A stretch of 64,000 bases of DNA from Arthrobacter citreus (GTDB lineage Bacteria > Actinomycetota > Actinomycetes > Actinomycetales > Micrococcaceae), in contig NZ_VTFV01000008.1 of assembly GCF_009192745.1 (NCBI RefSeq), positions 1-64,000 of the forward strand, read 5' to 3'. The notes beneath the pieces are model-generated. The model was not told the DNA's origin. It was given only the letters and a program-made list of their open reading frames with translations, and made no database searches. Positions 1 through 64,000 of this stretch are shown piece after piece. Made by a program: the position numbers and the translations under genes. Position 1 is the stretch's first letter. Every line of letters starts with the position of its first letter.

Positions 1-502
1 GGCGGGGCGGTGGGCGGCGAGGCGGCGGGACCCGTAGAGCGGCGGGGCCGCGGGGCCGGGCGGCGGGCGGGGGGCGGTGGGTGGCGAGGCGCCGTAGGGT
101 GACGGGCCACGGAACCCAGGGTGGTGGGCTGCGAGTCTGCGGGGCGGGGCGGCGGGCGGCGGGCGGCGGGCCACGGAACCCAGGGCGGTGGGCTGCTGGT
201 CTGCGGGGCGGGGCGGCGGGCGGCGGGCCGCGGACCCCAGGGCGGTGGGCTGCGAGTCTGCGGGGCGGTGGGCCGTGTCCCTTTTGTACTGCGGGGGCCT
301 GAGCTCCCGGTCCGCGCTGATGCCGCCTCCTCTGATGCCCGGCCCGCCGCAGCCATCGTCCCTCCGGTCTGCCGCCCGCCTTCTCTGATGATTCCGGCTG
401 CTCCGCTAAGCGGACCTATCCATCGAAGGGACTTGCCCGAGACTGACCCTTTCCTTCGGCGTCGAGGGAGAGCCAGCCGGAACGGCTTGGACCTACGGGG
501 GG
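1..502. repeat. GC-rich imperfect tandem repeat region, no gene
   Basis: Roughly the first 280 bases are almost entirely G and C and are built from imperfect copies of a unit of about 57-64 bases. The landmark CCACGGAACCCAGGG begins near 107 and again near 171, with a degenerate copy near 228. Each is followed by a GGTGGGCTG(C/G) segment and a GGGGCGGG(C)GG run. Open frames here are arginine/glycine-rich repeats with no recognisable domain, so I do not call a gene. Bases 280-502 are ordinary intergenic sequence downstream of the nuclease gene. The strong G bias on the plus strand could form secondary structure; no function is evident. Confidence 0.6.
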
Positions 503-2734
503 CTAGAAGGGTGGCGGATCGTCGTCTGGCGGCTGGGGCGTGGTTTCGGGGCGGGGCCGAGGATCCGATGGCCTGAGATTTCGTGGACTCGGCAGGTAGT
601 CCAGTGTGGGGTCGGTGGTGTAGGTGCGGCCGGTGGGTGAGTTCCATTCGATGGTTCCGGCCGCTGGTTGGCGTGCTTTCCAGTGGCCGAGGGTTTTGAA
701 CCGGTGGTGCTTGGGACAGAGGTGTTCCAGGTTCGTGTGGTCTGTTGGTCCGCCGTGTGCGTACGGGGTGGTGTGGTCGATCTCTGCGTGGGTGACATTT
801 ACTGGACAGCCGGGGAACCTGCAGGTTCCGTCCCTGGCCTGGAGCCAGCGTTTGAGTCCTGCAGGGATACGCCGTGTCCGTCCCACGGTGAGGATTTCAC
901 CGGTGGCCGGGTCCTGAAGCAGGGGCGTCCAGTGCAGGGCCTCAAGGATCATCGAGCGTGCAGTCTCGGCACTGATCGGCCCGTAGCCGTTGAGTTCTGC
1001 CGGGTTTTCGTCGATTCCGGCAAGGGTGTCTGCGTTGATCAGAACCATGACCTCGGTACGGACTTTGGAGCGGTCGCGGTTGTTGGTGCGGTCCCGGTTG
1101 TTGGTGCGGTCCCGGTTGTTGGTGCGGTTCCGGTTGTTGATGCGGTCCCGGTTCTTGCTCCGGTATCTTTCGGCCCGGCGCGGTCGCTTGTCCTGTCTGG
1201 AACTACCGGCGGCAGTGCTGGTGGTACCGGTAGGGGTGGGGCCCGGTGCGGAAGGGATTTCCCCGGCAGCGTCCATGGATGCGGTATCTGGTCCGGTCAG
1301 GCGGTGGCCGGCCGGGTCGAGGCCATGGGTTTGAATGCCGGGGACGCTGCTGGGTTCGTAGAGGGAACCGGCGGCGCCTCCCCGAGTCCCTCCGTCTGCA
1401 GCGCCGGGAATGGGATTTGCTCCCTGTGTGTCTTCGTTGGTGATCGTTCCGGCCCTGGGAGCTTCTACTGCGGCGTCCCCCTTGGCGGCAGGCGGTTCGC
1501 CCTCCAGCAGCAGCTCGGTGAGGGTGTCTGCGCGGAGCTGGTCCATGGTGCGGGGGTCGCCGGCTCGTTTGCCGGCTTTCGCTGCACCGGTGAGCGCGGC
1601 GAACATAGCCTGGCCCTTCTCCGCGGCGATGATCGCGCTGAGGCAGGACATGCCATCGGGCAGGGGCTGGAACATCACACGGCGTTTGTCCTTGGCCTCA
1701 CGGTGCCGGGCAGGGATCAGGTCCGGGAAGCGGGACTCGCGCAGCCTGCGGGCTCGGCGCCCGAACCCGGCAGCAGTCCTGCCCTCGGCTGCTGCCAGCA
1801 GGTCCCGTTCGAACGCAGCACGCACTGTGAGGGCTGCACCGGCAGGCCCATCGACGGCTGCGCCTGCGGCTGCTTCGCCCGGCCCGTCCGACCCGGCTGC
1901 CCCGCCTACCGGACCATCCTGCACTCCGTCTGCCCCGTCCGGTCCGCCCGGCCCATCCGGTCCGGTTGCTCCACCGTCTCCGTCCGGTCCGCTTGCTCCA
2001 TCCGGTCCGCCCGGCCCGGACTGCCCGAACAGCGCGCCCTGGGCCTCCAGGCCGAGATCCAGCTGACCGGCCTCCCCGTCAGGCGGTGTCCCGTTGCCGG
2101 CTGGTGCGGCTGCGTCATCTGAACCCGCGCCAGCACCCGGTTCCGGCTGCGGTTCGAGGATGTCGGCGGGGAGGTTTTGGGTTTCCTCGAGGATGATGCG
2201 GGCGTGCTGGAGGGCGATCTTTCCCTCGGATAATCTGGCCAGCGTCTGCGGAGCCTGAACACACAGGCGGGTGGATTCGCTGATGAGCTGCATCGCCGTC
2301 ATGTGCGGGATGTTCAGGACCGTGGATGCCTCGGCTGCAGCCAAACTCATGGCCAGGGCGGGTTCTTCACGTCCGGAAGCCTCAGCGATATCCCTGGCAA
2401 AGAGCACTTCCAGCCGGGCGGCAACACGTGCCTGCTGGGCCTGCGCCCAGGAGATGAGCATGCCCAGACGCTCAAGCGCGGACACGGTTTCCTCATACCC
2501 CAGGGACTCCGAACCGCGGAGTGATAACTGCCCGGCGAAACCCTCAGGCAACGACTCGGACACATGGTCCTCAACCAAGGCAGGATCAGCGCAGAACACC
2601 GTCCCTGAGGGAGCTGTAAACGCAGGTTCCGAACGCGGCGAGGATGGGGATTCAGCCCCCGGCACACCACCCGGCGCACCCTTCATTTCCCGGTCAGCTG
2701 ACCGGGAAAACGGGGGCACCGAGGAACGGTTCAT
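503..2734 (-). CDS. DUF222 / HNH endonuclease family protein (13E12-like)
   Basis: The C-terminal part carries a complete HNH nuclease motif: CRFPGCPVNVTHAEIDHTTP, then a GGPTDHTNLEHLCPKHHRFKT segment, with the two Cys pairs and the His residues expected to bind metal and cut DNA. The N-terminal half is the alpha-helical DUF222 region usual in this actinobacterial family. About 743 aa is long for the family because of two low-complexity insertions: a collagen-like Gly-Pro-Asp stretch (bases about 1860-2035) and an Asn-Asn-Arg-Asp-Arg repeat (1071-1160). I chose the ATG at 2734 because it follows TTAGGGGT. A TTG at 2800 and an ATG at 2764 are possible upstream starts. The biological role of these nucleases is unknown; many occur in multiple copies per genome. 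Confidence 0.85.
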   Translation of the reverse strand: MNRSSVPPFSRSADREMKGAPGGVPGAESPSSPRSEPAFTAPSGTVFCADPALVEDHVSESLPEGFAGQLSLRGSESLGYEETVSALERLGMLISWAQAQQARVAARLEVLFARDIAEASGREEPALAMSLAAAEASTVLNIPHMTAMQLISESTRLCVQAPQTLARLSEGKIALQHARIILEETQNLPADILEPQPEPGAGAGSDDAAAPAGNGTPPDGEAGQLDLGLEAQGALFGQSGPGGPDGASGPDGDGGATGPDGPGGPDGADGVQDGPVGGAAGSDGPGEAAAGAAVDGPAGAALTVRAAFERDLLAAAEGRTAAGFGRRARRLRESRFPDLIPARHREAKDKRRVMFQPLPDGMSCLSAIIAAEKGQAMFAALTGAAKAGKRAGDPRTMDQLRADTLTELLLEGEPPAAKGDAAVEAPRAGTITNEDTQGANPIPGAADGGTRGGAAGSLYEPSSVPGIQTHGLDPAGHRLTGPDTASMDAAGEIPSAPGPTPTGTTSTAAGSSRQDKRPRRAERYRSKNRDRINNRNRTNNRDRTNNRDRTNNRDRSKVRTEVMVLINADTLAGIDENPAELNGYGPISAETARSMILEALHWTPLLQDPATGEILTVGRTRRIPAGLKRWLQARDGTCRFPGCPVNVTHAEIDHTTPYAHGGPTDHTNLEHLCPKHHRFKTLGHWKARQPAAGTIEWNSPTGRTYTTDPTLDYLPSPRNLRPSDPRPRPETTPQPPDDDPPPF
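1071..1160. repeat. five 18-bp tandem repeats inside the DUF222/HNH gene
   Basis: Five consecutive 18-base units of the form CGGTCCCGGTTGTTGGTG lie head to tail, with 0-4 substitutions each. On the coding (minus) strand they give an in-frame hexapeptide repeat, N-N-R-D-R-T. The unit length is a multiple of three, so copy-number changes would keep the frame. The repeated peptide is basic and asparagine-rich and sits between the DUF222 and HNH parts. Confidence 0.9.
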
Positions 2735-2926
2735 ACCCCTAACACTCTCAGCTGCCACCGACATTCCAGGGCCTAAATCAGCCCTTTTCCGGGACCTCAA
2801 TTACCGGTCATTTACCTGCTTTTCAATCCCATGCGAAGCTCGTCTACGGGTCTTCGAAGGCAGCTGAGTCCTGCCCCCGATTCGCTGGGATTGGAGCGCC
2901 GCCGTCGGGCACCGCCCAATCGGCAG

Positions 2927-3679
2927 TTAGGCCATCAGATCGATGATGCCCTTGACCATGGCCGCACCGGCTCCGAGGAAGGCGATCACGATGACTGCGA
3001 AGCGGACGTGGTCGTCACGGATGTGTTTCTGCAGCCGCTCCCCCGCATAGATGCCGCCGATGATCATGACGCCAATCAGTACCCAGGCAACGACGCTGAA
3101 CGGAGGCATCTGGCCCGGATCCATCGCAAGCTTTACGGCGAGCGTCACGGTGGCAATGGTGACGAAGAAGGGCTGAAGGGTTGCAGCGAACGGCCGCTGC
3201 GGCCACCGGGCCATCACGGCGTAGGCGCTGACTGCCGGACCGCCCACGCCCGCCACAGCGTTGGTCACTCCTGAAGCGAAACCGGCGATTGCCTTGGCAG
3301 GATTGCCCGTCACCACAACTGAATTGCGGGCCAGGACCAGCGAGGCACCGAGCGCCACCAGTACGATCGCACCCACGATCACAGCCATCGGCGCGGCCGG
3401 CAAATACACCGCGGCGATGGAGGCAGGAATACTGCCGATCACGGCGGGAACGGCCAGCCACCGATACATGCTCCAGTCCACGTCCTTCCAAACGCGGAAC
3501 ATGATCAGCAGCGAGGACACCAGCCCGCACACATTCACCATCAGCACGCCGGCATGGGCGCCGAGAATGATCACCAGGAACGGCGAAATCAGAAGTGCGA
3601 ACCCAAGACCGGCGATTCGCTGGGCCAGCGCCCCAACAAAGATCGAAGCCAGCACAACAATTAGCAGTCCCGTAGTCAC
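2927..3679 (-). CDS. TSUP/TauE-SafE family membrane transporter
   Basis: The 250-aa product is a hydrophobic protein with about eight membrane-spanning segments and two similar halves, as in the TSUP (TauE/SafE, formerly DUF81) family of sulfite, sulfoacetate or other organic-anion exporters. Typical glycine-rich family stretches are visible, such as QRIAGLGFALLISPFL near residue 20 and SGVTNAVAGVGGPAVSAYAV near residue 136. The start is a GTG at 3679, with no strong ribosome binding site. It is divergent from the DUF1684 gene, whose ATG is only 22 bases away. The substrate cannot be told from sequence. Confidence 0.85.
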   Translation of the reverse strand: MTTGLLIVVLASIFVGALAQRIAGLGFALLISPFLVIILGAHAGVLMVNVCGLVSSLLIMFRVWKDVDWSMYRWLAVPAVIGSIPASIAAVYLPAAPMAVIVGAIVLVALGASLVLARNSVVVTGNPAKAIAGFASGVTNAVAGVGGPAVSAYAVMARWPQRPFAATLQPFFVTIATVTLAVKLAMDPGQMPPFSVVAWVLIGVMIIGGIYAGERLQKHIRDDHVRFAVIVIAFLGAGAAMVKGIIDLMA

Positions 3680-3701
3680 CCGAACACACTACGCTGGGGA
3701 C

Positions 3702-4331
3702 ATGGTTTCCCCCGATTCGGCACTCCGGACGGCTGACTGGCGCCGTCGCATATTCGACATATATGCCCAGGTACGGCAGGTCGCGGGGGCTGGTTCGCCG
3801 TCGTCGGCCCATGATCTTTGGCGCCGCGAACGCGACGCCCTGTTCGCCATGCACCCCGCGTCCCCGCTCAGCCAGGCGGCAAAACAGCGCTTCGCAGGCC
3901 TCGCCGTCGCACCCTATGATCCGGGCCTCCGTTTCGAGACGGGAATCGACGACGACGGCGCCGGCCAGCAGCTCGAAGTCCCCACGGGAACAGACGGAAC
4001 GGTCTACTTCGAACGCCTCGGAACTGTGACGACGCCGATAGGCAGGCTCGCGCTGTGGCGCCTGGCCACTTACGGGGGCGGGCTTTTCCTGCCGCTGCGG
4101 GATGGACTGGCCGGCAAACCCCACGGAACGTACGGGGGTGGGCGCTACCTGCTGGACACGATCAAGGGTGCGCACCTCGGCGAAGGGACAGGCGATTCCC
4201 TGATTCTGGATTTTAACTTCCTTTACAACCCGTCGTGCGCCTACGACGAGCGCTGGGCCTGTCCCCTGCCGCGGCTGGATAACCGGGTGGCGGAACCGGT
4301 GCTCGCAGGGGAACTGTATGCCGAGTACTAG
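3702..4331 (+). CDS. DUF1684 domain protein
   Basis: The 209-aa product matches the DUF1684 family in its overall pattern: an N-terminal helical stretch (ADWRRRIFDIYAQVR), an RDALFAMHPASPLS segment, and a C-terminal region with GRYLLDTIKGA, DFNFLYNPSCAYDERWACPLP and a terminal acidic segment. The conserved NP-C-Y-W-C-P-L-P block is the family hallmark. The function is not established, although members are often proposed to bind small molecules. The ATG at 3702 follows GGGGA. It is followed 14 bases later by the next gene, so the two may be cotranscribed. Confidence 0.8.
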   Translation: MVSPDSALRTADWRRRIFDIYAQVRQVAGAGSPSSAHDLWRRERDALFAMHPASPLSQAAKQRFAGLAVAPYDPGLRFETGIDDDGAGQQLEVPTGTDGTVYFERLGTVTTPIGRLALWRLATYGGGLFLPLRDGLAGKPHGTYGGGRYLLDTIKGAHLGEGTGDSLILDFNFLYNPSCAYDERWACPLPRLDNRVAEPVLAGELYAEY

Positions 4332-4345
4332 GTCCTGAGACCGGT

Positions 4346-5146
4346 ATGCAGACATTCGTTCCCTATGAGGACTTCCGGCGCAGTGCCGACGTGCTCGACT
4401 CCCCTCGTCTGGGCAAACAGAGAGTTGAAACCCTGCAGATCCTGCGGGCGCTGGTCCTTCCCGACTACGGCTGGCGAAACCATCCGGCCACCCGGATGTG
4501 GATGGGGTACGTTCCCGCGCTGGTGGCCTACGGCCTGGCGATGACCGACGCGTGGACCGGGCGGGGATTTGCCGACACCGTGCGGGAGCAGCTGGTTGAG
4601 TTCGCGCCCGACGCCGACGGCGGTGAGGTACCGCTGCCCCCTTGGCTCGGCGAGGCGCAGGTTCACGAGAGCCACCGGTCGAACCTGCTTGCCAAAGATC
4701 CCGCGTTCTACGCGGACCTGTTCCCCGGCACTCCCCCGGATCTGCCCTACGTGTGGCCGGATCCCGAAAAGCTGATTCTGCCCGCCGAACCCGGAGGGGA
4801 TTCGCTGTGGGTTGCACGCACTGTTCCCGGCGATGACGGACCGGTGATTGAACTGCCCATGCTGTCCGCGCGCGGTACGCCCGTGGCGGGGAAGAAGGCC
4901 CGCCAACTTGAGCGCTTCCTGGAGGAAATGAACGACGGAGATGAGGTCGCCTTGTTGGGGGCGGACCGGACTGTTTTGGACCTGGGAACCGTTGGGGAAG
5001 TATCCCTTACGAACGACGCTGCCCACCGGCCGGTCCAGGTTTCCGGGAGGGTACGTCGGTCCGATTTCACCTACCCGGCCCTGCTGCAGGATCCCCGGAC
5101 GCTCTTTGCTGTGCCTCATCCGGGCCGCCTCCAGCCCGGGCATTAA
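4346..5146 (+). CDS. MSMEG_6728-like protein (pyrimidine-dimer-glycosylase-related fold)
   Basis: The 266-aa protein starts MQTFVPYEDFRRSADVLDSP and continues with LGKQRVETLQILRAL and HPATRMWMGYVPALVAYG. This pattern is typical of the actinobacterial MSMEG_6728 family, which resembles the Pyr_excise (pyrimidine dimer DNA glycosylase-like) family. An ESHRSNLLAKDPAFY segment near residue 110 is another conserved block. Enzymatic activity is not proven for this group. The C-terminal ~90 residues look variable. Its stop overlaps the stop of the convergent DUF6318 gene by 4 bases. Confidence 0.7.
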   Translation: MQTFVPYEDFRRSADVLDSPRLGKQRVETLQILRALVLPDYGWRNHPATRMWMGYVPALVAYGLAMTDAWTGRGFADTVREQLVEFAPDADGGEVPLPPWLGEAQVHESHRSNLLAKDPAFYADLFPGTPPDLPYVWPDPEKLILPAEPGGDSLWVARTVPGDDGPVIELPMLSARGTPVAGKKARQLERFLEEMNDGDEVALLGADRTVLDLGTVGEVSLTNDAAHRPVQVSGRVRRSDFTYPALLQDPRTLFAVPHPGRLQPGH

Positions 5147-5832
5147 CCCGGCCATCCCGTTGGCTCAGCAGTATCAACGAACCACCCATCTCCCGTGTAC
5201 GTCGCTTCGAGGATCATTTGGAACGGGTTGTCTGTCCCGGCTACGACTTTCACGGACTTCCCGGAGCTGTCGCGGTGGATGATCACCCTCTGCCGAACGG
5301 ACATAACGGCTTGCCGCCGGTTCTCAGTGGTCAGCACGAATACCGTCTCCGGGTTCTCGTACTCCACCTGCCCGCCTTCCAGCCAGCCGCCGTCAGCGTA
5401 TGCTCCTGGTCCTGTCTCGTAGACCCCGCGGCACACGCCGCATTCGGGCGTGGTCACTGCTTGAAGCGGCCCAATGTCGCCGGTTTGATAGGCGTAGTTA
5501 ACCAATCCAAACCAGTGGTCCACGAATGCGAGAAGTCCATCTGCGGTTTCCTGTCTAGCCACTTCCGGCATGACGGGCAGCTCGAGGTTGACGGCTGGTC
5601 CCGCCCCGGAGGCCTGGCTGTAGGACGGAGACGGTGTGGGTGTCGGCGGTTCTGACGGTGCAGCGGCGGAAGAGGCCGTCTCCGGAGTTTCCGCGTCCGC
5701 AGTGTTCGCCGCCGGTTGGAAGCTGACCATTGAGCAGCCGGTCAGCAGGATCGTGAGCAGGCCGGCCACGAGGAGTCGGATCATGGTCCTTTTGGACCCT
5801 GGAGTGCTGTTTTGAGTCCGCTCTGCCTCCAT
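5143..5832 (-). CDS. DUF6318 family lipoprotein (copy A)
   Basis: The 229-aa product has a lipoprotein signal (MIRLLVAGLLTILLTGC, lipobox Cys near residue 33), then a Thr/Pro/Ser-rich spacer and a DUF6318 domain. The domain has the block MPEVARQETADGLLAFVDHW and a C-x-x-C pair (CGVC). It is expected to be anchored on the outer face of the membrane. AAGGAG seven bases before the ATG at 5832 supports that start, although it gives a longer n-region than usual. The domain matches the second DUF6318 protein (6819-7478) in order and length. Function unknown. It is last of four minus-strand genes for exported proteins. Confidence 0.8.
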   Translation of the reverse strand: MEAERTQNSTPGSKRTMIRLLVAGLLTILLTGCSMVSFQPAANTADAETPETASSAAAPSEPPTPTPSPSYSQASGAGPAVNLELPVMPEVARQETADGLLAFVDHWFGLVNYAYQTGDIGPLQAVTTPECGVCRGVYETGPGAYADGGWLEGGQVEYENPETVFVLTTENRRQAVMSVRQRVIIHRDSSGKSVKVVAGTDNPFQMILEATYTGDGWFVDTAEPTGWPG

Positions 5833-5926
5833 GGCCGTCTCCTTTTAGTCCATCGGCTGTTGTGGACTGAGGCTACGGCGCGTTCTACGGGTGATTCGAC
5901 TTATCCACAGGGAAAATTTCGGAAGA

Positions 5927-6835
5927 TCAGCAGCCGACGCCTGCGGGGTTAACAAGACAGTTATCAGCAACGTTGCGGGACTCCGACCGCCAAACGCTCA
6001 GGACCTGGGACGGGGAGGCAACTTCGGCACGTCCGTCCATAGGAATCATCGGGCCGCCGTTGACGGAGTATTCGCCCGAAAAGAACGTCGTGATGCTTAC
6101 CGGAACATCACCGGTCTGCGAATACATGTGGCTTGTGGATGTTTGTTCTCCCCAGCGTGCTTCCGGCAACGGTCCACCGGGCGTCGACACCGGCCCATAG
6201 CTTGTGCCGTCGCCGTAGTTGAACGTGTACTCCGTGGGCTCCACCTCGATGCGGATGGATTGGCCAAGGAGATCCATCTCGAAGATCTGGGGCTGTGCTT
6301 CCACGTAGACGTTTGTGTGGGCGCCGATAAGTGTGTGAGGGCTGGGTTGAAGGGTGATAGTGCCCGGAGCAATAGGTGCTTCCTGGAAGGCTCTCAGAAT
6401 TTCGCCGCGCAAGCGTTCTTCGAACGCAGCCGGATCTTCTGAGTAGATGCAAGTTGGAGCCTGGGTGAAACGCGTCCAAGTCTCGGGTGCTACCGTCCTC
6501 AACCCTGAATACCACCACACCAAACGACCGTCAGGTCCCGCTGTGCACTGTCTGGTCTGCACCAAACAGGAGATATCTCCCGCGTCCTGATCATCAAAGC
6601 AGGCTGGTTCAAAACGATAACCAAGTGGATCATTCGGTAGGCCGATCGCTAGCTCAGTCCATACGCCGGTTCCAGCCTCGTGATGATAAGAGACATCGCC
6701 CCGGACACCCCCCTCGATGAATCCGCTGCCGCCACCGCCTGTTGGCGCCGCGAGCGCGCCCTGTGAGTAGAGGAGGCCAACGACACACGCGAGCAGAATC
6801 GTGACACCCGATGCATGGCTACTTCTTGGAAGCAT
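5927..6835 (-). CDS. secreted PKD-like domain protein
   Basis: The 302-aa protein has an N-terminal signal segment (VTILLACVVGLLYSQGALA) and a Gly-rich linker. A central beta-rich region contains TEYTFNYGDGTSYGP, which resembles the F-x-Y/W-G-D-G-T signature of PKD/Ig-like domains. Several cysteines suggest disulfides outside the cell. There is no lipobox or cell-wall anchor. Its ATG lies inside the end of the upstream DUF6318 gene (17-base overlap), so the two are probably translationally coupled. The 91 bases to the downstream DUF6318 gene suggest a single unit. Function unknown; a surface binding role is a guess. Confidence 0.7.
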   Translation of the reverse strand: MLPRSSHASGVTILLACVVGLLYSQGALAAPTGGGGSGFIEGGVRGDVSYHHEAGTGVWTELAIGLPNDPLGYRFEPACFDDQDAGDISCLVQTRQCTAGPDGRLVWWYSGLRTVAPETWTRFTQAPTCIYSEDPAAFEERLRGEILRAFQEAPIAPGTITLQPSPHTLIGAHTNVYVEAQPQIFEMDLLGQSIRIEVEPTEYTFNYGDGTSYGPVSTPGGPLPEARWGEQTSTSHMYSQTGDVPVSITTFFSGEYSVNGGPMIPMDGRAEVASPSQVLSVWRSESRNVADNCLVNPAGVGC

Positions 6836-7478
6836 GGATAGTCACCACGTCTATGGCACTCCAGCCGGAAGGACCGAATTCTGCTTCAATCATTTGGACT
6901 GACGGCAACTCATTTCCGGGCTCGATAGCCTGGACGCCCGCTGGGCCGTAGTACTCCAACGGTTCTTGAACCAGCTGGACTAGCACTTGCACGTAACCTT
7001 CGTCTGTGCGCGCAAAGCTGCTGTCCGCCCCTTGAACTTCGATGCCCGCTCCTGCCATCCAGTCGCTGTCTTGAAAACCAGACTGGACCACTTCATAGAA
7101 GCTCTGACAAGCAAAACAGTCAGGCCCGCTAACCGCTTTAACAGGCTCCACATCCCCCGTCTCGTAGCCGTAATTGATCAGCTCATACCAATACCGCGCA
7201 AAGGCAATAAGCCCCTCCTTGGACTCAACCTTCGCCTCCTCAGGCATCACAGGCAGCGGAACGTTCTCCGCAGGACCCTCAGCAGAGGCAGGCTTATACG
7301 TCGCAGATGGCGTAGGAGTCGGGGTGGGAGAAGCGCTCGGCGAGACAGAACTGCTGGGAGACTGCGCAGCGTCCGCATCAGGGTCATCAGCACCCGAACA
7401 CGCAGACAGAGCCACGAGGGAACCCGCAAGAGCCAGAGAAACCGCAGCAAACCGGCGTCGAACACCAAGACTGGACAT
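6819..7478 (-). CDS. DUF6318 family lipoprotein (copy B)
   Basis: The 219-aa product begins with a lipoprotein signal (MSSLGVRRRFAAVSLALAG... lipobox LSAC). A Pro/Ser/Thr-rich linker follows, then a DUF6318 domain with MPEEAKVESKEGLIAFARYW and a C-x-x-C pair (CFAC). I chose the ATG at 7478, six bases after GGGGG; a TTG at 7499 is less likely. The domain is clearly a paralogue of that in 5143-5832. It overlaps the PKD-like gene by 17 bases. Confidence 0.8.
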   Translation of the reverse strand: MSSLGVRRRFAAVSLALAGSLVALSACSGADDPDADAAQSPSSSVSPSASPTPTPTPSATYKPASAEGPAENVPLPVMPEEAKVESKEGLIAFARYWYELINYGYETGDVEPVKAVSGPDCFACQSFYEVVQSGFQDSDWMAGAGIEVQGADSSFARTDEGYVQVLVQLVQEPLEYYGPAGVQAIEPGNELPSVQMIEAEFGPSGWSAIDVVTIHASKK

Positions 7479-7591
7479 CAAAACCCCCGTGTTAGGCAAG
7501 GCAGCGTGCGGTAGATGCTACAGAAACTGCGGCAAAGCATACGTACTTATCCACAGCACGCCACAGCAAAAGTGCAGGAAGCCCAAAAAAC

Positions 7592-8230
7592 TCAGTCTGA
7601 ATTGCGCAAGGAAACCAGCATGCGCCTCACATCGCGGTACTCGTCAGAGTCCGCATACGCCGCTGCCTTCGCCAAATGGGAAGCAGAGTCCGTTCCCTCA
7701 TCAGGCCGGACAACACCTGAAAACCGTCCGCCACTGGACTCGGTCAAAGTAAAGAAATCAAAGAGACCACAGGCAGCATCCTCGGCAGACGGAGGAGGCG
7801 TGCTAACCACCGAATAGGTCACCAGGGCCTCACCCGATGCAGGAGCCACTGAACGGTACACAAAACGCTGCGAAGTACCCTGCCCGGATTCGAGTTCCGG
7901 CATAGGCTGGGAGTCGTACTCCGTGTAGACCACAGGCTCCTGCATCCCCATGCAGACCTGGTCCGTAATAATCCCGGTGTCCAACCACGCAATGACGTCA
8001 CCGCCGGCGTCGTGAACCCGAAGGGATACACCGCCGGAAGGATCGTTGGCCAAGGCAGCAACCTGCTCAACCTGCCAGTCAGAGCGGTATTCAAACTCCA
8101 AAGAGCTCTCCGAAACCTCATAGGAATACCAGGCTGGAGAGGCAGTCTGTGAAGGCTGCGGCGCAGCACACGAGGCCACGGCAAGGCCCGCCGTAACGGC
8201 GGCACACAACAGGGTGTTACGGTATCTCAC
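7592..8230 (-). CDS. putative lipoprotein of unknown function
   Basis: From a GTG at 8230 the product is 212 aa and starts with a compact lipoprotein signal (MRYRNTLLCAAVTAGLAVASC). The GTG follows CCGGGAG at good spacing. An in-frame ATG at 8263 would add 11 residues. The mature part is acidic and beta-rich (YSYEVSESSLEFEYRSDWQVEQ... and PVVYTEYDSQPMPELESGQG), and I recognise no domain. It is the first of the minus-strand run of exported proteins, 113 bases upstream of the second DUF6318 gene. Confidence 0.65.
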   Translation of the reverse strand: MRYRNTLLCAAVTAGLAVASCAAPQPSQTASPAWYSYEVSESSLEFEYRSDWQVEQVAALANDPSGGVSLRVHDAGGDVIAWLDTGIITDQVCMGMQEPVVYTEYDSQPMPELESGQGTSQRFVYRSVAPASGEALVTYSVVSTPPPSAEDAACGLFDFFTLTESSGGRFSGVVRPDEGTDSASHLAKAAAYADSDEYRDVRRMLVSLRNSD

Positions 8231-8341
8231 ATCGGCTCCCGGAGGTTTCCGCGTGCTAAGCATCAATGCTACGCAGCCCCGCCAGCGCCGCCCATAGCAC
8301 CCCGCGGTTTCACAGCACCGGCCCGGCAGCAAAACCGGCAG

Positions 8342-10027
8342 GTGAGCACCAACGGTCCAGCTACCGTGCAGCGTCGCACGCTTCCCCTTTCCTGTCACAT
8401 GCCTAAACGGCCCGACCCCTCGGAGGCTCCAATTACCGACATCACTGCAGAGCACGACGTCTACTTCGGCACACCGGAAGAAGGCGCAGAGGCTGAAGAC
8501 CTCCAGACGGCATCCCTGGCCGTCGTTGAACGCGTTGAACACCGCGCCAACGTCAGCAAGATCAAGGGCAGGCTAACCCTGATGGACACCGGCCTGACAC
8601 CGCACCAGGCAATGGTGGAAGACCTGCTGTTCGTTCGCCGGGTACTGGACGACGCCGGAATCGACTATCTGCTGGTTCGAGGCAACGACCAGCGGCCGGT
8701 GATAGCAATCGATCTGCGCCTTCGGGGAGACCTCCGCCGTGCCCTCGTCGAAGCCTGCAAAGATGAACCGTTCTACTCCCGCAGCGTGGACACCGAAAAG
8801 TCACGCACAGTGCTGGTGGCCGACGGCGAGCTCTCACCCCACGAGAAAACACGCATCATCCGCCTGTTCCGACCGCGCGGAACCAGCGGAACCAACCTCG
8901 TCTTCGGCGCCTCCGCTGGCGTCCAGGTTGAGCTGTGGGAACTGGGCGAGAAGGAGATCACCCTCCCGGTAGAGAACTCCCTGACCCGCCGCACCCTGCC
9001 TGCCTCCGAAGTGGTGCGCGGCAGCGTGGACAAGCACGGCCTGGTCTGGCCAACCATCGAGAACATGTTTGCCGACCACGCCACGGACATCAGGTTCGAC
9101 GTCGACCTGGTCTTCTCCTGGGTGGATGGAAGCTCCCCGGAGTACCGGGCACGCCGCGCGGCCCTGATGCAGGACGCGGTCGTCGGTGAAGGCGATGACC
9201 ATGAAGCCCGCTACCGGCAGATCAACGAACTGAAGTACGCCCTGCGCTCGGTGTATATGTTCGCGCCCTGGATTCGGCGCATCTTCATCGCCTCCGATTC
9301 GCCGCGCCCGGACTGGCTGGCAGAGCACCCGTCAGTTACGTTCGTCCCCGCAACCGAGCACTTCCGCGACCCGTCCGTGCTGCCCACCTTCAACTCGCAG
9401 GCAGTCGAATCGCAGCTGCAGCACATTCCCGGGCTCTCCGAACACTTCCTGTATTCGAACGACGACATGTTCTTTGGCCGCCCCGTGGGCCCGGACCTGT
9501 TCTTCTCCCCCGGCGGAATCACCAAGTTCATCGAAGCCAGCACCCGCATCGGCCTCGGAGCGAACGACCCCGAACGCAGCGGCTTCGAAAACGCCGCGCG
9601 CGTGAACCGCCGGCTGCTCTGGGAACGTTTCGGCCGGATCACCACCCGGCACCTCGAACACACGGCCGCACCGCTGCGCAAAAGCGTCCTAGTGGAAATG
9701 GAAGCGGTCTTCCCCGACGAATTCGCGGCCACGGCAGCCAGCAAGTTCCGGGCGAAGGACAACATCTCCGTCACCAACTCGCTCTACCACTACTACGCGC
9801 TGCTCACCGGCCGTGCCGTCACGCAGGAAACCGCCAAGGTGAAGTACGTGGACACCACCTCCTACCGCGGGCTGAAGGATATGGACCGGCTGCTGGCCAA
9901 GCGGAACAAGGACCTCTTCTGCCTCAACGACGGGTCTTTCCCCGAAGTCTCCACCGAAGAACGGACCAACCGGGTTACGGACTTCCTGGAAAAGTACTTC
10001 CCCATCAAGGCGCCCTGGGAAAACTAG
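8342..10027 (+). CDS. Stealth family sugar-phosphate transferase
   Basis: The 561-aa protein has the conserved regions of Stealth proteins, which transfer sugar-1-phosphate units in capsule or wall polysaccharide synthesis. CR1 is DLVFSWVDGSSPEY near residue 258. CR2 is RQINELKYALRSVYMFAPWI with FIASDSPRPDWL. CR3 contains LYSNDDMFFGRP, with a later RHLEHTAAPLRKS block. CR4 is the C-terminal LFCLNDG. The roughly 250 N-terminal residues are an extra region (LLVRGNDQRPVIAIDLRLRG). The start is a GTG at 8342; an ATG at 8399 is in frame, and neither has a strong ribosome binding site. No other capsule gene is nearby, so the acceptor is unknown. Confidence 0.85.
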   Translation: MSTNGPATVQRRTLPLSCHMPKRPDPSEAPITDITAEHDVYFGTPEEGAEAEDLQTASLAVVERVEHRANVSKIKGRLTLMDTGLTPHQAMVEDLLFVRRVLDDAGIDYLLVRGNDQRPVIAIDLRLRGDLRRALVEACKDEPFYSRSVDTEKSRTVLVADGELSPHEKTRIIRLFRPRGTSGTNLVFGASAGVQVELWELGEKEITLPVENSLTRRTLPASEVVRGSVDKHGLVWPTIENMFADHATDIRFDVDLVFSWVDGSSPEYRARRAALMQDAVVGEGDDHEARYRQINELKYALRSVYMFAPWIRRIFIASDSPRPDWLAEHPSVTFVPATEHFRDPSVLPTFNSQAVESQLQHIPGLSEHFLYSNDDMFFGRPVGPDLFFSPGGITKFIEASTRIGLGANDPERSGFENAARVNRRLLWERFGRITTRHLEHTAAPLRKSVLVEMEAVFPDEFAATAASKFRAKDNISVTNSLYHYYALLTGRAVTQETAKVKYVDTTSYRGLKDMDRLLAKRNKDLFCLNDGSFPEVSTEERTNRVTDFLEKYFPIKAPWEN

Positions 10028-10039
10028 GGCACAGAGTAG

Positions 10040-10085
10040 GACGGCGGCACCCGGGTTTCCGAGCGAAACCCCGGGTGCCGCCGTC
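10040..10085. terminator. bidirectional hairpin terminator
   Basis: A stem of about 20 base pairs (GACGGCGGCACCC on the left, GGGTGCCGCCGTC on the right, continuing through GGGTTTC/GAAACCCC) has one bulged C and a five-base loop. It sits between the convergent Stealth and GntR genes. Confidence 0.8.
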
Positions 10086-10118
10086 GTACGTCCAGGCGCA
10101 GCGCGCCCCACACCAGTG

Positions 10119-10835
10119 TCAGGCCAGGAACCCCCGCAGCAGCCTCTCAGTCCCTTCGAGGTGGGCAGCGGCCGCTGCTTCGGCGGCATCCGCATCTCCG
10201 CGCAGCACCGCGTCAACCAGCTCGCGGTGCTGGGCCTGGGAATGGTCCAGGTTGGCCTGCAGCAGCGGAATCCGGTCCAGCAGGTCGCTCGCCTGCGCAC
10301 GGACCTCGGCAACGGCAGCCACCAGCCGGGCAGATCCGGACAGTTCGGCAACGGCAATGTGGAACCGGGCATCCTTGGGCCGGAACGTGTCCGTGGCAGC
10401 GCGGTCCACTTCCTCAAGGGCGGCCAGCAGATGTCCCCGTGCTGCAGGCGTCAGCGTAGCTTCGGCCGCCAGCCGGGCCGCAGCTGACTCCACCACCCTG
10501 CGGAACAGCAGTACGTCCTCCAAATCCGAAACGTTCCCCGTGCCGGCCGGATCAGATGGCCCTGGAAGGACTTCCGCAGCGAAGGTTCCCCCATACCGTC
10601 CGCGGCGCGACTCCAAATATCCCGCAGCCTGCAGCTCCGCGAGCGCCTCACGCAACGTTGCCCGGGACACGCCCAGCTGGGAGGCCAGCTCCCTCTCCGG
10701 CGGAAGCCTGGACCCGGCAGCGTAAATCCCGAGTTTAAGGTTTTCCAGCACCCGCTCCACGGTTTCCTCGAACGCATTGCCTCGGCGCACCGGCCGCACC
10801 GGCAGCGCCCCGGAGTCGAAGTGCGGCATATCCAT
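10119..10835 (-). CDS. GntR/FadR (FCD) family transcriptional regulator
   Basis: The 238-aa product has an N-terminal winged helix-turn-helix (GSRLPPERELASQLGVSRAT, then LREALAELQAAGYLESRRGR) and a C-terminal all-alpha FCD ligand domain (VESAAARLAAEATLTPAARG... RFHIAVAELSGSARLV). The ATG at 10835 was chosen; another ATG lies two codons later. It is divergent from the permease operon. In Streptomyces a GntR-type regulator is linked to the ethanolamine gamma-glutamylation genes, so it probably controls the operon at 11059-16825. A 20-base palindrome at 10940-10959 is a good operator candidate. Confidence 0.85.
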   Translation of the reverse strand: MDMPHFDSGALPVRPVRRGNAFEETVERVLENLKLGIYAAGSRLPPERELASQLGVSRATLREALAELQAAGYLESRRGRYGGTFAAEVLPGPSDPAGTGNVSDLEDVLLFRRVVESAAARLAAEATLTPAARGHLLAALEEVDRAATDTFRPKDARFHIAVAELSGSARLVAAVAEVRAQASDLLDRIPLLQANLDHSQAQHRELVDAVLRGDADAAEAAAAAHLEGTERLLRGFLA

Positions 10836-10939
10836 GCGGGAAGTATAAGCCTCCAAAGCCCTCAAATCAGGCCAATAAAAAATGTTGTCAGCCTCTTGAC
10901 GTGAGGCCATCAAAAACCGCAGACTCTTCTCCAACATTC

Positions 10940-10959
10940 ATGGACTGAAATCAGTCCAT
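10940..10959. promoter_or_regulatory. palindromic operator candidate for the GntR regulator
   Basis: ATGGACTGAAATCAGTCCAT is a perfect inverted repeat with nine-base arms. It lies in the 223-base intergenic space between the divergent GntR gene and the permease operon, where a FadR-type dimer would be expected to bind. Confidence 0.65.
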
Positions 10960-11058
10960 TACGCCATATGTATCTGCGCCTCGCTACACCGCTTTGCTCC
11001 ACATGGATTGTTCCTGCACCGTCCAATTCCAGCGCACGAGGAAAACCGAGGAACCAGC

Positions 11059-12492
11059 ATGGCTAAATCCCGGGTCGACTACACGAAAGTCGGCGCTAAC
11101 TACATGAGCCAGCGCCAGCTCAAGCGGGGCGCCGCAGGCTGGATCCTGCTTGCCGGCCTCGGCGTCGCCTACGTCATCTCCGGAGACTTCTCCGGCTGGA
11201 ACCTCGGACTGGCCCAGGGCGGCTGGGGCGGACTGCTCATCGCCTTTGTCCTCATGGGAATCATGTACACCTGCATGGTCTTCGGACTGGCCGAACTCTC
11301 CTCCACACTGCCCACCGCCGGCGCAGGCTACGGTTTCGCCCGCCGGGCGCTGGGGCCCCTGGGCGGGTTCGCCACCGGCATGGCCGTGCTGATCGAGTAC
11401 GCCGTGGCACCTGCGGCCATCGCCACGTTCATCGGCGGCTACATAGAAGCGCTGGGACTCTTCGGCCTAACCAACTCCTGGCCGGTCTACCTGGTCACCT
11501 ACGCCATCTTCATTGGCATCCACCTGCGCGGAGTCGGCGAGGCGCTCAAGCTGATGTTCGTCATCACCGCCATCGCCGTCCTGGCGCTGGTCGCCACCGT
11601 GGTGGGCCTGGTTCCGAAGTTCGACGCCGCCAATCTCTTCGACATTGTCCCGGCTGATGCCGCGGGAGCGAGTTCCTTCCTCCCGATGGGCATCGCCGGT
11701 GTGCTGGCAGCGCTGGTCTACGGCATCTGGTTCTTCCTTGCCATCGAGGGCGTCCCGCTGGCCGCCGAGGAAACCTCCGACCCCAAGCGGGACATGCCCC
11801 GCGGCATCATCGCGGCCATGGCCATCCTGCTGGTCTTCGGCGCGCTGATGCTTGTGCTCGTCCCGGGAGCCGCCGGCGCAGAAGCCATGAGCACCTCGGA
11901 CAATCCCCTGCCTGAAGCCCTGCGCATCGCCTACGGCGGCAACACGTTCCTGGCCGACTTCGTGAACTACGCCGGGCTCGCCGGACTCGTGGCCAGCTTC
12001 TTCTCCATCATGTACGCCTACTCCCGGCAGCTCTTCGCCCTCTCCCGTGCCGGCTACCTGCCGCGCTGGATGTCCCTGACCACACGCTGGCGCACCCCGT
12101 ACATGGCGCTGATCGTGCCGGGCACTATCGGCTTCCTGCTCGCGGCGCTTACCGGCGACGGCGGTCTGCTGATCAACATCGCCGTGTTCGGCGCAACGGT
12201 GTCCTACGTACTGCTGAACCTCTCCCACATAGTGCTCCGCCGGCGCGAACCCGACCTGCCGCGCGGTTACCGCACCCCGGGCGGGGCGGTGACCACCGGC
12301 GTCGCGCTGGTCCTCGCCGTGGTGGCAGTGGTGGCGACGTTCGTGGTGGATGTGCTGGCAGCCTCCATCACCGCGGGAATTTTTGTGGCCGCACTGGCCT
12401 ACTTCTGGTTCTATAGCCGCCATCACCTGGTAGCCAGCGCACCGGAGGAGGAATTCGCGCAGATCAGCGAGGCCGAATCGGAAATCCGTTAG
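11059..12492 (+). CDS. eat: APC superfamily permease, ethanolamine permease type
   Basis: The 477-aa protein is an amino-acid/polyamine/organocation permease with about 12 membrane segments. The early block GDFSGWNLGLAQGGWGGLLI and FGLAELSSTLPTAGAGYGFA resemble ethanolamine permeases (Eat type) rather than general amino-acid permeases. ATG at 11059 follows GAGGA at seven bases. It heads an operon with a glutamine-synthetase-like enzyme, amidase, aldehyde dehydrogenase and SDR, which fits uptake of the amine that is then gamma-glutamylated. The substrate is inferred, not shown; putrescine is an alternative. Confidence 0.8.
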   Translation: MAKSRVDYTKVGANYMSQRQLKRGAAGWILLAGLGVAYVISGDFSGWNLGLAQGGWGGLLIAFVLMGIMYTCMVFGLAELSSTLPTAGAGYGFARRALGPLGGFATGMAVLIEYAVAPAAIATFIGGYIEALGLFGLTNSWPVYLVTYAIFIGIHLRGVGEALKLMFVITAIAVLALVATVVGLVPKFDAANLFDIVPADAAGASSFLPMGIAGVLAALVYGIWFFLAIEGVPLAAEETSDPKRDMPRGIIAAMAILLVFGALMLVLVPGAAGAEAMSTSDNPLPEALRIAYGGNTFLADFVNYAGLAGLVASFFSIMYAYSRQLFALSRAGYLPRWMSLTTRWRTPYMALIVPGTIGFLLAALTGDGGLLINIAVFGATVSYVLLNLSHIVLRRREPDLPRGYRTPGGAVTTGVALVLAVVAVVATFVVDVLAASITAGIFVAALAYFWFYSRHHLVASAPEEEFAQISEAESEIR

Positions 12493-12501
12493 GACACGAC
12501 C

Positions 12502-13899
12502 GTGGGAAGTGGACAGAGCATGAAGCAGCCAGAACGCAAGCTACCGCCCAACGGGCTGGATCTCGAGGAACTGCGGGAACGTACCGCCGCCGGCAGCATC
12601 GACACGGTAATCGTTGCCATCACCGACCACCTGGGCAGGCTGCAGGGCAAACGCTGCGGCGCCAAGTCCTTCCTGGAAGACGTTTACCCGCACGGGGCGG
12701 AGGGCTGCAATTACCTGCTCGCCGTGGACGTGGACATGAACACCATTGAGGGCTACGAGTCCTCTTCCTGGGAGGGCGGCTACGGAGACCTGGTGATGCG
12801 CCCGGACATGGAAACGCTGCGCATGGTGCCGTGGCTGCCCGGCACGGCCATAGTCCAGTGCGACGTCCTGCACACCGACGGTACTCCCCTGGCGCCCTCT
12901 CCCCGGCAGATCCTGCGCCGGCAGCTCGAGCGCCTGGAAGAGCTGGGCTACCGGGCCTACATCGGCACCGAGCTTGAGTTCATCCTCTTCGATGACAGTT
13001 ACTCCTCCGCCTGGGACCGCGAGTACACCGGAATGCAGGCAGCCAGCCGGTACAACGTGGACTATTCGCTGCTGGCCACCTCCCGGCTGGAACCTGTGCT
13101 GCGCGCTATCCGCACCGGCATGGAAGGCGCCGGCATGGTGGTCGAATCCTCCAAGGGTGAATGCAACTACGGGCAGCAGGAAGTCACCTTCCGCTTCGAC
13201 GAAGCCATGCGCACCTGCGACAACCACGCCTTCTACAAGACCGGTGCCAAGGAAATCGCAGACCAGCAGGGCAAGAGCGTTACCTTTATGGCCAAGTTCA
13301 ATGAACGTGAGGGCAACTCCTGCCACATCCACTTCAGTCTCCGGGACCTCGACGGTGAGCCCGTGTTCCCGGGCGACAGCGAACACGGCTTCAGCCCGGT
13401 CATGGAACACTTCCTGGCCGGCCAGCTGGCAGCGCTGAAGGAACTGACCTATTTCCTGGCGCCCAACGTGAACTCCTACAAGCGTTTCGTGGAAGGCAGC
13501 TTCGCACCCACCGCCATCGCCTGGGGCCTGGACAACCGCAGCTGTGCGCTGCGGGTTGTTGGCCACGGCGCGGGGATGCGGAGTGAAAACCGGGTGGGCG
13601 GCGGGGACCTGAACCCGTACCTGGCCACGGCAGCCCTGGTAGCAGCAGCCATCCACGGCCTTGAAAACCGGCTCCCGCTGGAACCGGTCACGGCCGGGAA
13701 CGCCTACACCACCGGAGCGGACCGGCTGCCGACGACGCTGCGCGCAGCCCGGGACCTGCTGGCCGGCAGCGAGCTGGCCCGCAAGGCCTTCGGCGACGAC
13801 GTCGTTACCCACTATGTGCACGCGGCCGACGTCGAGCTGGCCGCCTTCGAATCCGCGGTCACCGACTGGGAGCGCAAGCGTGGCTTCGAGCGGCTCTGA
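12502..13899 (+). CDS. glutamine synthetase-like gamma-glutamyl-amine synthetase
   Basis: The 465-aa protein has the glutamine synthetase catalytic fold: GTELEFILFD (metal-binding Glu), a GECNYGQQEVTFRF block, GNSCHIHFSL with the catalytic His, KRFVEGSFAPTAIAWGLDNR, and a C-terminal NPYLATAALVAAAIHGLENR. It lacks the Tyr-adenylylation segment expected of a housekeeping GlnA, and its operon has an amidase and an aldehyde dehydrogenase. That points to ATP-dependent joining of glutamate to ethanolamine (as for Streptomyces GlnA4) or putrescine (PuuA). Start is a GTG at 12502 after AGGA; an ATG at 12520 is equally possible. It overlaps the next gene by 20 bases. Confidence 0.8.
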   Translation: MGSGQSMKQPERKLPPNGLDLEELRERTAAGSIDTVIVAITDHLGRLQGKRCGAKSFLEDVYPHGAEGCNYLLAVDVDMNTIEGYESSSWEGGYGDLVMRPDMETLRMVPWLPGTAIVQCDVLHTDGTPLAPSPRQILRRQLERLEELGYRAYIGTELEFILFDDSYSSAWDREYTGMQAASRYNVDYSLLATSRLEPVLRAIRTGMEGAGMVVESSKGECNYGQQEVTFRFDEAMRTCDNHAFYKTGAKEIADQQGKSVTFMAKFNEREGNSCHIHFSLRDLDGEPVFPGDSEHGFSPVMEHFLAGQLAALKELTYFLAPNVNSYKRFVEGSFAPTAIAWGLDNRSCALRVVGHGAGMRSENRVGGGDLNPYLATAALVAAAIHGLENRLPLEPVTAGNAYTTGADRLPTTLRAARDLLAGSELARKAFGDDVVTHYVHAADVELAAFESAVTDWERKRGFERL

Positions 13900-14644
13900 A
13901 GACCTGTCCCCCGGCAGCACGGCGCGGCCGCTGATTGGCATCACCACCTACTACCAGGAAGCGGCCTGGGGAGTTTGGAAAGGACCCGCAGCGCTGATCC
14001 CCGGCACGTACGTGGAGGCGGTGGCTGCCGCGGGCGGAGTTCCGGTGCTCCTGCCGCCGGTGGCAACCGGAGTGCACGTCCTGGACCGGCTCGACGGGCT
14101 CATCACTGCGGGAGGCACGGATGTGGACCCGGCGGAGTACGGGCATGAGCGGCACCGGCTCACTGTTAGCCAGCCGCAGCGGGACACCCATGACCTGGCA
14201 CTGACCCGGGCTGCCCTTGAACGGGACCTGCCGCTGCTGGCGATCTGCAGGGGCGCCCAGGTCCTGAACGTGGCACTGGGCGGCACACTGATCCAGCACC
14301 TGCCCGATGTTCGCCCGGAAGCCAACTACCAGCCCTCCCCCGGCGTCTTCGGGGAGGTTGGCTTCACGACCACCCCGGGCAGCCTGATCGCTTCCCTGCT
14401 CGGCCCGCAGGCCAGCGCCCCGTGCTACCACCACCAGGGCATCGCGGAACTGGGTCACGGCCTGGTTGTCACGGCCGTGGCACCGGAAGGCACCATCGAG
14501 GCCGTGGAGCTGCCCGACGCCGGCAAGTGGGTTCTGGGGGTGCAGTTCCATCCCGAACAGAACCCCGAAGACCTGCGGTTGTTCCGCGGCTTCATCGCTG
14601 CAGCCGCAGCACACACTTCAGCACCCCAAGGAGCGCAACGGTGA
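13880..14644 (+). CDS. class I glutamine amidotransferase-like (C26) gamma-glutamyl amide hydrolase
   Basis: The 254-aa product belongs to the peptidase C26/PuuD group. The nucleophile motif is [17 protein letters not shown], with Cys near residue 117. A YHHQGI element and the C-terminal [12 protein letters not shown] supply the His and Glu of the triad. [16 protein letters not shown] is typical of gamma-Glu-GABA hydrolases. It would release glutamate from the oxidised gamma-glutamyl product. I start it at the GTG at 13880, preceded by GGGAG and overlapping the end of the upstream gene; upstream codons in frame are not conserved-looking. Its TGA overlaps the GTG of the aldehyde dehydrogenase. 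Confidence 0.8.
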
Positions 14645-15996
14645 GCACGCCCATCCTGAACCCCGCCACCGAGGAGATCATCACCACCGTGGCCCCGCTG
14701 GACCTGGCTGCCGCGGATGCCGCCATCGAGGCCGCTGCACGAGCCTTCGAGAGCTGGCGGAACACCGGCCCCTCAGACCGGGCCCGGCTCCTGCGGAGGT
14801 TCGCGGCCGCCGTGGACGCGGACCTCGGGAACCTCGCGGCCCTGGAAGTGGCCAATGCGGGGCACACCCTGGGTAACGCGCGCTGGGAAGCGGGCAACGT
14901 GCGGGATGTCCTGAACTACTACGCCGGAGCTCCGGAGCGGCACACCGGCGCGCAGATTCCGGTGGACGGCGGCATCGACGTGACGTTTCACGAGCCGCTG
15001 GGCGTAGTGGGCGTGATCGTGCCCTGGAACTTTCCCATGCCCATTGCCGGATGGGGATTCGCCCCGGCGCTGGCTGCCGGGAACACCGTGGTGCTCAAAC
15101 CTGCTGAACTGACCCCGCTGACCGCCCTGCGCCTGGCGGAGCTTGCGCTGGAGGCAGGCATCCCCGAGGGCGTCTTCTCGGTTCTGCCGGGCAAGGGATC
15201 GGTGATCGGCGAGCGTTTCGTCACCCATCCGGCCGTCCGCAAAGTCGTGTTCACCGGATCCACCGAGGTGGGCAAGGGCATCATGGCCGGCTGCTCCGCT
15301 CAGCTGAAGCGGGTAACCCTTGAACTGGGCGGCAAGAGTGCCAACATCATCTTCGACGACGCCGATCTGGAACAGGCCGCCGCGGCAACGCCCGGCGGCG
15401 CTTTCGACAACGCCGGCCAGGACTGCTGCGCGCGCTCCCGGATCCTGGTCCAGTCCGGAGTGTACGAGCGTTTCCTGGAACTGCTCGAACCGCATGTCAC
15501 CGGCCTGCGCGTGGCCGACCCGCGGCAGCCGGACTCAGCCATGGGGCCGCTGATTTCATCCGTGCAGCGCGAACGGGTGGCCGGCTACGTAGCGGCAGGC
15601 GATGTCCTTATCCAGGGCACGGCGCCGGACGGCCCGGGTTTTTGGTTCCCGCCCACCGTCCTGGCACCGGCACCGGGCAGTCCCGCCCTTCGCGAAGAGA
15701 TCTTCGGCCCGGTGACCGCGGTCATCCCCTTCACCGATGAGGAAGACGCCGTCCGCATTGCCAATGACTCCGATTACGGTCTCTCCGGTTCCATCTGGAC
15801 CCGGGACCTGGGGCGCGCCCTGCGGACGTCCCGCGGAGTCGAAGCCGGGAACCTCTCGGTGAACTCGCATTCCTCGGTGCGGTACTGGACGCCGTTCGGC
15901 GGCTTCAAGCACTCAGGGCTCGGCCGGGAACTGGGCCCGGATGCCCTGGACGCGTTCACGGAAACCAAGAACGTCTTCATTGCCACCGGCCGGTAA
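14641..15996 (+). CDS. aldehyde dehydrogenase family enzyme
   Basis: The 451-aa product has ALDH signatures: [20 protein letters not shown], the NAD-binding [12 protein letters not shown], the general-base Glu in [12 protein letters not shown] and the catalytic Cys region [12 protein letters not shown], where two Cys are adjacent. It is about 30 residues shorter at the N-terminus than many ALDHs. GTG at 14641 follows AAGGAG and overlaps the amidase stop (GTGA), so translation is coupled. In this operon it likely oxidises a gamma-glutamyl aminoaldehyde to the acid (for example gamma-glutamylglycine). Confidence 0.85.
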
Positions 15997-16018
15997 CGGC
16001 CCCAAGGAGGGAAACACC

Positions 16019-16825
16019 ATGTCAGATCAGGTCTCACCGGCGCAGCTCCCCCCGTCTCCGCTGCGCAGGCTCGAGGGCCGCAGCGCCGTCATTACCGGAG
16101 GGGGCAGCGGGATTGGGCTCGCCACCGCCCGCCGGCTGGCAGCGGAAGGCGCCCACGTCGTCGTCGGGGACGTGGATCCCGTGGCCGGCAAGGCAGCGGC
16201 CCACGAAGTGGGCGGCATCTACGTGCCGGTGGACGTCACCAGCGAGGAAGAGGTCCGGCGGCTCTACGAGGTGACTCAGGAAACCTACGGGCGCGTGGAC
16301 ATTGCCTTCAACAACGCCGGCATTTCACCCCCGGAGGACGCCTCCATCCTGGAAACGGGCATCGATGCCTGGCGGCGGGTACAGGAGGTCAACCTGACCT
16401 CCGTGTACTACTGCTGCAAGTACGCGCTGCCGCATATGCTGGCCGCCGGCAAGGGATCCATTATCAACACCGCCTCCTTCGTGGCGGTGATGGGGGCTGC
16501 GACCTCGCAGATTTCCTATAGCGCGTCCAAAGGCGGGGTGCTGGCCATGAGCCGGGAACTCGGTGTCGAGTTCGCCCGGCAGGGGGTGCGCGTCAATGCC
16601 CTGTGCCCCGGACCGGTGAACACTCCCCTGCTGCAGGAACTCTTCGCCAAGGACCCGGAACGGGCCGCGCGCCGTCTGGTGCACATTCCGCTGGGCCGGT
16701 TCGCCGAGCCGGAGGAACTCGCCGGCGCCGTGGCGTTCCTGGCCAGCGATGACTCCTCCTTCATCACGGCGTCGACCTTTATGGTCGACGGCGGCATCTC
16801 GGGTGCCTACGTCACGCCGGCTTAA
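16019..16825 (+). CDS. SDR family NAD(P)-dependent oxidoreductase
   Basis: The 268-aa protein has a classical short-chain dehydrogenase layout: cofactor motif TGGGSGIG near residue 24, NNAG near residue 98, catalytic Ser in NTASFVAVMG, and Y-x-x-x-K in SYSASKGG. The C-terminal region has PGPVNTPLL and FMVDGGISGAYV. The start is backed by AAGGAGGGAAACACC before the ATG. It is the last gene of the operon, 22 bases after the aldehyde dehydrogenase. In an ethanolamine route it could oxidise the alcohol of gamma-glutamylethanolamide to the aldehyde, a step otherwise missing here; that is inference. Confidence 0.8.
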   Translation: MSDQVSPAQLPPSPLRRLEGRSAVITGGGSGIGLATARRLAAEGAHVVVGDVDPVAGKAAAHEVGGIYVPVDVTSEEEVRRLYEVTQETYGRVDIAFNNAGISPPEDASILETGIDAWRRVQEVNLTSVYYCCKYALPHMLAAGKGSIINTASFVAVMGAATSQISYSASKGGVLAMSRELGVEFARQGVRVNALCPGPVNTPLLQELFAKDPERAARRLVHIPLGRFAEPEELAGAVAFLASDDSSFITASTFMVDGGISGAYVTPA

Positions 16826-16856
16826 CCTCCGCCCAGGAAAGCGAACCAGGACAGCG

Positions 16857-16891
16857 TAAAGCGGCGGCAGGTTGGACCCGCCGCCGCTTTA
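16857..16891. terminator. hairpin terminator after the amine-utilisation operon
   Basis: TAAAGCGGCGGC and GCCGCCGCTTTA form a perfect 12-bp stem around an 11-base loop, between the convergent SDR and catalase genes. It can serve both strands. Confidence 0.8.
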
Positions 16892-16946
16892 CCGTGTTGC
16901 GGTACCGCTTTGGTCCCTAGCTTATTCCATGGGTTACTCCGCTGGG

Positions 16947-18596
16947 CTAGCGGGTAACCACTACGTGCTCGTTGGGCACGCAGTGGGTCATGGTCAGGCC
17001 CTCCACATTCCGCGGGCCGTTGCTGCCAAGGTTCTTGACCCGGTCCTGCTCCTCTTCGGTGAGGGCCTGTGTGGGCAGCGGGCCGAGGTCCTTAATCTCA
17101 GCCAGCCCGATGCCCAGGCCCTCGCCAACGCGCGCGCCCAGTTCGTCGTCGCACATGTAGAAGTGCCACAGCATCCGCTCCTGCACCGGACGCGCAGCCT
17201 CGGAGATGTTGTCGACGAAGTTCTTCACCAGGTCGTCCTTCTCCCACTGTTCCATGAGCTGGTACCGCTGGCCGGCCTGCATATAGTCGTTGGTCCGCTC
17301 GATGCGGGCGCGGGTCAGGCGTCCCTCGAGCTCCGGCCCAACCGCCGAGGGACCCTGTTTCGGTGCCTCCTGCACACCGCCGGTGATGCTCGGTTCGTAG
17401 TTCACGTGCGGGTTCTGTCCCGGTGCGAGGTCGGTACCGTAGGACATCTGCCCGCCGCGCTGGTTCGTGGCCACCTTGGCATTCTTCGGGGAGTTCACCG
17501 GCAGCTGCAGGTAGTTCGGGCCCACCCGGTAACGCTGGGTATCCGAGTAGCTGAACGTGCGTCCCACCAGCATCTTGTCATCGGAGAATTCCAGGCCGTC
17601 CACCAGCACACCCGTGCCGAAGGAGATCTGCTCGTTCTCGTTGTGGTGGTCGGACACGTTCCGGTTCAGCGTCATGGTGCCCACAAGCTGCGGCACAAAG
17701 ACCTCTTCGGGCCAGGTCTTGGTGTCATCGAGCGGATCGAAGTCCAGTTCAGGATGGTCATTGTCATCCATCAGCTGCACGTACAGGTCCCACTGCGGGT
17801 AGTCGCCGCGCTCAATGGCCTCGTAGAGGTCCTTCGACGCGTGGCCGAGGTCGCCCGCCTGGATGTTCGCGGCATCTTCTTCGGTCAGGGACTTCACGCC
17901 CTGCCTGGGCTGCCAGTGGTACTTCACCAGCTTCGACTCGCCGTCGGCGTTGACCCAGCGGTAGGTGTTCACGCCGAAGCCCTGCATATGCCGGTAATCC
18001 GCCGGGATGCCGCGCGGGCTGAACAGGTTTACCAGCATGTGCATTGACTCAGGCGTCTGGGACATAAAGTCGAAGATCCGGGCAGGTTCCTGGCGGAAGG
18101 TGACAGGGTCCGGCTTCAGGGAGTGGATCACGTCCGGGAACTTGATCGCATCACGGATGAAGAAGACACCGAGGTTGTTGCCCACCATGTCCCAGTTGCC
18201 GTCTTCGGTGTAGAACTTCACCGCAAACCCGCGGGGATCCCGTGCTGCCTCGGAAGAGTCGCGGCCGCCGATCACCGTGGAGAAGCGGATGGCGACGTCG
18301 GTCTTCTTGCCCGGCTCCGAGAAGAGCTTGGCGCGTGTGTACCTGGAAATGGGTTCGTCTCCCCATTTGCCCGTCGCCTCGAACTCGCCGTAGGCCACAA
18401 ACCCGCGGGCGTGGACCACCCGCTCGGGGATCCGCTCCCGGTCAAAGTGGCTGATTTTCTCGAGGAACTGGTAGTTCTCCAGGGTGGCCGGACCGCGCGA
18501 ACCAACTGTGCGGGTGTTCTGGTTATCCGTTACCGGATGGCCCTGCCGGGTGGTCAGGTGCTCCTGGGGCGAATACTGGTTGTCGTCCGTCATCAT
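16947..18596 (-). CDS. katA: monofunctional heme catalase
   Basis: The 549-aa protein converts hydrogen peroxide to water and oxygen. It has the distal heme His in [12 protein letters not shown], the distal Asn in [11 protein letters not shown] and the proximal Tyr in [16 protein letters not shown]. Length and motifs fit a small-subunit clade catalase with an extended C-terminus. Two adjacent ATG codons begin the gene, preceded by GAGAGAG. It is divergent from a PPOX family gene. The symbol is by family only. Confidence 0.9.
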
Positions 18597-18732
18597 GCTC
18601 TCTCTCAGTCGAGGTCGTGCCGATTAGGTCAGTAAGCTTACCGTTTCCACTTTTGTGAGTAAGGCCGCGGCAGTCAACCCGGGTCAGGAGCGGTGGCTGG
18701 CGGCTGGCGGTCCGGCTTGGCAGACTGGAGGC

Positions 18733-19164
18733 ATGACTACTGATGAACGGCCCGCAGTTGTTGAGCTGACGGAAGAAGAAGCCTGGAAGTATGTCGAAAA
18801 GACCTTCCACGGGCGGATTGCAGTCAGTGTGGGCAACGAGCCCGATATCTTTCCCATCAACTACTACGCCCACGACGGCGTCCTGCTGTTCCGCACGGCC
18901 CCCGGCACAAAGCTGGCCGGCCTGACCATCAACTCTCACGTGGCGTTCGAGACAGACGGCATCATGAGCGACGAAGCCTGGTCCGTCATCATCAAGGGAA
19001 CCTGCCGTGAGCTGGAGCGCAGCGCGGAAATCGAAGCAGCGGACAAACTTCCGCTGAAGCCCTGGGTGCGCACCCCCAAGTACCGCTACGTGGAGCTCAC
19101 CCCGGATTCGGTCAGCGGACGGTTCTTCAACCTCGGACCGGAACCGGACCCCGACGAGCTCTAA
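18733..19164 (+). CDS. pyridoxamine 5'-phosphate oxidase-like flavin-binding protein
   Basis: The 143-aa product is a Pyridox_ox_2-like split-barrel protein, with FHGRIAVSVGNEPDIFPINYYAHDG and a typical TKLAGLTINSHVAFETD block. Members bind FMN, F420 or heme and have varied roles, so the substrate is open. The ATG at 18733 has GGAGG only one base upstream, which is unusually close. A GTG at 18655 would add 26 residues without a clear ribosome binding site. The divergent neighbour is catalase, which suggests, weakly, a redox context. Confidence 0.75.
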   Translation: MTTDERPAVVELTEEEAWKYVEKTFHGRIAVSVGNEPDIFPINYYAHDGVLLFRTAPGTKLAGLTINSHVAFETDGIMSDEAWSVIIKGTCRELERSAEIEAADKLPLKPWVRTPKYRYVELTPDSVSGRFFNLGPEPDPDEL

Positions 19165-19220
19165 CGAGATGACAGAAACTGCTCTTTTGAAGCCTGAAAC
19201 GGGCAGTTTCTGCTATCTCG
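19165..19220. repeat. dispersed palindromic element, copy 1
   Basis: A 56-base inverted repeat begins CGAGATGACAGAAACTGC and ends GCAGTTTCTGCTATCTCG. The arms differ at two positions. It sits between the convergent PPOX and phosphodiesterase genes. The same element recurs at 31832, 57902 and 58720. Confidence 0.9.
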
Positions 19221-19227
19221 ATGGTGG

Positions 19228-20124
19228 CTATGCGTTGCTGAGCGTCCGGGCGTCCAGGATCCGCCGTCCCGCGGCTTCCAGCCGGCGGCGGGTCTCTGTT
19301 TCATCCACCCGTTCGCCCACGGTGCTGCTTTCCTCCAGCGGCACCACGGAGTGGACCACCGAGTCCTCGTACACGTGGATCATGTTGAAGCCCTGGCCGG
19401 CGTCCTGGCCCCGGGTTCCCGGAGTTGCCAGGTCCTGGGTGTAACAGGTGGCCGACGCCACCGAGACCGGAATCCCGGCGAAGGTGGTGAAGGTGGAATA
19501 GTGCAGGTGCCCGGCGATGACCGCACGGACATCGGATCCTTCCAGGGCTGCCGCAAGGTCGCGCTGGTGGCGCAGCTCCACCAGGACCGTCAGGTCCTGG
19601 ACGCTGGGAACAGGCGGATGGTGCAGGGCAAGGATCGTACCCTCCGGCGCAGGAGTCCGCAGGACGGACCGCAGCCAGGAAAGCTGGGAGTCGCTGAGTT
19701 CTCCGTGGTGGTATCCCGGCACCGTCGAATCCAGTGTCACGATCCGCAGGCCGTTGACCTCATACACGCGGTCCATGGGTGCCATGTCCGGCGCTTCGTC
19801 CAGCAGCCGCTCTTTGAAGTGCTCCCGTTTGTCATGGTTGCCCATGACCCAGATGACCTTGGCCCCCATGTGCTCCGCGGCCGGCTCAACGATCGAACGC
19901 AGTTCGTCATAGGCTTCCGGTTCGCCTTTGTCCGTCAAGTCGCCGGTAAAGACGATGGCTTCGGGTTTGCGCTCGGCCTCCGCCAGCCGTTCGAAGAGGG
20001 ATATCAGCTTGGCCCGGCTGTCCACCGCTCCGTACAACGGATCCGGTCCGGCCAGAAGGTGGGTGTCGCTCAGGTGAAGGATGAAATGTCGCGGCCGTGG
20101 GTGCTCGGCCGGGAGGTAATCCAT
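19228..20124 (-). CDS. metallophosphoesterase, cAMP phosphodiesterase (CpdA/Rv0805) type
   Basis: The 298-aa protein has the dinuclear metallophosphoesterase motifs in order: LHLSDTHL near residue 17, [14 protein letters not shown] near residue 60, [12 protein letters not shown] near residue 93, a LALHHPPVP block and [10 protein letters not shown] near residue 203. This arrangement is that of class III cyclic-nucleotide phosphodiesterases. AAGG lies a few bases before the ATG. It is divergent from a DoxX-like gene and convergent with the PPOX gene. Confidence 0.85.
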
Positions 20125-20377
20125 TGGTGACCTTCTTGTGTCGATGACGGGTTTCCCAGTACCTCTTTAATAAAAGCAGAAATCCCGCCTGCGGGGGCAG
20201 TTTGCGTCGGCATGTTGATCCCCCGCACCGAATGTCCGCCTCCCGGCCATGAACCGTTAGCCCATGTCCGGAACGCATGCGGATTCTTCCGTCCGCTTAC
20301 CCCGCGGCCCCTTCCGCCCGTTGGGGTGCGGCCGTAGGCTCGTGCGTGGAAACTGCCCACTGGAGTTAGGACCCACC

Positions 20378-20920
20378 ATGAAAATCAGCCACATCCCGCT
20401 GCGGCTCACCACCGGCGCCTACATCCTGAACTCGGGCCTGAACAAGCGCAGCCTGGACGAAGAGTCCGCCGCCGGGCTGCAGCACCTGGCCGGCAATGCC
20501 TTTCCGCAGGTGCTGGACCTGGAACCGGCGCGCTTCGGCAAACTGCTCTGCGCTGCCGAAATCACCGTCGGCCTGACCTTGCTGACCCCGTTCGTTCCCA
20601 GCCGCCTCGCGGGACTGGTGCTCGGCGCCTTCTCCGGCGGCATGATGCGCATGTACCTCAAGACCCCGGAGTTCACTGAGGACGACGGAATCCGTCCCAA
20701 CGCTGCCGGCACCCCCTTCGCCAAGGACATCTGGATGCTGGGAATCGCCGCGGCCCTGGTCCTGGACACCAAGAGCAAAACCAAGACGAAGACCAAGATC
20801 GTGAAGGTGCCCACGCCGGTGAAGGCGACCGCAGCGGCGGCAGCGGTGAAGGCGGCGAAAGACCTCAAGGAGTCAAAGGGGTCCAAAGAGTCCAAGGACG
20901 CGAAGTCCACGAAAGACTGA
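20378..20920 (+). CDS. DoxX-like membrane protein with lysine-rich tail
   Basis: The 180-aa protein has about three or four hydrophobic segments in the first 130 residues (LLCAAEITVGLTLLTPFVPS, LAGLVLGAFSGGMMRMYL, DIWMLGIAAALVLD), in the manner of small DoxX-family proteins. The C-terminal 50 residues are very different: KSKTKTKTK, an alanine-rich stretch, then repeated Lys-Glu-Ser-Lys units (KESKGSKESKDAK). The tail is presumably cytoplasmic and could contact nucleic acid or other proteins. ATG at 20378 follows TTAGGA. The family assignment is tentative. Confidence 0.65.
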   Translation: MKISHIPLRLTTGAYILNSGLNKRSLDEESAAGLQHLAGNAFPQVLDLEPARFGKLLCAAEITVGLTLLTPFVPSRLAGLVLGAFSGGMMRMYLKTPEFTEDDGIRPNAAGTPFAKDIWMLGIAAALVLDTKSKTKTKTKIVKVPTPVKATAAAAAVKAAKDLKESKGSKESKDAKSTKD

Positions 20921-20941
20921 AGCCGGGACGCCGGAGAAACA

Positions 20942-20967
20942 ATGGTGCCCTCCGCGGAGGGCACCAT
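20942..20967. terminator. perfect palindrome terminator
   Basis: ATGGTGCCCTCC-GC-GGAGGGCACCAT is a perfect 26-base palindrome between the convergent DoxX-like and alcohol dehydrogenase genes. Confidence 0.7.
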
Positions 20968-20979
20968 CGGGTGCAGCCA

Positions 20980-22005
20980 TTAGGGGACCAGCACGATTCT
21001 GATCGGGTTTCCTTCCTTGGCGTCCAGGGACTTAACGGCCTGCTCCGCGTCAGCGAGCGGCAGCCGTGCACTGATGGAGCCGGCAAAGTCCAGGCGTCCC
21101 AGGCGCGTCAGCGAGACGAGCTGCGGTACGTGATGCGCTTCGGAACCGTAGTGTCCCAGGACCTGCTTGCGGGCGAAGGAGAATCCGGTGCTGTCACCGA
21201 TGGTCACAGGCTTTCCGCTGAGGCCCACCAGCACAAGCCTGCCGCGCAGGCCCAGGGAAGCCAGGGCCTGGCTGCGGACGGCGTCGACGCCGGCGAAGTC
21301 CAGTGCGGCGTCGAGCCCCCGGCCGGCCGTGGCAGCTTTTATGGCCTCGGCGAAGTCCTCGGCCAACGGGTCCAGGGCCACGTCTGCTCCCAGCTCCAGG
21401 GCCCGTGCACGTGCTTCGGGGATTGGATCAACAGCAACGATGGGCGCTGCCCCGACCATCCTCAGGAGCTGAACACCATGTGCACCCAGGCCTCCGATCC
21501 CCCAAACCCCTACGGCCTCACCGGCACGCACCTGCGCGGTGGAGGCAATGGCGGCCCACGGTGTGGAAACGGCGTCGGGAATGATGGAGGCCTGGTCAAA
21601 CGGGATGTCCTCGCCCAGCGGCACGCAGACACCGGCGGGGACGACGAGGTATTCGGCCCACCCGCCGTCGTAGTCCACACCCATGGTGAGTGTCACGCCG
21701 TTGTACTCATAGCCTGCCTGGACCACCACGCGGTCCCCCGGGGCCAGAGCGGAAACACCGGGACCCGGCTGGTCGATGGTTCCGGCAACTTCGTGGCCGA
21801 GCGTGACTTCGCTGCCCTTGAGGAACTTGGGGCGCAGCAGCCCCTGGATCAGGTGGACATCGGAGAGGCAGACCCCTGCGGCTTCCACCTTCACCCGGAC
21901 GAATCCCGGACCGGGGTCCGGAACCGGGACTTCCTTGAGTGCAAAAGCGCCGGTCTCAACATTCAGCCGGCCGGCGATCATGGTGCGGGACGTATCTTCG
22001 GACAT
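20980..22005 (-). CDS. MDR family alcohol dehydrogenase
   Basis: The 341-aa enzyme has the catalytic-zinc ligands of medium-chain dehydrogenases (AGVCLSDVHL near residue 45 and LGHEVAG near residue 70) and an NAD-binding GIGGLGAHGVQLL near residue 176. The four-cysteine structural zinc loop is absent: the region after GDRVVVQAG goes straight on to YEYNGVTLTMG. That loss is common in some MDR subgroups. The substrate is unknown. It lies downstream of a second MDR gene on the same strand, with a strong hairpin between them. Confidence 0.8.
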   Translation of the reverse strand: MSEDTSRTMIAGRLNVETGAFALKEVPVPDPGPGFVRVKVEAAGVCLSDVHLIQGLLRPKFLKGSEVTLGHEVAGTIDQPGPGVSALAPGDRVVVQAGYEYNGVTLTMGVDYDGGWAEYLVVPAGVCVPLGEDIPFDQASIIPDAVSTPWAAIASTAQVRAGEAVGVWGIGGLGAHGVQLLRMVGAAPIVAVDPIPEARARALELGADVALDPLAEDFAEAIKAATAGRGLDAALDFAGVDAVRSQALASLGLRGRLVLVGLSGKPVTIGDSTGFSFARKQVLGHYGSEAHHVPQLVSLTRLGRLDFAGSISARLPLADAEQAVKSLDAKEGNPIRIVLVP

Positions 22006-22022
22006 TGCTTACCACCTCGACA

Positions 22023-22062
22023 CTGAGAAGTGCGGTACGCAGCTGCGCACCGCACTTCCCAG
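22023..22062 (-). terminator. hairpin between the two dehydrogenase genes
   Basis: A near-perfect 40-base inverted repeat runs from CTGAGAAGTGCGGTACGCAG to CTGCGCACCGCACTTCCCAG, with 18 of 20 positions paired. It follows the 22109-23164 gene on its strand, so those two genes are probably separate units. Confidence 0.65.
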
Positions 22063-22108
22063 TATTCTCCCGTCCGGCTGCCATTCAAAAACCGGCGCAG
22101 AGGGACTA

Positions 22109-23164
22109 TCAGGCGCTAAGAATCACCTTCAGCGCATTGGTTTCCGCGGCACGCGAGAACGTGTCGTACGCGGTCATCACGTCATTGAGCGGATACCGGT
22201 GGCTGATGAATTCCTCGGCCGGAAGCTTCCCCTCAGCCATGAGCTTCAGCAGCATGGACAGGGTGTCCGTGTTAACCAGGCCCATGCTGATGTCGATGTT
22301 CTCAATCCACAGGCGGTCCAGTTCCAGGCTGACCGGTTTGCCGTGCACACCCACGTTCGCCACGTTTCCGCCTGGGCGGACAATCTCCGTGCACATTTCG
22401 AAGGTCCGCGGAATGCCGACGGCTTCCACGGCGACGTCCACGCCCCAGCCGTCCGTCTGGGACATGATCTGCTCTTTCCAGTCTGAGTCCCCCGAGTTGA
22501 CCCCGTGGGTGGCGCCGAAACGCCGGGCCTGGTCCACCCGGTTCTGGTCCAGGTCCACCGCGATGATCTTGGCCGCCCCGTACAGGCCCGCTGTGGCGAT
22601 TACCGCCAGGCCAACAGGCCCCGCACCGATGACCGCGACGACGTCGCCCGGCTTGGTCCTGCCGTACTGCACGCCCATCTCGAATCCGGTCGGGAAGATG
22701 TCGCTCAGCAGCACGCCGTGCTCCGCAGACACACCATCCGGCAGGATGTACATCGAGGTGTCCGCGTACGGTACCCGAACGTACTCGGCCTGCGTGCCGT
22801 CAATGAGGTGGCCGAAGATCCAGCCGATCCCTGACTGGCCCTCCGATCCGGTGCAGTGCGAATACAGCCCGTCCTTGCAGAAACTGCAGGAGCCGTCCGC
22901 GGAAACGCAGGACAGGATGACTTTGTCCCCCTGCTTGAAGTTCGTGACGCCGGAACCCGTCTCGGTAACGGTTCCCACCCCTTCGTGCCCGAGGATGCGT
23001 CCCGGCGTCACAGCAGGGACGTCGCCCTTCAGGATGTGCAGGTCCGTGCCGCAGATGGTTGTGGTATCGATCTTGACGATCACGTCGCGCGGGTCCTGGA
23101 TCGTGGGATCCGGGACGTCCTTCCAGGCTTTCTGTCCGGGGCCTTCGTAAACGAGTGCTTTCAT
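22109..23164 (-). CDS. zinc-dependent alcohol dehydrogenase
   Basis: The 351-aa MDR enzyme retains both zinc sites: catalytic CGTDLHILKG and GHEGVGTV, and a structural-zinc loop with Cys residues in CVSADGSCSFCKDGLYSHC. The cofactor motif is VIGAGPVGLAVIATAGLYG with an acidic DLDQNR after it, favouring NAD. TTTICGTD and SDIFPTGFEMG resemble formaldehyde- or short-chain-alcohol dehydrogenases. ATG at 23164 was preferred to 23194 because GAGGACACC precedes it. Confidence 0.85.
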   Translation of the reverse strand: MKALVYEGPGQKAWKDVPDPTIQDPRDVIVKIDTTTICGTDLHILKGDVPAVTPGRILGHEGVGTVTETGSGVTNFKQGDKVILSCVSADGSCSFCKDGLYSHCTGSEGQSGIGWIFGHLIDGTQAEYVRVPYADTSMYILPDGVSAEHGVLLSDIFPTGFEMGVQYGRTKPGDVVAVIGAGPVGLAVIATAGLYGAAKIIAVDLDQNRVDQARRFGATHGVNSGDSDWKEQIMSQTDGWGVDVAVEAVGIPRTFEMCTEIVRPGGNVANVGVHGKPVSLELDRLWIENIDISMGLVNTDTLSMLLKLMAEGKLPAEEFISHRYPLNDVMTAYDTFSRAAETNALKVILSA

Positions 23165-23234
23165 GGTGTCCTCGTTCTGCTGGGGTCCGACCACTGGCAG
23201 GCGCGTACGCCTGTTCGGGAGACTTCCCTGTTCA

Positions 23235-23252
23235 GGCCCGGGATCCCGGGCC
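23235..23252 (-). terminator. 18-bp palindrome downstream of the YchJ-like gene
   Basis: GGCCCGGGATCCCGGGCC is a perfect 18-base palindrome in the gap between the YchJ-like gene and the downstream dehydrogenase. No T-run follows. Confidence 0.45.
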
Positions 23253-23312
23253 CACCGTCGGACGCTGGTTAAAGCCTAGGCTCGCTGTGCGGCAGGGGGA
23301 AGGCGCCGGGCC

Positions 23313-23708
23313 CTACTCGCCGGCTACATACAGCCATCGGCCTGCCTCGCGCACGAAGGTGCTGCGTTCACGCTGGACGCCGGCGGCGCCATCCTGCCGG
23401 TAATGGGCTTCAAAGGTCACGGTGCCGGTGGAGTCCAGCGGGGAGCCGGCAACACTGGAGACGATGTCCAGGCGCCGCCAGTTCATCTCCGGGTCAAGGT
23501 CCAGGTGCGCAGGCCGGGAACTGGGGTGCCAGGTGCGGACAAGGTAATCCGTGTCCCCCGTGACAAAAGCCGTGTAGCGCGAACGCATCAAAGCCTCCGC
23601 GGTGGGTGCTGGCGAGGTGCCTGCGTGGAAGCGCCGGCAGCAGTGCTGGTACGTGTCACCGCTCAGGCACGGGCAGCGGTCAGTCTCGGATAACGCCGGA
23701 AAACTCAT
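23313..23708 (-). CDS. YchJ-like (UPF0225) SEC-C metal-binding protein
   Basis: The 131-aa product begins with a SEC-C type zinc-binding motif, CPCLSGDTYQHCCRRFHAG, followed by the UPF0225 block PTAEALMRSRYTAFVTGDTD and YLVRTWHPSSRP. SEC-C motifs bind zinc and occur in SecA and in small proteins such as YchJ, whose function is not established. I start at the ATG at 23708; an upstream TTG/ATG adds an unconserved extension. Confidence 0.8.
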   Translation of the reverse strand: MSFPALSETDRCPCLSGDTYQHCCRRFHAGTSPAPTAEALMRSRYTAFVTGDTDYLVRTWHPSSRPAHLDLDPEMNWRRLDIVSSVAGSPLDSTGTVTFEAHYRQDGAAGVQRERSTFVREAGRWLYVAGE

Positions 23709-23778
23709 CTGTCCAGTATGCGAGAAGAAAGCGGTCCACACCTAACACCGCCGTGTGTACGATTCCCTGCGCCAGGGC

Positions 23779-25206
23779 CTACGGAGGGCTTCCCGTGCTG
23801 GTCCCGCCGACGTGCCCGGGCACCGGCTGCCGGTTCACCGAGTCATCAGCTCCGACTCTGCCGGCCGCCAGTACGACGGCGACGGTCAGGACGGTCATCG
23901 CCAGGACGGCGAGCAGCGCACGTCCCGCCAGCACCGCCCGTCCCGGCTGCAGCGGGAGGGCCGCTGCAGGTGCGAGGGCTGCCCTCGCACCGTTCCTCCG
24001 CCCGCTGCGGGATGCCTTGCGGGATTCGGTGCGGGATTCGGTGCCCGCCGGCGTTCCCGTGTGGGCGATCCGCCCGATGGAGGGCGGGGTGGGAGGTGCA
24101 GCCGGTGTGTGGATGTCAGGATGGTTTGCTTCATCTCCGGCAAGGTAGGCCGCCGCGGCCCGTTCCATCGCAGGGGTGCGGGCATCAGCAACGCTGGTAC
24201 CGGAGGTCCCGGCCGGTTCGGCCGTGTCCGTCCCTGGAACCTGGAGATCATCCGCGGCGCCGTCGGCCGTTGTTTCGCCGGTGGGTGGCTCACTGTCCGG
24301 CCGGGCCTCATGTGCCCGGACCGCGGAGGCAGCAGGCACAGCCGGAGCCGCCCACCGGTAGTCCAGCAGCGCCGCCGAGACCTCTGCCGCGGTCGGTCGG
24401 GAATCGGGGTCGCGCGCCGTCATTCCCGTGAGCAGCGAAACCCACTGCGGTCCCAGTGAAGAGGGGACCTCTGGATCCCGGCTCAGCCTCGAGACGGCTG
24501 CTTCCAGGGGGGTGCCGCCAAACTCGATCCTCCCGGTCAGGCATTCGAGCAGCACCAAGCCCAGGGAGTAGATGTCGGAGGCTCCTGAAGCAGACCGGCC
24601 GGACGCCTGCTCGGGGCTGAGGTAATTGGCGGTGCCGAGCGTGGCTCCGGTCGCGGTGTACCTGGCGCCGTCGATCATCCGGGCGATGCCGAAGTCAGTG
24701 AGCTTGGCGCGGGGTGCCGTGCCCGCGATGGCCGGGGGCAGGAGGATGTTGGCCGGCTTCACATCCCGGTGGATCACTCCCCGGGTGTGGATATAGGCCA
24801 GGGCGCCGGCGAGTTCCGCTCCCACGTAGGCGACGTTGGACGCAGGCACAGGAGCGTCACGCAGCCGCTTGCGAAGGTCCGGACCATCCACCAGTTCCAT
24901 GACCAGGAACGCCCGCGGCTCGCCGTCCGGGCCGTCGTCCCGCCCGGCGTCGTCCTTGCCCGCGTCATACAGGGTGACCAGCCCGGGGTGGGAGAGGGAT
25001 GCCAGAAGCCGCATTTCGGTTTCCTGCCGCCCGACGTCGTCGGGATCAACAGCACTGGCCCGGAAGAGCTTCACGGCTATGTCGCGGCCGAGCGCTTCAT
25101 CCAGTCCTCGATAGACGGTGGCCATGCCACCGTGGCCAATTGGTTCGATGAGTCGGTATCGGCCCGCAATCAGACGATTCAGGCCACCCGCTGCGCTGAT
25201 TTCCAT
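23779..25206 (-). CDS. PknB-type Ser/Thr protein kinase without PASTA domains
   Basis: The 475-aa product begins with a complete kinase domain: glycine loop IGHGGMATVYRG, Lys in IAVKLFR, catalytic loop VIHRDVKPANILL, DFG in LTDFGIARMI and TLGTANYLSPEQA. After about residue 270 there is a Pro/Ala/Glu-rich juxtamembrane region with a Thr-Glu-Ser-Arg repeat, then one membrane segment (VLAGRALLAVLAMTVLTVAV) and a very short outside tail. No PASTA repeats are present, so any sensing part outside the cell is minimal. The ATG at 25206 follows GAAGG. Regulatory targets cannot be told. Confidence 0.85.
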   Translation of the reverse strand: MEISAAGGLNRLIAGRYRLIEPIGHGGMATVYRGLDEALGRDIAVKLFRASAVDPDDVGRQETEMRLLASLSHPGLVTLYDAGKDDAGRDDGPDGEPRAFLVMELVDGPDLRKRLRDAPVPASNVAYVGAELAGALAYIHTRGVIHRDVKPANILLPPAIAGTAPRAKLTDFGIARMIDGARYTATGATLGTANYLSPEQASGRSASGASDIYSLGLVLLECLTGRIEFGGTPLEAAVSRLSRDPEVPSSLGPQWVSLLTGMTARDPDSRPTAAEVSAALLDYRWAAPAVPAASAVRAHEARPDSEPPTGETTADGAADDLQVPGTDTAEPAGTSGTSVADARTPAMERAAAAYLAGDEANHPDIHTPAAPPTPPSIGRIAHTGTPAGTESRTESRKASRSGRRNGARAALAPAAALPLQPGRAVLAGRALLAVLAMTVLTVAVVLAAGRVGADDSVNRQPVPGHVGGTSTGSPP

Positions 25207-25322
25207 GCTGCAACCTTCTCTCGCCATTACAGCGTAACGGAGGGTTCTCAGCGCGTACCTGGGGTCTGGCTACATATTTTCGAACTGCGTTTTTCCCTCG
25301 TAGATGCCGGACCAATACGCTA

Positions 25323-25358
25323 AACTGCCCTGCCGCGCTGGTGCGCGGTAGGGCAGTT
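25323..25358. terminator. 16-bp hairpin terminator
   Basis: AACTGCCCTGCCGCGC pairs with GCGCGGTAGGGCAGTT around a TGGT loop (one G-T pair). It follows the NRAMP gene on the minus strand. Confidence 0.8.
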
Positions 25359-25417
25359 CCAGGGTGCTTCGATCCCGCTCTCCGGAACCGGCGGCGGAGC
25401 CGGCCCGGGACCTTGGA

Positions 25418-26725
25418 CTACTCCCCGCCGAATACCGGCGCGAGAGCCTTCCAGGCCTGCTGCAGGCCGAGAATGATGAACAGCAGGGCCGTGATGCCCA
25501 GCGCGATGTTGGTGTGCAGGCGGTTGGCCCATTCCTTGGGAATGCGCTTGCCGTTGAGCAGTCCCAGCAGGGTGACTGCCAGGAACGGCATGAACAGGGA
25601 GCCAAGCACGCCGTAAGCCAGGATCAGGCCGATGGGCTGGCCCAGTGCGAACAGGATCATGGGCGGGAAGGTCAGCCACAGGACGTAGAACTTGAAGTAT
25701 TTGCCGCCCACGCGGGTATCCGGGTGGCCGGATTCCTTGCCGCGCATGTTGCCCCAGAAATCGGCGAACATCAGGGAAACGCCGTTCCAGACGCCGATGA
25801 TGGAGGAGAAGGACGCAGCCCAGAAGCCAACGAGGAAGCCGGTGCCAACAAAGTCGCCGTATTCGAGCTTCAGCACGTCGTAGAGGTCCAGGAGGCCCTT
25901 GTCTCCGGCGCTCAGGGTGATGCCCGCGGTGCGGACAACCTCAGCACCCACAATGAGCATGGCGATGACGAAGATGCCGGTCATGACGTACGCCATCGAG
26001 TTGTCGATGCGCATGACCTTCATCCACTTGGGCGTGTACCAGCCCTTTTCACGCAGCCAGTAGCCGTAGGCGGCGAGGGTGATGGTGCCGCCGACGCCGC
26101 CGGCCAGCGCGAGGGTGTAGACCACTCCGCCTTCGGGGATCATCGGGACCAGGCCCTTGAACATTTCCGGAATGTTGGGGGTGGCGATGATGGCCAGGCC
26201 CACCACGGTGACGAACATCAGGCCTACGAGGACCGCGGTGATCTTCTCGAAGGTGGCGTACTTGCCGAACCACACCATCACGAACCCGGCCAGGCCCATG
26301 AAGATGGCCCAGGCCCAGAGCGGCAGGAACGGGAAGACTGCTGCCAGCGGAAGGGCGGCGGAAGACATGGCCGTGGCTCCGTAGACGAAGCCCCAGATCA
26401 TGATGTACGGACCGAAGTACCAAGTGGTCCACCGGCCCAGGGAGCGCCAGCCTTCGAAGATGGTCTTGCCGGTGGCGAGCGTGAAGCGGCCCGCGCCTTC
26501 AACCAGGATGATCTTCAGGATGACGCCGAGGATGACCGCCCAGAGCAGTCCGTAGCCATACCGGGAACCGGCCACCAGGGTGGCGACCATGTCCGCCGCG
26601 CCGACGCCCGTGGCCGCGACCACGAGTCCGGGGCCAACAATTTTCCATTTGGCAGCTTTGCCGCCGTCATCGTCAATCCGTTCCGAATGCGGTACCGCAT
26701 CCGATCGGGGAGTGTTTTCAGCCAT
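25418..26725 (-). CDS. NRAMP family divalent-metal transporter
   Basis: The 435-aa membrane protein has about 11 hydrophobic segments. The first contains GPGLVVAATGVGAADMVATL, which corresponds to the helix-1 region of NRAMP transporters, where DPGN is usual in Mn/Fe carriers. Here it reads GVGAAD, so metal specificity may differ from MntH. Later segments (FEGWRSLGRWTTWYFGPYI, SFSSIIGVWNGVSLMFADF) fit the family. The start ATG at 26725 has AGGA about 15 bases upstream. The hairpin at 25323-25358 follows its stop. Confidence 0.75.
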   Translation of the reverse strand: MAENTPRSDAVPHSERIDDDGGKAAKWKIVGPGLVVAATGVGAADMVATLVAGSRYGYGLLWAVILGVILKIILVEGAGRFTLATGKTIFEGWRSLGRWTTWYFGPYIMIWGFVYGATAMSSAALPLAAVFPFLPLWAWAIFMGLAGFVMVWFGKYATFEKITAVLVGLMFVTVVGLAIIATPNIPEMFKGLVPMIPEGGVVYTLALAGGVGGTITLAAYGYWLREKGWYTPKWMKVMRIDNSMAYVMTGIFVIAMLIVGAEVVRTAGITLSAGDKGLLDLYDVLKLEYGDFVGTGFLVGFWAASFSSIIGVWNGVSLMFADFWGNMRGKESGHPDTRVGGKYFKFYVLWLTFPPMILFALGQPIGLILAYGVLGSLFMPFLAVTLLGLLNGKRIPKEWANRLHTNIALGITALLFIILGLQQAWKALAPVFGGE

Positions 26726-26829
26726 CGGCCAGGAATTCCTAACTTGCGAGTGTCCGCGGCGCCAAGAGAGCACGCGGCAGTGTGCCCGGCCTCACCCGGG
26801 ACAATGAATTCTCTCACAAGGGGTTGTGC

Positions 26830-27225
26830 TCAGCCGAATTTCCTGAATGGACTGACCGCATGCGCACCACAGGCCACAAAAGCCTCAGGTTCCGGGGTCA
26901 CCACCGTGAGATTGCGGGCAATGGCCGTTGCGGCAAGCCAGTTTGTGAGGCCGCCGCGGACGTCCTCCGGCGCCGGCGGCGGCAGGGTTCGCCACAGCAG
27001 GGCGACCTCGTGGTCAACCGGGAGGATGTTCTCGGCAAAACGGGAAGACAACTCCCAAAGCCAACCCGGCGTGGTTGATTCAAGCTCCCCCACGGTCAGC
27101 GCGGAGACAAAGACGCGCAGATGGCTTCGGCTGCGGAGGAACTCGACGACGGCGCGGTCCGGGGACCCGCTGCGCACCTCCGCCACGACGGGGGTATCCA
27201 GGAGCAGGCCCGAGGGACCGCTCAT
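26830..27225 (-). CDS. PIN-domain (VapC-like) protein with altered active site
   Basis: The 131-aa product has a PIN fold: LLLDTPVVAEVRSG with the first Asp at residue 10, FVSALTVGELEST with the Glu, and a later NWLAATAIARNLTVVTPEPEAF. In active VapC toxins the last block usually reads D-A-L-I-A-A-T-A with Asp, and a further Asp/Asn in the VTRNxxDF loop. Here those positions look like Asn (NWLAATA) and Glu (PEPEAF). Ribonuclease activity may therefore be weak or lost. Its ATG overlaps the stop of the small upstream ORF. Confidence 0.6.
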   Translation of the reverse strand: MSGPSGLLLDTPVVAEVRSGSPDRAVVEFLRSRSHLRVFVSALTVGELESTTPGWLWELSSRFAENILPVDHEVALLWRTLPPPAPEDVRGGLTNWLAATAIARNLTVVTPEPEAFVACGAHAVSPFRKFG

Positions 27226-27356
27226 GCCGCGGCGGACGGGTCGCCCAGCAGGAAGTCCACGAAGGCTTGCCTGACGCTGACCAGGGACTCATAGTCCTGG
27301 AGACTGACGGCATTCAGGAGACCGTGAACAGGAGGAGAGGATGCTGAATTATCCAT
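27222..27356 (-). CDS. short antitoxin-like ORF, possibly a truncated Phd/YefM remnant
   Basis: A 44-aa ORF ends with LNAVSLQDYESLVSVRQAFV and overlaps the PIN gene ATG by four bases (ATGA). The VSLQDYESL piece resembles the C-terminal half of Phd/YefM antitoxins (typically V-x-L-x-D-Y-E-S-L). The DNA-binding N-terminal half is not present in any of the three upstream minus-strand frames. The ATG at 27356 has no clear ribosome binding site, so the true start is uncertain. It is either a shortened antitoxin or a decayed gene. Confidence 0.4.
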   Translation of the reverse strand: MDNSASSPPVHGLLNAVSLQDYESLVSVRQAFVDFLLGDPSAAA

Positions 27357-27711
27357 GGGTGCGGCGCCGGGCGCCGGTCCTTTCGGCGTGCTCTTGCCTG
27401 GCACCGGTTGCCCCGGAGGGCGAGTGCAGGCCGCTTCTTCATCCGAACCACCCAACGAGCGTGGGGTTGGTATGCGGCCAAGTCGGAGCTTGGCGGCCGC
27501 AGTTCTTGAAGCTGTTAGGAGTATAGACAGAAGCCCGCAGATTTTGTGTGCTGCGTTACGCGCGCCGGGCGCTCCCAAGGCTGAAACGTGCGGGGTGTCA
27601 GCCCGAACAGGTCCGTGAAGCCGGGGCGGCACCCATTCCGTGGAGGGATCCCCGCACCGTTCCCTAGGCGTCCCCTAAACACAGACAGGCATCCCTTAAC
27701 ACGCCTTAAAC
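27357..27711. other. intergenic region, no supported gene
   Basis: Nothing coding is supported between the small antitoxin-like ORF and the cold-shock terminator. Open frames have no domain and no ribosome binding site. An A-rich run lies at 27676-27716, just before the terminator hairpin. Confidence 0.6.
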
Positions 27712-27748
27712 ACACAGATGCAGGACGGAAACCGTCCTGCATCTGTGT
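27712..27748 (-). terminator. cold-shock gene terminator
   Basis: ACACAGATGCAGGACGG pairs perfectly with CCGTCCTGCATCTGTGT (17 bp) around an AAA loop. It lies just past the stop of the cold-shock gene on its own strand, which then reads into TTTAAGG. Confidence 0.85.
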
Positions 27749-27782
27749 CCAGCTGGCCCGTGAAAGGGCCGGAAGTCTTTGG

Positions 27783-27986
27783 TTAGACAGCCTGGATGTT
27801 TACCGCCTGGGGGCCCTTGGGTCCCTGTTCGGTATCGAAGCTAACCTTCTGGTTCTCTTCGAGGGAGCGGTAGCCGCTCGCGTTGATGGCGGAGTAGTGG
27901 GCGAAAACATCGGCGCTGCCGTCATCGGGCTCGATGAAGCCGAAGCCCTTTTCGGAGTTGAACCATTTCACGGTGCCTGTTGCCAT
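27783..27986 (-). CDS. cspA: cold-shock protein CspA family
   Basis: The 67-aa product starts [23 protein letters not shown]1 (KGFGFI) and RNP2 (DVFAHY) nucleic-acid-binding motifs are intact, so it should bind single-stranded RNA/DNA and melt structure. AGAAGGAT precedes the ATG. It is 62/67 identical to the product of 30199-30402 (changes A/S, R/K, V/T, A/G, V/L). It has a long structured 5' leader (27987-28131) and a promoter at 28138-28166, close to the divergent glutaminase start. The symbol is by family only. Confidence 0.9.
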
Positions 27987-28166
27987 TTTTAATCATCCTT
28001 CTGAGGCGAAACATCCCCGACCGTCGAGGAGTTTCCAGCTGAAGTGTCCCATGCAGCGTTGGACAAAAAAAGCGGCTGTCCCTGGATTCGGGGTTCGCCG
28101 CTTCAAGTTCAAACGCTCAACACAACAACTGCGTGCCAGTATACACAGAGGTAACGGTCAGGTCAC
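27987..28166 (-). promoter_or_regulatory. cold-shock 5' leader and promoter, copy 1
   Basis: On the minus strand a promoter of GTGACC (28161-28166), a 17-base spacer and TATACT (28138-28143) is followed by the conserved leader start CAGTTGTTGTGTTG (28118-28131). A hairpin AAGCGGC...GCCGCTT (28070-28103) runs into a stretch of seven Ts, giving a terminator-like shape inside the leader. A second hairpin with GAAAC/GTTTC arms (28008-28035) lies just before the Shine-Dalgarno. All are matched in the second cold-shock gene. Confidence 0.7.
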
Positions 28167-28196
28167 GGGGTTTCAGGGTCCCCGTAGGCTGGTTGG

Positions 28197-30011
28197 ATGG
28201 ACTCCCCCATCGATCACTACCTGCAGCGAATCCACACCGAGATAGCGGACCTGAAGGACGGTAAACCGTACAGCTCGATCCCAGCGATGGCGAACGTCGA
28301 CCCGGACAATTTCGGGATCGTCCTGGCCACCGCGGACGGATATGTCTACGAGATTGGGGATACCCGCGAAGAGTTCAGCATCCAGTCAATCTCCAAACCG
28401 TTCACCTACGGCCTTGCGCTGGCGGACCGCGGCATGGACGACGTCGACGCGAAGGTTGACGTGGAACCCTCCGGTGATTCCTTCAATGAGATTTCGCTGG
28501 CCGAGGGCACCGGACGCCCGGCAAATGCAATGATCAATGCGGGCGCCCTGACTGCTACGTCCCTGGTGCGCGGGTCGGGCGGCAATTCGAGGTTCAAGCG
28601 GATACTTAATACCTATTCCGCATTCGCAGGCCGCCAGCTCTCCGTTAGCGAACGGATCTACCAGTCTGAGCTGAAGTCCGGTCACCGCAACCATGCGCTG
28701 GCTTACCTGCTGCGCAGTTTCGACATTATTGAATCGGACCCCACCCCGGTGATTGAGGACTATTTCCGGCAGTGTTCGGTAATGGTCAACACACTGGACC
28801 TCGCCATGATGGCTGCAACGCTGGCCAACAGCGGCAGGCACCCCCTGACCAATGAGCAGGTCCTGGATATTGCGCCGGTGGAACGGGTGCTCTCAGTCAT
28901 GGCTACCTGCGGAATGTACGACGACGCCGGCGCCTGGATGAGCAGCGTCGGCATGCCGGCGAAGTCCGGCGTGGCAGGCGGCACCATCGCCGTGCTGCCC
29001 GGACAGATCGGGCTGGCCGTGTACTCCCCGCCGCTGGATGCCCATGGAAGCAGCGTGCGCGGAGTCGCCGTCGCCCAGCGCCTTTCCAGTGACCTTGAAC
29101 TGCACTTTGTGCGGGCCGGGCGGACCGGCCGCTCCGCGCTTCGCGGGTCCTACGACATCGGAACAACTCCATCCGGCATCCGCCGCAGCGAGGAAGCTGC
29201 CGCCGTGCTGCGCGCCAACGTGGCCCGCGCCCGGATCCTGGAGCTGAACGGTGACCTGCTGTTTGCCGGCGCCGAGGCCATGGTGCGCGAACTCGCATCC
29301 CTGGATGACGACGTCGAACTGGTGGTCCTGGACCTTCGCAGCGTCGATGAGGTGTCCGGGGTGGCGATGCGCATGTTCGCGGAGGCTGCCCACATGCTCA
29401 CCCAGGCCGGGCGCAGCCTCGCGGTCGTGGACGCGGACGGCGCGGTGGCAGAGAGCCTGATGGAGGACGGGCACGACATCCAGTCCTTCGCCACCCGCTC
29501 GGCTGCCGTGGAATGGTGTGAGGAAGAGCTGCTGGAACGCCATGCCGCCGGGCTGGTCCAGCCTGCACGGATCCTTCCGGCTGACTCCCCCGCACTCGCT
29601 CCCATGGGCGAGGAACCGGCGAAGGACGTGGCCGCGCGGATGGAAAAGCTCACCTATGACGACGGCGAGGTGATCCGCCGGATCGGCCAGCGCTTCAGCG
29701 GCGTGTACTTCATTGCCTCCGGGCACGTGCAGACCCTGATGCCCGGACCTGACGGGCACCGGGTGAAACTGAACCGGCTCGGTGCCGGCATGACGTTCGG
29801 CGAGATGGCCCTGGGCGAGGACAGGCGGCAGGAAACCACGGTCAAGGCCGACGGCGCCGTGGAGGTCTGGCGTCTTCCGGCAGAGGAGATCGCGCATCTG
29901 GAAGAAAATGAGCCGCACCTGGCCATGCAGTTCTGGCGCGCACTGACACAGGACGCGTACACCCGGGTGGAGCAGTACCTGCGGGAGACCGCAGTGCGGG
30001 TACAGGACTAG
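28197..30011 (+). CDS. glsA: glutaminase A fused to STAS and cyclic-nucleotide-binding domains
   Basis: The 604-aa protein hydrolyses glutamine to glutamate and ammonia. The glutaminase domain fills residues 1-310: FSIQSISKPFTYGLAL with the Ser-x-x-Lys nucleophile, RPANAMINAGALT, and TCGMYDDAGAW with VGMPAKSGVAGG. A STAS region follows (about 340-440; LELNGDLLFAGAEAMVRELASL, VVLDLRSVDEVSG). A cyclic-nucleotide-binding-like domain is last (about 480-590; YFIASGHVQTLM, FGEMALGEDRRQETT). Activity may respond to a ligand or partner. The ATG at 28197 is divergent from the cold-shock promoter. The palindrome at 30040 and terminator at 30122 follow. Confidence 0.9.
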   Translation: MDSPIDHYLQRIHTEIADLKDGKPYSSIPAMANVDPDNFGIVLATADGYVYEIGDTREEFSIQSISKPFTYGLALADRGMDDVDAKVDVEPSGDSFNEISLAEGTGRPANAMINAGALTATSLVRGSGGNSRFKRILNTYSAFAGRQLSVSERIYQSELKSGHRNHALAYLLRSFDIIESDPTPVIEDYFRQCSVMVNTLDLAMMAATLANSGRHPLTNEQVLDIAPVERVLSVMATCGMYDDAGAWMSSVGMPAKSGVAGGTIAVLPGQIGLAVYSPPLDAHGSSVRGVAVAQRLSSDLELHFVRAGRTGRSALRGSYDIGTTPSGIRRSEEAAAVLRANVARARILELNGDLLFAGAEAMVRELASLDDDVELVVLDLRSVDEVSGVAMRMFAEAAHMLTQAGRSLAVVDADGAVAESLMEDGHDIQSFATRSAAVEWCEEELLERHAAGLVQPARILPADSPALAPMGEEPAKDVAARMEKLTYDDGEVIRRIGQRFSGVYFIASGHVQTLMPGPDGHRVKLNRLGAGMTFGEMALGEDRRQETTVKADGAVEVWRLPAEEIAHLEENEPHLAMQFWRALTQDAYTRVEQYLRETAVRVQD

Positions 30012-30039
30012 CTCCCCTGCCCAACCGCCGAAAACCCAT

Positions 30040-30095
30040 CGAGAGGCCAGTTACGGCTCGTTTGAACGCTCAAACCAGCCGTAACTGCCCTCTCG
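30040..30095. repeat. diverged sister of the dispersed palindrome
   Basis: This 56-base inverted repeat begins CGAGAGGCCAGTTACGGCT and ends AGCCGTAACTGCCCTCTCG. It has the same length, CGAGA...TCTCG ends and TTTGA..TCAAA centre as the dispersed element, but its arm sequence differs. It follows the glutaminase gene. Confidence 0.75.
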
Positions 30096-30121
30096 GCGAA
30101 GAAGTGTGGCGGGGTTAAAAC

Positions 30122-30157
30122 AAGAAGAGCAGGACGGTTGCCCGTCCTGCTCTTCTT
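30122..30157. terminator. bidirectional terminator between glsA and the second csp gene
   Basis: AAGAAGAGCAGGACGG pairs perfectly with CCGTCCTGCTCTTCTT (16 bp) around TTGC. T-runs follow on both strands, so it can stop glsA (plus) and the cold-shock gene (minus). Confidence 0.9.
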
Positions 30158-30198
30158 TTTAGATGCCTGCCTTAGCGGCGGCGTCTAGGCTTCTGGAA

Positions 30199-30402
30199 TT
30201 AGAGGCCCTGAATGTTCGTAGCCTGCGGACCCTTGGGGCCCTGCTCGGTGTCGAAGGAGACCTTCTGGTTCTCTTCGAGGGACTTGTAGCCGCTGGAGTT
30301 GATAGCGGAGTAGTGAGCGAAGACGTCGGCGCTGCCGTCGTCCGGCTCAATGAAGCCGAAGCCCTTTTCGGAGTTGAACCACTTCACGGTACCTGTAGCC
30401 AT
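30199..30402 (-). CDS. cspA: cold-shock protein CspA family, second copy
   Basis: The 67-aa product has intact RNP1 and RNP2 motifs and differs at five positions from the product of 27783-27986. ATG at 30402 follows AGAAGGA. Upstream it carries a long leader with the same order of elements as the first gene, plus an alternative pairing not seen there. The two csp genes flank glsA in the same orientation, consistent with duplication. The symbol is by family only. Confidence 0.9.
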
Positions 30403-30555
30403 TTTAATATTCCTTCTGGATTGAAACACTTCCCGACTTTCGGGAGGTTTCAGTCGCGGTGTTCCTTTACCGCTTTTACAGAAAAGCGGCTAGCCCGTTT
30501 GGGTTTCGCCGCTTGAAATACAAAATGCGCAACACAACAACTGAGAAAGACTCTA
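30403..30555 (-). promoter_or_regulatory. cold-shock 5' leader and promoter, copy 2
   Basis: On the minus strand TAGAGT (30550-30555) is the -10 counterpart of TATACT, at the same distance from the identical 14 bases CAGTTGTTGTGTTG (30530-30543). The terminator-like hairpin pairs AAGCGGC with GCCGCTT (30484-30514) and is followed by TTTT. The same GCCGCTTTT segment can instead pair with AAAAGCGG just downstream in the mRNA (genome 30470-30489). A GAAAC/GTTTC hairpin (30423-30451) lies next to the Shine-Dalgarno. Confidence 0.7.
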
Positions 30556-30613
30556 CACGGGATCCCGCCAAACGCCTAATCGTGCTCCCGGGCGGACCCG
30601 GCCGGGCGTCCTG

Positions 30614-31192
30614 TTAGGGGCCCTGATGCCCGTCCCGCTGCGGCAGAAGCAGTTCACGGGGGATCCTGTCCCTGTCAGCCACGCGCCGCAGCAGCTCGCG
30701 TTCCACCGGCACCCCCCTGCGCATGACGCTCACGTCTCCGGTGGGCTCAAGCAGCACTATCGAGACCTCGGAGAAACTGCGGATCCCGGCTTGGCGCAGT
30801 TTGAAATAGAGCTCGTCGTTTTGGATTCGGGCCTTTTTAAGGTTGTCCGCGAGGATTTCGTCCCCTGCCATCAGCAGTACCGGTTTGCTGCTCAGGTACA
30901 CGCCGCGTTTGGTGCGGCGGAGGTACTCCTCCAGCCGCATCATGGTGAACAGGGTGATGAGTCCAACGATCCCGCCGGCAAGGGTGGGTGTGTAGCCGAG
31001 GATGACCCGGCCCACTACTCCGCCCAGGGCAATGACGATCGCCTTGTCCAGGGTGGACCAGCTGGCGAGCGCCCGCTGGCCGAAGCCCCTGATCAGTAGG
31101 AAGAACGCGGCATAGATGCCGATGGCCGAGACGACTACCCACAAGGCTTCGATCGGCGTTATGCCAAGGCTGTACCACGGATCATTCGACAC
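30614..31192 (-). CDS. DUF421 (YetF-like) membrane protein
   Basis: The 192-aa protein has three N-terminal membrane segments (WVVVSAIGIYAAFFLLIRGF, IVIALGGVVGRVILGY, GGIVGLITLFTMMRLEEY) and a cytoplasmic C-terminal part with the DUF421 pattern (GDEILADNLKKARIQNDEL, LRQAGIRSFSEVSIVLLEPTG). The last block is the usual family hallmark. No catalytic function is known. No clear promoter or terminator is visible. Confidence 0.8.
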   Translation of the reverse strand: MSNDPWYSLGITPIEALWVVVSAIGIYAAFFLLIRGFGQRALASWSTLDKAIVIALGGVVGRVILGYTPTLAGGIVGLITLFTMMRLEEYLRRTKRGVYLSSKPVLLMAGDEILADNLKKARIQNDELYFKLRQAGIRSFSEVSIVLLEPTGDVSVMRRGVPVERELLRRVADRDRIPRELLLPQRDGHQGP

Positions 31193-31285
31193 GGCAGGGT
31201 CTCCTCCGGCAGTGAACGGTTCCCCGGTACCTCAGGCAGGCAGCTTTCTCAGATGGTAGTCCCCCGGCTTACCTGCTGGGACCCG

Positions 31286-31756
31286 CTAGGCAAAGACCGA
31301 GGCACCGGTGTGCCGGCGCAGCAGCTCCCGCTGCTCGGCCGAGACGCGCTGCAGTGCGCCGGTGGCACCATCCACAAATGCCAGGGTGGTCTCAGCCTTG
31401 ATGCATGGCTTGTTCGTCACCGGATCCGACACTAAGTAGGAAATCGCCAGACTGGCTCCCTTGACGGAGCTGAACCAGATGTCGACGTCGGCCGGAACGT
31501 TCCGGTATTCAAGCGGGGCGAGGTACTTGACCCTGTGCTCCGAGACAAGGGACTGCGTATTGGGCGCAACCGTGTTGAAAAGTGGAACCGGAGGTTCGGT
31601 TCCCGGTGCGCCGGTGCCTCCGGGCGGGCCAAACGCCAGGATCCTGGCTTCTTCCAGCATCCGGATGACTTCAACATTGTTGATGTGGCCGTAGGCGTCC
31701 ATGTCGGACCAGCGCATGGGCACTCGAACCCGGATGACGTGGGCGGATGTTTCCAT
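31286..31756 (-). CDS. acyl-CoA thioesterase, hotdog fold
   Basis: The 156-aa protein has the 4-hydroxybenzoyl-CoA thioesterase-type pattern VRVPMRWSDMDAYGHINNVE, in which the Asp and the H-x-N are catalytic, then EHRVKYLAPLEYRNVPADVDIW. It is expected to cleave an acyl-CoA; the acyl group is unknown. I start at the ATG at 31756. A copy of the dispersed palindrome lies 75 bases upstream. Confidence 0.85.
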   Translation of the reverse strand: METSAHVIRVRVPMRWSDMDAYGHINNVEVIRMLEEARILAFGPPGGTGAPGTEPPVPLFNTVAPNTQSLVSEHRVKYLAPLEYRNVPADVDIWFSSVKGASLAISYLVSDPVTNKPCIKAETTLAFVDGATGALQRVSAEQRELLRRHTGASVFA

Positions 31757-31831
31757 GCCTAGATTCTGGCACAGCGCGGCCGGTGCGCCCGCCGTCGTGC
31801 TCCGCGCACCGCTCACCCGGCGCTCCGCTAT

Positions 31832-31887
31832 CGAGATAGCAGAAACTGCCCGTTTCAGACGTCAAACGAGCAGTTTCTGCTATCTCG
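31832..31887. repeat. dispersed palindromic element, copy 2
   Basis: The 56-base inverted repeat CGAGATAGCAGAAACTGC ... GCAGTTTCTGCTATCTCG also pairs inward through GTTT/AAAC and has one mismatch in the arms. It sits between the LLM oxidoreductase stop and the thioesterase start, both minus strand. Confidence 0.95.
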
Positions 31888-31907
31888 CGGGGGGAGGTGG
31901 AGCCGGG

Positions 31908-32897
31908 TTAGGCGGGGATGAGCTCCGCAGCCTCGGCCAGCAGGGTGAATGAACGCAGGCGCTGTTCGAGGGTGGGAGCATGCGTGGCCACGATGAGCTC
32001 ATCGGCCTGGGCATGCTCGGTGAACCAGTCCAGGTAGGAACGGACCTCAGCGGGAGTTCCAACGCCGGAGTAGTGGCCCATCATCTTGATGTGCTGGCCG
32101 GCCGGGGAATCAAGCACCAGGTCAGCTTCCTCATCCGTGTACGTGCGGTCCTTGCCAAGCAGCTGGGTGACCCGCCGCCGCTGGGACTGCTTGAAGATTG
32201 CTTCCGCCTCTTCGGTAGTGGGCGCGGCAAGGGCGTTGACCCCCGCAATCACGTACGGCTCGGCAAGCTGCTCGGAGGGCTGGAACTCACGCCGGTAGAG
32301 CGCGACGGCGTCCTGCAGTGCCTGCGGAGCGAAGTGGGAGGCGAAGGAGTACGGCAGGCCCAGCGCGGCGGCGAGGCGGGCTCCGAACAGGGACGAGCCG
32401 AGGATGTACAGCGGCACATTGGTGCCCTTGCCCGGGATGGCATCGATGCCCGGAATCAGGCTGTTGCCGGTCAGGTAGCCCTGCAGCTCCTGGACGTCGC
32501 GGGGGAAACTGTCCGCTGACATGGGATCGCGCCGCAGGGCGCGCATGGTCTTCTGGTCGCTACCCGGAGCCCGCCCCAAGCCCAGGTCAATCCGTCCCGG
32601 ATACAGGGACTCCAAGGTTCCGAACTGCTCGGCAATGGTCAGCGGAGCGTGGTTGGGCAGCATGATTCCGCCGGCACCGAGCCGGATGGTGGAGGTGTTC
32701 GCGCCGATGAAGGAGATCAGCACGCTCGTCGCGGAGGAAGCGATGGTGGGCATGTTGTGGTGCTCGGCGTACCAGACGCGGCGGTACCCCAGCTTTTCCG
32801 CATGCCGGGCCAGGGCCAGGCTCTCCTGGAAGGATTCGGCTGCAGTCCCGCCCTCTTCAATGGAGGCGAAGTCGAGGATGGAAAGCGGGTACGTCAT
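31908..32897 (-). CDS. LLM class flavin-dependent oxidoreductase
   Basis: The 329-aa protein has the luciferase-like monooxygenase pattern: [58 protein letters not shown] and [12 protein letters not shown]. It fits the MsnO8-like subgroup that uses a reduced flavin from a partner. Start at 32897. No reductase partner is adjacent. The substrate is unknown. Confidence 0.85.
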
Positions 32898-32965
32898 GGG
32901 ACAGCTGGCCTTTCGTTGCACTTGGTTGGGCTTAGCAGTACAACCGAGGGACCCCCGCGGTTATT

Positions 32966-33454
32966 TCAGGACCGCCGCGCCAGGAATTCCGCCAGCCGGG
33001 AAAAGGACGAGTTCCAGCCCGTTTCGTGGCTGTCCCTTTCCTTCGTGTTCGGGAAGGGCCCCTGCGCGAAGGACATCTGCGTGCCGCCGTCGCGCGCTTC
33101 CAGGTCAACGGTGATCAGCGTGGTGTTGCTGGCCGCTGTCCCGTCCGGCTGTTCCCATTGCTGGGTCATCGACAGGTGTTCGGGCGGATCAAGCCGTTCC
33201 AGGGTGCCGCCCCACCACAGTTCGTCCCCCGTGATGGTGTTCACCATGCAGGCCTGGTAGCGGCCGCCTTCCCGGCTGTCCATGCTCACCCGGTCCTCCG
33301 GGACGATGAAACCCTCCGGGCCCCACCAATCGGTGACGTGTGCCAGGTCCGTCCAGGCGTTGTACACCGCCTCGGGCTGTGCCCGGAAGTCGCGGACCAT
33401 CTGCAGGTAAATCCCGCGCCTGGCTGGTTGTCCTGGCTGTTCTGGCTGGGTCAT
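32966..33454 (-). CDS. SRPBCC/AHSA1 family protein
   Basis: The 162-aa product has the START-like pattern of AHSA1-type proteins: VRDFRAQPEAVYNAWTD, VTDWWGPEGFI, then RYQACMVNTITGDELWWGG and SMTQQWEQPDGT. These domains bind hydrophobic ligands or work in stress responses; function here is unknown. ATG at 33454 follows AAAGGA. Confidence 0.8.
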   Translation of the reverse strand: MTQPEQPGQPARRGIYLQMVRDFRAQPEAVYNAWTDLAHVTDWWGPEGFIVPEDRVSMDSREGGRYQACMVNTITGDELWWGGTLERLDPPEHLSMTQQWEQPDGTAASNTTLITVDLEARDGGTQMSFAQGPFPNTKERDSHETGWNSSFSRLAEFLARRS

Positions 33455-33592
33455 GGCTGGTCCTTTCCCGGGCAGTACCGCCGTCTGGGGCTTCTTCCAG
33501 TCTGCCGTTTCCACCGTGCCCCGGGGTACGCCGACGGGCAGTTTTAACCGGGCCGGGGGTACGTTGGTGCCCAGGAACAGGAGGGAGCACCC

Positions 33593-34321
33593 ATGGCACA
33601 GCTGCGCATCGGAACGTCCGGGTGGACCTACAGTGACTGGCGCCATGAGCTGTATCCCTCCGGGGTACCGGCCGCCAAGTGGCTGGAGTACTACGCCGGG
33701 CAGTTCGACACCGTGGAGTTCAACGGCAGTTTCTACCGCTGGCCACGGGAGGAGGCGTTTGCCCGCTACCGGGACCGGCTGCCGGAGGGTTTCGAGTTCT
33801 CCGTCAAAGCACCTCGGGGGCTCACGCATGCCCGCAAGCTGCGCGATCCGGAGGTCTGGATTGGACGGATTAGCCGCTGCTGGGAGGAGCTGGGTTCCCG
33901 GGCCGGCGTGCTGCTGCTCCAGCTGCCGCCGGACTTTGAACGCGACGACGCCCGGCTCGGTGACGTGCTCACCGATCTTCCGGAGTCCATCCGCGTGAGC
34001 GTTGAATTCCGGCACGAGACCTGGAACGACCCGGAGGTCTATGCCCTGCTGGCCCGGCACAACGCAGCCTACTGCGTGATGAGCGGCGCACAGCTGCCCT
34101 GCATTCTGGAAGCCACCGCGGACTTTGTCTACGTGCGCCTGCACGGGCCGGACCAGCACACCCTCTACGCCGGGTCGTACCCGGAGCCGGACCTGCAGTG
34201 GTGGGCGGAGCGACTCCGAGAATGGCAGGCCGGCGGGCGGGATGTCTATGCCTATTTCAACAACGACGGCGGCGGCGCAGCGGTGCATAACGCCCGCCGG
34301 CTCAGGGAGCTGCTGGCTTGA
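33593..34321 (+). CDS. DUF72 (YecE-like) protein
   Basis: The 242-aa protein is a TIM-barrel-like DUF72 member: RIGTSGWTYSDWRHELYP, DTVEFNGSFYRWP, EFSVKAPRGLTHARKL, LLLQLPPDFERDD and a C-terminal YAYFNNDGGGAAVHNA. The enzymatic role is unknown. The ATG at 33593 lies eight bases after AGGAGGGAG. A strong hairpin follows the stop. Confidence 0.85.
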   Translation: MAQLRIGTSGWTYSDWRHELYPSGVPAAKWLEYYAGQFDTVEFNGSFYRWPREEAFARYRDRLPEGFEFSVKAPRGLTHARKLRDPEVWIGRISRCWEELGSRAGVLLLQLPPDFERDDARLGDVLTDLPESIRVSVEFRHETWNDPEVYALLARHNAAYCVMSGAQLPCILEATADFVYVRLHGPDQHTLYAGSYPEPDLQWWAERLREWQAGGRDVYAYFNNDGGGAAVHNARRLRELLA

Positions 34322-34338
34322 GGGACGTCAGGACAAAG

Positions 34339-34374
34339 GAAGAGGCACCGCGGCGTTCACCGCGGTGCCTCTTC
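34339..34374. terminator. 15-bp hairpin terminator
   Basis: GAAGAGGCACCGCGG pairs perfectly with CCGCGGTGCCTCTTC around CGTTCA, between the convergent DUF72 and potC genes. Confidence 0.85.
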
Positions 34375-34393
34375 GATTGCAGCTGACGGTTCC

Positions 34394-35191
34394 CTAGCGG
34401 GCCGCCAGCATCTTGGCCCGGCGGTGTGCCAGGACCTGTCCGCCGATCACGACGAGGAGCGAAATGATGAACATGGCCGAGCCGATGACGTTGGCCTGCG
34501 CCGGGATGCCCCTGGTCGCGGCCACGTAAATGAACTTCGGGAACGTGTCCAGGTTGCCGGAGTTGAAGTTGGTGATGATGAAGTCATCGAAGCTCATCGC
34601 GAAGGCCAGCAGCGCTGCCGCCACGATGCCCGGCAGCAGCAGCGGGAAAGTAACCCGCCAGAACGCCTGGATGGGCGAGGCGTAGAGATCCCCGGCGGCT
34701 TCCTCCAGCTTCGGGTCAAGGCTCGCCACGCGCGCCTTGACAGTCACCACCACGAAAGAGATGCAGAAGATGGAGTGGGCAATGATGACGGTGCCCATGC
34801 CAAGCTCAGCGCCGATGTTCAGGAACTGCGCCAGCAGCGAGGCTCCCAGCACCACTTCGGGAGTAGCCAGCGGCAGGAAGATCAGCATGTTCGCCGTCGC
34901 ATTGAACTTGAAGCGGTAACGGACAAGCCCGACGGCGATCGCGGTGCCCAGCGCCGTCGAAATCAGCGTTGCCGCCAGCCCTACCTGCAGGCTGTTGCCC
35001 AGGGCCTCGCAGACGCCCGGGGCGCCGCAGGGGTTCTTCCAGTTATCCAGGGTGAAGCCGCGCCAGGAAAGGTTGGTGCGTCCGGCGTCGTTGAAGGAGA
35101 ACGCGAAAACGTAAACGATCGGAACCAGGAGGAAAAGGAAGGCCAGTCCCCCGAACACCGGCACAAGCCAGCGGCCTAGTTTTTGTTTCAT
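34394..35191 (-). CDS. potC: spermidine/putrescine ABC transporter permease PotC
   Basis: The 265-aa protein has six membrane segments and the ABC-permease EAA loop (KLEEAAGDLYASPIQAFWRV near residue 160). TLISTALGTAIAVGLVRYRF and the N-terminal LVPIVYVFAFSFNDAG fit PotC/PotI. It is the last gene of potDABC on the minus strand, 10 bases after potB, and stops at a bidirectional terminator. It forms half the membrane channel for polyamine import. Confidence 0.88.
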   Translation of the reverse strand: MKQKLGRWLVPVFGGLAFLFLLVPIVYVFAFSFNDAGRTNLSWRGFTLDNWKNPCGAPGVCEALGNSLQVGLAATLISTALGTAIAVGLVRYRFKFNATANMLIFLPLATPEVVLGASLLAQFLNIGAELGMGTVIIAHSIFCISFVVVTVKARVASLDPKLEEAAGDLYASPIQAFWRVTFPLLLPGIVAAALLAFAMSFDDFIITNFNSGNLDTFPKFIYVAATRGIPAQANVIGSAMFIISLLVVIGGQVLAHRRAKMLAAR

Positions 35192-35201
35192 GTTTGGTTC
35201 C

Positions 35202-36128
35202 TTACATCAGTTCTTTGGTGCCGAAACGCCGGACGTACAGGATCACCAGGAACAGGATCGCCAGCATCAGCAGGAAGGAGAGCGCTGACGCGCCCGGGTA
35301 GTCAACCACCCGGAAGAACCGGGAGTCGATGACCTGGCCGATCATGGTGGTGTTCTGGTTGTTGCCCAGCAGTGCCGCGTTCACGTAGTCGCCGGTGGCG
35401 GGGATGAAGGTCAGCAGCGTCCCGGCCATGACGCCCGGAAGCGAAAGCGGGAAGGTGATCTTGCGGAAGGTGGTGAAACCGTTCGCGTACAGGTCCCCGC
35501 CGGCCTCGATCAGCCGGGTGTCCAGGCGTTCCAGGTTGGCGTAGATAGGCAGGGTCATAAAGGGCAGGAAGTTGTACGTCAGGCCACAGATCACGGCGAA
35601 GGCCGTGGCAGTGAGCCGTCCGTCGTCCGGCAGCAGCGACACCGCCCGCAGTACCGAAACCACCGGGCCTTCATCTGCCAGGATCTGCTTCCAGGCCTGG
35701 GTGCGCAGGATAAAGCTGGTGAAGAACGGCGCGATGATGAGCACCAGCAGGATGCCCTTGAGCAGCTTGCGGTCACGCAGCCGCACGGCCACCAGGTAGG
35801 CCATGGGATAGCCGATCGCCAGCGCGGCGACCGTGGCGATCAGTGCGAACCCGAACGAGCGGAGGACCGCCGGCCAGTAGTTCTGCAGCACCACCACGTA
35901 GTTGCCGAACTCAAGGGCTGGAACGAACTGTCCGACGTCCGCACCCTCAGGCTTGATGTAGAGGGACGTGGCCAGCAGGGACAGCACCGGCATGGCAAAG
36001 AAGAGCAGCAGGAAGATGAAGCCGGGCAGGATGAGCAGGTAGCCGATCCGCCCGCGCCGCTTGCTTGCTTCCTCCTCCGCAGCGCTGGGTCCGGCACCGG
36101 TGGCCTTCCCCGCGGTGAGGAGCGCCAT
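35202..36128 (-). CDS. potB: spermidine/putrescine ABC transporter permease PotB
   Basis: The 308-aa protein has six membrane segments and the EAA-like loop (RLIEAGGDLYANGFTTFRKI near residue 205). A 25-residue N-terminal cytoplasmic extension precedes the first segment (GYLLILPGFIFLLLFFAMPV). It is the other half of the channel. Its ATG overlaps the potA stop by one base (TAATG), so the two are coupled. Confidence 0.88.
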   Translation of the reverse strand: MALLTAGKATGAGPSAAEEEASKRRGRIGYLLILPGFIFLLLFFAMPVLSLLATSLYIKPEGADVGQFVPALEFGNYVVVLQNYWPAVLRSFGFALIATVAALAIGYPMAYLVAVRLRDRKLLKGILLVLIIAPFFTSFILRTQAWKQILADEGPVVSVLRAVSLLPDDGRLTATAFAVICGLTYNFLPFMTLPIYANLERLDTRLIEAGGDLYANGFTTFRKITFPLSLPGVMAGTLLTFIPATGDYVNAALLGNNQNTTMIGQVIDSRFFRVVDYPGASALSFLLMLAILFLVILYVRRFGTKELM

Positions 36129-37279
36129 TAGAGGCCTTCCTCTCCGGCGCCGGCCTCCCGGTCCTCGCTTCCGCTGAGGCCAAAGGCGTGTTCCGGATCC
36201 CAGGCCAGGCGCACCCGGTCGCCGTCGTTGAACAGGGCTCCGCCGTGGTTCTGGGTGAAGACACCAACCGTGCCGATCCCCTCGGCGTCGACCAGGTACT
36301 CGGTGCTGGCGCCGGTGAAGGAGGCGTCAAGGACGACGCCGCGGATCGAGGCGGGCGCGGCAGCAGCCGTGTCCGCTTCCATCCGCAGTTTCTCCGGGCG
36401 GATGCCCACCAGGATCTTGCCGGCGTGGTCCGTGGCGCGGGCCTTGAGCAGGGTCAGGGAGTTGCCCGCGACGTCGATCTGCAGGTACTCCCCCGCGTCA
36501 CCCGTGACCGTGGCCGGCATGAGGTTGGACTTGCCCAGGAAGTTCGCGACAAAAGCGGTTCGCGGAAGTTCGTACAGTTCCTGCGGCGGGCCCATCTGCT
36601 CAATCCGGCCGTGGTTCATGACGGCCACGGTGTCCGCCATGGTCATGGCTTCTTCCTGGTCGTGGGTGACGTGCACGAAGGTCAGGCCGACTTCGGTCTG
36701 GATCTTCTTCAGTTCCACCTGCATCTGGCGGCGCAGCTTCATGTCCAGCGCACCAAGGGGCTCATCCAGGAGCAGCACGGCGGGCCGGTTCACGACGGCG
36801 CGGGCAAGCGCAACGCGCTGCTGCTGGCCGCCGGAAAGCTGGGCCGGACGGCGGGCTGCCAGGTGTGCCAGTTCCACCAGTTCCAGCGCAGTCTTGGCCT
36901 GGGCCTCGGCGTCGCGGACCTTGCGGCGCTTCAACCCAAAGGCAACGTTGTCCAGCACGCTCATGTGCGGGAACAGTGCGTAGTTCTGGAACACGGTGTT
37001 GACCGGACGCTGGTACGGACTGGTCCCGGTGATGTCCTTGGCCCCGATGGAGATGGTGCCGGCCGTGGGCTGTTCCAGGCCGGCAATCATCCGCAGCGTG
37101 GTGGTCTTGCCGCAGCCCGAGGGGCCAAGCAGCGCGAAGAAGGATCCGGAGGGGATGACCAGGTCCAGGTTGTCCACTGCGGTGAATTCGGTGAAGCGCT
37201 TGGTAACGCCGGAGAGGACGAGGTCCGCCCCCGTGCCCGTTGCCGCTTCCGGTCCGCGGGAAAGCTCTGTGGTGCTCAT
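36128..37279 (-). CDS. potA: spermidine/putrescine ABC transporter ATP-binding protein PotA
   Basis: The 383-aa ATPase has Walker A GPSGCGKTT, Q-loop in VFQNYALFPHMSV, signature LSGGQQQR and Walker B VLLLDEPLGALD. A C-terminal TOBE-like region (IRPEKLRMEADTA...) is typical of PotA. It energises polyamine import. Five bases separate it from potD. Confidence 0.9.
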   Translation of the reverse strand: MSTTELSRGPEAATGTGADLVLSGVTKRFTEFTAVDNLDLVIPSGSFFALLGPSGCGKTTTLRMIAGLEQPTAGTISIGAKDITGTSPYQRPVNTVFQNYALFPHMSVLDNVAFGLKRRKVRDAEAQAKTALELVELAHLAARRPAQLSGGQQQRVALARAVVNRPAVLLLDEPLGALDMKLRRQMQVELKKIQTEVGLTFVHVTHDQEEAMTMADTVAVMNHGRIEQMGPPQELYELPRTAFVANFLGKSNLMPATVTGDAGEYLQIDVAGNSLTLLKARATDHAGKILVGIRPEKLRMEADTAAAAPASIRGVVLDASFTGASTEYLVDAEGIGTVGVFTQNHGGALFNDGDRVRLAWDPEHAFGLSGSEDREAGAGEEGL

Positions 37280-37284
37280 GGTGC

Positions 37285-38499
37285 CTAGTTTCCGATCGCG
37301 GTCTGGAAGCGGTCGCTGAAATCGGTCTCTTCGTCCGGGGTCAGGGTCCGCACGACGTGGGCGTTCGCGAGGAATTCGTCCGTGGGGAAGATGAGCGGGT
37401 TCTCGACGAGCTCGGGATCAATGGCTTCCATGGCTTCCCGCGCACCCTCGACGGGGCAGACGTAGTTCACGTAGGCCGCAACCGTTGCTGCGTTTACCGG
37501 GTCGTAGTAGTAGTCCATCAGCTTCTCGGCATTGGTCTTGTGGGTCGCACCGATGGGAACCAGGAGGTTGTCCGACCACAGCGTTCCGCCGGCTTCCGGC
37601 ATGGCGAACTCCCACTTGTCGCCCTCTTCGAAGTTCAGCTGCGTGATGTCGCCGGACCAGCCGATGACGGCGAGGGCGTCACCGGAGATGAGGTCTTCCT
37701 TGTAGGAGTTGCCCTTGACCTGGCGAATCTGTCCGTCGGCGATCTGTTTGGACAGGACGTCCAGCGCGTTCTCGAACTCGTCTTCGCCCCACTTGCCGGT
37801 GATGTCCACGCCCTGGTCCAGCATGAGCAGCCCCATGGTGTCCCGCATTTCGTCCAGGACTTCGACGCGGCCCTTGAGCTCGGGCTGCCAGAGGTCGGAA
37901 ACGGACTTGAGCCCCTGGGGGAATGCCTCCTTGTTCCAGGCGATCCCGGCAAACCCGGTCTGCCAGGTCAGGGAGTGCTTGCGTCCCGGATCGAAGTCCA
38001 CGTTCTTCAGGGATTCCAGCAGGTTCTTGGAATTCGGGATGTTCGCCAGGTCCAGTTCCTGGGTGTAGCCCAGGCGGATGAGCCGTGCTGCCATCCAGTC
38101 AGTGAGGGTAACGATGTCCTGGCCGATGTCCTGTCCGGCTGAGAGCTGGCCCTGGACCTTGCCGAAGTAGGTGTCGTTGCCGTCGACGTCCTCGGAGTAG
38201 TTCGCCTTGATGCCGGTGGCCTCGGAGAAGGCTTCCAGCGACGGGTAGGTGCGGGTTGAGTCGTCGTAGTCCAGGTACAGGGTCCAGTTGGCCCAGTTCA
38301 CGATCTTGTCAGTGTCCGAGACATCGGTTGCGGGGCTCGGCTTCGAGGATGCACCGCCGCCGGTTCCTCCGCCGGTGCCGCAGGCGGCGAGCATGCCGGC
38401 AAGCGAAAGGCCTCCGGCTCCCATCAGAAGCTTCCGCCGGGAGAGTTGGGCGTTGACGATACTCCGTAGCATCGGATCGTTCACGGGGCGCTTCGACAT
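37285..38499 (-). CDS. potD: spermidine/putrescine-binding lipoprotein PotD
   Basis: The 404-aa binding protein has a twin-arginine-like SRRKLLMGAGG and a lipobox LAAC near residue 41, so it is exported and lipid-anchored. The mature part has VNWANWTLYLDYDD, IVTLTDWMAARLIRLG and VIGWSGDITQL, typical of polyamine-binding proteins. ATG at 38499 follows AAGGAG by seven bases. It leads the potDABC operon and is divergent from an AsnC-type regulator. Confidence 0.88.
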   Translation of the reverse strand: MSKRPVNDPMLRSIVNAQLSRRKLLMGAGGLSLAGMLAACGTGGGTGGGASSKPSPATDVSDTDKIVNWANWTLYLDYDDSTRTYPSLEAFSEATGIKANYSEDVDGNDTYFGKVQGQLSAGQDIGQDIVTLTDWMAARLIRLGYTQELDLANIPNSKNLLESLKNVDFDPGRKHSLTWQTGFAGIAWNKEAFPQGLKSVSDLWQPELKGRVEVLDEMRDTMGLLMLDQGVDITGKWGEDEFENALDVLSKQIADGQIRQVKGNSYKEDLISGDALAVIGWSGDITQLNFEEGDKWEFAMPEAGGTLWSDNLLVPIGATHKTNAEKLMDYYYDPVNAATVAAYVNYVCPVEGAREAMEAIDPELVENPLIFPTDEFLANAHVVRTLTPDEETDFSDRFQTAIGN

Positions 38500-38746
38500 A
38501 GGAACTCCTTGCTGGCACAACTGCACTGCGGACGGGTGTTGATGATTGATAGTGCCAGACCGAAATCCGCGGAGACAAGGTTTTCGTTGTAAAAGTTTTG
38601 TTACGCGACGGTTTCCAAATGAATATCCCTAAGATCAGTACGCTTTCAGTTCTCTAAACTCTTGATTTCGCATGAAATAAAAGATTCAATTGCTAACACT
38701 CAGGCAGTCTGAGCTATCGATTCCGTACCTGGAGGTGGCGCAAACC
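38500..38746. promoter_or_regulatory. AT-rich divergent region between potD and an AsnC-type regulator
   Basis: The 247-base gap is markedly AT-richer than surrounding DNA (for example 38575-38700) and should hold promoters for both polyamine import and the aminotransferase operon. I see no single convincing operator. Confidence 0.4.
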
Positions 38747-39211
38747 ATGGAATCCGCGCCTGGAAACCATTCCGTCGACGACATCTCCAAAGCGATCATT
38801 GAACAGCTGCAGGAGGATGGACGCCGCTCCTACGCCGCGATCGGAAAGGCCGTTGGCCTCTCCGAAGCGGCTGTGCGGCAGCGCGTCCAGAAACTGACTG
38901 ACAGCGGCGTCGTCCAAATCGTGGCAGTAACCGATCCCCTGCAGCTGGGCTTCGCCCGGCAGGCGATGCTGGGCATCCGGGTCCACGATGACGTCCTTGC
39001 AGTAGCCGACCGGATCTCAGCCATAGACCAGGTGGACTACTGCGTCATAACTGCCGGCTCGTACGACCTGCTGGCCGAAGTGGTGTGTGAAAACGACCAG
39101 GACCTGATGCTGCTGGTCAACCGGTTCCGCAGCATTCCCGGCGTTTCAAGCACCGAGACCTTTATGTATCTCTCCCTGCGCAAGCAGGCCTACAACTGGG
39201 GCACCAGATGA
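38747..39211 (+). CDS. Lrp/AsnC family transcriptional regulator
   Basis: The 154-aa protein has an N-terminal helix-turn-helix (ISKAIIEQLQEDGRRSYAAI, GKAVGLSEAAVRQRVQKL) and a C-terminal RAM ligand-binding domain (GIRVHDDVLAVADRISAIDQ, then YDLLAEVVCENDQDL). Its stop overlaps the ATG of the aminotransferase (39208) by four bases, so it is cotranscribed with that catabolic operon and probably controls it, with or without potDABC. I start at the ATG at 38747. Confidence 0.85.
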   Translation: MESAPGNHSVDDISKAIIEQLQEDGRRSYAAIGKAVGLSEAAVRQRVQKLTDSGVVQIVAVTDPLQLGFARQAMLGIRVHDDVLAVADRISAIDQVDYCVITAGSYDLLAEVVCENDQDLMLLVNRFRSIPGVSSTETFMYLSLRKQAYNWGTR

Positions 39212-40620
39212 CCGAAACAACTGTCCAGCCTTCAACTTCTTCGTCAACAACGCCGCGCGGAACGGACCGCCAGCAGGCGGCACGGGACCATCTGTGGATG
39301 CACATGGCCCGCCACTCGGGACCGGTTTCCGGCGGGAATGTTCCGATTATTACGCGCGGCAAAGGCCATCACATCTATGACGACCGCGGACACGAACTGA
39401 TTGACGGCCTGGCAGGGCTGTTCACGGTCCAGGTCGGCCACGGCAGGGAAGAACTGGCTGAGGCTGCGGCCCGCCAGATGCGCGAGCTGAGCTTCATGCC
39501 GCTGTGGTCCTACGCGCACCCGCCGGCCATCGACCTGGCCGAACGCCTGGCAGCCGGAGCGCCCGGCGACCTGAACCGGGTCTTCTTCACCACCGGCGGC
39601 GGCGACTCCGTAGAGTCCGCCTGGAAGCTGGCGAAGCAGTACTTCAAGCTCACCGGCAAGCCCACCAAGCACAAGGTGATCTCCCGCGCCGTCGCGTACC
39701 ACGGCACGCCGCAGGGAGCCCTGTCCATCACCGGCATCCCGGACATGAAGTCCGCGTTCGAGCCGCTGGTACCGGGAGCCTTCCGTGTTCCGAACACCAA
39801 CCAGTACCGCGCACCCGCGGGCCTGGAGGATCCTGAGGCATTCGGCCGCTGGGCAGCGGACCGCATTGGCGAGGCCATTGAGTTCGAAGGACCGGATACG
39901 GTTGCCGCCGTCTTCCTGGAGCCGGTGCAGAACTCCGGCGGCTGCTTCCCGCCGCCCCCCGGCTACTTCAAGCGGGTGCGCGAGATCTGCGACCAGTACG
40001 ACGTCCTGCTGGTGTCCGACGAGACCATCTGCGCCTTCGGCCGCGTCGGCTCCATGTTCGCTTCGACCGACTTCGACTACGTGCCGGACATCATCACCTG
40101 CGCCAAGGGCATCACCAGCGGCTACGCTCCCCTGGGCGCGATGATCGCCTCGGACCGCCTGTTTGAGCCGTTCGCCAAGGGCGACACCACGTTCTACCAC
40201 GGCTACACCTTCGGCGGGCACCCGGTCTCCGCCGCCGTCGCCATGGCCAACCTGGACATCTTCGACGCCGAGGACCTCAACAACCGGGTGAAGACGAACG
40301 CCCCTGCCTTCCGCGCCACACTGGAGAAGCTGAAGGACCTGCCGATCGTGGGCGATGTCCGCGGCGAGGGCTACTTCTACGGAATCGAACTGGTGAAGGA
40401 CAAGGCCACCAAGGAGACCTTCTCCGACGAGGAATCGGAGCGTCTGCTGCGCGGCTACATTTCCACTGCGCTCTACGATGCGGGCCTGTACTGCCGTGCC
40501 GACGACCGCGGAGACCCCGTCATCCAGCTCGCGCCGCCGCTGACGATCGGGCAGCCCGAGTTCGACCAGATTGAGTCCATCCTGCGGTCCGTTCTTACGG
40601 AAGGCCTGAACCACCTCTAA
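39208..40620 (+). CDS. class III aminotransferase, putrescine/GABA type
   Basis: The 470-aa pyridoxal-phosphate enzyme has the PLP lysine in DIITCAKGITSGYAPLGAM, the cofactor loop TTGGGDSVESAWKLA, and LVSDETICAFGRVGS. The pattern resembles omega-amino acid or putrescine-pyruvate transaminases. With a PuuB-like oxidase directly downstream (stop TAA overlaps ATG) and polyamine import across the divergent promoter, the likely job is removal of an amino group from putrescine or an aminoaldehyde product. The exact substrate is inferred. Confidence 0.82.
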   Translation: MTETTVQPSTSSSTTPRGTDRQQAARDHLWMHMARHSGPVSGGNVPIITRGKGHHIYDDRGHELIDGLAGLFTVQVGHGREELAEAAARQMRELSFMPLWSYAHPPAIDLAERLAAGAPGDLNRVFFTTGGGDSVESAWKLAKQYFKLTGKPTKHKVISRAVAYHGTPQGALSITGIPDMKSAFEPLVPGAFRVPNTNQYRAPAGLEDPEAFGRWAADRIGEAIEFEGPDTVAAVFLEPVQNSGGCFPPPPGYFKRVREICDQYDVLLVSDETICAFGRVGSMFASTDFDYVPDIITCAKGITSGYAPLGAMIASDRLFEPFAKGDTTFYHGYTFGGHPVSAAVAMANLDIFDAEDLNNRVKTNAPAFRATLEKLKDLPIVGDVRGEGYFYGIELVKDKATKETFSDEESERLLRGYISTALYDAGLYCRADDRGDPVIQLAPPLTIGQPEFDQIESILRSVLTEGLNHL

Positions 40621-42005
40621 TGAGCATCTCCACAGCCCCGGTAAACGGCAATGTTTCCTTCTGGTACGCGGAAACCGGCCTTCCGGATCCGCGTCCCGCC
40701 CTGGACGGGAACCGCGAGGCGGACGTCGCCGTCGTGGGTGCCGGTTACACGGGGCTGTGGACCGCTTATTACCTGAAGAAGGCCCGCCCGGACCTGTCCG
40801 TTGTGGTGCTCGAATCCCGCTTCGCGGGGTTCGGCGCCTCCGGGCGGAACGGGGGCTGGCTCACCAACTCGATTACCGGCGGCCGCAGCCAGTACGTTAA
40901 GTCCCACGGCCGCGCCGTCGTGGGGCGGTTCCAGGAACTGCTCAATGAAACCGTGGACGAAGTCATTGCGGCTGCCGCTGCCGAGGGCATCGACGCCGCG
41001 GTGGCCCAGGGCGGGGAATTGAACGTTGCCCGCAATGAGGCCCAGCTGGGCCGCCTGCGGGCTTGGGCACAAGACGAAGCCGCCTGGCCGGAGGCAGGAA
41101 CCCGCCTGCTCGACGCCGCCGAAACAGCTGAGCGGATCCAGGTTGCCGGCGCGCTGGGCAGCATCCACCACCCGCACTGTGCCCGCATCCACCCCGCACG
41201 GCTGGTGCGCGGACTGGCCGCCGCCGTCGAACGCCTTGGTGTGCCCATCTATGAGGGCACTACCGTCACTGACATCCAGCCCGGCCGGGCCGTGACCGAC
41301 CGCGGCACGGTGAGCGCGAAGTACGTCCTGCGCGCCACCGAGGGCTTCACCGCGAACCTGCGCGGCCACCATCGTGAATGGCTGCCTATGAACTCCTCCA
41401 TGATCGCCACGGAGCCGCTCCCGGAATCGGTCTGGCAGCAGATCGGCTGGAACTCCATGGACACCGTCGCGGACATGGCCCACGCCTATATGTATGCGCA
41501 GCGCACCGCCGACGGACGCATCGCCCTGGGCGGACGCGGCGTGCCGTATCGCTTCGGCTCACGCACGGATACCGACGGCGCCACGCAGCCGGAGACCATC
41601 GCCAGCCTCACGGCGCTGCTGCAGGACATGTTCCCTGCCGCGGCCGACGCCCGGATTGAGCACGCCTGGGCCGGTGTCCTGGGAGTCCCCCGGGACTGGA
41701 AGGCCACCGTTGGCCTGGACCCGAAGACCGGACTGGGCTGGGCCGGCGGCTACGTGGGCACCGGCGTAGCAGCCACGAACCTGGCTGCCCGCACCCTGCG
41801 CGACCTGATCCTTGAACCCGGCAGCGAACTGACCGCCATGCCGTGGGTGAACCGGAAGGTCCGCAGGTGGGAACCCGAACCGCTGCGCTGGATTGCGGTG
41901 AAGGCCATGTACGCGGCCTACTACGCTGCCGACCGCGCCGAGCGCAACGGCCGAAGCACGACGTCGCCCATCGCCAAGGCCGCGAACCTGGTCTCCGGGC
42001 GGTAG
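40620..42005 (+). CDS. FAD-dependent oxidoreductase, PuuB-like (DAO family)
   Basis: The 461-aa protein has the FAD-binding VAVVGAGYTGLWTAYYLKKA near residue 35, and SGRNGGWLTNS at the usual position for this amine-oxidising group. A C-terminal GWAGGYVGTGVAATNLAART completes the fold. PuuB-type enzymes oxidise gamma-glutamylputrescine or related amines. It is cotranscribed with the aminotransferase. Its paralogue at 49096 shares the GGYTGLWTAL and SGRNGGF blocks. Confidence 0.82.
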   Translation: MSISTAPVNGNVSFWYAETGLPDPRPALDGNREADVAVVGAGYTGLWTAYYLKKARPDLSVVVLESRFAGFGASGRNGGWLTNSITGGRSQYVKSHGRAVVGRFQELLNETVDEVIAAAAAEGIDAAVAQGGELNVARNEAQLGRLRAWAQDEAAWPEAGTRLLDAAETAERIQVAGALGSIHHPHCARIHPARLVRGLAAAVERLGVPIYEGTTVTDIQPGRAVTDRGTVSAKYVLRATEGFTANLRGHHREWLPMNSSMIATEPLPESVWQQIGWNSMDTVADMAHAYMYAQRTADGRIALGGRGVPYRFGSRTDTDGATQPETIASLTALLQDMFPAAADARIEHAWAGVLGVPRDWKATVGLDPKTGLGWAGGYVGTGVAATNLAARTLRDLILEPGSELTAMPWVNRKVRRWEPEPLRWIAVKAMYAAYYAADRAERNGRSTTSPIAKAANLVSGR

Positions 42006-42026
42006 CCTGGCGGTCGATCCCGGCCG

Positions 42027-42338
42027 TCAGCCCTGCGGTTTGAGCTCAATCTCCACGAAGGCGAACTCGGTGTCCGTCTTGTTGATGACGTTGTGTTCGC
42101 TGCCTGCTTCCCGTGCGTAGGAATCCCCCACCACCAGATCCCGGGTGGCCTGGGCGCCGTCGGCAGTTTCATAACTCATCTGCCCTGCAATCGTTGGAAC
42201 CACCACGTAGTCCATCTCATGGAGGTGCCAGCCGGTCTGGGTGCCGGGAGGGAAACTCCAATGGGTGACCCGGACGCGGTCATTATCGATCTGCACGGTG
42301 GCGACGGCCTGCCCGTAGTCAAAAGATGATGAGGTCAT
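42027..42338 (-). CDS. cupin domain protein
   Basis: The 103-aa product is a single small cupin: GWHLHEMDYVVVPTIAGQMS carries the first metal-ligand set, GSEHNVINKTDTEFAF the second. ATG at 42338 was chosen; 42350 is possible. It sits between the convergent oxidase and PucR genes. Metal and substrate are unknown. Confidence 0.75.
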   Translation of the reverse strand: MTSSSFDYGQAVATVQIDNDRVRVTHWSFPPGTQTGWHLHEMDYVVVPTIAGQMSYETADGAQATRDLVVGDSYAREAGSEHNVINKTDTEFAFVEIELKPQG

Positions 42339-42401
42339 GGATCTGAACATACCCGGGCTGGAGCACTGCCCCGGCTCAGGCAGGCCTTTGTTACCGCACG
42401 C

Positions 42402-44039
42402 TCAGCCTGCCGGCGAAAGCGACTGGAGCTGGCGCAGCAGCACCGCAACATGCAGCGACGTGCGGGACTCCGGGTCATCCAGGGACACCCCCAGCCGGGA
42501 CTCAAGCTTCTGCAGCCGGGCGTACAACGTTGGACGGCTGAGGTAGCCGCTGCGGGCCAGTGCCGTCTTATTGCCGCCGCACTCCAGGAAACGCTGGAGC
42601 AGCGCCAGGTCATCCTGGGCATCAATCCCGCGCAGCTCCGCCTCGGCGAAGGAAACGGCCCTCGGGTCTTCACGCAGCAGCGCCAGGAGGCCGCGCAGCC
42701 GGACGTCGGTTGAACGGAAATACCGGTTCGCCCCGGCTGAAAGCGTGCCTGCCGTCTGCGCGACGTGTGCAGCCTCATCCAGGCCTGCAGCGGCGTCGGA
42801 CAGCCGGGACCGGGCCCGGCCCACACCAGCGGTCCAGCGCAGTTCCCCCGCCCCCGCAGAGGTCCGTGCCGCGAGGTCACCGCAGATCCTCTCCAGCAGG
42901 CTGTCTTCGAGCATCCGGGCCGGAAGCGCCAGCAGCACTGCCACCTGCCCGGTCTGCAGCGCGGCCGCGAGCGCACTGTTCCGCGTAGCTGCCAGTACGG
43001 CGTCGAGCATCTCCAGCAATGCCCGCTCCTTGCGCTGCATCGACATCGGGTCCTTGCCGGAGCCGGAGTCCAGGTGAAGGACCAGCGGCAGGTAGGCAGG
43101 AGAAGGCTTCAGCCCCAGCGCCGACGCGCGGGTGAGGCTCTCTTCCTCGTCCTGGGTCCGTGTGCCGCGCAGCTCGTGGATGAGGCCGGCCTGCGCCTGC
43201 TGGGCCAGGCCGGCCTGATCGCGCTCGGCGAGGCGGTTGATGGACAGTGCCTGCCCCGCACGCTCCAGCACCATGGACGCCTCAGCGGCAGCGGCCGGGC
43301 CTTCCGGGACGCCGGGAAGGACCAGCCTGCCCCACTGCGCGCCGCCCAGCCCAACCGGGGTCTGCAGCCAGCGCTCATCACCGGCCACCTTGGTCTCGGG
43401 ATAGGCGTGCACGGCCCGCGAGCGCCGCTGCCAGTCCCGCAGGAGTTCCTGGGCGGGCCGGCCGGCGGCGGCGAACGCCACCACCAGGTGCGAACTGTCC
43501 TCCAGCACTACCGGTGCACCCAGAAGCTCAGCGGTGCGGTCCACAATCTCCTGCACCCCGGCGCTTTCAACGCTCAGCATGGTGAAGACTTCGTGAACCT
43601 GGCGGGCCTTTTCCACCTGTTCGAGCTGACCGGCAACAATCCTGCGGTGCACCACCTCAGTGACTTCCACGAACCGCACCGTCCGGTGCAGGCGGATCAC
43701 CGGCAGGGCACGTCCGCCGGAAGAGCGCACCGCCTGAGCGCCGGCGGCCAGTGCCTCCGCAGCCTTCGGACGGTCCGCGGGAATCTCGACGACGACGCCG
43801 GCCACCCCCGCTGCCTGCAGCCCAGCCAGGTATTCGGCGGCCTGGTCTGCCGATTCCCCGAAGGCCAGGCCGGTGGTCAGCACCAGCTCTCCGCCCTCCA
43901 GCAGATCCGCCAGGCTGCGCAGCTCGGCAACATGCACCCAGCGAACCGGCACATCCAGGCCACTGTGTCCGGTCACGATTTCCGGTTCCCCGGCCCGAAC
44001 GACGTCGAGGTCCAGGACGGTGCTCAGCTGCAGGCTCAT
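42402..44039 (-). CDS. PucR family transcriptional regulator
   Basis: The 545-aa protein has an N-terminal PucR sensor domain (VRWVHVAELRSLADLLEGGE, LVLTTGLAFGESADQAAEYL), a middle region, and a C-terminal helix-turn-helix (ECGGNKTALARSGYLSRPTL, YARLQKLESRLGVSLDDPES). PucR proteins usually activate purine, amine or polyamine catabolic genes. It is divergent from the semialdehyde dehydrogenase/aminotransferase operon and probably controls it. An inverted repeat at 44095-44123 lies between them. Confidence 0.85.
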   Translation of the reverse strand: MSLQLSTVLDLDVVRAGEPEIVTGHSGLDVPVRWVHVAELRSLADLLEGGELVLTTGLAFGESADQAAEYLAGLQAAGVAGVVVEIPADRPKAAEALAAGAQAVRSSGGRALPVIRLHRTVRFVEVTEVVHRRIVAGQLEQVEKARQVHEVFTMLSVESAGVQEIVDRTAELLGAPVVLEDSSHLVVAFAAAGRPAQELLRDWQRRSRAVHAYPETKVAGDERWLQTPVGLGGAQWGRLVLPGVPEGPAAAAEASMVLERAGQALSINRLAERDQAGLAQQAQAGLIHELRGTRTQDEEESLTRASALGLKPSPAYLPLVLHLDSGSGKDPMSMQRKERALLEMLDAVLAATRNSALAAALQTGQVAVLLALPARMLEDSLLERICGDLAARTSAGAGELRWTAGVGRARSRLSDAAAGLDEAAHVAQTAGTLSAGANRYFRSTDVRLRGLLALLREDPRAVSFAEAELRGIDAQDDLALLQRFLECGGNKTALARSGYLSRPTLYARLQKLESRLGVSLDDPESRTSLHVAVLLRQLQSLSPAG

Positions 44040-44094
44040 GCTGGGAGTCTAGGCAGGCCCCGGCCACCCTGCCCGACAAAGCGTAAAGATTTCT

Positions 44095-44123
44095 GAACAT
44101 TTCCTGACACCTTGGCAATGTTC
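44095..44123. promoter_or_regulatory. inverted repeat between PucR and mmsA genes
   Basis: GAACATT (44095-44101) and AATGTTC (44117-44123) are perfect inverted arms separated by 15 bases in the divergent intergenic region. A PucR dimer site is a reasonable guess. Confidence 0.4.
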
Positions 44124-44186
44124 GCCGCCCCGGCGCCGGGCTTAGATGGTGTCCAGCCCCACCTTCTACACCCAAGGAGCAACAAC

Positions 44187-45677
44187 GTGCAGACCACGCA
44201 GCACTGGATCAACGGCGCTTTCACGGCGCCGGCAGACACCCGCCTCGCCGACGTAACCAACCCTGCTACCGGCAAGACCACCTCCCAGGTGGCCCTGGCG
44301 AGCGAAGAAACCGTCAACGAGGCCGTTGCAGCCGCTGCCGCGGCCTTCCCCGCCTGGCGTGACACCTCCCTGGCCCGCCGGGTGCAGATCCTCTTCAACT
44401 TCCGTGAACTGCTCAACGCCCGCAAGCCGGAGCTGGCCGCGATCATCACCGCCGAGCACGGGAAGGTCCTCGACGACGCACTCGGCGAAATCAGCCGCGG
44501 CCAGGAAGTCGTGGAATTCGCCTGCGGCATCCCGCACCTGCTCAAGGGCGGCTTCACCGAGAACGCCTCCACCAAGGTGGACGTGCACTCCGTCCGCCAG
44601 CCCGTTGGCCCCGCGGCCATCATCAGCCCGTTCAATTTCCCGGCCATGGTCCCCATGTGGTTCTTCCCCGTGGCCATCGCCACCGGCAACACCGTGGTGG
44701 TCAAGCCCAGCGAAAAGGACCCGACGGCGGTCAACTGGGTCGCCGAGCTGTGGAAGGAAGCCGGCCTGCCGGACGGCGTCTTCAACGTAGTCCACGGTGA
44801 CAAGGTGGCTGTGGACACCCTGCTGCACCACCCGGACATCAAGTCCGTCTCCTTCGTTGGCTCCACCCCGATCGCGCAGTACGTCTACCGCGAAGGCACC
44901 GCCAGCGGCAAGCGCGTCCAGGCACTCGGCGGCGCCAAGAACCACATGATCGTCCTGCCCGACGCCGACCTGGACCTGGCAGCCGACGCGGCAGTAAACG
45001 CCGGCTTCGGTTCCGCCGGCGAGCGCTGCATGGCCATCTCCGCCCTGGTCGCCGTTGGACCCATCGCCGATGAGCTGGTGGCCAAGATCGCGGAGCGCAC
45101 CCGCACCCTGCGCATCGGCGACGGCCTGCGCGGCACCGACATGGGACCTCTGGTCACCTCCGCCCACCGGGACAAGGTGGCCAGCTACATCGACGCCGGC
45201 GAAGCCGCCGGAGCCACTGTTGTCCTGGACGGACGCAAGGTGGAAGCCGATGCCGACGGTGAAGGCTTCTTCCTGGGCCCGACCCTCTTCGACCACGTCA
45301 CCCCCGAGATGTCCATCTACACCGATGAGATCTTCGGCCCCGTGCTCTCCGTGGTCCGCGCCGAAAGCTACGACGAGGCACTCGCCCTCATCAACGCCAA
45401 CCAGTACGGCAACGGAACGGCGATCTTCACCAACGACGGCGGCGCAGCCCGCCGCTTCCAGAACGAAGTCCAGGTGGGCATGGTCGGCATCAACGTCCCC
45501 ATCCCCGTGCCCATGGCGTACTACTCGTTCGGCGGCTGGAAGAACTCCCTCTTCGGCGACTCCCACGCCCACGGCACCGAAGGCGTCCACTTCTTCACCC
45601 GCGGCAAGGTTGTCACCACCCGCTGGCTCGACCCCAGCCACGGCGGCCTGAACCTCGGTTTCCCGCAGAACGCCTAG
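44187..45677 (+). CDS. mmsA: CoA-acylating methylmalonate-semialdehyde dehydrogenase
   Basis: The 496-aa ALDH has the MMSDH signatures FPAMVPMWFFPVAIATGNTV and the catalytic Cys in FGSAGERCMAISALVAVG. MMSDH enzymes convert malonate or methylmalonate semialdehyde to acetyl- or propionyl-CoA. GTG at 44187 follows AAGGAG. An omega-aminotransferase starts 20 bases later. Together they would take beta-alanine (from spermidine or pyrimidines) or 3-aminoisobutyrate to acyl-CoA. Confidence 0.88.
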   Translation: MQTTQHWINGAFTAPADTRLADVTNPATGKTTSQVALASEETVNEAVAAAAAAFPAWRDTSLARRVQILFNFRELLNARKPELAAIITAEHGKVLDDALGEISRGQEVVEFACGIPHLLKGGFTENASTKVDVHSVRQPVGPAAIISPFNFPAMVPMWFFPVAIATGNTVVVKPSEKDPTAVNWVAELWKEAGLPDGVFNVVHGDKVAVDTLLHHPDIKSVSFVGSTPIAQYVYREGTASGKRVQALGGAKNHMIVLPDADLDLAADAAVNAGFGSAGERCMAISALVAVGPIADELVAKIAERTRTLRIGDGLRGTDMGPLVTSAHRDKVASYIDAGEAAGATVVLDGRKVEADADGEGFFLGPTLFDHVTPEMSIYTDEIFGPVLSVVRAESYDEALALINANQYGNGTAIFTNDGGAARRFQNEVQVGMVGINVPIPVPMAYYSFGGWKNSLFGDSHAHGTEGVHFFTRGKVVTTRWLDPSHGGLNLGFPQNA

Positions 45678-45697
45678 GCCCACGGAAGGAATCGATC

Positions 45698-47068
45698 ATG
45701 AGCACCACCGCCGAATCGGCAGTCACCGAAGAGGAACTGGCCGCAGGACGCCGCGCCTATGAGCTGGACCGCAAGCACGTGTTCCACTCCTGGTCCGCCC
45801 AGAAACAGATCAACCCGATGACCATCACCCGGGCTGAAGGGTCCTTTGTCTGGGACGGGGAAGGCCGCAAGCTGCTGGACTTCTCCTCCCAGCTGGTCAA
45901 CACCAACATTGGCCACCAGCACCCCAAAGTGGTTGCAGCGATCCAGGAGCAGGCCGGCAAGCTGTGTACGGTTGCCCCGCAGTACGTCAACGATGCCCGG
46001 TCCGAAGCCGCACGGCTGATCTCCGAGCTGACCCCGGGGAACCTGGACACGGTGTTCTTCACCAACGGCGGCGCCGACGCCATTGAGCACGCCATCCGCA
46101 TGGCCCGCCTGCACACCGGCCGCTACAAGGTTCTCTCCGCCTACCGCTCTTATCACGGCGGCACGGCACTGGCAGTGAACGTCACGGGTGACCCGCGCCG
46201 GATCCCCAATGACTACGGCACCTCGGGAACCGTGCACTTCCACATTCCGTTCCTGTACCGCAGCCAGTTCCACGCTGCCACCCAGGAAGAGGAAGTCCAG
46301 CGGGCGCTGGATCATCTGGAGCAGCTGATCCTGCTCGAAGGCGCCGGCGCCTTTGCAGCACTGGTACTGGAGTCAATCCCGGGAACTGCGGGCATCATGA
46401 TCCCGCCGCCGGGCTACCTGGCCGGCGTTCGGGAGCTGACCCGCAAATACGGGATCATGTTCATTGCCGATGAGGTCATGGCCGGCTTCGGCCGGTCCGG
46501 CAAGTGGTTCGCCGTCGAACATGCAGAGGGTGTGGAGCCGGACCTGCTGACCTTCGCCAAGGGTGTGAACTCCGGCTACGTCCCGCTGGGCGGCGTGGCA
46601 ATCTCCGACGAGATCGCGGCGACGTTCGCGGACTCGGCTTACCCGGGCGGCCTGACCTACTCCGGCCACCCCCTGGCCTGTGCTGCAGCCGTAGCCACCA
46701 TCAACGCCATGCGTGAAGAAGGCATGGTGGAGAACGCCGCGAACCTCGGTGAGACCGTGTTCGGCCCGGGACTTGCGGACCTGGCGCGAAAGCACCCCAG
46801 CGTGGGCGAAGTCCGTGGCACCGGCGCGTTCTGGGCCATCGAGTTCGTCAAGAACCGCGAAACCCGCGAACCGCTGGCACCGTACGGCGGTTCAAGCCCG
46901 GCCATGAACGAACTCATTGCCGCTTCCAAGGAACGCGGGCTCCTGCCCTTCGCGAACTTCAACCGCATCCACGTGGTGCCGCCGTTGAACATCACCGGCG
47001 AAGAGGCCCGCACCGGGCTCGGCATCCTGGACGAAGTCATGGCAATCGCTGACGGTTACACCGAGTAA
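45698..47068 (+). CDS. class III aminotransferase, beta-alanine/taurine type
   Basis: The 456-aa enzyme has the PLP lysine in LLTFAKGVNSGYVPLGGVAI, FTNGGADAIEHAIRMARL and IMFIADEVMAGFGRSG. The early block KHVFHSWSAQKQINPMTITR resembles beta-alanine or taurine:pyruvate transaminases. Cotranscribed with mmsA, the product it makes is probably malonate semialdehyde. A strong hairpin at 47091 follows. Confidence 0.82.
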   Translation: MSTTAESAVTEEELAAGRRAYELDRKHVFHSWSAQKQINPMTITRAEGSFVWDGEGRKLLDFSSQLVNTNIGHQHPKVVAAIQEQAGKLCTVAPQYVNDARSEAARLISELTPGNLDTVFFTNGGADAIEHAIRMARLHTGRYKVLSAYRSYHGGTALAVNVTGDPRRIPNDYGTSGTVHFHIPFLYRSQFHAATQEEEVQRALDHLEQLILLEGAGAFAALVLESIPGTAGIMIPPPGYLAGVRELTRKYGIMFIADEVMAGFGRSGKWFAVEHAEGVEPDLLTFAKGVNSGYVPLGGVAISDEIAATFADSAYPGGLTYSGHPLACAAAVATINAMREEGMVENAANLGETVFGPGLADLARKHPSVGEVRGTGAFWAIEFVKNRETREPLAPYGGSSPAMNELIAASKERGLLPFANFNRIHVVPPLNITGEEARTGLGILDEVMAIADGYTE

Positions 47069-47090
47069 CCCACCAGCCCGCAGTACCCGT

Positions 47091-47124
47091 CCAGCGGCGG
47101 GATCCTTCGGGGTCCCGCCGCTGG
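47091..47124 (+). terminator. hairpin terminator with TTCG loop
   Basis: CCAGCGGCGGGATCC pairs with GGGTCCCGCCGCTGG (one G-T pair) around a TTCG tetraloop, just after the aminotransferase stop. Confidence 0.85.
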
Positions 47125-47299
47125 ATTGGCGCACTCGGACGCAGGATGACGCCGGATTTGCCTGCAATTGCATGGAAATTTTCAGCGTGCCCGGGAACTG
47201 CGGATGCGCGGTGTTTCGCGCCCGTAAACAGTTTCGTCAACTTCATCCTCACCGTTGACAAGGCTGCGCGGCTCCCGTTTTATAAGAACAGTCGTCACC

Positions 47300-47316
47300 A
47301 ATGAATGGCATTCATT
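47300..47316. promoter_or_regulatory. perfect 17-base palindrome upstream of the amidohydrolase operon
   Basis: AATGAATG-G-CATTCATT is a perfect inverted repeat with eight-base arms in an AT-rich stretch. It is a likely binding site for a dimeric regulator, possibly the nearby PucR or an unlinked protein. Confidence 0.5.
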
Positions 47317-47383
47317 TATATGCCGGGTCCGGAATAGCGCTGGGCTAGACCGAAAACGACCAAAGTGGAATAACGAGGTTTTT

Positions 47384-49099
47384 GTGCCACAGTTCGAATG
47401 GATTTTCCATTCCGGAGCGGTCTTCGACGGCCACCGGCTGGTCCCCGGGGCCAGCGCCGTAGCCGTGTCCGGCGGCGTCGTCTCAGCAGTTGGAACCGAC
47501 GCAGAGCTCAAAGCCCTGGCCGGCCCTGCCACCCAGGCGGTGGACCTGGCCGGAAGGCTGATCACCCCGGGTTTCACCGATGCCCACATCCACGCTGCCT
47601 ACGCCGGTGTGGAACGCCTGGGCTGCGACCTCGCCGAACTCAGCGGAGCGAAAGCCTGCCTGGACCGTATCGCCGAGCACGCCGGACAACCGGCGGCACC
47701 GGAGAACCCTGACGGGTGGGTCACCGGCGGCGGCTGGTACAAAGGCGATTTCCCCGGCGGCTACCCGGACCGGCACACCCTCGACGCCGTCGCACCCCAC
47801 CGCCCGGTGTACCTGATCAACCGTGACCACCACAGCGCCTGGGTCAACACCCGCGCCCTGGAGCTGGCCGGCATTGACGCGTCCACACCGGACCCCGCGG
47901 ACGGGCGCATCGAGCGCGGTCCGGACGGTTTCCCCTCCGGAACCCTGCACGAGGGCGCCATGGACCTGGTGGCCCGGGTGCTGCCGCCGGTAACGGACCA
48001 GCTGCTGGCTGCCGGGATCCTCCATGCCCAGGAGCACCTCTTTTCGGTGGGCGTGACCGGCTGGCAGGAAGCCATTCTTGGCACCTACGGCGGCTACCCG
48101 GATGCCTCCGCCGCGTACCGCTCCCTCGCTTCTGACGGAAGGCTGAAGGCCCGCGCCACCGGTGCGCTGTGGGTGCCGCGGGACACCACGGTGGATTCAG
48201 TTCCTGCCCTGGTGGAGTCCTTCCTGGAACGCCGCGAGACGAACACCGCGGCCGGTTTTCCCACCACCAGCGCGAAAATCATGGTGGACGGGGTTCCGGA
48301 AAACTACACCGCTGCCATGCTTGACCCGTATCTGCGCCCCTGTGCCTGCACCGGTGACGCCCCGGCGGATGAGCGCGGCCTGCTCTACCTCTCCCCGGAT
48401 GTCCTGACCGCTGTGTCCACGGCACTGGACGCGGCCGGATTCGACCTGCACATGCACGTCATCGGTGACCGTGCCGTCCGCACCGGGCTCGACGCCGTCG
48501 CCGCTGCACGGGCAGCCAACCCGGGCAGCCCTGGCAGGCACCACATGGCGCACCTGCAGATCATCCACCCCCGGGACATTGGCCGGTTCGCCGAGCTGGA
48601 CGTCACCGTCAACGCCCAGGCGCTGTGGGCCTGCAACGACGACCAGATGACGGAGCTGACCCTCCCCCTGCTCGGCGACGAGCGTTCCGGCTGGCAGTAC
48701 CCGTTTGCCGGCCTCGAGGCAGCCGGAGCCAGGCTTGCGATGGGCTCCGACTGGCCCGTTTCCAGCCCGGACCCCTGGCAGGCAATCCATGTGGCCGTCA
48801 ACCGTGCCCATCCGGACTATCCCGGGGCCCCGCCGCTGGTTCCGGGCCAGGCCCTGGCCCTGGGCAGCGCCCTGGCCGCCTATACCTCCGGTTCCGCCCG
48901 GCTCAACCGTGCCGGCGGCGGGACCCTGGCACCGGGCGCACCGGCCGACCTCGCAGTGCACTCGGCCAACCCCTTCGAGCTTGACCCCGCAGACCTGTCC
49001 TCGCTGCAGAGCGAGATGGTACTGGTTGGCGGCGAACCCGTCTTTGTCCGTTCCACAGCCGATTCCGGCGCAGCAGTACTCCAAAGGACCGCACCATGA
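47384..49099 (+). CDS. amidohydrolase family protein (YtcJ-like)
   Basis: The 571-aa enzyme has the metal-dependent amidohydrolase pattern: LITPGFTDAHIHAAYAG near residue 63, LHMHVIGDRAV near residue 360, and AMGSDWPVSSPDPWQ near residue 455. The composition fits the amidohydrolase_3/YtcJ group, which cleaves various amides or ureas. GTG at 47384 follows GAGG. It leads an operon with an FAD oxidase, cupin, aldehyde dehydrogenase and nitrilase, so an N-acyl or carbamoyl amine is a reasonable substrate guess. Confidence 0.8.
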   Translation: MPQFEWIFHSGAVFDGHRLVPGASAVAVSGGVVSAVGTDAELKALAGPATQAVDLAGRLITPGFTDAHIHAAYAGVERLGCDLAELSGAKACLDRIAEHAGQPAAPENPDGWVTGGGWYKGDFPGGYPDRHTLDAVAPHRPVYLINRDHHSAWVNTRALELAGIDASTPDPADGRIERGPDGFPSGTLHEGAMDLVARVLPPVTDQLLAAGILHAQEHLFSVGVTGWQEAILGTYGGYPDASAAYRSLASDGRLKARATGALWVPRDTTVDSVPALVESFLERRETNTAAGFPTTSAKIMVDGVPENYTAAMLDPYLRPCACTGDAPADERGLLYLSPDVLTAVSTALDAAGFDLHMHVIGDRAVRTGLDAVAAARAANPGSPGRHHMAHLQIIHPRDIGRFAELDVTVNAQALWACNDDQMTELTLPLLGDERSGWQYPFAGLEAAGARLAMGSDWPVSSPDPWQAIHVAVNRAHPDYPGAPPLVPGQALALGSALAAYTSGSARLNRAGGGTLAPGAPADLAVHSANPFELDPADLSSLQSEMVLVGGEPVFVRSTADSGAAVLQRTAP

Positions 49100-50535
49100 T
49101 GACCGTTTACGACCTCGCCGAGAACCAGTACGGCAGGCCGCGCGCCGCGAAGGCCCTCGCTGCGGCAGCCCGCGAGCCTTACTGGCTGGACGACCCGGAA
49201 CGGCCGGCAGCACTGCCCGCGCTGGCCCGGGACGCGGAGACTGACCTCGCCGTCGTCGGCGGCGGTTATACGGGCCTGTGGACCGCACTGATGGCCAAGG
49301 AACGCGATCCCGGCCGCCGCGTGGTGCTCCTGGAGGGCTCCCGCATTGCCTGGGCTGCCTCCGGGCGCAACGGCGGTTTCTGCGAGTCGTCCCTGACCCA
49401 CGGTGAAGCAAACGGCATCAAGCACCTCCCGGACGAAGCCGCCCAGCTGGACCGGCTGGGCCGGGAAAACCTGCGCGAAATGGCCGAGACCGTCCAGCGG
49501 TACGGCATCGACTGCGGCTTCGAGCTCACCGGCAGCCTGTCCGTGGCCACCGAAGCCCACCAGGTGCAGTGGCTGGAGGAGGAAGCCGACGCGGACAACC
49601 CCGATCTGGTGTTCCTGGACCGGGACGCGGTGCGCAAGGAAGTCGATTCGCCGCTCTACCTGGCGGGCCTCTGGGACCGCACCGGCACCGCCCTGCTCAA
49701 CCCGGCCCGGCTGGCATGGGGACTGCAGCGGGCCGCCCTTGAAGCCGGCGTGGAGATTTTCGAGAACACCCCGGTGCGGGACCTCGAAAACGCCGGCGGG
49801 AAGGTCCGTGTGCTGACCGACGGCGGTACCGTCACGGCCTCCCGGGTTGCCCTGGCCACGAATGTGTTCCCGTCCCTGCTCAAGCGCACCCGCCTCTTCA
49901 CCGTCCCGGTCTACGACTATGCCCTGATGACCGAGCCCCTGTCCCCCGGCCAGCTGGCCGCCATTGGCTGGCACAACCGGCAGGGACTGAGCGACCTGAA
50001 CAACCGGTTCCACTACTACCGGCTCACCACGGACCGCGACGGAGCGGCCCGCATCCTCTTCGGCGGGTACGACGCCGTCTACAACTACGGCCGCAGGATG
50101 AAGCCGGAGTACGAGCACCGGCAGGAAACCTACGAACGGCTCGCGTCCCATTTCGCTGCCACTTTCCCCCAGCTCGCCGACGTGCGCTTCAGCCACGCCT
50201 GGGGCGGGGCGATTGATACCTGCAGCCGCTTCTTCGCCTTCTTCACCACCGCCTACGGCGGCAAGGTAGCCTTCTCCGCCGGCTACACCGGACTCGGAGT
50301 CGGCGCCACGCGCTTCGGCGCCAATGTCATGCTGGACCTGCTCTCCGGCGAGCAAACCGAACGAACGGAACTGCAGATGGTCAAACGCAAACCGCTCCCC
50401 TTCCCGCCCGAACCGGTGGCTTGGCTGGGCGTGAAAATCACCACCGCGGCCATGGTCCGGGCCGACCGCCGCCAGGGCCGCCGCGGCCCCTGGCTGAAGG
50501 CCATGGACGCAGTAGGCATGGGGTTCGACTCATGA
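49096..50535 (+). CDS. FAD-dependent oxidoreductase, PuuB-like (second paralogue)
   Basis: The 479-aa DAO-family protein has the FAD motif LAVVGGGYTGLWTALMAKER, SGRNGGFCESSLTHG, and a C-terminal GYTGLGVGATRFGAN. It overlaps the amidohydrolase stop by four bases and the cupin ATG by four. Its domain order matches the oxidase at 40620 but the context differs, so the two probably have different amine substrates. An N-terminal extension of about 45 residues precedes the FAD motif. Confidence 0.82.
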   Translation: MMTVYDLAENQYGRPRAAKALAAAAREPYWLDDPERPAALPALARDAETDLAVVGGGYTGLWTALMAKERDPGRRVVLLEGSRIAWAASGRNGGFCESSLTHGEANGIKHLPDEAAQLDRLGRENLREMAETVQRYGIDCGFELTGSLSVATEAHQVQWLEEEADADNPDLVFLDRDAVRKEVDSPLYLAGLWDRTGTALLNPARLAWGLQRAALEAGVEIFENTPVRDLENAGGKVRVLTDGGTVTASRVALATNVFPSLLKRTRLFTVPVYDYALMTEPLSPGQLAAIGWHNRQGLSDLNNRFHYYRLTTDRDGAARILFGGYDAVYNYGRRMKPEYEHRQETYERLASHFAATFPQLADVRFSHAWGGAIDTCSRFFAFFTTAYGGKVAFSAGYTGLGVGATRFGANVMLDLLSGEQTERTELQMVKRKPLPFPPEPVAWLGVKITTAAMVRADRRQGRRGPWLKAMDAVGMGFDS

Positions 50536-50900
50536 CCGCCCTAGCTTCGCTGCCCGCCGGCGTGCCTGTGCAGCCCGATGCCCTGGACCTGGTCCGCGAG
50601 CCCGTCCCCGCGGAGGCCGTTGCCTCCGGGGCCCCGGCAACCGGACTGCACCCGCTGGGCAGCTTTGGCGGAGTGGACCTGGGCGTTTGGGAAATGACCG
50701 AAGGCGGCATGTTCGACACCGAAGCCGACGAAGTCTTCCTGGTCCTCTCCGGCGCCGCCGCCGTCGATTTCCTGGCCGATGACGGCTCCGTCACCTCCAC
50801 CGCAGCACTTGGTCCGCACACCCTGATGCGGCTGGCAGCCGGAACCCGCACCCGTTGGAAGGTCACCGAGACCCTCCGCAAGGTCTACCTGACCGCATAG
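50532..50900 (+). CDS. cupin domain protein
   Basis: The 122-aa product contains a cupin core (GVWEMTEGGMFDTEADEVFL, VLSGAAAVDFL, DDGSVTSTAALGPHTLMRLA). It resembles small cupins often found beside PuuB-like oxidases. The ATG overlaps the oxidase stop (ATGA), so expression is coupled. Its partner role is unknown. Confidence 0.75.
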   Translation: MTALASLPAGVPVQPDALDLVREPVPAEAVASGAPATGLHPLGSFGGVDLGVWEMTEGGMFDTEADEVFLVLSGAAAVDFLADDGSVTSTAALGPHTLMRLAAGTRTRWKVTETLRKVYLTA

Positions 50901-50959
50901 CCTTCGGCCGGGCCACCCCAGCCGCGACCAGCACCCAAACCACTTTCACGGAGTACGAC

Positions 50960-52453
50960 ATGCACCAGTTTTCCGAGGGACACCTCTTCATTAACGGCAG
51001 CTACCGGCAGGGCCGGGGCGAGGAAGCCAAGCGGATCAATCCGGCCACCGGCAACGCGGAGGAGACGCTGCGCTACGCGGACGCCGCAGACGTGGACGAC
51101 GCCGTCGCTGCCGCCAAGGCCGCGTTCGCCGGGTGGTCCCGCCGCACGCCGGGCGAACGGTCCGAGGCGATGCTGGCGCTGGCCGCGGAGCTGGACAAGC
51201 GTTCGGCCGAGCTGGCCGAACTGGAGACCGCACAGACGGGCAAGTCCATCCGCATGTCCACCGAGTTCGATGTGCCCGGCACCGTGGACAATGTGTCCTT
51301 CTTTGCCGGTGCTGCGCGCCAGCTGCACGGCCTCGCCGCAGGCGAGTACGGCGCCGGCGGCACATCCATGATCCGCCGCGAACCCATCGGCGTGATCGGG
51401 TCCATCTCGCCGTGGAACTACCCGCTGCAGATGGCGGGGTGGAAGATCCTTCCCGCGATCGCCGCCGGCAACACCATCGTGCTCAAGCCCAGCGAGCTCA
51501 CCCCGGGCACCTCCCTGGTCTTCGCCGAGGCTGCTGCAGCGGCAGGAATCCCTGACGGCGTCATCAACGTTGTCACCGGCTCCGGCCCGGTGGCCGGCGA
51601 GGCCCTGGTGACCCACCCGGATGTTGTGATGACCTCCTTCACCGGTTCCACCGCCGTCGGCCGCCGGATCATGGCCATGGCCGCGCAGACCGCCAAGCGG
51701 GTGCACCTGGAGCTTGGCGGCAAGGCGCCGTTCCTGGTGTTCGACGACGCCGACGTCGAGGCCGCAGCCCACGGCGCCGTAGCCGGGGCGATCATCAACG
51801 GCGGGCAGGACTGCACCGCCGCGACCCGCGCCTATGTCCAGGCCCCGCTGTTCGACGCCTTCACTGCACGGGTTGCCGAACTCATGGACGCCGTCGTGGT
51901 GGGCGACCCGACAGATCCGGACACCGACCTGGGTTCGCTGATCAGCCACGCCCACCGGGACAAGGTGGCCGGGTTCGTGGACCGGGCCCGCGCATCCGGT
52001 GCACAGATCCTGGCCGGCGGCGTCGCCCCCGGCGGCGACCTCGCAGCAGGCGCGTTCTACCGGCCCACCCTGGTGACCGGCGCCGCGCAGGACTCGGAGA
52101 TCGTCCAGGACGAGATCTTCGGCCCGGTGCTCACCGTCCTGCCGTTCACCTCCGATGACGAGGGCATTGCCCTGGCCAATGACACGCCCTACGGGCTGGC
52201 GGCCTCCGCCTGGACCCGGGACCTGAACCGCTCCCTGCGGGCCAGCGAGGAAATCGCCGCAGGCTGCGTGTGGGTGAACGACCACATTCCGATCGTGTCC
52301 GAGATGCCGCACGGAGGCTACAAGGCCTCCGGGTTCGGCAAGGACATGTCCGTGTACTCCTTCGAGGAATACACCAACGTCAAGCACGTGATGATGAGCC
52401 GCGACGCTGCCGCCCACAAGGAATGGCAGGACACGGTCTTCAAGGAGCGCTGA
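50960..52453 (+). CDS. aldehyde dehydrogenase, aminobutyraldehyde/betaine-aldehyde type
   Basis: The 497-aa ALDH has SPWNYPLQMAGWKILPAIAA, TSFTGSTAVGRRIMAM, LELGGKAPFLVFDDADVEA and the catalytic Cys in INGGQDCTAATRAYVQAP. These features are shared by gamma-aminobutyraldehyde and betaine-aldehyde dehydrogenases. Given the oxidase upstream, GABA from putrescine is the most likely product. ATG at 50960 follows ACGGAG. It lies 46 bases before the nitrilase. Confidence 0.85.
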   Translation: MHQFSEGHLFINGSYRQGRGEEAKRINPATGNAEETLRYADAADVDDAVAAAKAAFAGWSRRTPGERSEAMLALAAELDKRSAELAELETAQTGKSIRMSTEFDVPGTVDNVSFFAGAARQLHGLAAGEYGAGGTSMIRREPIGVIGSISPWNYPLQMAGWKILPAIAAGNTIVLKPSELTPGTSLVFAEAAAAAGIPDGVINVVTGSGPVAGEALVTHPDVVMTSFTGSTAVGRRIMAMAAQTAKRVHLELGGKAPFLVFDDADVEAAAHGAVAGAIINGGQDCTAATRAYVQAPLFDAFTARVAELMDAVVVGDPTDPDTDLGSLISHAHRDKVAGFVDRARASGAQILAGGVAPGGDLAAGAFYRPTLVTGAAQDSEIVQDEIFGPVLTVLPFTSDDEGIALANDTPYGLAASAWTRDLNRSLRASEEIAAGCVWVNDHIPIVSEMPHGGYKASGFGKDMSVYSFEEYTNVKHVMMSRDAAAHKEWQDTVFKER

Positions 52454-52499
52454 CACCCCCGCAGCGCCGCCAACCGCACCCCTTTTCCGGAGGTTTCCC

Positions 52500-53537
52500 A
52501 TGATTGAAATCACCCGTACCGGCGCGCTGCGCTCACCGGCCGCCGCCACGCCGGCCACGTCAAGGCCCTCGCTGAGGGTGGGGGTGGTCCAGCACCGCTG
52601 GCAGCCGGACCCGGCGGCGCTGCGGACCGAACTGAACGACGGGATTGCCCGGGCAGCGGACCAGGGGGCCGCCGCCGTCTTCCTGCCCGAGCTAACGCTG
52701 TCCCGCTATCCCGCCGACACCCTCCCGGACGGCCTGCCCGCAGAACTGGCTGAAGACCTGCACAGCGGGCCCACCTTCGCCTTCGCGGCTGAGGCCGCCC
52801 GGCGGCACGATGTCTGCGTCCATGCCTCGCTCTTTGAACGCGAGGACGGGCCGGACGGGCTGGGGCTGAACACGGCGATCCTGATATCCCCCGAGGGAGC
52901 GCTGCTGGGCCGGACCCGGAAGCTGCACATCCCGGCATCCGAGGGCTATCACGAAGACCGGTACTTCCGGCCCGGTCCGGCTTCCGGGGATGCCTATCCG
53001 GTCCATTCGGTGGCCGAGCTCGACGGCGCCCGGCTGGGGCTGCCCACCTGCTGGGACCAGTGGTTCCCGGAACTCGCCCGGCTCTATTCCCTGGGCGGGG
53101 CCGAGGTGCTGGTGTATCCCACGGCGATTGGCTCGGAACCTGACTTCCCGGACTTCGACACACAGCCCCTGTGGCAAAAGGTGATTGTTGGCAACGCGAT
53201 CGCCAACGGCCTGTTCATGGTGGTGCCGAACCGGTGGGGCAACGAAGGAAACCTGACGTTCTACGGATCGTCCTTCATCTGCGACCCCTACGGGCGGATC
53301 CTGGTGCAGGCACCGCGGGACGAATCAGCCGTCCTGGTGGCGGACCTTGAACTGGACCAGCGGTCCCACTGGCTGGAACTCTTCCCGTTCCTGTCATCCC
53401 GCCGCCCGGAAACCTATGGCGCCTTGGCCGAAGCGGCGCCGTCACGGGCGGAGCCGCTGAACGGTGCAGCCGGGTCCCGTCCGCAGCTGCAGATGGCCCG
53501 CGACGGAGCCGGTTTCCAGATCCCGGCGCGTTCCTAG
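52500..53537 (+). CDS. carbon-nitrogen hydrolase, N-carbamoylputrescine amidase-like
   Basis: The 345-aa nitrilase-superfamily enzyme has the E-K-C triad: Glu in FLPELTLSRYPAD, Lys in GRTRKLHIP and Cys in GLPTCWDQWFPELARLYSLG. The C-W-D-Q-W-F-P-E string is typical of N-carbamoylputrescine amidases, which release putrescine, CO2 and ammonia. CCGGAGG precedes the ATG. Last gene of the operon. The reaction fits a route feeding putrescine to the oxidase. Confidence 0.82.
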   Translation: MIEITRTGALRSPAAATPATSRPSLRVGVVQHRWQPDPAALRTELNDGIARAADQGAAAVFLPELTLSRYPADTLPDGLPAELAEDLHSGPTFAFAAEAARRHDVCVHASLFEREDGPDGLGLNTAILISPEGALLGRTRKLHIPASEGYHEDRYFRPGPASGDAYPVHSVAELDGARLGLPTCWDQWFPELARLYSLGGAEVLVYPTAIGSEPDFPDFDTQPLWQKVIVGNAIANGLFMVVPNRWGNEGNLTFYGSSFICDPYGRILVQAPRDESAVLVADLELDQRSHWLELFPFLSSRRPETYGALAEAAPSRAEPLNGAAGSRPQLQMARDGAGFQIPARS

Positions 53538-53546
53538 ATCCCGTCC

Positions 53547-54509
53547 CTAGATTCCCAGAGCGGCCAGGTTCTGCTTCAGGGTCTCCGCGGAGTCCTGCAG
53601 CAGCTGCTGCTCATGCTCATCCAGCGGCATTTCCAGCATCTTGTACACCCCGCCGGACCCCACGATCGAGGGCAGGGACAGTGCGACGCCGGAGATTCCG
53701 TGGACTCCGCGCAGCAGCGCCGAGACCGGCAGGACGGCGTTCTCGGCCTGGAAGACCGCCTCGACGATCCGCACTCCGGCCAGGCCGATCGCGTAGTTGG
53801 TGGCACCCTTGCCTTCGATCACCTTGTAGGCCGCGTTGACGACGTCGTCCGTAATGGAGGCAAGTACTTCATCGGTGAAGACCTGGCGCCCGCTGATGGT
53901 CCATTCGCGGATCGGGACCGGCCCAATGGTGGCACTGGACCAGACCGGGAATTCACTGTCCCCGTGCTCACCGATGATGGTGGCATGCACGCTGGTCATC
54001 AGCACGTGTGCCTGCCGGGCCACCAGCAGCCGCAGCCGTGAGGTGTCCAGCACCGTGCCGGAGGAGAAGATCCGGTTCGGCGGCAGGCCCGTGATCTTCT
54101 GCGCCGCGACGGTAAGGATGTCGCACGGATTGGTCACGAGGATGTAGACAGCCTCCGGGGCCTGCTCCATCAGGGCCGGCATCAGGGTTTCCATGATCCG
54201 GACGTTGGCGGCCGCCAGGTCCAGCCTGGTCTGTCCGGGCTTCTGCCTGGCGCCGGCGGTCACAACGATGACGTCGGACCCTGCCAGCGCTTCGATCCTT
54301 CCCCCTCCGGCCACGGTATTGGCCCCGGTGAACTGGGTCCCGTGGGACAGGTCCAGGGCCTCCGCTTCGGCACGGGTGGCGTCGATGTCATAGATGACGA
54401 TTTCCCGTGCCGCTTCACGGATCAGGGACGCGTAGGCCAGCGCCGTACCCACGCTTCCCGCCCCGACTATTCCGAGCTTGGTGACTGGTCTGGTGGTGAT
54501 GTTGGCCAT
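53547..54509 (-). CDS. ldh: L-lactate dehydrogenase
   Basis: The 320-aa protein has NAD-binding GIVGAGSVGTALAYASL, the substrate loop with Arg in AGARQKPGQTRLDL, ILVTNPCDILT, and the catalytic His in IGEHGDSEFPVWSSAT. It reversibly reduces pyruvate to lactate. The gene is convergent with the nitrilase, with only nine bases between stops. Confidence 0.88.
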   Translation of the reverse strand: MANITTRPVTKLGIVGAGSVGTALAYASLIREAAREIVIYDIDATRAEAEALDLSHGTQFTGANTVAGGGRIEALAGSDVIVVTAGARQKPGQTRLDLAAANVRIMETLMPALMEQAPEAVYILVTNPCDILTVAAQKITGLPPNRIFSSGTVLDTSRLRLLVARQAHVLMTSVHATIIGEHGDSEFPVWSSATIGPVPIREWTISGRQVFTDEVLASITDDVVNAAYKVIEGKGATNYAIGLAGVRIVEAVFQAENAVLPVSALLRGVHGISGVALSLPSIVGSGGVYKMLEMPLDEHEQQLLQDSAETLKQNLAALGI

Positions 54510-54604
54510 GGCTTTGTGCCCCGCTCACAGTAGGAGGATCCCCCTACATGGCACTATAGGTTCCCCTTCCCCGCGGCGGAACGGCTTCGGGCGCGGGCAC
54601 TTCC

Positions 54605-55297
54605 TCAGTTTGCGAAACGGCGGAGGAAGGACCGCTTTGACCGCTGGATATGGGCACGCATCAGTTCCTCCGCTTCGGTGGCGCTGCCTGCGTCCACCGC
54701 TGCCAGGATGGGGCGGTGCTCAGACCAGGAGTCCCGTCCGCGGAAGCCGACGTCCGATGCGTAGAGCCATTCGATCTTCCCCGCCAGCTGGGCCAGCAGC
54801 GCCTGCAGCGACGCGCTGTCCGCCAGTTCCGCGATGCCCCGGTGGAATCCCAGGTTCAGTTCCGGCAACGCGTCCAGCCTGCCTTCCGAAGCGGCAGCGT
54901 CTCCGGCAGCCAGGATTTCCCCGAGCCGGCGCCGAACGGCCCACCAGTCCGGGTCCGGGGTGCCCGCAGCGGCCTGCCGGCCGGCACGCTCGGCGGCCCG
55001 CCGCGCCGTCGCTCCTTCCACTGTTTCCCGGACATCGAACAGGTCCCCGGCTTCCCCCGGTTCCAGGCGGGCAACCCGGGACCCGGCGTAGGGGCGGGAC
55101 TCAACGAAGCCTTCGGCTGCGAGCGCCCGCAGCGCTTCGCGCACCGGCACGCGGGAGGATCCGTAGCGGGCTGCCAGGGCTGCCTCGGTGATCTTGGCGC
55201 CCGGGGCCAATTCGCCGCGGATGATGTCCTGCCGGATCCGGTCCCGGATCCGCGGTTCCCCGGGAAGGTCAGCGGCCTGCGGCATAGCCCTGCGCAC
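54605..55297 (-). CDS. GntR family (FCD) transcriptional regulator
   Basis: The 230-aa product has a winged HTH (IRDRIRQDIIRGELAPGAKI, then SSRVPVREALRALAAEGFVE) and an FCD C-terminus (DLFDVRETVEGATARRAAER, LNLGFHRGIAELADSASLQA). The start overlaps the stop of the gamma-glutamyltransferase gene, so it is coupled to it. GTG at 55297 or ATG at 55285. Likely controls that gene and possibly the DUF1275 gene across the divergent promoter. Confidence 0.8.
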   Translation of the reverse strand: MRRAMPQAADLPGEPRIRDRIRQDIIRGELAPGAKITEAALAARYGSSRVPVREALRALAAEGFVESRPYAGSRVARLEPGEAGDLFDVRETVEGATARRAAERAGRQAAAGTPDPDWWAVRRRLGEILAAGDAAASEGRLDALPELNLGFHRGIAELADSASLQALLAQLAGKIEWLYASDVGFRGRDSWSEHRPILAAVDAGSATEAEELMRAHIQRSKRSFLRRFAN

Positions 55298-57083
55298 CGC
55301 GCGGATTGGCGGCAGCCATCAGCACGCCGGTCTGCGGATCACGCACGACGGCGGAAAGCCGGCCCAGTGCCCAGTCCCCTGCCCGGGTGATGACGTGGCC
55401 GCGGTCTGCCAGGGCTTCAATGACCTCAGTACCCAGCCGGTCTTCCACGACGGCGCCGCCCGGAGTCCAGGTCCGCGGCCAGAACGAGCCGGGCAGGGAG
55501 GTGGTGTGGAAGGCCGGGGCGTCGATGGCCTGCTGCGGCGTGTAGCCACCCACGATCGTGCGCAGCAGGTAAAGCAGCTGCCATTGGTCCTGCTGGTCCC
55601 CGCCGGGTGAGCCGAGGGCGGCCACCGGCTGGCCGTCTTTCAGGACCAGGGTGGGGGTCAGGGTGGTTCGAGGCCGCTTGCCCGGCTGCAGGGTTGAGGG
55701 CGCTCCGTCCTCCAGCCAGGTCATCTGCAGGCGCGTTCCCAGGCAGAACCCAAGTTCCGGAATGGTGGGCGAGGACTGCAGCCAGCCGCCCGAGGGGGTA
55801 ACCGAGACCATGTTGCCCCAGCGGTCCACTACGTCCACATGGCAGGTGTCCCCGCGGGTTTCCCCGGTGGGCGAGACGGTTGGTTCCCCGGTTCCGTCAC
55901 CGCCCGCTGCGGCGTCGTGCGCCAGTGCCGGCGGCACGTACCCGGTGCGGAGCGGCGGCTGGAAGGCAGTGTGTCCGGGAACCTGCCCGGGACGGAATTC
56001 CAGGGAAGCCAGCGGGGTAATCTGCTCGCGCCGGCTGGCGGCGTATTCCTCGCTCAGGAGGTAGTCCAGCGGCACGTGGCCGTCCCCGTAGTACGCCTCC
56101 CGGTCCGCGATGGCGAGCTTCTGCGCCTCCAGGATCGTGTGGATACCCAGCTCGGTGGAGGGGTCAAGGTATTCATCGGCGAATCCGTCAAGGATCGCCA
56201 GGGTCTGCAGGAGCGCCGGCCCCTGGCCCCAGGGGCCGGTCTTGGCAATGGTGTAGCCGCGGAATTCAAACGTGAGCGCCGGCTCGTATCCGGCTTCGGA
56301 AGCGGCGAAGTCCGACGCCGTGATCACCCCGGCGTGATCCGTTCCGGAGGAGTGCCGGTGCGGTTTGGCGGCGAATTCTGCGGCCGCCTGCGCCACGAAA
56401 CCCGTGCTCCATTCCCGGCGGGCGGCATCGATGCGCTCCTCGCGGGTGCCCCCGCTGTCCCCGGCGCCGGCCAGCCGCTGCAGCACTGCGGCGTAGGCCG
56501 GGTTGGTAACCAGTTCCCCTTCGGCCGGCGGCCGGCCTTCGGGCATCCACAGCTCGGCAGAGGTGGGCCAGTGGTCCTGGAACAGCCGGGCCACCTGTCC
56601 AATAGTCCGCCCCACCTGGGCCAGCACCGTGTGGCCGTCCCTGGCGTAGCCGGCGGCGTAGGCCAGCACGTCTGCCAGTTCCCAGGTTCCGTGGTCGCGG
56701 AGCAGCAGCAGCCAGGCATCGACGGCGGCGGGAACGGCGGCGGCCAGGGCCCCGGACCCCGGGACCAGTTCCAGGCCCTCGGCGACGAAGTGCTCACGGG
56801 TGGCTCCTGCCGGTGCGCTTCCCTGCCCCATCAGGACCACCGGTTCGGAAGGGTTTTCCGCGGTGGCAAAAACGCCGGTGAGGTCACCGCCGGGACCGTT
56901 CAGGTGCGGTTCCACAACGTGCAGGACGAATCCGGCTGCCGCGGCGGCGTCGAACGCATTTCCGCCGCGTTCAAGGACGGACTGCGCGGCGGCGGTGGCG
57001 AGCCAGTGCGTGGAAGCGCTCATCCCGAATGTGCCCTGCAGGGTGGGCCTGGTGGTGAACGTGCCGGGGGCAGTGAAGGACAT
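55269..57083 (-). CDS. gamma-glutamyltransferase family protein
   Basis: The 604-aa protein has the autoprocessing Thr in GDTCHVDVVDRWGNMVSVTP, QSVLERGGNAFDAAAAAGFV, and GSPGGDQQDQWQLLYLLRTI near the C-terminus, so it belongs to the GGT/Ntn-hydrolase family. No signal peptide is visible, suggesting a cytoplasmic enzyme, perhaps acting on gamma-glutamyl amines or cephalosporin-like substrates. It is cotranscribed with a GntR regulator and divergent from a DUF1275 gene. Confidence 0.82.
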   Translation of the reverse strand: MSFTAPGTFTTRPTLQGTFGMSASTHWLATAAAQSVLERGGNAFDAAAAAGFVLHVVEPHLNGPGGDLTGVFATAENPSEPVVLMGQGSAPAGATREHFVAEGLELVPGSGALAAAVPAAVDAWLLLLRDHGTWELADVLAYAAGYARDGHTVLAQVGRTIGQVARLFQDHWPTSAELWMPEGRPPAEGELVTNPAYAAVLQRLAGAGDSGGTREERIDAARREWSTGFVAQAAAEFAAKPHRHSSGTDHAGVITASDFAASEAGYEPALTFEFRGYTIAKTGPWGQGPALLQTLAILDGFADEYLDPSTELGIHTILEAQKLAIADREAYYGDGHVPLDYLLSEEYAASRREQITPLASLEFRPGQVPGHTAFQPPLRTGYVPPALAHDAAAGGDGTGEPTVSPTGETRGDTCHVDVVDRWGNMVSVTPSGGWLQSSPTIPELGFCLGTRLQMTWLEDGAPSTLQPGKRPRTTLTPTLVLKDGQPVAALGSPGGDQQDQWQLLYLLRTIVGGYTPQQAIDAPAFHTTSLPGSFWPRTWTPGGAVVEDRLGTEVIEALADRGHVITRAGDWALGRLSAVVRDPQTGVLMAAANPRGAQGYAAGR

Positions 57084-57138
57084 GGTTTCGCTTTCGTAGG
57101 CTGCGGCGGCTGGAGTTCGGCGAATTCAGGGAGATTGA

Positions 57139-57170
57139 ATACAAAACCCACATATCAGTCGGTTTCGTAT
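57139..57170. promoter_or_regulatory. inverted repeat in the GGT/DUF1275 divergent promoter
   Basis: ATACAAAACC (57139-57148) and GGTTTCGTAT (57161-57170) are inverted arms with nine of ten positions paired and a 12-base spacer, in the AT-rich gap between the two divergent genes. Likely the site for the linked GntR regulator. Confidence 0.5.
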
Positions 57171-57204
57171 ACATTAGGCGGCATTGCTGAGGAAAGGGAA
57201 GCCC

Positions 57205-57900
57205 ATGAAACGCCTCAATGCCGTGCCCACCGAGCGGGTGCACCTGTGGTTGATGCTGGCGCTGACATTCTCCACCGGGGTGATCGACGCCGTTGGCTAC
57301 CTTGGCCTGGACAACGTCTTCACCGGCAACATGACCGGCAACGTAGTGCTCCTTGGCATGGCCTTTGCCGGAGGTGCGGACCTGCCGGTTCTCCGGCCCG
57401 CCCTGGCGCTGGTGTTCTTTATGCTCGGTGCGGCGCTGGCGGGGCGGATGCTGCGCCGGGGACCGGAAGGATGGTCCGGGCGCATATCCGCGGCACTGAT
57501 GATCGTGGCGTCCGGAATTACCGTCCTCGCAGTGTTCACCGCAGTGGTGGACGTGCAGGCGAACAACGTCCTGGGCAGCGTCACCACCTCCTCCATGGCC
57601 ACGCTGATGGGCATTCAGGCGGCCACCGCCAAACGGCTGAAGGTCGCGGAAGTGACCACCGTCGTCGTCACCTCCACGATCACCGGCCTGGCGTCGGATT
57701 CGCGGCTGGCCGGCGGGGACAGCAAGTTCTGGGCGCGCCGGGCGCTGGCAATCTCGCTGATCCTGGCCGGCGCCGTAGCCGGGGCGGCTGCCTTGAACGT
57801 GGGGCTGTGGCTGGGACTGGCGCTTTCTGCCCTGATTTCGACGGCGGTGGCAGTGTTTGGCTACGTGCGTCACCACCGTGAGCTCCGCGCCATCCCCTAA
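57205..57900 (+). CDS. DUF1275 (YoaK-like) membrane protein
   Basis: The 231-aa product has six membrane segments and the DUF1275 hallmark FTGNMTGNVVLLGMA near residue 42, with TSSMATLMGIQAATAKRL later. Function unknown. ATG at 57205 follows AAAGGGAA. A copy of the dispersed palindrome lies immediately after its stop. Confidence 0.85.
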   Translation: MKRLNAVPTERVHLWLMLALTFSTGVIDAVGYLGLDNVFTGNMTGNVVLLGMAFAGGADLPVLRPALALVFFMLGAALAGRMLRRGPEGWSGRISAALMIVASGITVLAVFTAVVDVQANNVLGSVTTSSMATLMGIQAATAKRLKVAEVTTVVVTSTITGLASDSRLAGGDSKFWARRALAISLILAGAVAGAAALNVGLWLGLALSALISTAVAVFGYVRHHRELRAIP

Positions 57901-57901
57901 C

Positions 57902-57964
57902 CATCGAGATGACAGAAACTGCCCGAAAAAGGGGGTCTAACGTGCAGTTTCTGCAATCTCGATG
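57902..57964. repeat. dispersed palindromic element, copy 3
   Basis: A 63-base inverted repeat begins CATCGAGATGACAGAAACTG and ends CAGTTTCTGCAATCTCGATG. Two arm positions mismatch, at the same place as in copy 1. It lies between the DUF1275 stop and the GNAT gene. Confidence 0.9.
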
Positions 57965-58012
57965 AGGGGACGTTGCCGGACGCCGGGCGCCTTCGGGTTT
58001 ACAGTAGTGGGC

Positions 58013-58552
58013 ATGCTGGAGCAGGAACCCGGAGACTGGACTCCGGTACGCACACCGCGGCTGCTGCTGTGCAGGCCCGAAGCACGGGATGAGGCAGCGG
58101 CCATAGACCTCCATACCGATCCGCGCACCAACGTGCACCATCCGGTGCCCTCGAGCGTCACCCGGGCATCCTCTTCCCGGACCTTCCACGAAATCCGGCA
58201 GCACTGGTACCGGCACGGGTTCGGAGTCTGGGCGGTTTTCCCCGCCGACGAGCCCGGCCAGCTGATTGGCTTCACCGGAGTGTCCCGCCGGGTCGTTCGC
58301 GGCAGGCCCGCCCTGAACCTCTACTACCGCTACTCCCCCGAGGTCTGGGGCCAAGGGCTGGCGACCGAGGGCGCACTGGAGGCGGTCCGCCTGGCCGAGC
58401 AGCTGCTGCCTGGCCTGCCGGTGGTCGCCTATACCTCCGTGGACAACATCGGTTCCCAGCGCACGGCGCTGGCTGCCGGACTCGAGCGGCGCGAAGACCT
58501 GGACGTGGACCGGGGCGCCTATCTGGACCTCTATCTCGCCAAGGGCTGGTAG
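58013..58552 (+). CDS. GNAT family N-acetyltransferase
   Basis: The 179-aa protein has the GNAT core: RTPRLLLCRPEARDEAAAID, LNLYYRYSPEVWGQGLATEG (motif A, coenzyme A binding) and AYTSVDNIGSQRTALAAGLE. This layout is that of RimJ/RimL-like acyltransferases. Start ATG at 58013. The substrate is unknown. Confidence 0.8.
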   Translation: MLEQEPGDWTPVRTPRLLLCRPEARDEAAAIDLHTDPRTNVHHPVPSSVTRASSSRTFHEIRQHWYRHGFGVWAVFPADEPGQLIGFTGVSRRVVRGRPALNLYYRYSPEVWGQGLATEGALEAVRLAEQLLPGLPVVAYTSVDNIGSQRTALAAGLERREDLDVDRGAYLDLYLAKGW

Positions 58553-58719
58553 CACTCCTACTCCGGATACAGCGATTAATCCGCAACTTTTCCGAAGCCA
58601 GCCTCCGGCCCTGCTGCCAACTCCGGAGGCTGCGCAGGGGCAAGCTGATCTCTCCGCGGAACCTGGCAATTGCCGCCGCAGCGGTGACCATGAGCGGGCA
58701 GGACTAGTTCTCCCCTCAA

Positions 58720-58776
58720 CGAGATGGCAGAAACTGCCCGAAAGGAGGGGTCTAACGGGCAGTTTCTGCCATCTCG
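58720..58776. repeat. dispersed palindromic element, copy 4
   Basis: The 57-base inverted repeat has perfect 20-base arms, CGAGATGGCAGAAACTGCCC and GGGCAGTTTCTGCCATCTCG. It carries a GATGGC/GCCATC pair where copy 2 has GATAGC/GCTATC. It sits between the GNAT gene and the convergent HpaI-like gene; bases 58553-58719 hold nothing else I can support. Confidence 0.95.
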
Positions 58777-58808
58777 ATGGGGGTACTCGGTGGGGATATA
58801 GGCGGAGG

Positions 58809-59627
58809 CTAGTAGCTGGCGGGAGCGGAACCGGATCCGCCGGAGTCCTGCGGCATGTATTTGGCTGCGAGCGCCTCCGAGGCTCGGGCCAGCAGCGCCA
58901 CGTCCGCGCCAACGGCAATGAAGTCCGCTCCGGCGTCAAGGTAGCGGCGGGCGGTGGCCTCCACGAACGCGTTCACCCCCACGGGAACGCCATGTTCCCT
59001 GGCAGTGCGGATGCAGTGCTCGACGGCGGCAACGACGTCCGGGTGGTCCTGCTGGCCCAGATGCCCCATGGAGGCTGCGAGGTCCGAGGGCCCAATGAAG
59101 ATGCCGTCCACGCCGTCGGTCCCGGCAATCCGTGCCACGTTGGCAACGGCCTCGGCGGTTTCAACCTGCACCAGCAGCGTGATGGTCTCTTCGGCCCGGT
59201 CCAGATAGCCTTCGATCCGGTTCCAGCGTGATCCCCGGGCAAGGGCACTGCCCACACCGCGGACACCGCGCGGCGGGTACCGGACCGCGGCAACGGCTTT
59301 TTCTGCCTGCTCCGCGTTGTCCACCATGGGAACGATCAGGTTCTGGACACCCAGGTCCAGGTACTGCTTGATCAGCACCGTGTCGTTGGACGGGACCCGC
59401 ACAACGGGGAAGACGGGATATCCCGCCACCACCTGCAGCTGGACGCTGATGGATTCCAGCGAGTTAATGCTGTGCTCGCCGTCGATCAGCAGCCAGTCGA
59501 AGCCTGATCCTGCGCAGATCTCCGCCAGGAGCGGGTTGCCCGTGCAGGCCCACATTCCTGCCTGCGCGCGCCGGCCGTTCCCCAGGACGGATTTGAAGGA
59601 GGGGGCAGGTTCTACTCGAAACGGCAT
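58809..59627 (-). CDS. HpcH/HpaI-type aldolase
   Basis: The 272-aa class II aldolase has GFDWLLIDGEHSINSLESI, the metal-binding Glu in LVQVETAEAVANV, GIFIGPSDLAASMGH and RYLDAGADFIAVGADVALLA. HpaI-type enzymes cleave 4-hydroxy-2-oxo-heptanedioate and related 2-oxo-acids to pyruvate or tartronate-semialdehyde products. It overlaps the hydratase stop by 16 bases and so is coupled. Confidence 0.85.
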   Translation of the reverse strand: MPFRVEPAPSFKSVLGNGRRAQAGMWACTGNPLLAEICAGSGFDWLLIDGEHSINSLESISVQLQVVAGYPVFPVVRVPSNDTVLIKQYLDLGVQNLIVPMVDNAEQAEKAVAAVRYPPRGVRGVGSALARGSRWNRIEGYLDRAEETITLLVQVETAEAVANVARIAGTDGVDGIFIGPSDLAASMGHLGQQDHPDVVAAVEHCIRTAREHGVPVGVNAFVEATARRYLDAGADFIAVGADVALLARASEALAAKYMPQDSGGSGSAPASY

Positions 59628-60397
59628 GTCACTGATCCCAGCTGTCCGTAGTCTGCGTGAACGGTATCGCCCTTGTGGACCCACATCGGACGGGTGAAGG
59701 AACCGGCCAGGATGATCTCCCCGGCGCCGAGGCTCGCTCCGTGGGCTGCAATCTTGTTTGCCAGCCAGTAAACGCCGGCGGCGGGGTGGTTCAGCACTCC
59801 GGCAGCCACACCGGTTTCCTCGATGGTCTGGTTCTTGTACAGCAGGGCGGAGATCCAGCGGAGGTCGACGTCGTCCACCTTCACCGGCCGCCCGCCAACC
59901 ACCATGGCACCCATCGCCGCGTTGTCCGCGATGGTGTCGACAATGGTGCGGCCTTCCATTTCGATCCGGGAATCGAGGATCTCCAGGGCCGGAACCACAT
60001 ACTCGGTGGCATCCAGGACGTCGAAGATGGTGCAGTTCGGCCCGGAGAGGGGCTTGCCCAGCACAAACGCCAGCTCCACTTCGATGCGCGGATGCGTGTA
60101 CGCGTCCCACTGCACCGTGCAGCCGTTTTCAAGGATCATGTTGTCGAAGATGACGCCGTAGTCCGGTTCCGTGATCCCCGTGGCGTCCTGCATGGCCTTC
60201 GAGGTCAGGCCGATCTTGCGGCCTGCCAGCTTCCGGCCCTGCTCCTGCATCCGCCGGCTCCACAGTTCCTGGACGGCGTAGGAGTCCTCCACCGTCATCT
60301 CCGGATACCGCGCGGTGAGCCGGGGTACCGGCGTGCGGCTGGCGCCCGCGGTTACGAGCTCATCGGCAATCTTTTCTATGGTCTGTTTCTCGAGCAC
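59612..60397 (-). CDS. hpaH: 2-oxo-hepta-3-ene-1,7-dioate hydratase (HpaH-like)
   Basis: The 261-aa product starts VLEKQTIEKIADELVTAG (GTG at 60397; a GTG at 60472 would add 25 residues). It has KIGLTSKAMQDATGITEPDY, the metal-binding HPRIEVELAFVLGKPL and GVYWLANKIAAHGASLGAGE, all typical of HpaH/MhpD hydratases. With HpaI it would convert a ring-cleavage product to pyruvate and an aldehyde. No upstream ring-cleavage genes are in the window. Confidence 0.85.
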   Translation of the reverse strand: MLEKQTIEKIADELVTAGASRTPVPRLTARYPEMTVEDSYAVQELWSRRMQEQGRKLAGRKIGLTSKAMQDATGITEPDYGVIFDNMILENGCTVQWDAYTHPRIEVELAFVLGKPLSGPNCTIFDVLDATEYVVPALEILDSRIEMEGRTIVDTIADNAAMGAMVVGGRPVKVDDVDLRWISALLYKNQTIEETGVAAGVLNHPAAGVYWLANKIAAHGASLGAGEIILAGSFTRPMWVHKGDTVHADYGQLGSVTCRFE

Positions 60398-60448
60398 GCT
60401 TACTGCACCACTTTCGAAGGAACACTGGTCCGATCCATACGGCTGAAA

Positions 60449-60466
60449 TGGATTGTATATGATCCA
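60449..60466. promoter_or_regulatory. palindromic operator candidate upstream of hpaH
   Basis: TGGATTGTATATGATCCA is an 18-base palindrome (TGGAT/ATCCA arms, TATA centre, two wobble positions) 52 bases before the chosen hpaH start. The form is typical of GntR/IclR operators. Confidence 0.55.
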
Positions 60467-60522
60467 GGACACATTGGAGTGGAAAAGAAGCGCCTGCGCG
60501 GCACTCCATTACGCTTGAGTCT

Positions 60523-61617
60523 GTGCCCATCTTCCGCGCCCGCAGACTGCGCCCCGCCCGAATGGTGGCTGCTGGAACGGCGGCCGCGGCGGTCGCAGCT
60601 GCCTTCGTGTACTCTCCGTGGCCGGCAGCCCTGTTGATCCGTGGCGTTTTCCACCGCGGTGCCAGGCAGCTGGTGGCCCAGATGGAGCCTTATGCGCCCG
60701 CTGTGACCGAACACCGCGGTATCAGGTACCAGGACGACGCCGGTACGCGGCGCCTCGATATCTACCTGCCTCCCGGACACACGGGAGAAACCCATGTGCC
60801 AGTTGTTTTCTGGGTTCACGGCGGAGCCTGGATTTCCGGCTCCCGCCGGGATATCGCCCCGTACCTGAGGATGCTCGCCGCACGCGGATTTGCCGCCGTC
60901 GGAGTCGACTACTCGGTGGCGCCGGGACGGATCTACCCGCAGGCGCTCCTGGAACTGGACCAGGCCGTCACCTTTCTTCAGGGCCATGCCGGAACATACG
61001 GCCTGGATATGGACAGGGTGGTCCTGGCCGGAGATTCCGCCGGAGCGCAGCTCGCGGCCCAGCTGGCAGCAGCAGTGTCCTCACCGGAATATGCGGCAGG
61101 CCTCGGAATCTCGCCTGCGCTGGCCGGCTCGCAGCTGCGCGGCACGCTGCTGCACTGCGGTGTCTATGATCTCGAGGCTATGGGGAAGCTGACGGGCGTT
61201 CTGGGCTGGGGCTTCCGCACGGCCCTGTGGGCCTACACCGGCAAGCGCAGGTTCAGCGAAAGCGCCGCCGCGGAACAGATGTCCGTCATCGCCCATGCCA
61301 CAGCAGCATTTCCGCCGGCGTTCATCAGCGGCGGAAACGGCGACGGGCTTACCAGTGCACAATCGGTACCCTTCGCGGCGCGGCTGGAGGACCTTGGCGT
61401 TGCGGTAACCCGCAGGTTCTGGCCCCAGGACCTCTCTCCTGCCCTGCCGCACGAGGCACAGTTCCAGTTCTCGCGGCCTGAGGCACGCGCAGTCCTGGAC
61501 GAAACGGCCGGCTTCCTCGACAGCGTGTTCCGGGGGCAGCAGGATGGCCCGCAGGCACAAGGTTTCCAAGAAGGCACCACCGATTCCGTCCAACCAGCTG
61601 AGCGGTCTACCGCTTAG
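60523..61617 (+). CDS. alpha/beta hydrolase (esterase)
   Basis: The 364-aa protein has an N-terminal membrane segment (AAGTAAAAVAAAFVYSPWPAA), an oxyanion-hole HGGAWISG near residue 97 and the Ser nucleophile in VVLAGDSAGAQLAAQLA. The Asp of the triad is likely in SGGNGDGLTS, the His in ALPHEAQFQF. It resembles hormone-sensitive-lipase-type carboxylesterases. GTG at 60523. Substrate unknown. The DUF5129 gene follows 22 bases later. Confidence 0.82.
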   Translation: MPIFRARRLRPARMVAAGTAAAAVAAAFVYSPWPAALLIRGVFHRGARQLVAQMEPYAPAVTEHRGIRYQDDAGTRRLDIYLPPGHTGETHVPVVFWVHGGAWISGSRRDIAPYLRMLAARGFAAVGVDYSVAPGRIYPQALLELDQAVTFLQGHAGTYGLDMDRVVLAGDSAGAQLAAQLAAAVSSPEYAAGLGISPALAGSQLRGTLLHCGVYDLEAMGKLTGVLGWGFRTALWAYTGKRRFSESAAAEQMSVIAHATAAFPPAFISGGNGDGLTSAQSVPFAARLEDLGVAVTRRFWPQDLSPALPHEAQFQFSRPEARAVLDETAGFLDSVFRGQQDGPQAQGFQEGTTDSVQPAERSTA

Positions 61618-61639
61618 CCAACCTCCCGGGGGAACGACC

Positions 61640-63106
61640 ATGCGCAGAATCCTGCTCATCATTTCTGCCGCACTGCTGGCGCTCGCGGCACCGGCTGCGC
61701 CGGCTTTCGCCGTCGAACCGGTGGACATCATCGTGGAGGACACCGCCGGTGTCCTGGACCAGAACACGCTGCTGCCGGCGCTGGAGCAGATCCAGTTCCA
61801 CGAGCCGACGACCGTTGCGGTCTACACCTACCGCGGTGACCCGAACGCCGAATACCAGGACGGCGACACCGTCACGAATGAGGAAACCCTCCGGTTCGCC
61901 CGGGAAGAACACCCCGAATGGATCAGCGCGGACGGACAAAAGTGGGCGGACGGGCTGTTTATCTTCACCCTGGATCCCGACGGACGCTGGATCGGCACCT
62001 ACTTCGGCGAGGACCGCAAGGTGGACAGTGACCAGGCCCAGGCCATCCGGGACGAAGCGGCAGAGCTGTTCAAGGACGCGCAGTGGACCGACGGCACCAT
62101 CGCCGGCGTCGAGGAGGCGGCAAAACTGATCAACCGGCCCTGGTATCTCAACCCCGCAACCTGGATCGCTGGCGGCGCCCTGGTGCTCGCGGCTGGAGGA
62201 ACCTGGCTGACCATTGTGGCTGTGCGGCGCAAGCGCCTGACGACCAACCGTGAGCTGATCGCGAAAGCCGAAAAGTCCTACGCCAGTGTCAGCATGGATC
62301 TGGAAGCCACCGAGCTGAACGCCAACACGATTCCCGCCGAGTCACGCTACGGTGCCAAGGTGCTGGAAGAGCACCGCACCTTCCGCACCCGCTACAACAG
62401 GGCCACCGAGCTGGGAAACACTGTCCGGACATTCAGCGACAAGGACCTCAAGCGGGGCAGGACACGCAAACCGGTGGAGGAATTCGCCGAACTGGCAGCT
62501 GCACTGGACGGCATTGACGACGTCATCGCGGACACCAACACCCTGCTGAACATGGGCCCGGGCTGGCAGGCAGCCTGGGACCGGCAGGCCGCCCCGCTGC
62601 TGGCGGAACTGGACAAACTTGAAGACCTTTTCGCGCAGGACAAGACAGCCGGTTCGGCAACGGCGGCCGCGCTGCTCGCCTTCCGCACCGAGTGCCGGCG
62701 CCGGCTTCAGGGTGCTGCCGCCGCCCTGGCCAGCGGCTCGATGACTCCGGAGGAGGCCCTGGACATCCTCCGGGACTCCGGCAGCGAACTCGCTGAGCTG
62801 CTGAAGAACCACTCGGAGACGGTCATAGAAAAAGCGGCAAAGGACAGCTCGGAGAAGAAGCTGATGCGTGAGGCACTGGAGGAGGAACGCAGCCGCCCCC
62901 GCCGCTACCGCGACGGCTACCGTCCCGGCATCCTGGACACCGCCTACCCCAACTACGTCTGGTCCGTGGCGTCCTTCAACGCCGGCGTCCAGGCCGGAAA
63001 CGGCAAGATTGAATCGGCGCGGAGCTCCGCGTCCTCCGGTTCTTCCTCCGGGTACGGCTCCAGCGGCGGCAGCTTCAGCGGTTCAGGCAGCTCCTCCCGT
63101 TTCTAG
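61640..63106 (+). CDS. DUF5129 (TPM-like) secreted membrane protein
   Basis: The 488-aa protein has a signal peptide (LLIISAALLALAAPAAPAFA), a TPM-like outside domain (DIIVEDTAGVLDQNTLLPAL, WADGLFIFTLDPDGRWIGTYFGED), a membrane segment near residue 185 (WIAGGALVLAAGGTWLTIVA) and a long helical part. The tail is Gly/Ser-rich (SSGSSSGYGSSGGSFSGSGS), as in TPM proteins. Function unknown. ATG at 61640 follows GGGGGA. Confidence 0.8.
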   Translation: MRRILLIISAALLALAAPAAPAFAVEPVDIIVEDTAGVLDQNTLLPALEQIQFHEPTTVAVYTYRGDPNAEYQDGDTVTNEETLRFAREEHPEWISADGQKWADGLFIFTLDPDGRWIGTYFGEDRKVDSDQAQAIRDEAAELFKDAQWTDGTIAGVEEAAKLINRPWYLNPATWIAGGALVLAAGGTWLTIVAVRRKRLTTNRELIAKAEKSYASVSMDLEATELNANTIPAESRYGAKVLEEHRTFRTRYNRATELGNTVRTFSDKDLKRGRTRKPVEEFAELAAALDGIDDVIADTNTLLNMGPGWQAAWDRQAAPLLAELDKLEDLFAQDKTAGSATAAALLAFRTECRRRLQGAAAALASGSMTPEEALDILRDSGSELAELLKNHSETVIEKAAKDSSEKKLMREALEEERSRPRRYRDGYRPGILDTAYPNYVWSVASFNAGVQAGNGKIESARSSASSGSSSGYGSSGGSFSGSGSSSRF

Positions 63107-63183
63107 GGTCTCCGATTCCCAGCGCCTCGATCCGGCCTGCCGGATCGTGGACACCGCACGGCGCGCTGGCTAGGGTGTTCGGC

Positions 63184-64000
63184 ATGAACCCCGTGGACCC
63201 CGCTTCTTCGCTGCTGGATGACTTCTCGCTGGAAATGACCGGAAAGGACGTTCCCGCCCTGGCGGAGGCGCAGGGCCTCCTGCCCGCCGGAACCCGTATC
63301 AACGTGACGTTCCTGGGCAACGAGGATTTGCCGATGCGCCTGGCCGCCGCCTCGGCGGTAAAGGCCGGCGGGCACGTTCCCGTGCCGCATATCTCCGCAC
63401 GGCGGCTGGGATCGGCGGCCGAGCTGGAGAAATTCCTGGGAGCCCTGTCCGAGGCGGGAGCCGTGGAGAACGTCTTTGTGGTGGCCGGGGACCCGGCGGA
63501 GCCAATGGGACCGTACGAGGATTCGCTGGCCGTCATCGCGTCCGGACTGCCGGCGGCGCACGGAGCCAGGCACATCAGCATCTCCGGTTACCCCGAAGGC
63601 CATCCGGACATCGGTGAACAAACCCTGTGGTCCGCACTGGAACGGAAACTGGCCGCAGTAGAGGACCAAGGTCTGGACGCCTCGATCATCACCCAGTTCG
63701 GCTTCGATACCGCCCCCGTGCTCGCGTGGTGCGAGGAACTGCGCGCCCGGGGCATCGACGCGCCGGTGCGGATCGGAGTCCCGGGGCCGGCCGGAGTCAA
63801 ACGCCTGCTGGGCTACGCCCGCCGGTTCGGCGTTGGCACCTCCGCCTCCATCGCACACAAATACGGGTTCTCCCTGACGAACCTGCTCGGCACCGCGGGC
63901 CCGGACCGTTTCCTGAACCAGCTCGCTGCCGATCATGATCCTGCACGGCACGGAGTGGTGAAGCTGCACTTCTACACCTTTGGCGGCCTGCGCCCTACTG
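63184..64000 (+). CDS. methylenetetrahydrofolate reductase (partial, cut by window edge)
   Basis: The gene starts at the ATG at 63184 and runs past the right edge; 272 residues are visible. It has the MTHFR pattern: VKAGGHVPVPHISARRLGS, VVAGDPAEPMGPYEDSL, SISGYPEGHPDIGEQ and ITQFGFDTAPVLAWCEELRA with GIPGP-like GVPGPAGVKRLLGYA. This flavoprotein reduces methylene- to methyl-tetrahydrofolate. The full domain and C-terminus cannot be judged here. Confidence 0.85.
   Translation, partial: MNPVDPASSLLDDFSLEMTGKDVPALAEAQGLLPAGTRINVTFLGNEDLPMRLAAASAVKAGGHVPVPHISARRLGSAAELEKFLGALSEAGAVENVFVVAGDPAEPMGPYEDSLAVIASGLPAAHGARHISISGYPEGHPDIGEQTLWSALERKLAAVEDQGLDASIITQFGFDTAPVLAWCEELRARGIDAPVRIGVPGPAGVKRLLGYARRFGVGTSASIAHKYGFSLTNLLGTAGPDRFLNQLAADHDPARHGVVKLHFYTFGGLRPT

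Follow-up and report, generated by a model that had tools for sequence, protein, structure and literature searches.

Dispersed palindromes at gene ends in Arthrobacter citreus and a palindrome-enclosed gene for a putative nuclease

The closest described systems are REPs with their RAYT (TnpA-REP) enzymes, free-standing homing endonucleases and bidirectional intrinsic terminators. Free-standing homing endonucleases include Vsr-like ones, and in them, as may be the case here, a small nuclease could spread a DNA segment through cutting and repair; the palindromes described below differ in that they not only enclose a nuclease gene but also stand alone in many copies. Passages of PMC8266576 and PMC3733652 give REPs as 20-50 nt elements with a GTAG or CGTC tag, the latter source placing them outside genes and concentrated downstream of genes and in convergent gaps, while RAYTs are the subject of PMC2817692. 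The A. citreus palindromes resemble this pair in that many short extragenic palindromes lie past genes, the enzyme gene is enclosed by the same palindromes and each enzyme has a palindrome type of its own, but the enzyme is not of the Y1 class: it is MTES_1575/DUF559-like and has an AbiEi-like N terminus. With bidirectional intrinsic terminators they share position, hairpin and two-way placement, and their compensatory pair switches resemble those described in part of PMC5381666 for Bacillus cereus terminators. They depart from such terminators in having no U-run, a far longer stem and a sequence common to many sites, and in being gained, lost and swapped as one unit.

The window, that is, the whole 64,000-nucleotide stretch of DNA analysed, holds five copies of the palindrome (Table 1). 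The original prediction had listed four long inverted repeats between genes, and all four are present where it placed them, each between called genes. The arm core GCAGAAACTGC, with one mismatch allowed, matches the window 14 times, where 100 shuffles give 1.15 (sd 1.05). The coupled exchange that had been described, GATAGC/GCTATC in copy 2 for GATGGC/GCCATC in copy 4, is indeed there, as is the mismatch of copies 1 and 3 at this very spot, and the loop said to be common to copies 3 and 4 is shared over most of its length but not the whole. At the Rfam gathering score no family matches the palindromes, a SAM-IV riboswitch being the only family match in the window. Copies 3 and 4 have sub-threshold matches to Rfam miRNA hairpins.

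Table 1. Palindrome copies in the window and the genes beside them.
Feature	Position	Strand	Remarks
Copy 1, subfamily A	19162..19223 (core 19165-19220)	.	convergent genes on either side; at stop codon of upstream gene; RNA fold -29.7 kcal/mol, z -7.5
Fifth copy, subfamily C (CGAGAGGCCAGTTACGGC...)	30037..30098	.	after glutaminase gene; diverged; RNA fold -40.0 kcal/mol, z -9.4
Copy 2, subfamily A	31829..31890 (core 31832-31887)	.	after luciferase-like gene (-), before next - strand gene; fold -36.6, z -10.0
Copy 3, subfamily A, 63 nt	57902..57964	.	directly past stop of DUF1275 gene; fold -29.4, z -6.6
Copy 4, subfamily A, 63 nt	58717..58779	.	GNAT gene on one side, convergent HpcH/HpaI aldolase gene on the other; fold -44.2, z -11.0
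Pyridoxamine 5'-phosphate oxidase-like gene	18733..19164	+	terminates at copy 1
Calcineurin-like phosphoesterase (metallophosphoesterase) gene	19228..20124	-	convergent on copy 1; stop 7 nt past copy 1 core
Glutaminase gene (STAS + cNMP-binding domains)	28197..30011	+	end 28 nt ahead of core of fifth copy
Luciferase-like monooxygenase gene	31908..32897	-	end 20 nt from copy 2 core
DUF1275 gene	57205..57900	+	end 4 nt ahead of copy 3 core
HpcH/HpaI aldolase gene	58809..59579	-	convergent on copy 4; 32 nt from copy 4 core

Genome-wide, the family occupies at least 72 places (141 strand matches, reduced by hand), a lower bound with 150 of 1400 candidates scored and with one place a 41-nt partial match. 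The suggestion of a REP- or MITE-like dispersed element was thus right in kind: copies are many, nearly all are intergenic (one falls within the last part of a called ORF), and species differ by gains and losses of them. A search with the arm pattern gives 69 matches in the genome, and none with a reversed-pattern control. The copies form symmetric palindromes about 62 bp long with fixed length and frame (62 nt in 65, 63 nt in six and 41 nt in one), and they fall into three subfamilies distinguished by changes present in both arms. The flanks are C-rich on both sides, as symmetric as the arms, and continuation of the stem into them is unsupported (6.88 vs 6.99, sd 0.13). The central 4 nt, which cannot pair in a hairpin, are palindromic in 30 of 65 copies, against 20.1 (sd 3.0) by chance. 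Comparisons of filled with empty sites, where flanks have diverged, gave no clear target-site duplication.

The copies are concentrated at gene ends. A called stop codon lies no more than 34 nt away in 61 of the 72 places (median 16), and 38 of the 72 copies lie in gaps between convergent genes, as compared with 7 of the 36 window gaps of at least 40 nt, three of these seven themselves holding palindrome copies (Fisher p 0.0009). Divergent-gene gaps hold up to 8 of 72 as called, of which re-inspection removed at least two. Hairpins in general favour convergent gaps (part of PMC1590033). Palindromes are kept at orthologous sites in relatives, with gain, loss and swapping of subfamilies between species, and at some of these sites relatives carry an ordinary terminator in the palindrome's stead. 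At the paaZ><paaR site five outgroup genomes have unrelated hairpins (19-24 of 26), at C5:255378 the relative G005 has a T-run terminator, and at C3:881197 an ordinary hairpin adjoins the palindrome. Six palindrome-free orthologous sites have no strong hairpin, and terminator replacement is therefore not universal. Model R1, run on 77 of the 80 named paa loci (L117, L144 and L151 left out), gave one weak locus. Model R2 was positive in 58 of 158 family genomes and 13 of 119 order genomes, counts that alone are no evidence of homology since this model rewards any good 62-nt palindrome.

The two arms have changed together. Arm pairing reaches 86.5% against 73.7 (sd 1.0), and among paralogues a covariation measure stands at 0.481 vs 0.151; two weaker measures from the same analysis were not extreme among 500 shuffles, namely pairs with a double change (19 vs 16.3, reached by 34 of 500) and pair types (38 vs 32.8, reached by 8 of 500). 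Among orthologues in three relatives, 27 positions are altered on both sides, where 11.8 are expected, and pairing is preserved in 20 of 25 double changes. A position-shuffle null (5.3) was too lenient for these double changes because positions 7-8 are hot, and was replaced by the value of 11.8. Paired changes thus persist in larger alignments, and the proposed selection for pairing or a structured RNA is supported to the extent that covariation appears in paralogues and orthologues alike, but DNA template switching between the arms could give the same pattern. In tandem copies GU exceeds AC by 26 to 15, only a hint.

An enzyme gene is found among the palindromes. A copy pair on contig C2 of the same genome (C2:20782/21871) encloses a gene for a putative nuclease of roughly 320 aa, with an AbiEi-like N terminus and an MTES_1575/DUF559-like C terminus; it is one of six close copy pairs, and the genes between the other five look by eye like host enzymes. 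In nine units reached through palindromes, and thus selected for nearness to them, all nine nuclease genes have palindromes on both sides. Four genera of the family are represented (own genome and G007; G263, G059 and G168; G119 and G096; G179), and so is another family by one genome (G287), where the palindromes are supported because a homologous gene is enclosed by them. The upstream palindrome (21-28 of 28 pairs) ends 51-60 nt ahead of the gene start, with a TGTGGAYA motif between the two, and the downstream one (23-26 of 28 pairs) starts about 21 nt or less past the stop, overlapping the end of the nuclease frame in G007. Windows drawn at random from these loci give 17-19 of 28 pairs, or 26 for G168, whose locus has a further copy nearby. 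The arm sequence around the nuclease gene differs from group to group.

This association extends to homologues identified through protein search or collinearity, without reference to palindromes. In seven of ten, the repeats shared by the two flanks exceed those of all random window pairs drawn from the locus, and one more has flanking repeats by eye, while flanking repeats are missing in two (Nonomuraea and the G005 paralogue L208); for homologue H2, also among the ten, shared words were not above controls. The domain assignments lie below Pfam curated cut-offs (MTES_1575 at 22-30 bits vs 38.2, DUF559 at 11-18 vs 20.6), the G287 protein has no Pfam nuclease domain match, NCBIfam has no match to the nuclease proteins, and no relative with a solved structure was found. 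A partner other than TnpA-REP, a palindrome-flanked nuclease gene, is indicated.

Our best reading is that the nuclease and its palindromes form a pair analogous to RAYT and REP, the dispersed copies acting as two-way gene-end hairpins, with both mobilisation and termination inferred. The predicted nuclease would recognise the palindrome and, through cutting and subsequent repair, may place copies of it at new sites; RAYTs, an enzyme class of a different kind, are thought to do the same for REPs. New copies would persist where a terminator slot can be taken, where they would be transcribed from one or both sides, and a hairpin about 16 nt past the stop codon could terminate transcripts of both directions or protect the 3' ends of their mRNAs. 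The arms would then stay complementary through selection acting on the hairpin, with template switching of DNA as an aid. We regard this account, in which palindromes tied to the nuclease gene are copied by the nuclease and serve at gene ends, as evenly balanced between right and wrong. Tentatively, and at slightly less than even odds, the system may be a phylum-deep counterpart of REP-RAYT, in which AbiEi-like/DUF559-type nucleases are each enclosed by their own palindromes; these, copied elsewhere by cutting and repair, would have invaded terminator slots and become two-way gene ends, in Micrococcaceae for long enough that clade-specific arm sequences arose, with similar nuclease-repeat units in Tsukamurella (Mycobacteriales).

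AbiEi-type proteins bind inverted repeats. The palindromes at the nuclease gene might accordingly be its operator and terminator, the dispersed copies further binding sites or remnants, and the protein might bind duplex DNA without moving the repeat. The position of the upstream palindrome and the intervening TGTGGAYA would suit this, as would the symmetric conserved blocks, palindromic centre and two-sided C-rich flanks expected to suit a duplex site. The nuclease gene adjoins purL in seven of the nine palindrome-reached units, and the unit itself therefore looks fixed, not jumping, which also favours an operator. However, the hypervariable dinucleotide at positions 7-8 (33% divergence) stays complementary between arms, in 49 and 48 of 71 against 30.3 and 28.8, and a duplex site needs no such pairing; the placement at stops is left unexplained, and copies are gained and lost between species. 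We consider a purely regulatory role unlikely on this evidence.

Still less probable is that the palindromes are passive repeats with no function at gene ends, their arm changes coupled by template switching between arms (mechanism treated in part of PMC8794818) and their 3'-end copies surviving as insertions elsewhere are purged. At C3:1124836 G005 and G017 have a four-base change in the left arm and G017 alone has it in both arms, as arm-to-arm copying predicts, and the central palindromy fits too. Against passivity, arm positions 1-6 and 9-21 diverge by 3.2%, compared with about 11% in aligned flanks, loops specific to single copies persist at orthologous sites, and at several sites terminator hairpins are missing where a palindrome sits.

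That these are classical REP elements mobilised by a RAYT, a Y1 HUH transposase, is very improbable and largely refuted for the genus. They are multi-copy extragenic palindromes (72 places), concentrated past genes and in convergent gaps as in the relevant passages of PMC3733652, but the TnpA-REP partner that the original prediction proposed to look for is missing: PF01797 (Y1) is found in 0 of 29 genus genomes and 7 of 158 family genomes, with 5 of 14 control genomes positive. REP tags lying up to 8 nt beyond an end or up to 4 nt inwards of it are likewise scarce (GTAG 1 of 72, GGAG 0, CGTC 6), and the palindromes, symmetric and about 62 nt long, lack the strand asymmetry and 20-50 nt length of REPs. 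Equally hard to credit are ordinary intrinsic terminators alike by chance or composition, which would explain the occupied slots and why a simple scan picks out as terminator-like, in copies 1 and 2, the inner A-type hairpin with AGTTTCTG after it, but not 56-62 nt of common sequence at about 70 places, nor GTAACTGG in subfamily C at the place of subfamily A's GTTTCTG; chance resemblance is refuted by the 69 vs 0 arm-pattern matches and the 72 places. The view that they are not ordinary terminators stands by sequence, the GC hairpin being followed by at least 4 T in 8 nt on 6 of 102 transcribed sides, but has to be qualified in that copies occupy the slot of ordinary terminators in some relatives.

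Searches elsewhere gave no blastn match of the consensus to phage or plasmid sequences. The arm pattern occurs in 100 IMG/VR stretches, and none of the 80 listed has a palindrome there (best 13 of 20 outer pairs); the nuclease alignment gave 53 pattern matches in IMG/VR, no relative among them. In the listed titles and abstract openings of the open literature we found nothing on the palindrome family or on a DUF559-palindrome pair; papers containing the arm strings, among the matches listed, concern other subjects by title, and RepRanger (PMC12306157) gives generic palindrome counts for A. livingstonensis.

Until now REP biology has been linked with Y1 transposases. If another enzyme class does have its own palindromes, spreading palindromes and their domesticated enzymes would have more than one origin, and proteins now annotated as hypothetical or DUF559 would gain a function. 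The family also supplies many orthologous hairpins for telling selection from template switching, and it bears on how transcripts end between convergent genes without U-runs in high-GC actinobacteria.

That the palindromes form a real and clade-wide family is well supported. The four inverted repeats of the original prediction were reproduced in the sequence, both in position and in base changes, and a repeat scan of the window added a fifth relative at about 30040-30095. The unit spans 56 nt, or in most copies 62 once the outer CAT/ATG is counted, and its arm reads CGAGAT-NN-CAGAAACTGC-CCGTAT followed by 8 nt, which is then mirrored back. Across the 3.55-Mb genome the arm pattern has 69 matches, against none for a reversed control. 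A model built from 20 copies (R1) gives 141 strand matches that reduce manually to at least 72 places, a lower bound because 150 of 1400 candidates were scored; this count is far beyond the four window copies for which a genome-wide search had been proposed. The 72 extracted copies are 62 nt (65 copies), 63 nt (six) or 41 nt (one) long and fall, by a simple rule, into subfamilies A (46), B (7) and C (14), with five in none of these. Pairing is perfect across 28 pairs in 8 of 65 copies. The 651-kb contig C4 is copy-poor (5 copies where its length predicts 13.2; Poisson 0.009, with eight contigs tested).

Among relatives, the exact arm pattern occurs in seven of 59 near genomes, every one in the same genus, and R1 matches 16 of 29 genus genomes. 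Genus g31 has a different arm sequence that keeps this frame (CATCGATTGCTCCGTAACTGCC), seen in 11 of the 17 genomes sampled, and the sequences from genera g7, g8, g41 and g31 and from genome G007 are palindromes of equal length. Genus member G027 is 98.4% identical to Arthrobacter sp. zg-Y238 over 19.7 kb. A contig titled Vibrio cholerae strain 35D (L117) carries an Arthrobacter-like paa locus (PaaA 85% identical), and its source assembly is probably contaminated or mislabelled.

Coupling between the arms is likewise well supported. Watson-Crick pairs make up 86.5% of the 28 outer pairs in 71 copies, against 73.7% (sd 1.0, maximum 77.2%) when 3' arms are dealt to other copies, with exchanges such as T-A (57 copies) for G-C (13) at arm position 6, T-A (54) for G-C (17) at position 16 and G-C (34) for C-G (24) at position 25. 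A set of 26 sequences, which includes five of a second genus, has 88.2% paired cells (null 68.9, sd 1.2), compared with 36-43% when partners are slid out of register. Its covariation of 0.481 (null 0.151) is reached by none of 500 shuffles, with two weaker measures less extreme (reached by 34 and 8 of 500); relatedness among sequences inflates tests of this kind. The paired arm changes originally noticed in the window persist in both sets above shuffled nulls.

Orthologous sites show the same coupling. We compared the 62-63-nt copies of this genome (G000) with genus genomes G005, G017, G025 and G023, drawing on 20-kb collinear stretches of the first three and on the paa locus as found in 20 genomes of the genus. 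A palindrome of at least 18 of 28 pairs is present in 47 of 53 comparisons and absent in six; eight of the 47 were excluded for having over 16 differences in the arms, leaving 39 comparisons at 22 loci that are not independent because all share one reference. These hold 123 differences among 2184 arm sites, with 3.2% divergence at arm positions 1-6 and 9-21 and 33% at positions 7-8; aligned flanks average 88.6% identity. Single-arm changes number 69, and both arms change at 27 positions against 11.8 expected (sd 2.4, maximum 21 in 5000). Of the double changes that start from a Watson-Crick pair, 20 of 25 again yield a Watson-Crick pair, against an expected one third (p 2e-6; 9 of 22 loci).

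Folding energies of the five window copies as RNA range from -29.4 down to -44.2 kcal/mol, with z scores between -6.6 and -11.0. The sole Rfam match at threshold in the window, with none at the palindromes, is a SAM-IV riboswitch (27385-27511, minus strand, above the gathering cut-off). Against a pure RNA reading of the palindromes, their central four bases are palindromic beyond expectation (30 of 65 copies against 20.1, sd 3.0).

Gene context, taken from a custom gene caller, places the copies at gene ends. Called genes around the 72 copies are convergent in 38 cases, tandem in 26 and divergent in eight; re-inspection of the divergent cases revealed, for at least two, an overlooked gene whose end falls within or right at the element. 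Of the 72 copies, 61 have a called stop no more than 34 nt away, and both stops lie within 40 nt in 29 of the 38 convergent cases. By comparison, 7 of 36 gaps in the window are convergent (Fisher p 0.0009). Bases adjoining the element are enriched in C (0.53) and depleted in G (0.14) relative to 27 other 3' ends (0.39 and 0.31), and the same holds for the distal flank of tandem copies (0.46 C, 0.21 G); flank-to-flank complementarity beyond base composition was not found. Convergent pairs in the window also hold GC-rich symmetric hairpins outside the family (10036-10089, 16851-16897, 20940-20970 and 34334-34379), and a T-rich tail is listed for the last of these (34339-34374).

Sites turn over between species. 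Both the paaZ-paaR and DUF6480-asnC convergent junctions carry subfamily A in G000, G005, G017 and G025 and subfamily C in G023; more distant species have unrelated GC-rich hairpins in several cases and nothing clear in others, and G021 has nothing clear at paaZ-paaR. The site C3:881197 (contig:position in G000) has A in three species and C in G017, and C3:957429 has C in G000 and an A-like hybrid in two others. None of six palindrome-free orthologous sites shows a strong hairpin, and a TTCGATG remnant in G017 points to deletion of the element. G005 carries other hairpins at C5:255378 (with a T-run) and C3:917557. At C3:1124836 a four-base change is on the left arm in G005 and G017 and on both arms in G017 only, a pattern that template switching would be expected to leave (PMC8794818). 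Different, longer palindromes of the CAGATAACGGGG type lie 3' of paaG in G001 (L178) and G022 (L179). Enlarged pyrimidine flanks, seen as CCTCA repeats at the DUF6480-asnC junction of G023 (L172) and as a C- and T-rich tract of about 37 nt at the G017 orthologue of C3:881197, suggest growth by slippage.

Probable partner gene and palindrome-free orthologous sites
Feature	Position	Strand	Genome	Remark
partner gene	L088:1851-2816	-	own genome	full frame, 321 aa
palindrome-free site	C3:746042		G005	
palindrome-free site	C3:1314868		G005	
palindrome-free site	C3:779111		G017	
palindrome-free site	C3:1358087		G017	
palindrome-free site	C3:917557		G025	
palindrome-free site	3' of paaG		G023	

Association of the palindromes with a probable nuclease gene is also well supported. 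At C2:20782 and C2:21871 two copies enclose a gene that resembles palindrome-adjacent genes in other genera, and tblastn finds relatives at 18 of the collected loci. Its protein shares 35-47% identity with the four others in the alignment. Below the Pfam cut-offs, the restriction-nuclease-like domain MTES_1575 matches three of four proteins (E 1e-4 to 6e-7) and AbiEi_4 one of four (E 0.0014); Pfam gave no match for the G287 protein, and NCBIfam and solved structures gave nothing useful. Nine units were reached via palindromes (own genome and G007; G263, G059 and G168; G119 and G096; G179; and G287, from another family). In these, an upstream palindrome of 21-28 of 28 pairs ends 51-60 nt 5' of the start, and a downstream one of 23-26 pairs begins within about 21 nt after the stop or overlaps the frame end. 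All nine have a TGTGGAYA motif after the upstream palindrome, as do three Arthrobacter homologue records. The gene adjoins purL in seven of the nine, indicating an old unit that has kept its position.

Ten homologues were picked independently of palindromes: searching plasmid and phage records with protein queries yielded three from Arthrobacter, four from Tsukamurella, one from Nonomuraea and one labelled as phage, and a G005 paralogue in L208 completes the set. In seven (StoSoilB13-1, ERGS1:01, the phage contig and the four Tsukamurella), the 220-nt stretches on either side of the gene share more 10-mers than any pair of random windows drawn from that locus. StoSoilB13-2 is not above controls by this count; it has palindromes of 25 and 18 of 28 pairs with alike arms. 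The Nonomuraea homologue and the L208 paralogue have no flanking palindromes or repeats. Clear palindromes flank two of the four Tsukamurella units and shared repeats only the other two, with kinship tentative because identity there is 28-33%. A single Tsukamurella tyrosinosolvens genome (L404-L407) has four DUF559-like genes, each lying between matching repeats of its own type.

The REP/MITE-like reading of the original prediction holds in part. The family is clade-wide and resembles REP elements in habit, yet it fails three REP tests and its associated enzyme gene is of a different type; the proposed TnpA-REP partner did not emerge, as the Y1 transposase domain was found in none of 29 genus genomes. 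The palindromes may instead be copied by the nuclease, and they may have a function at gene ends.
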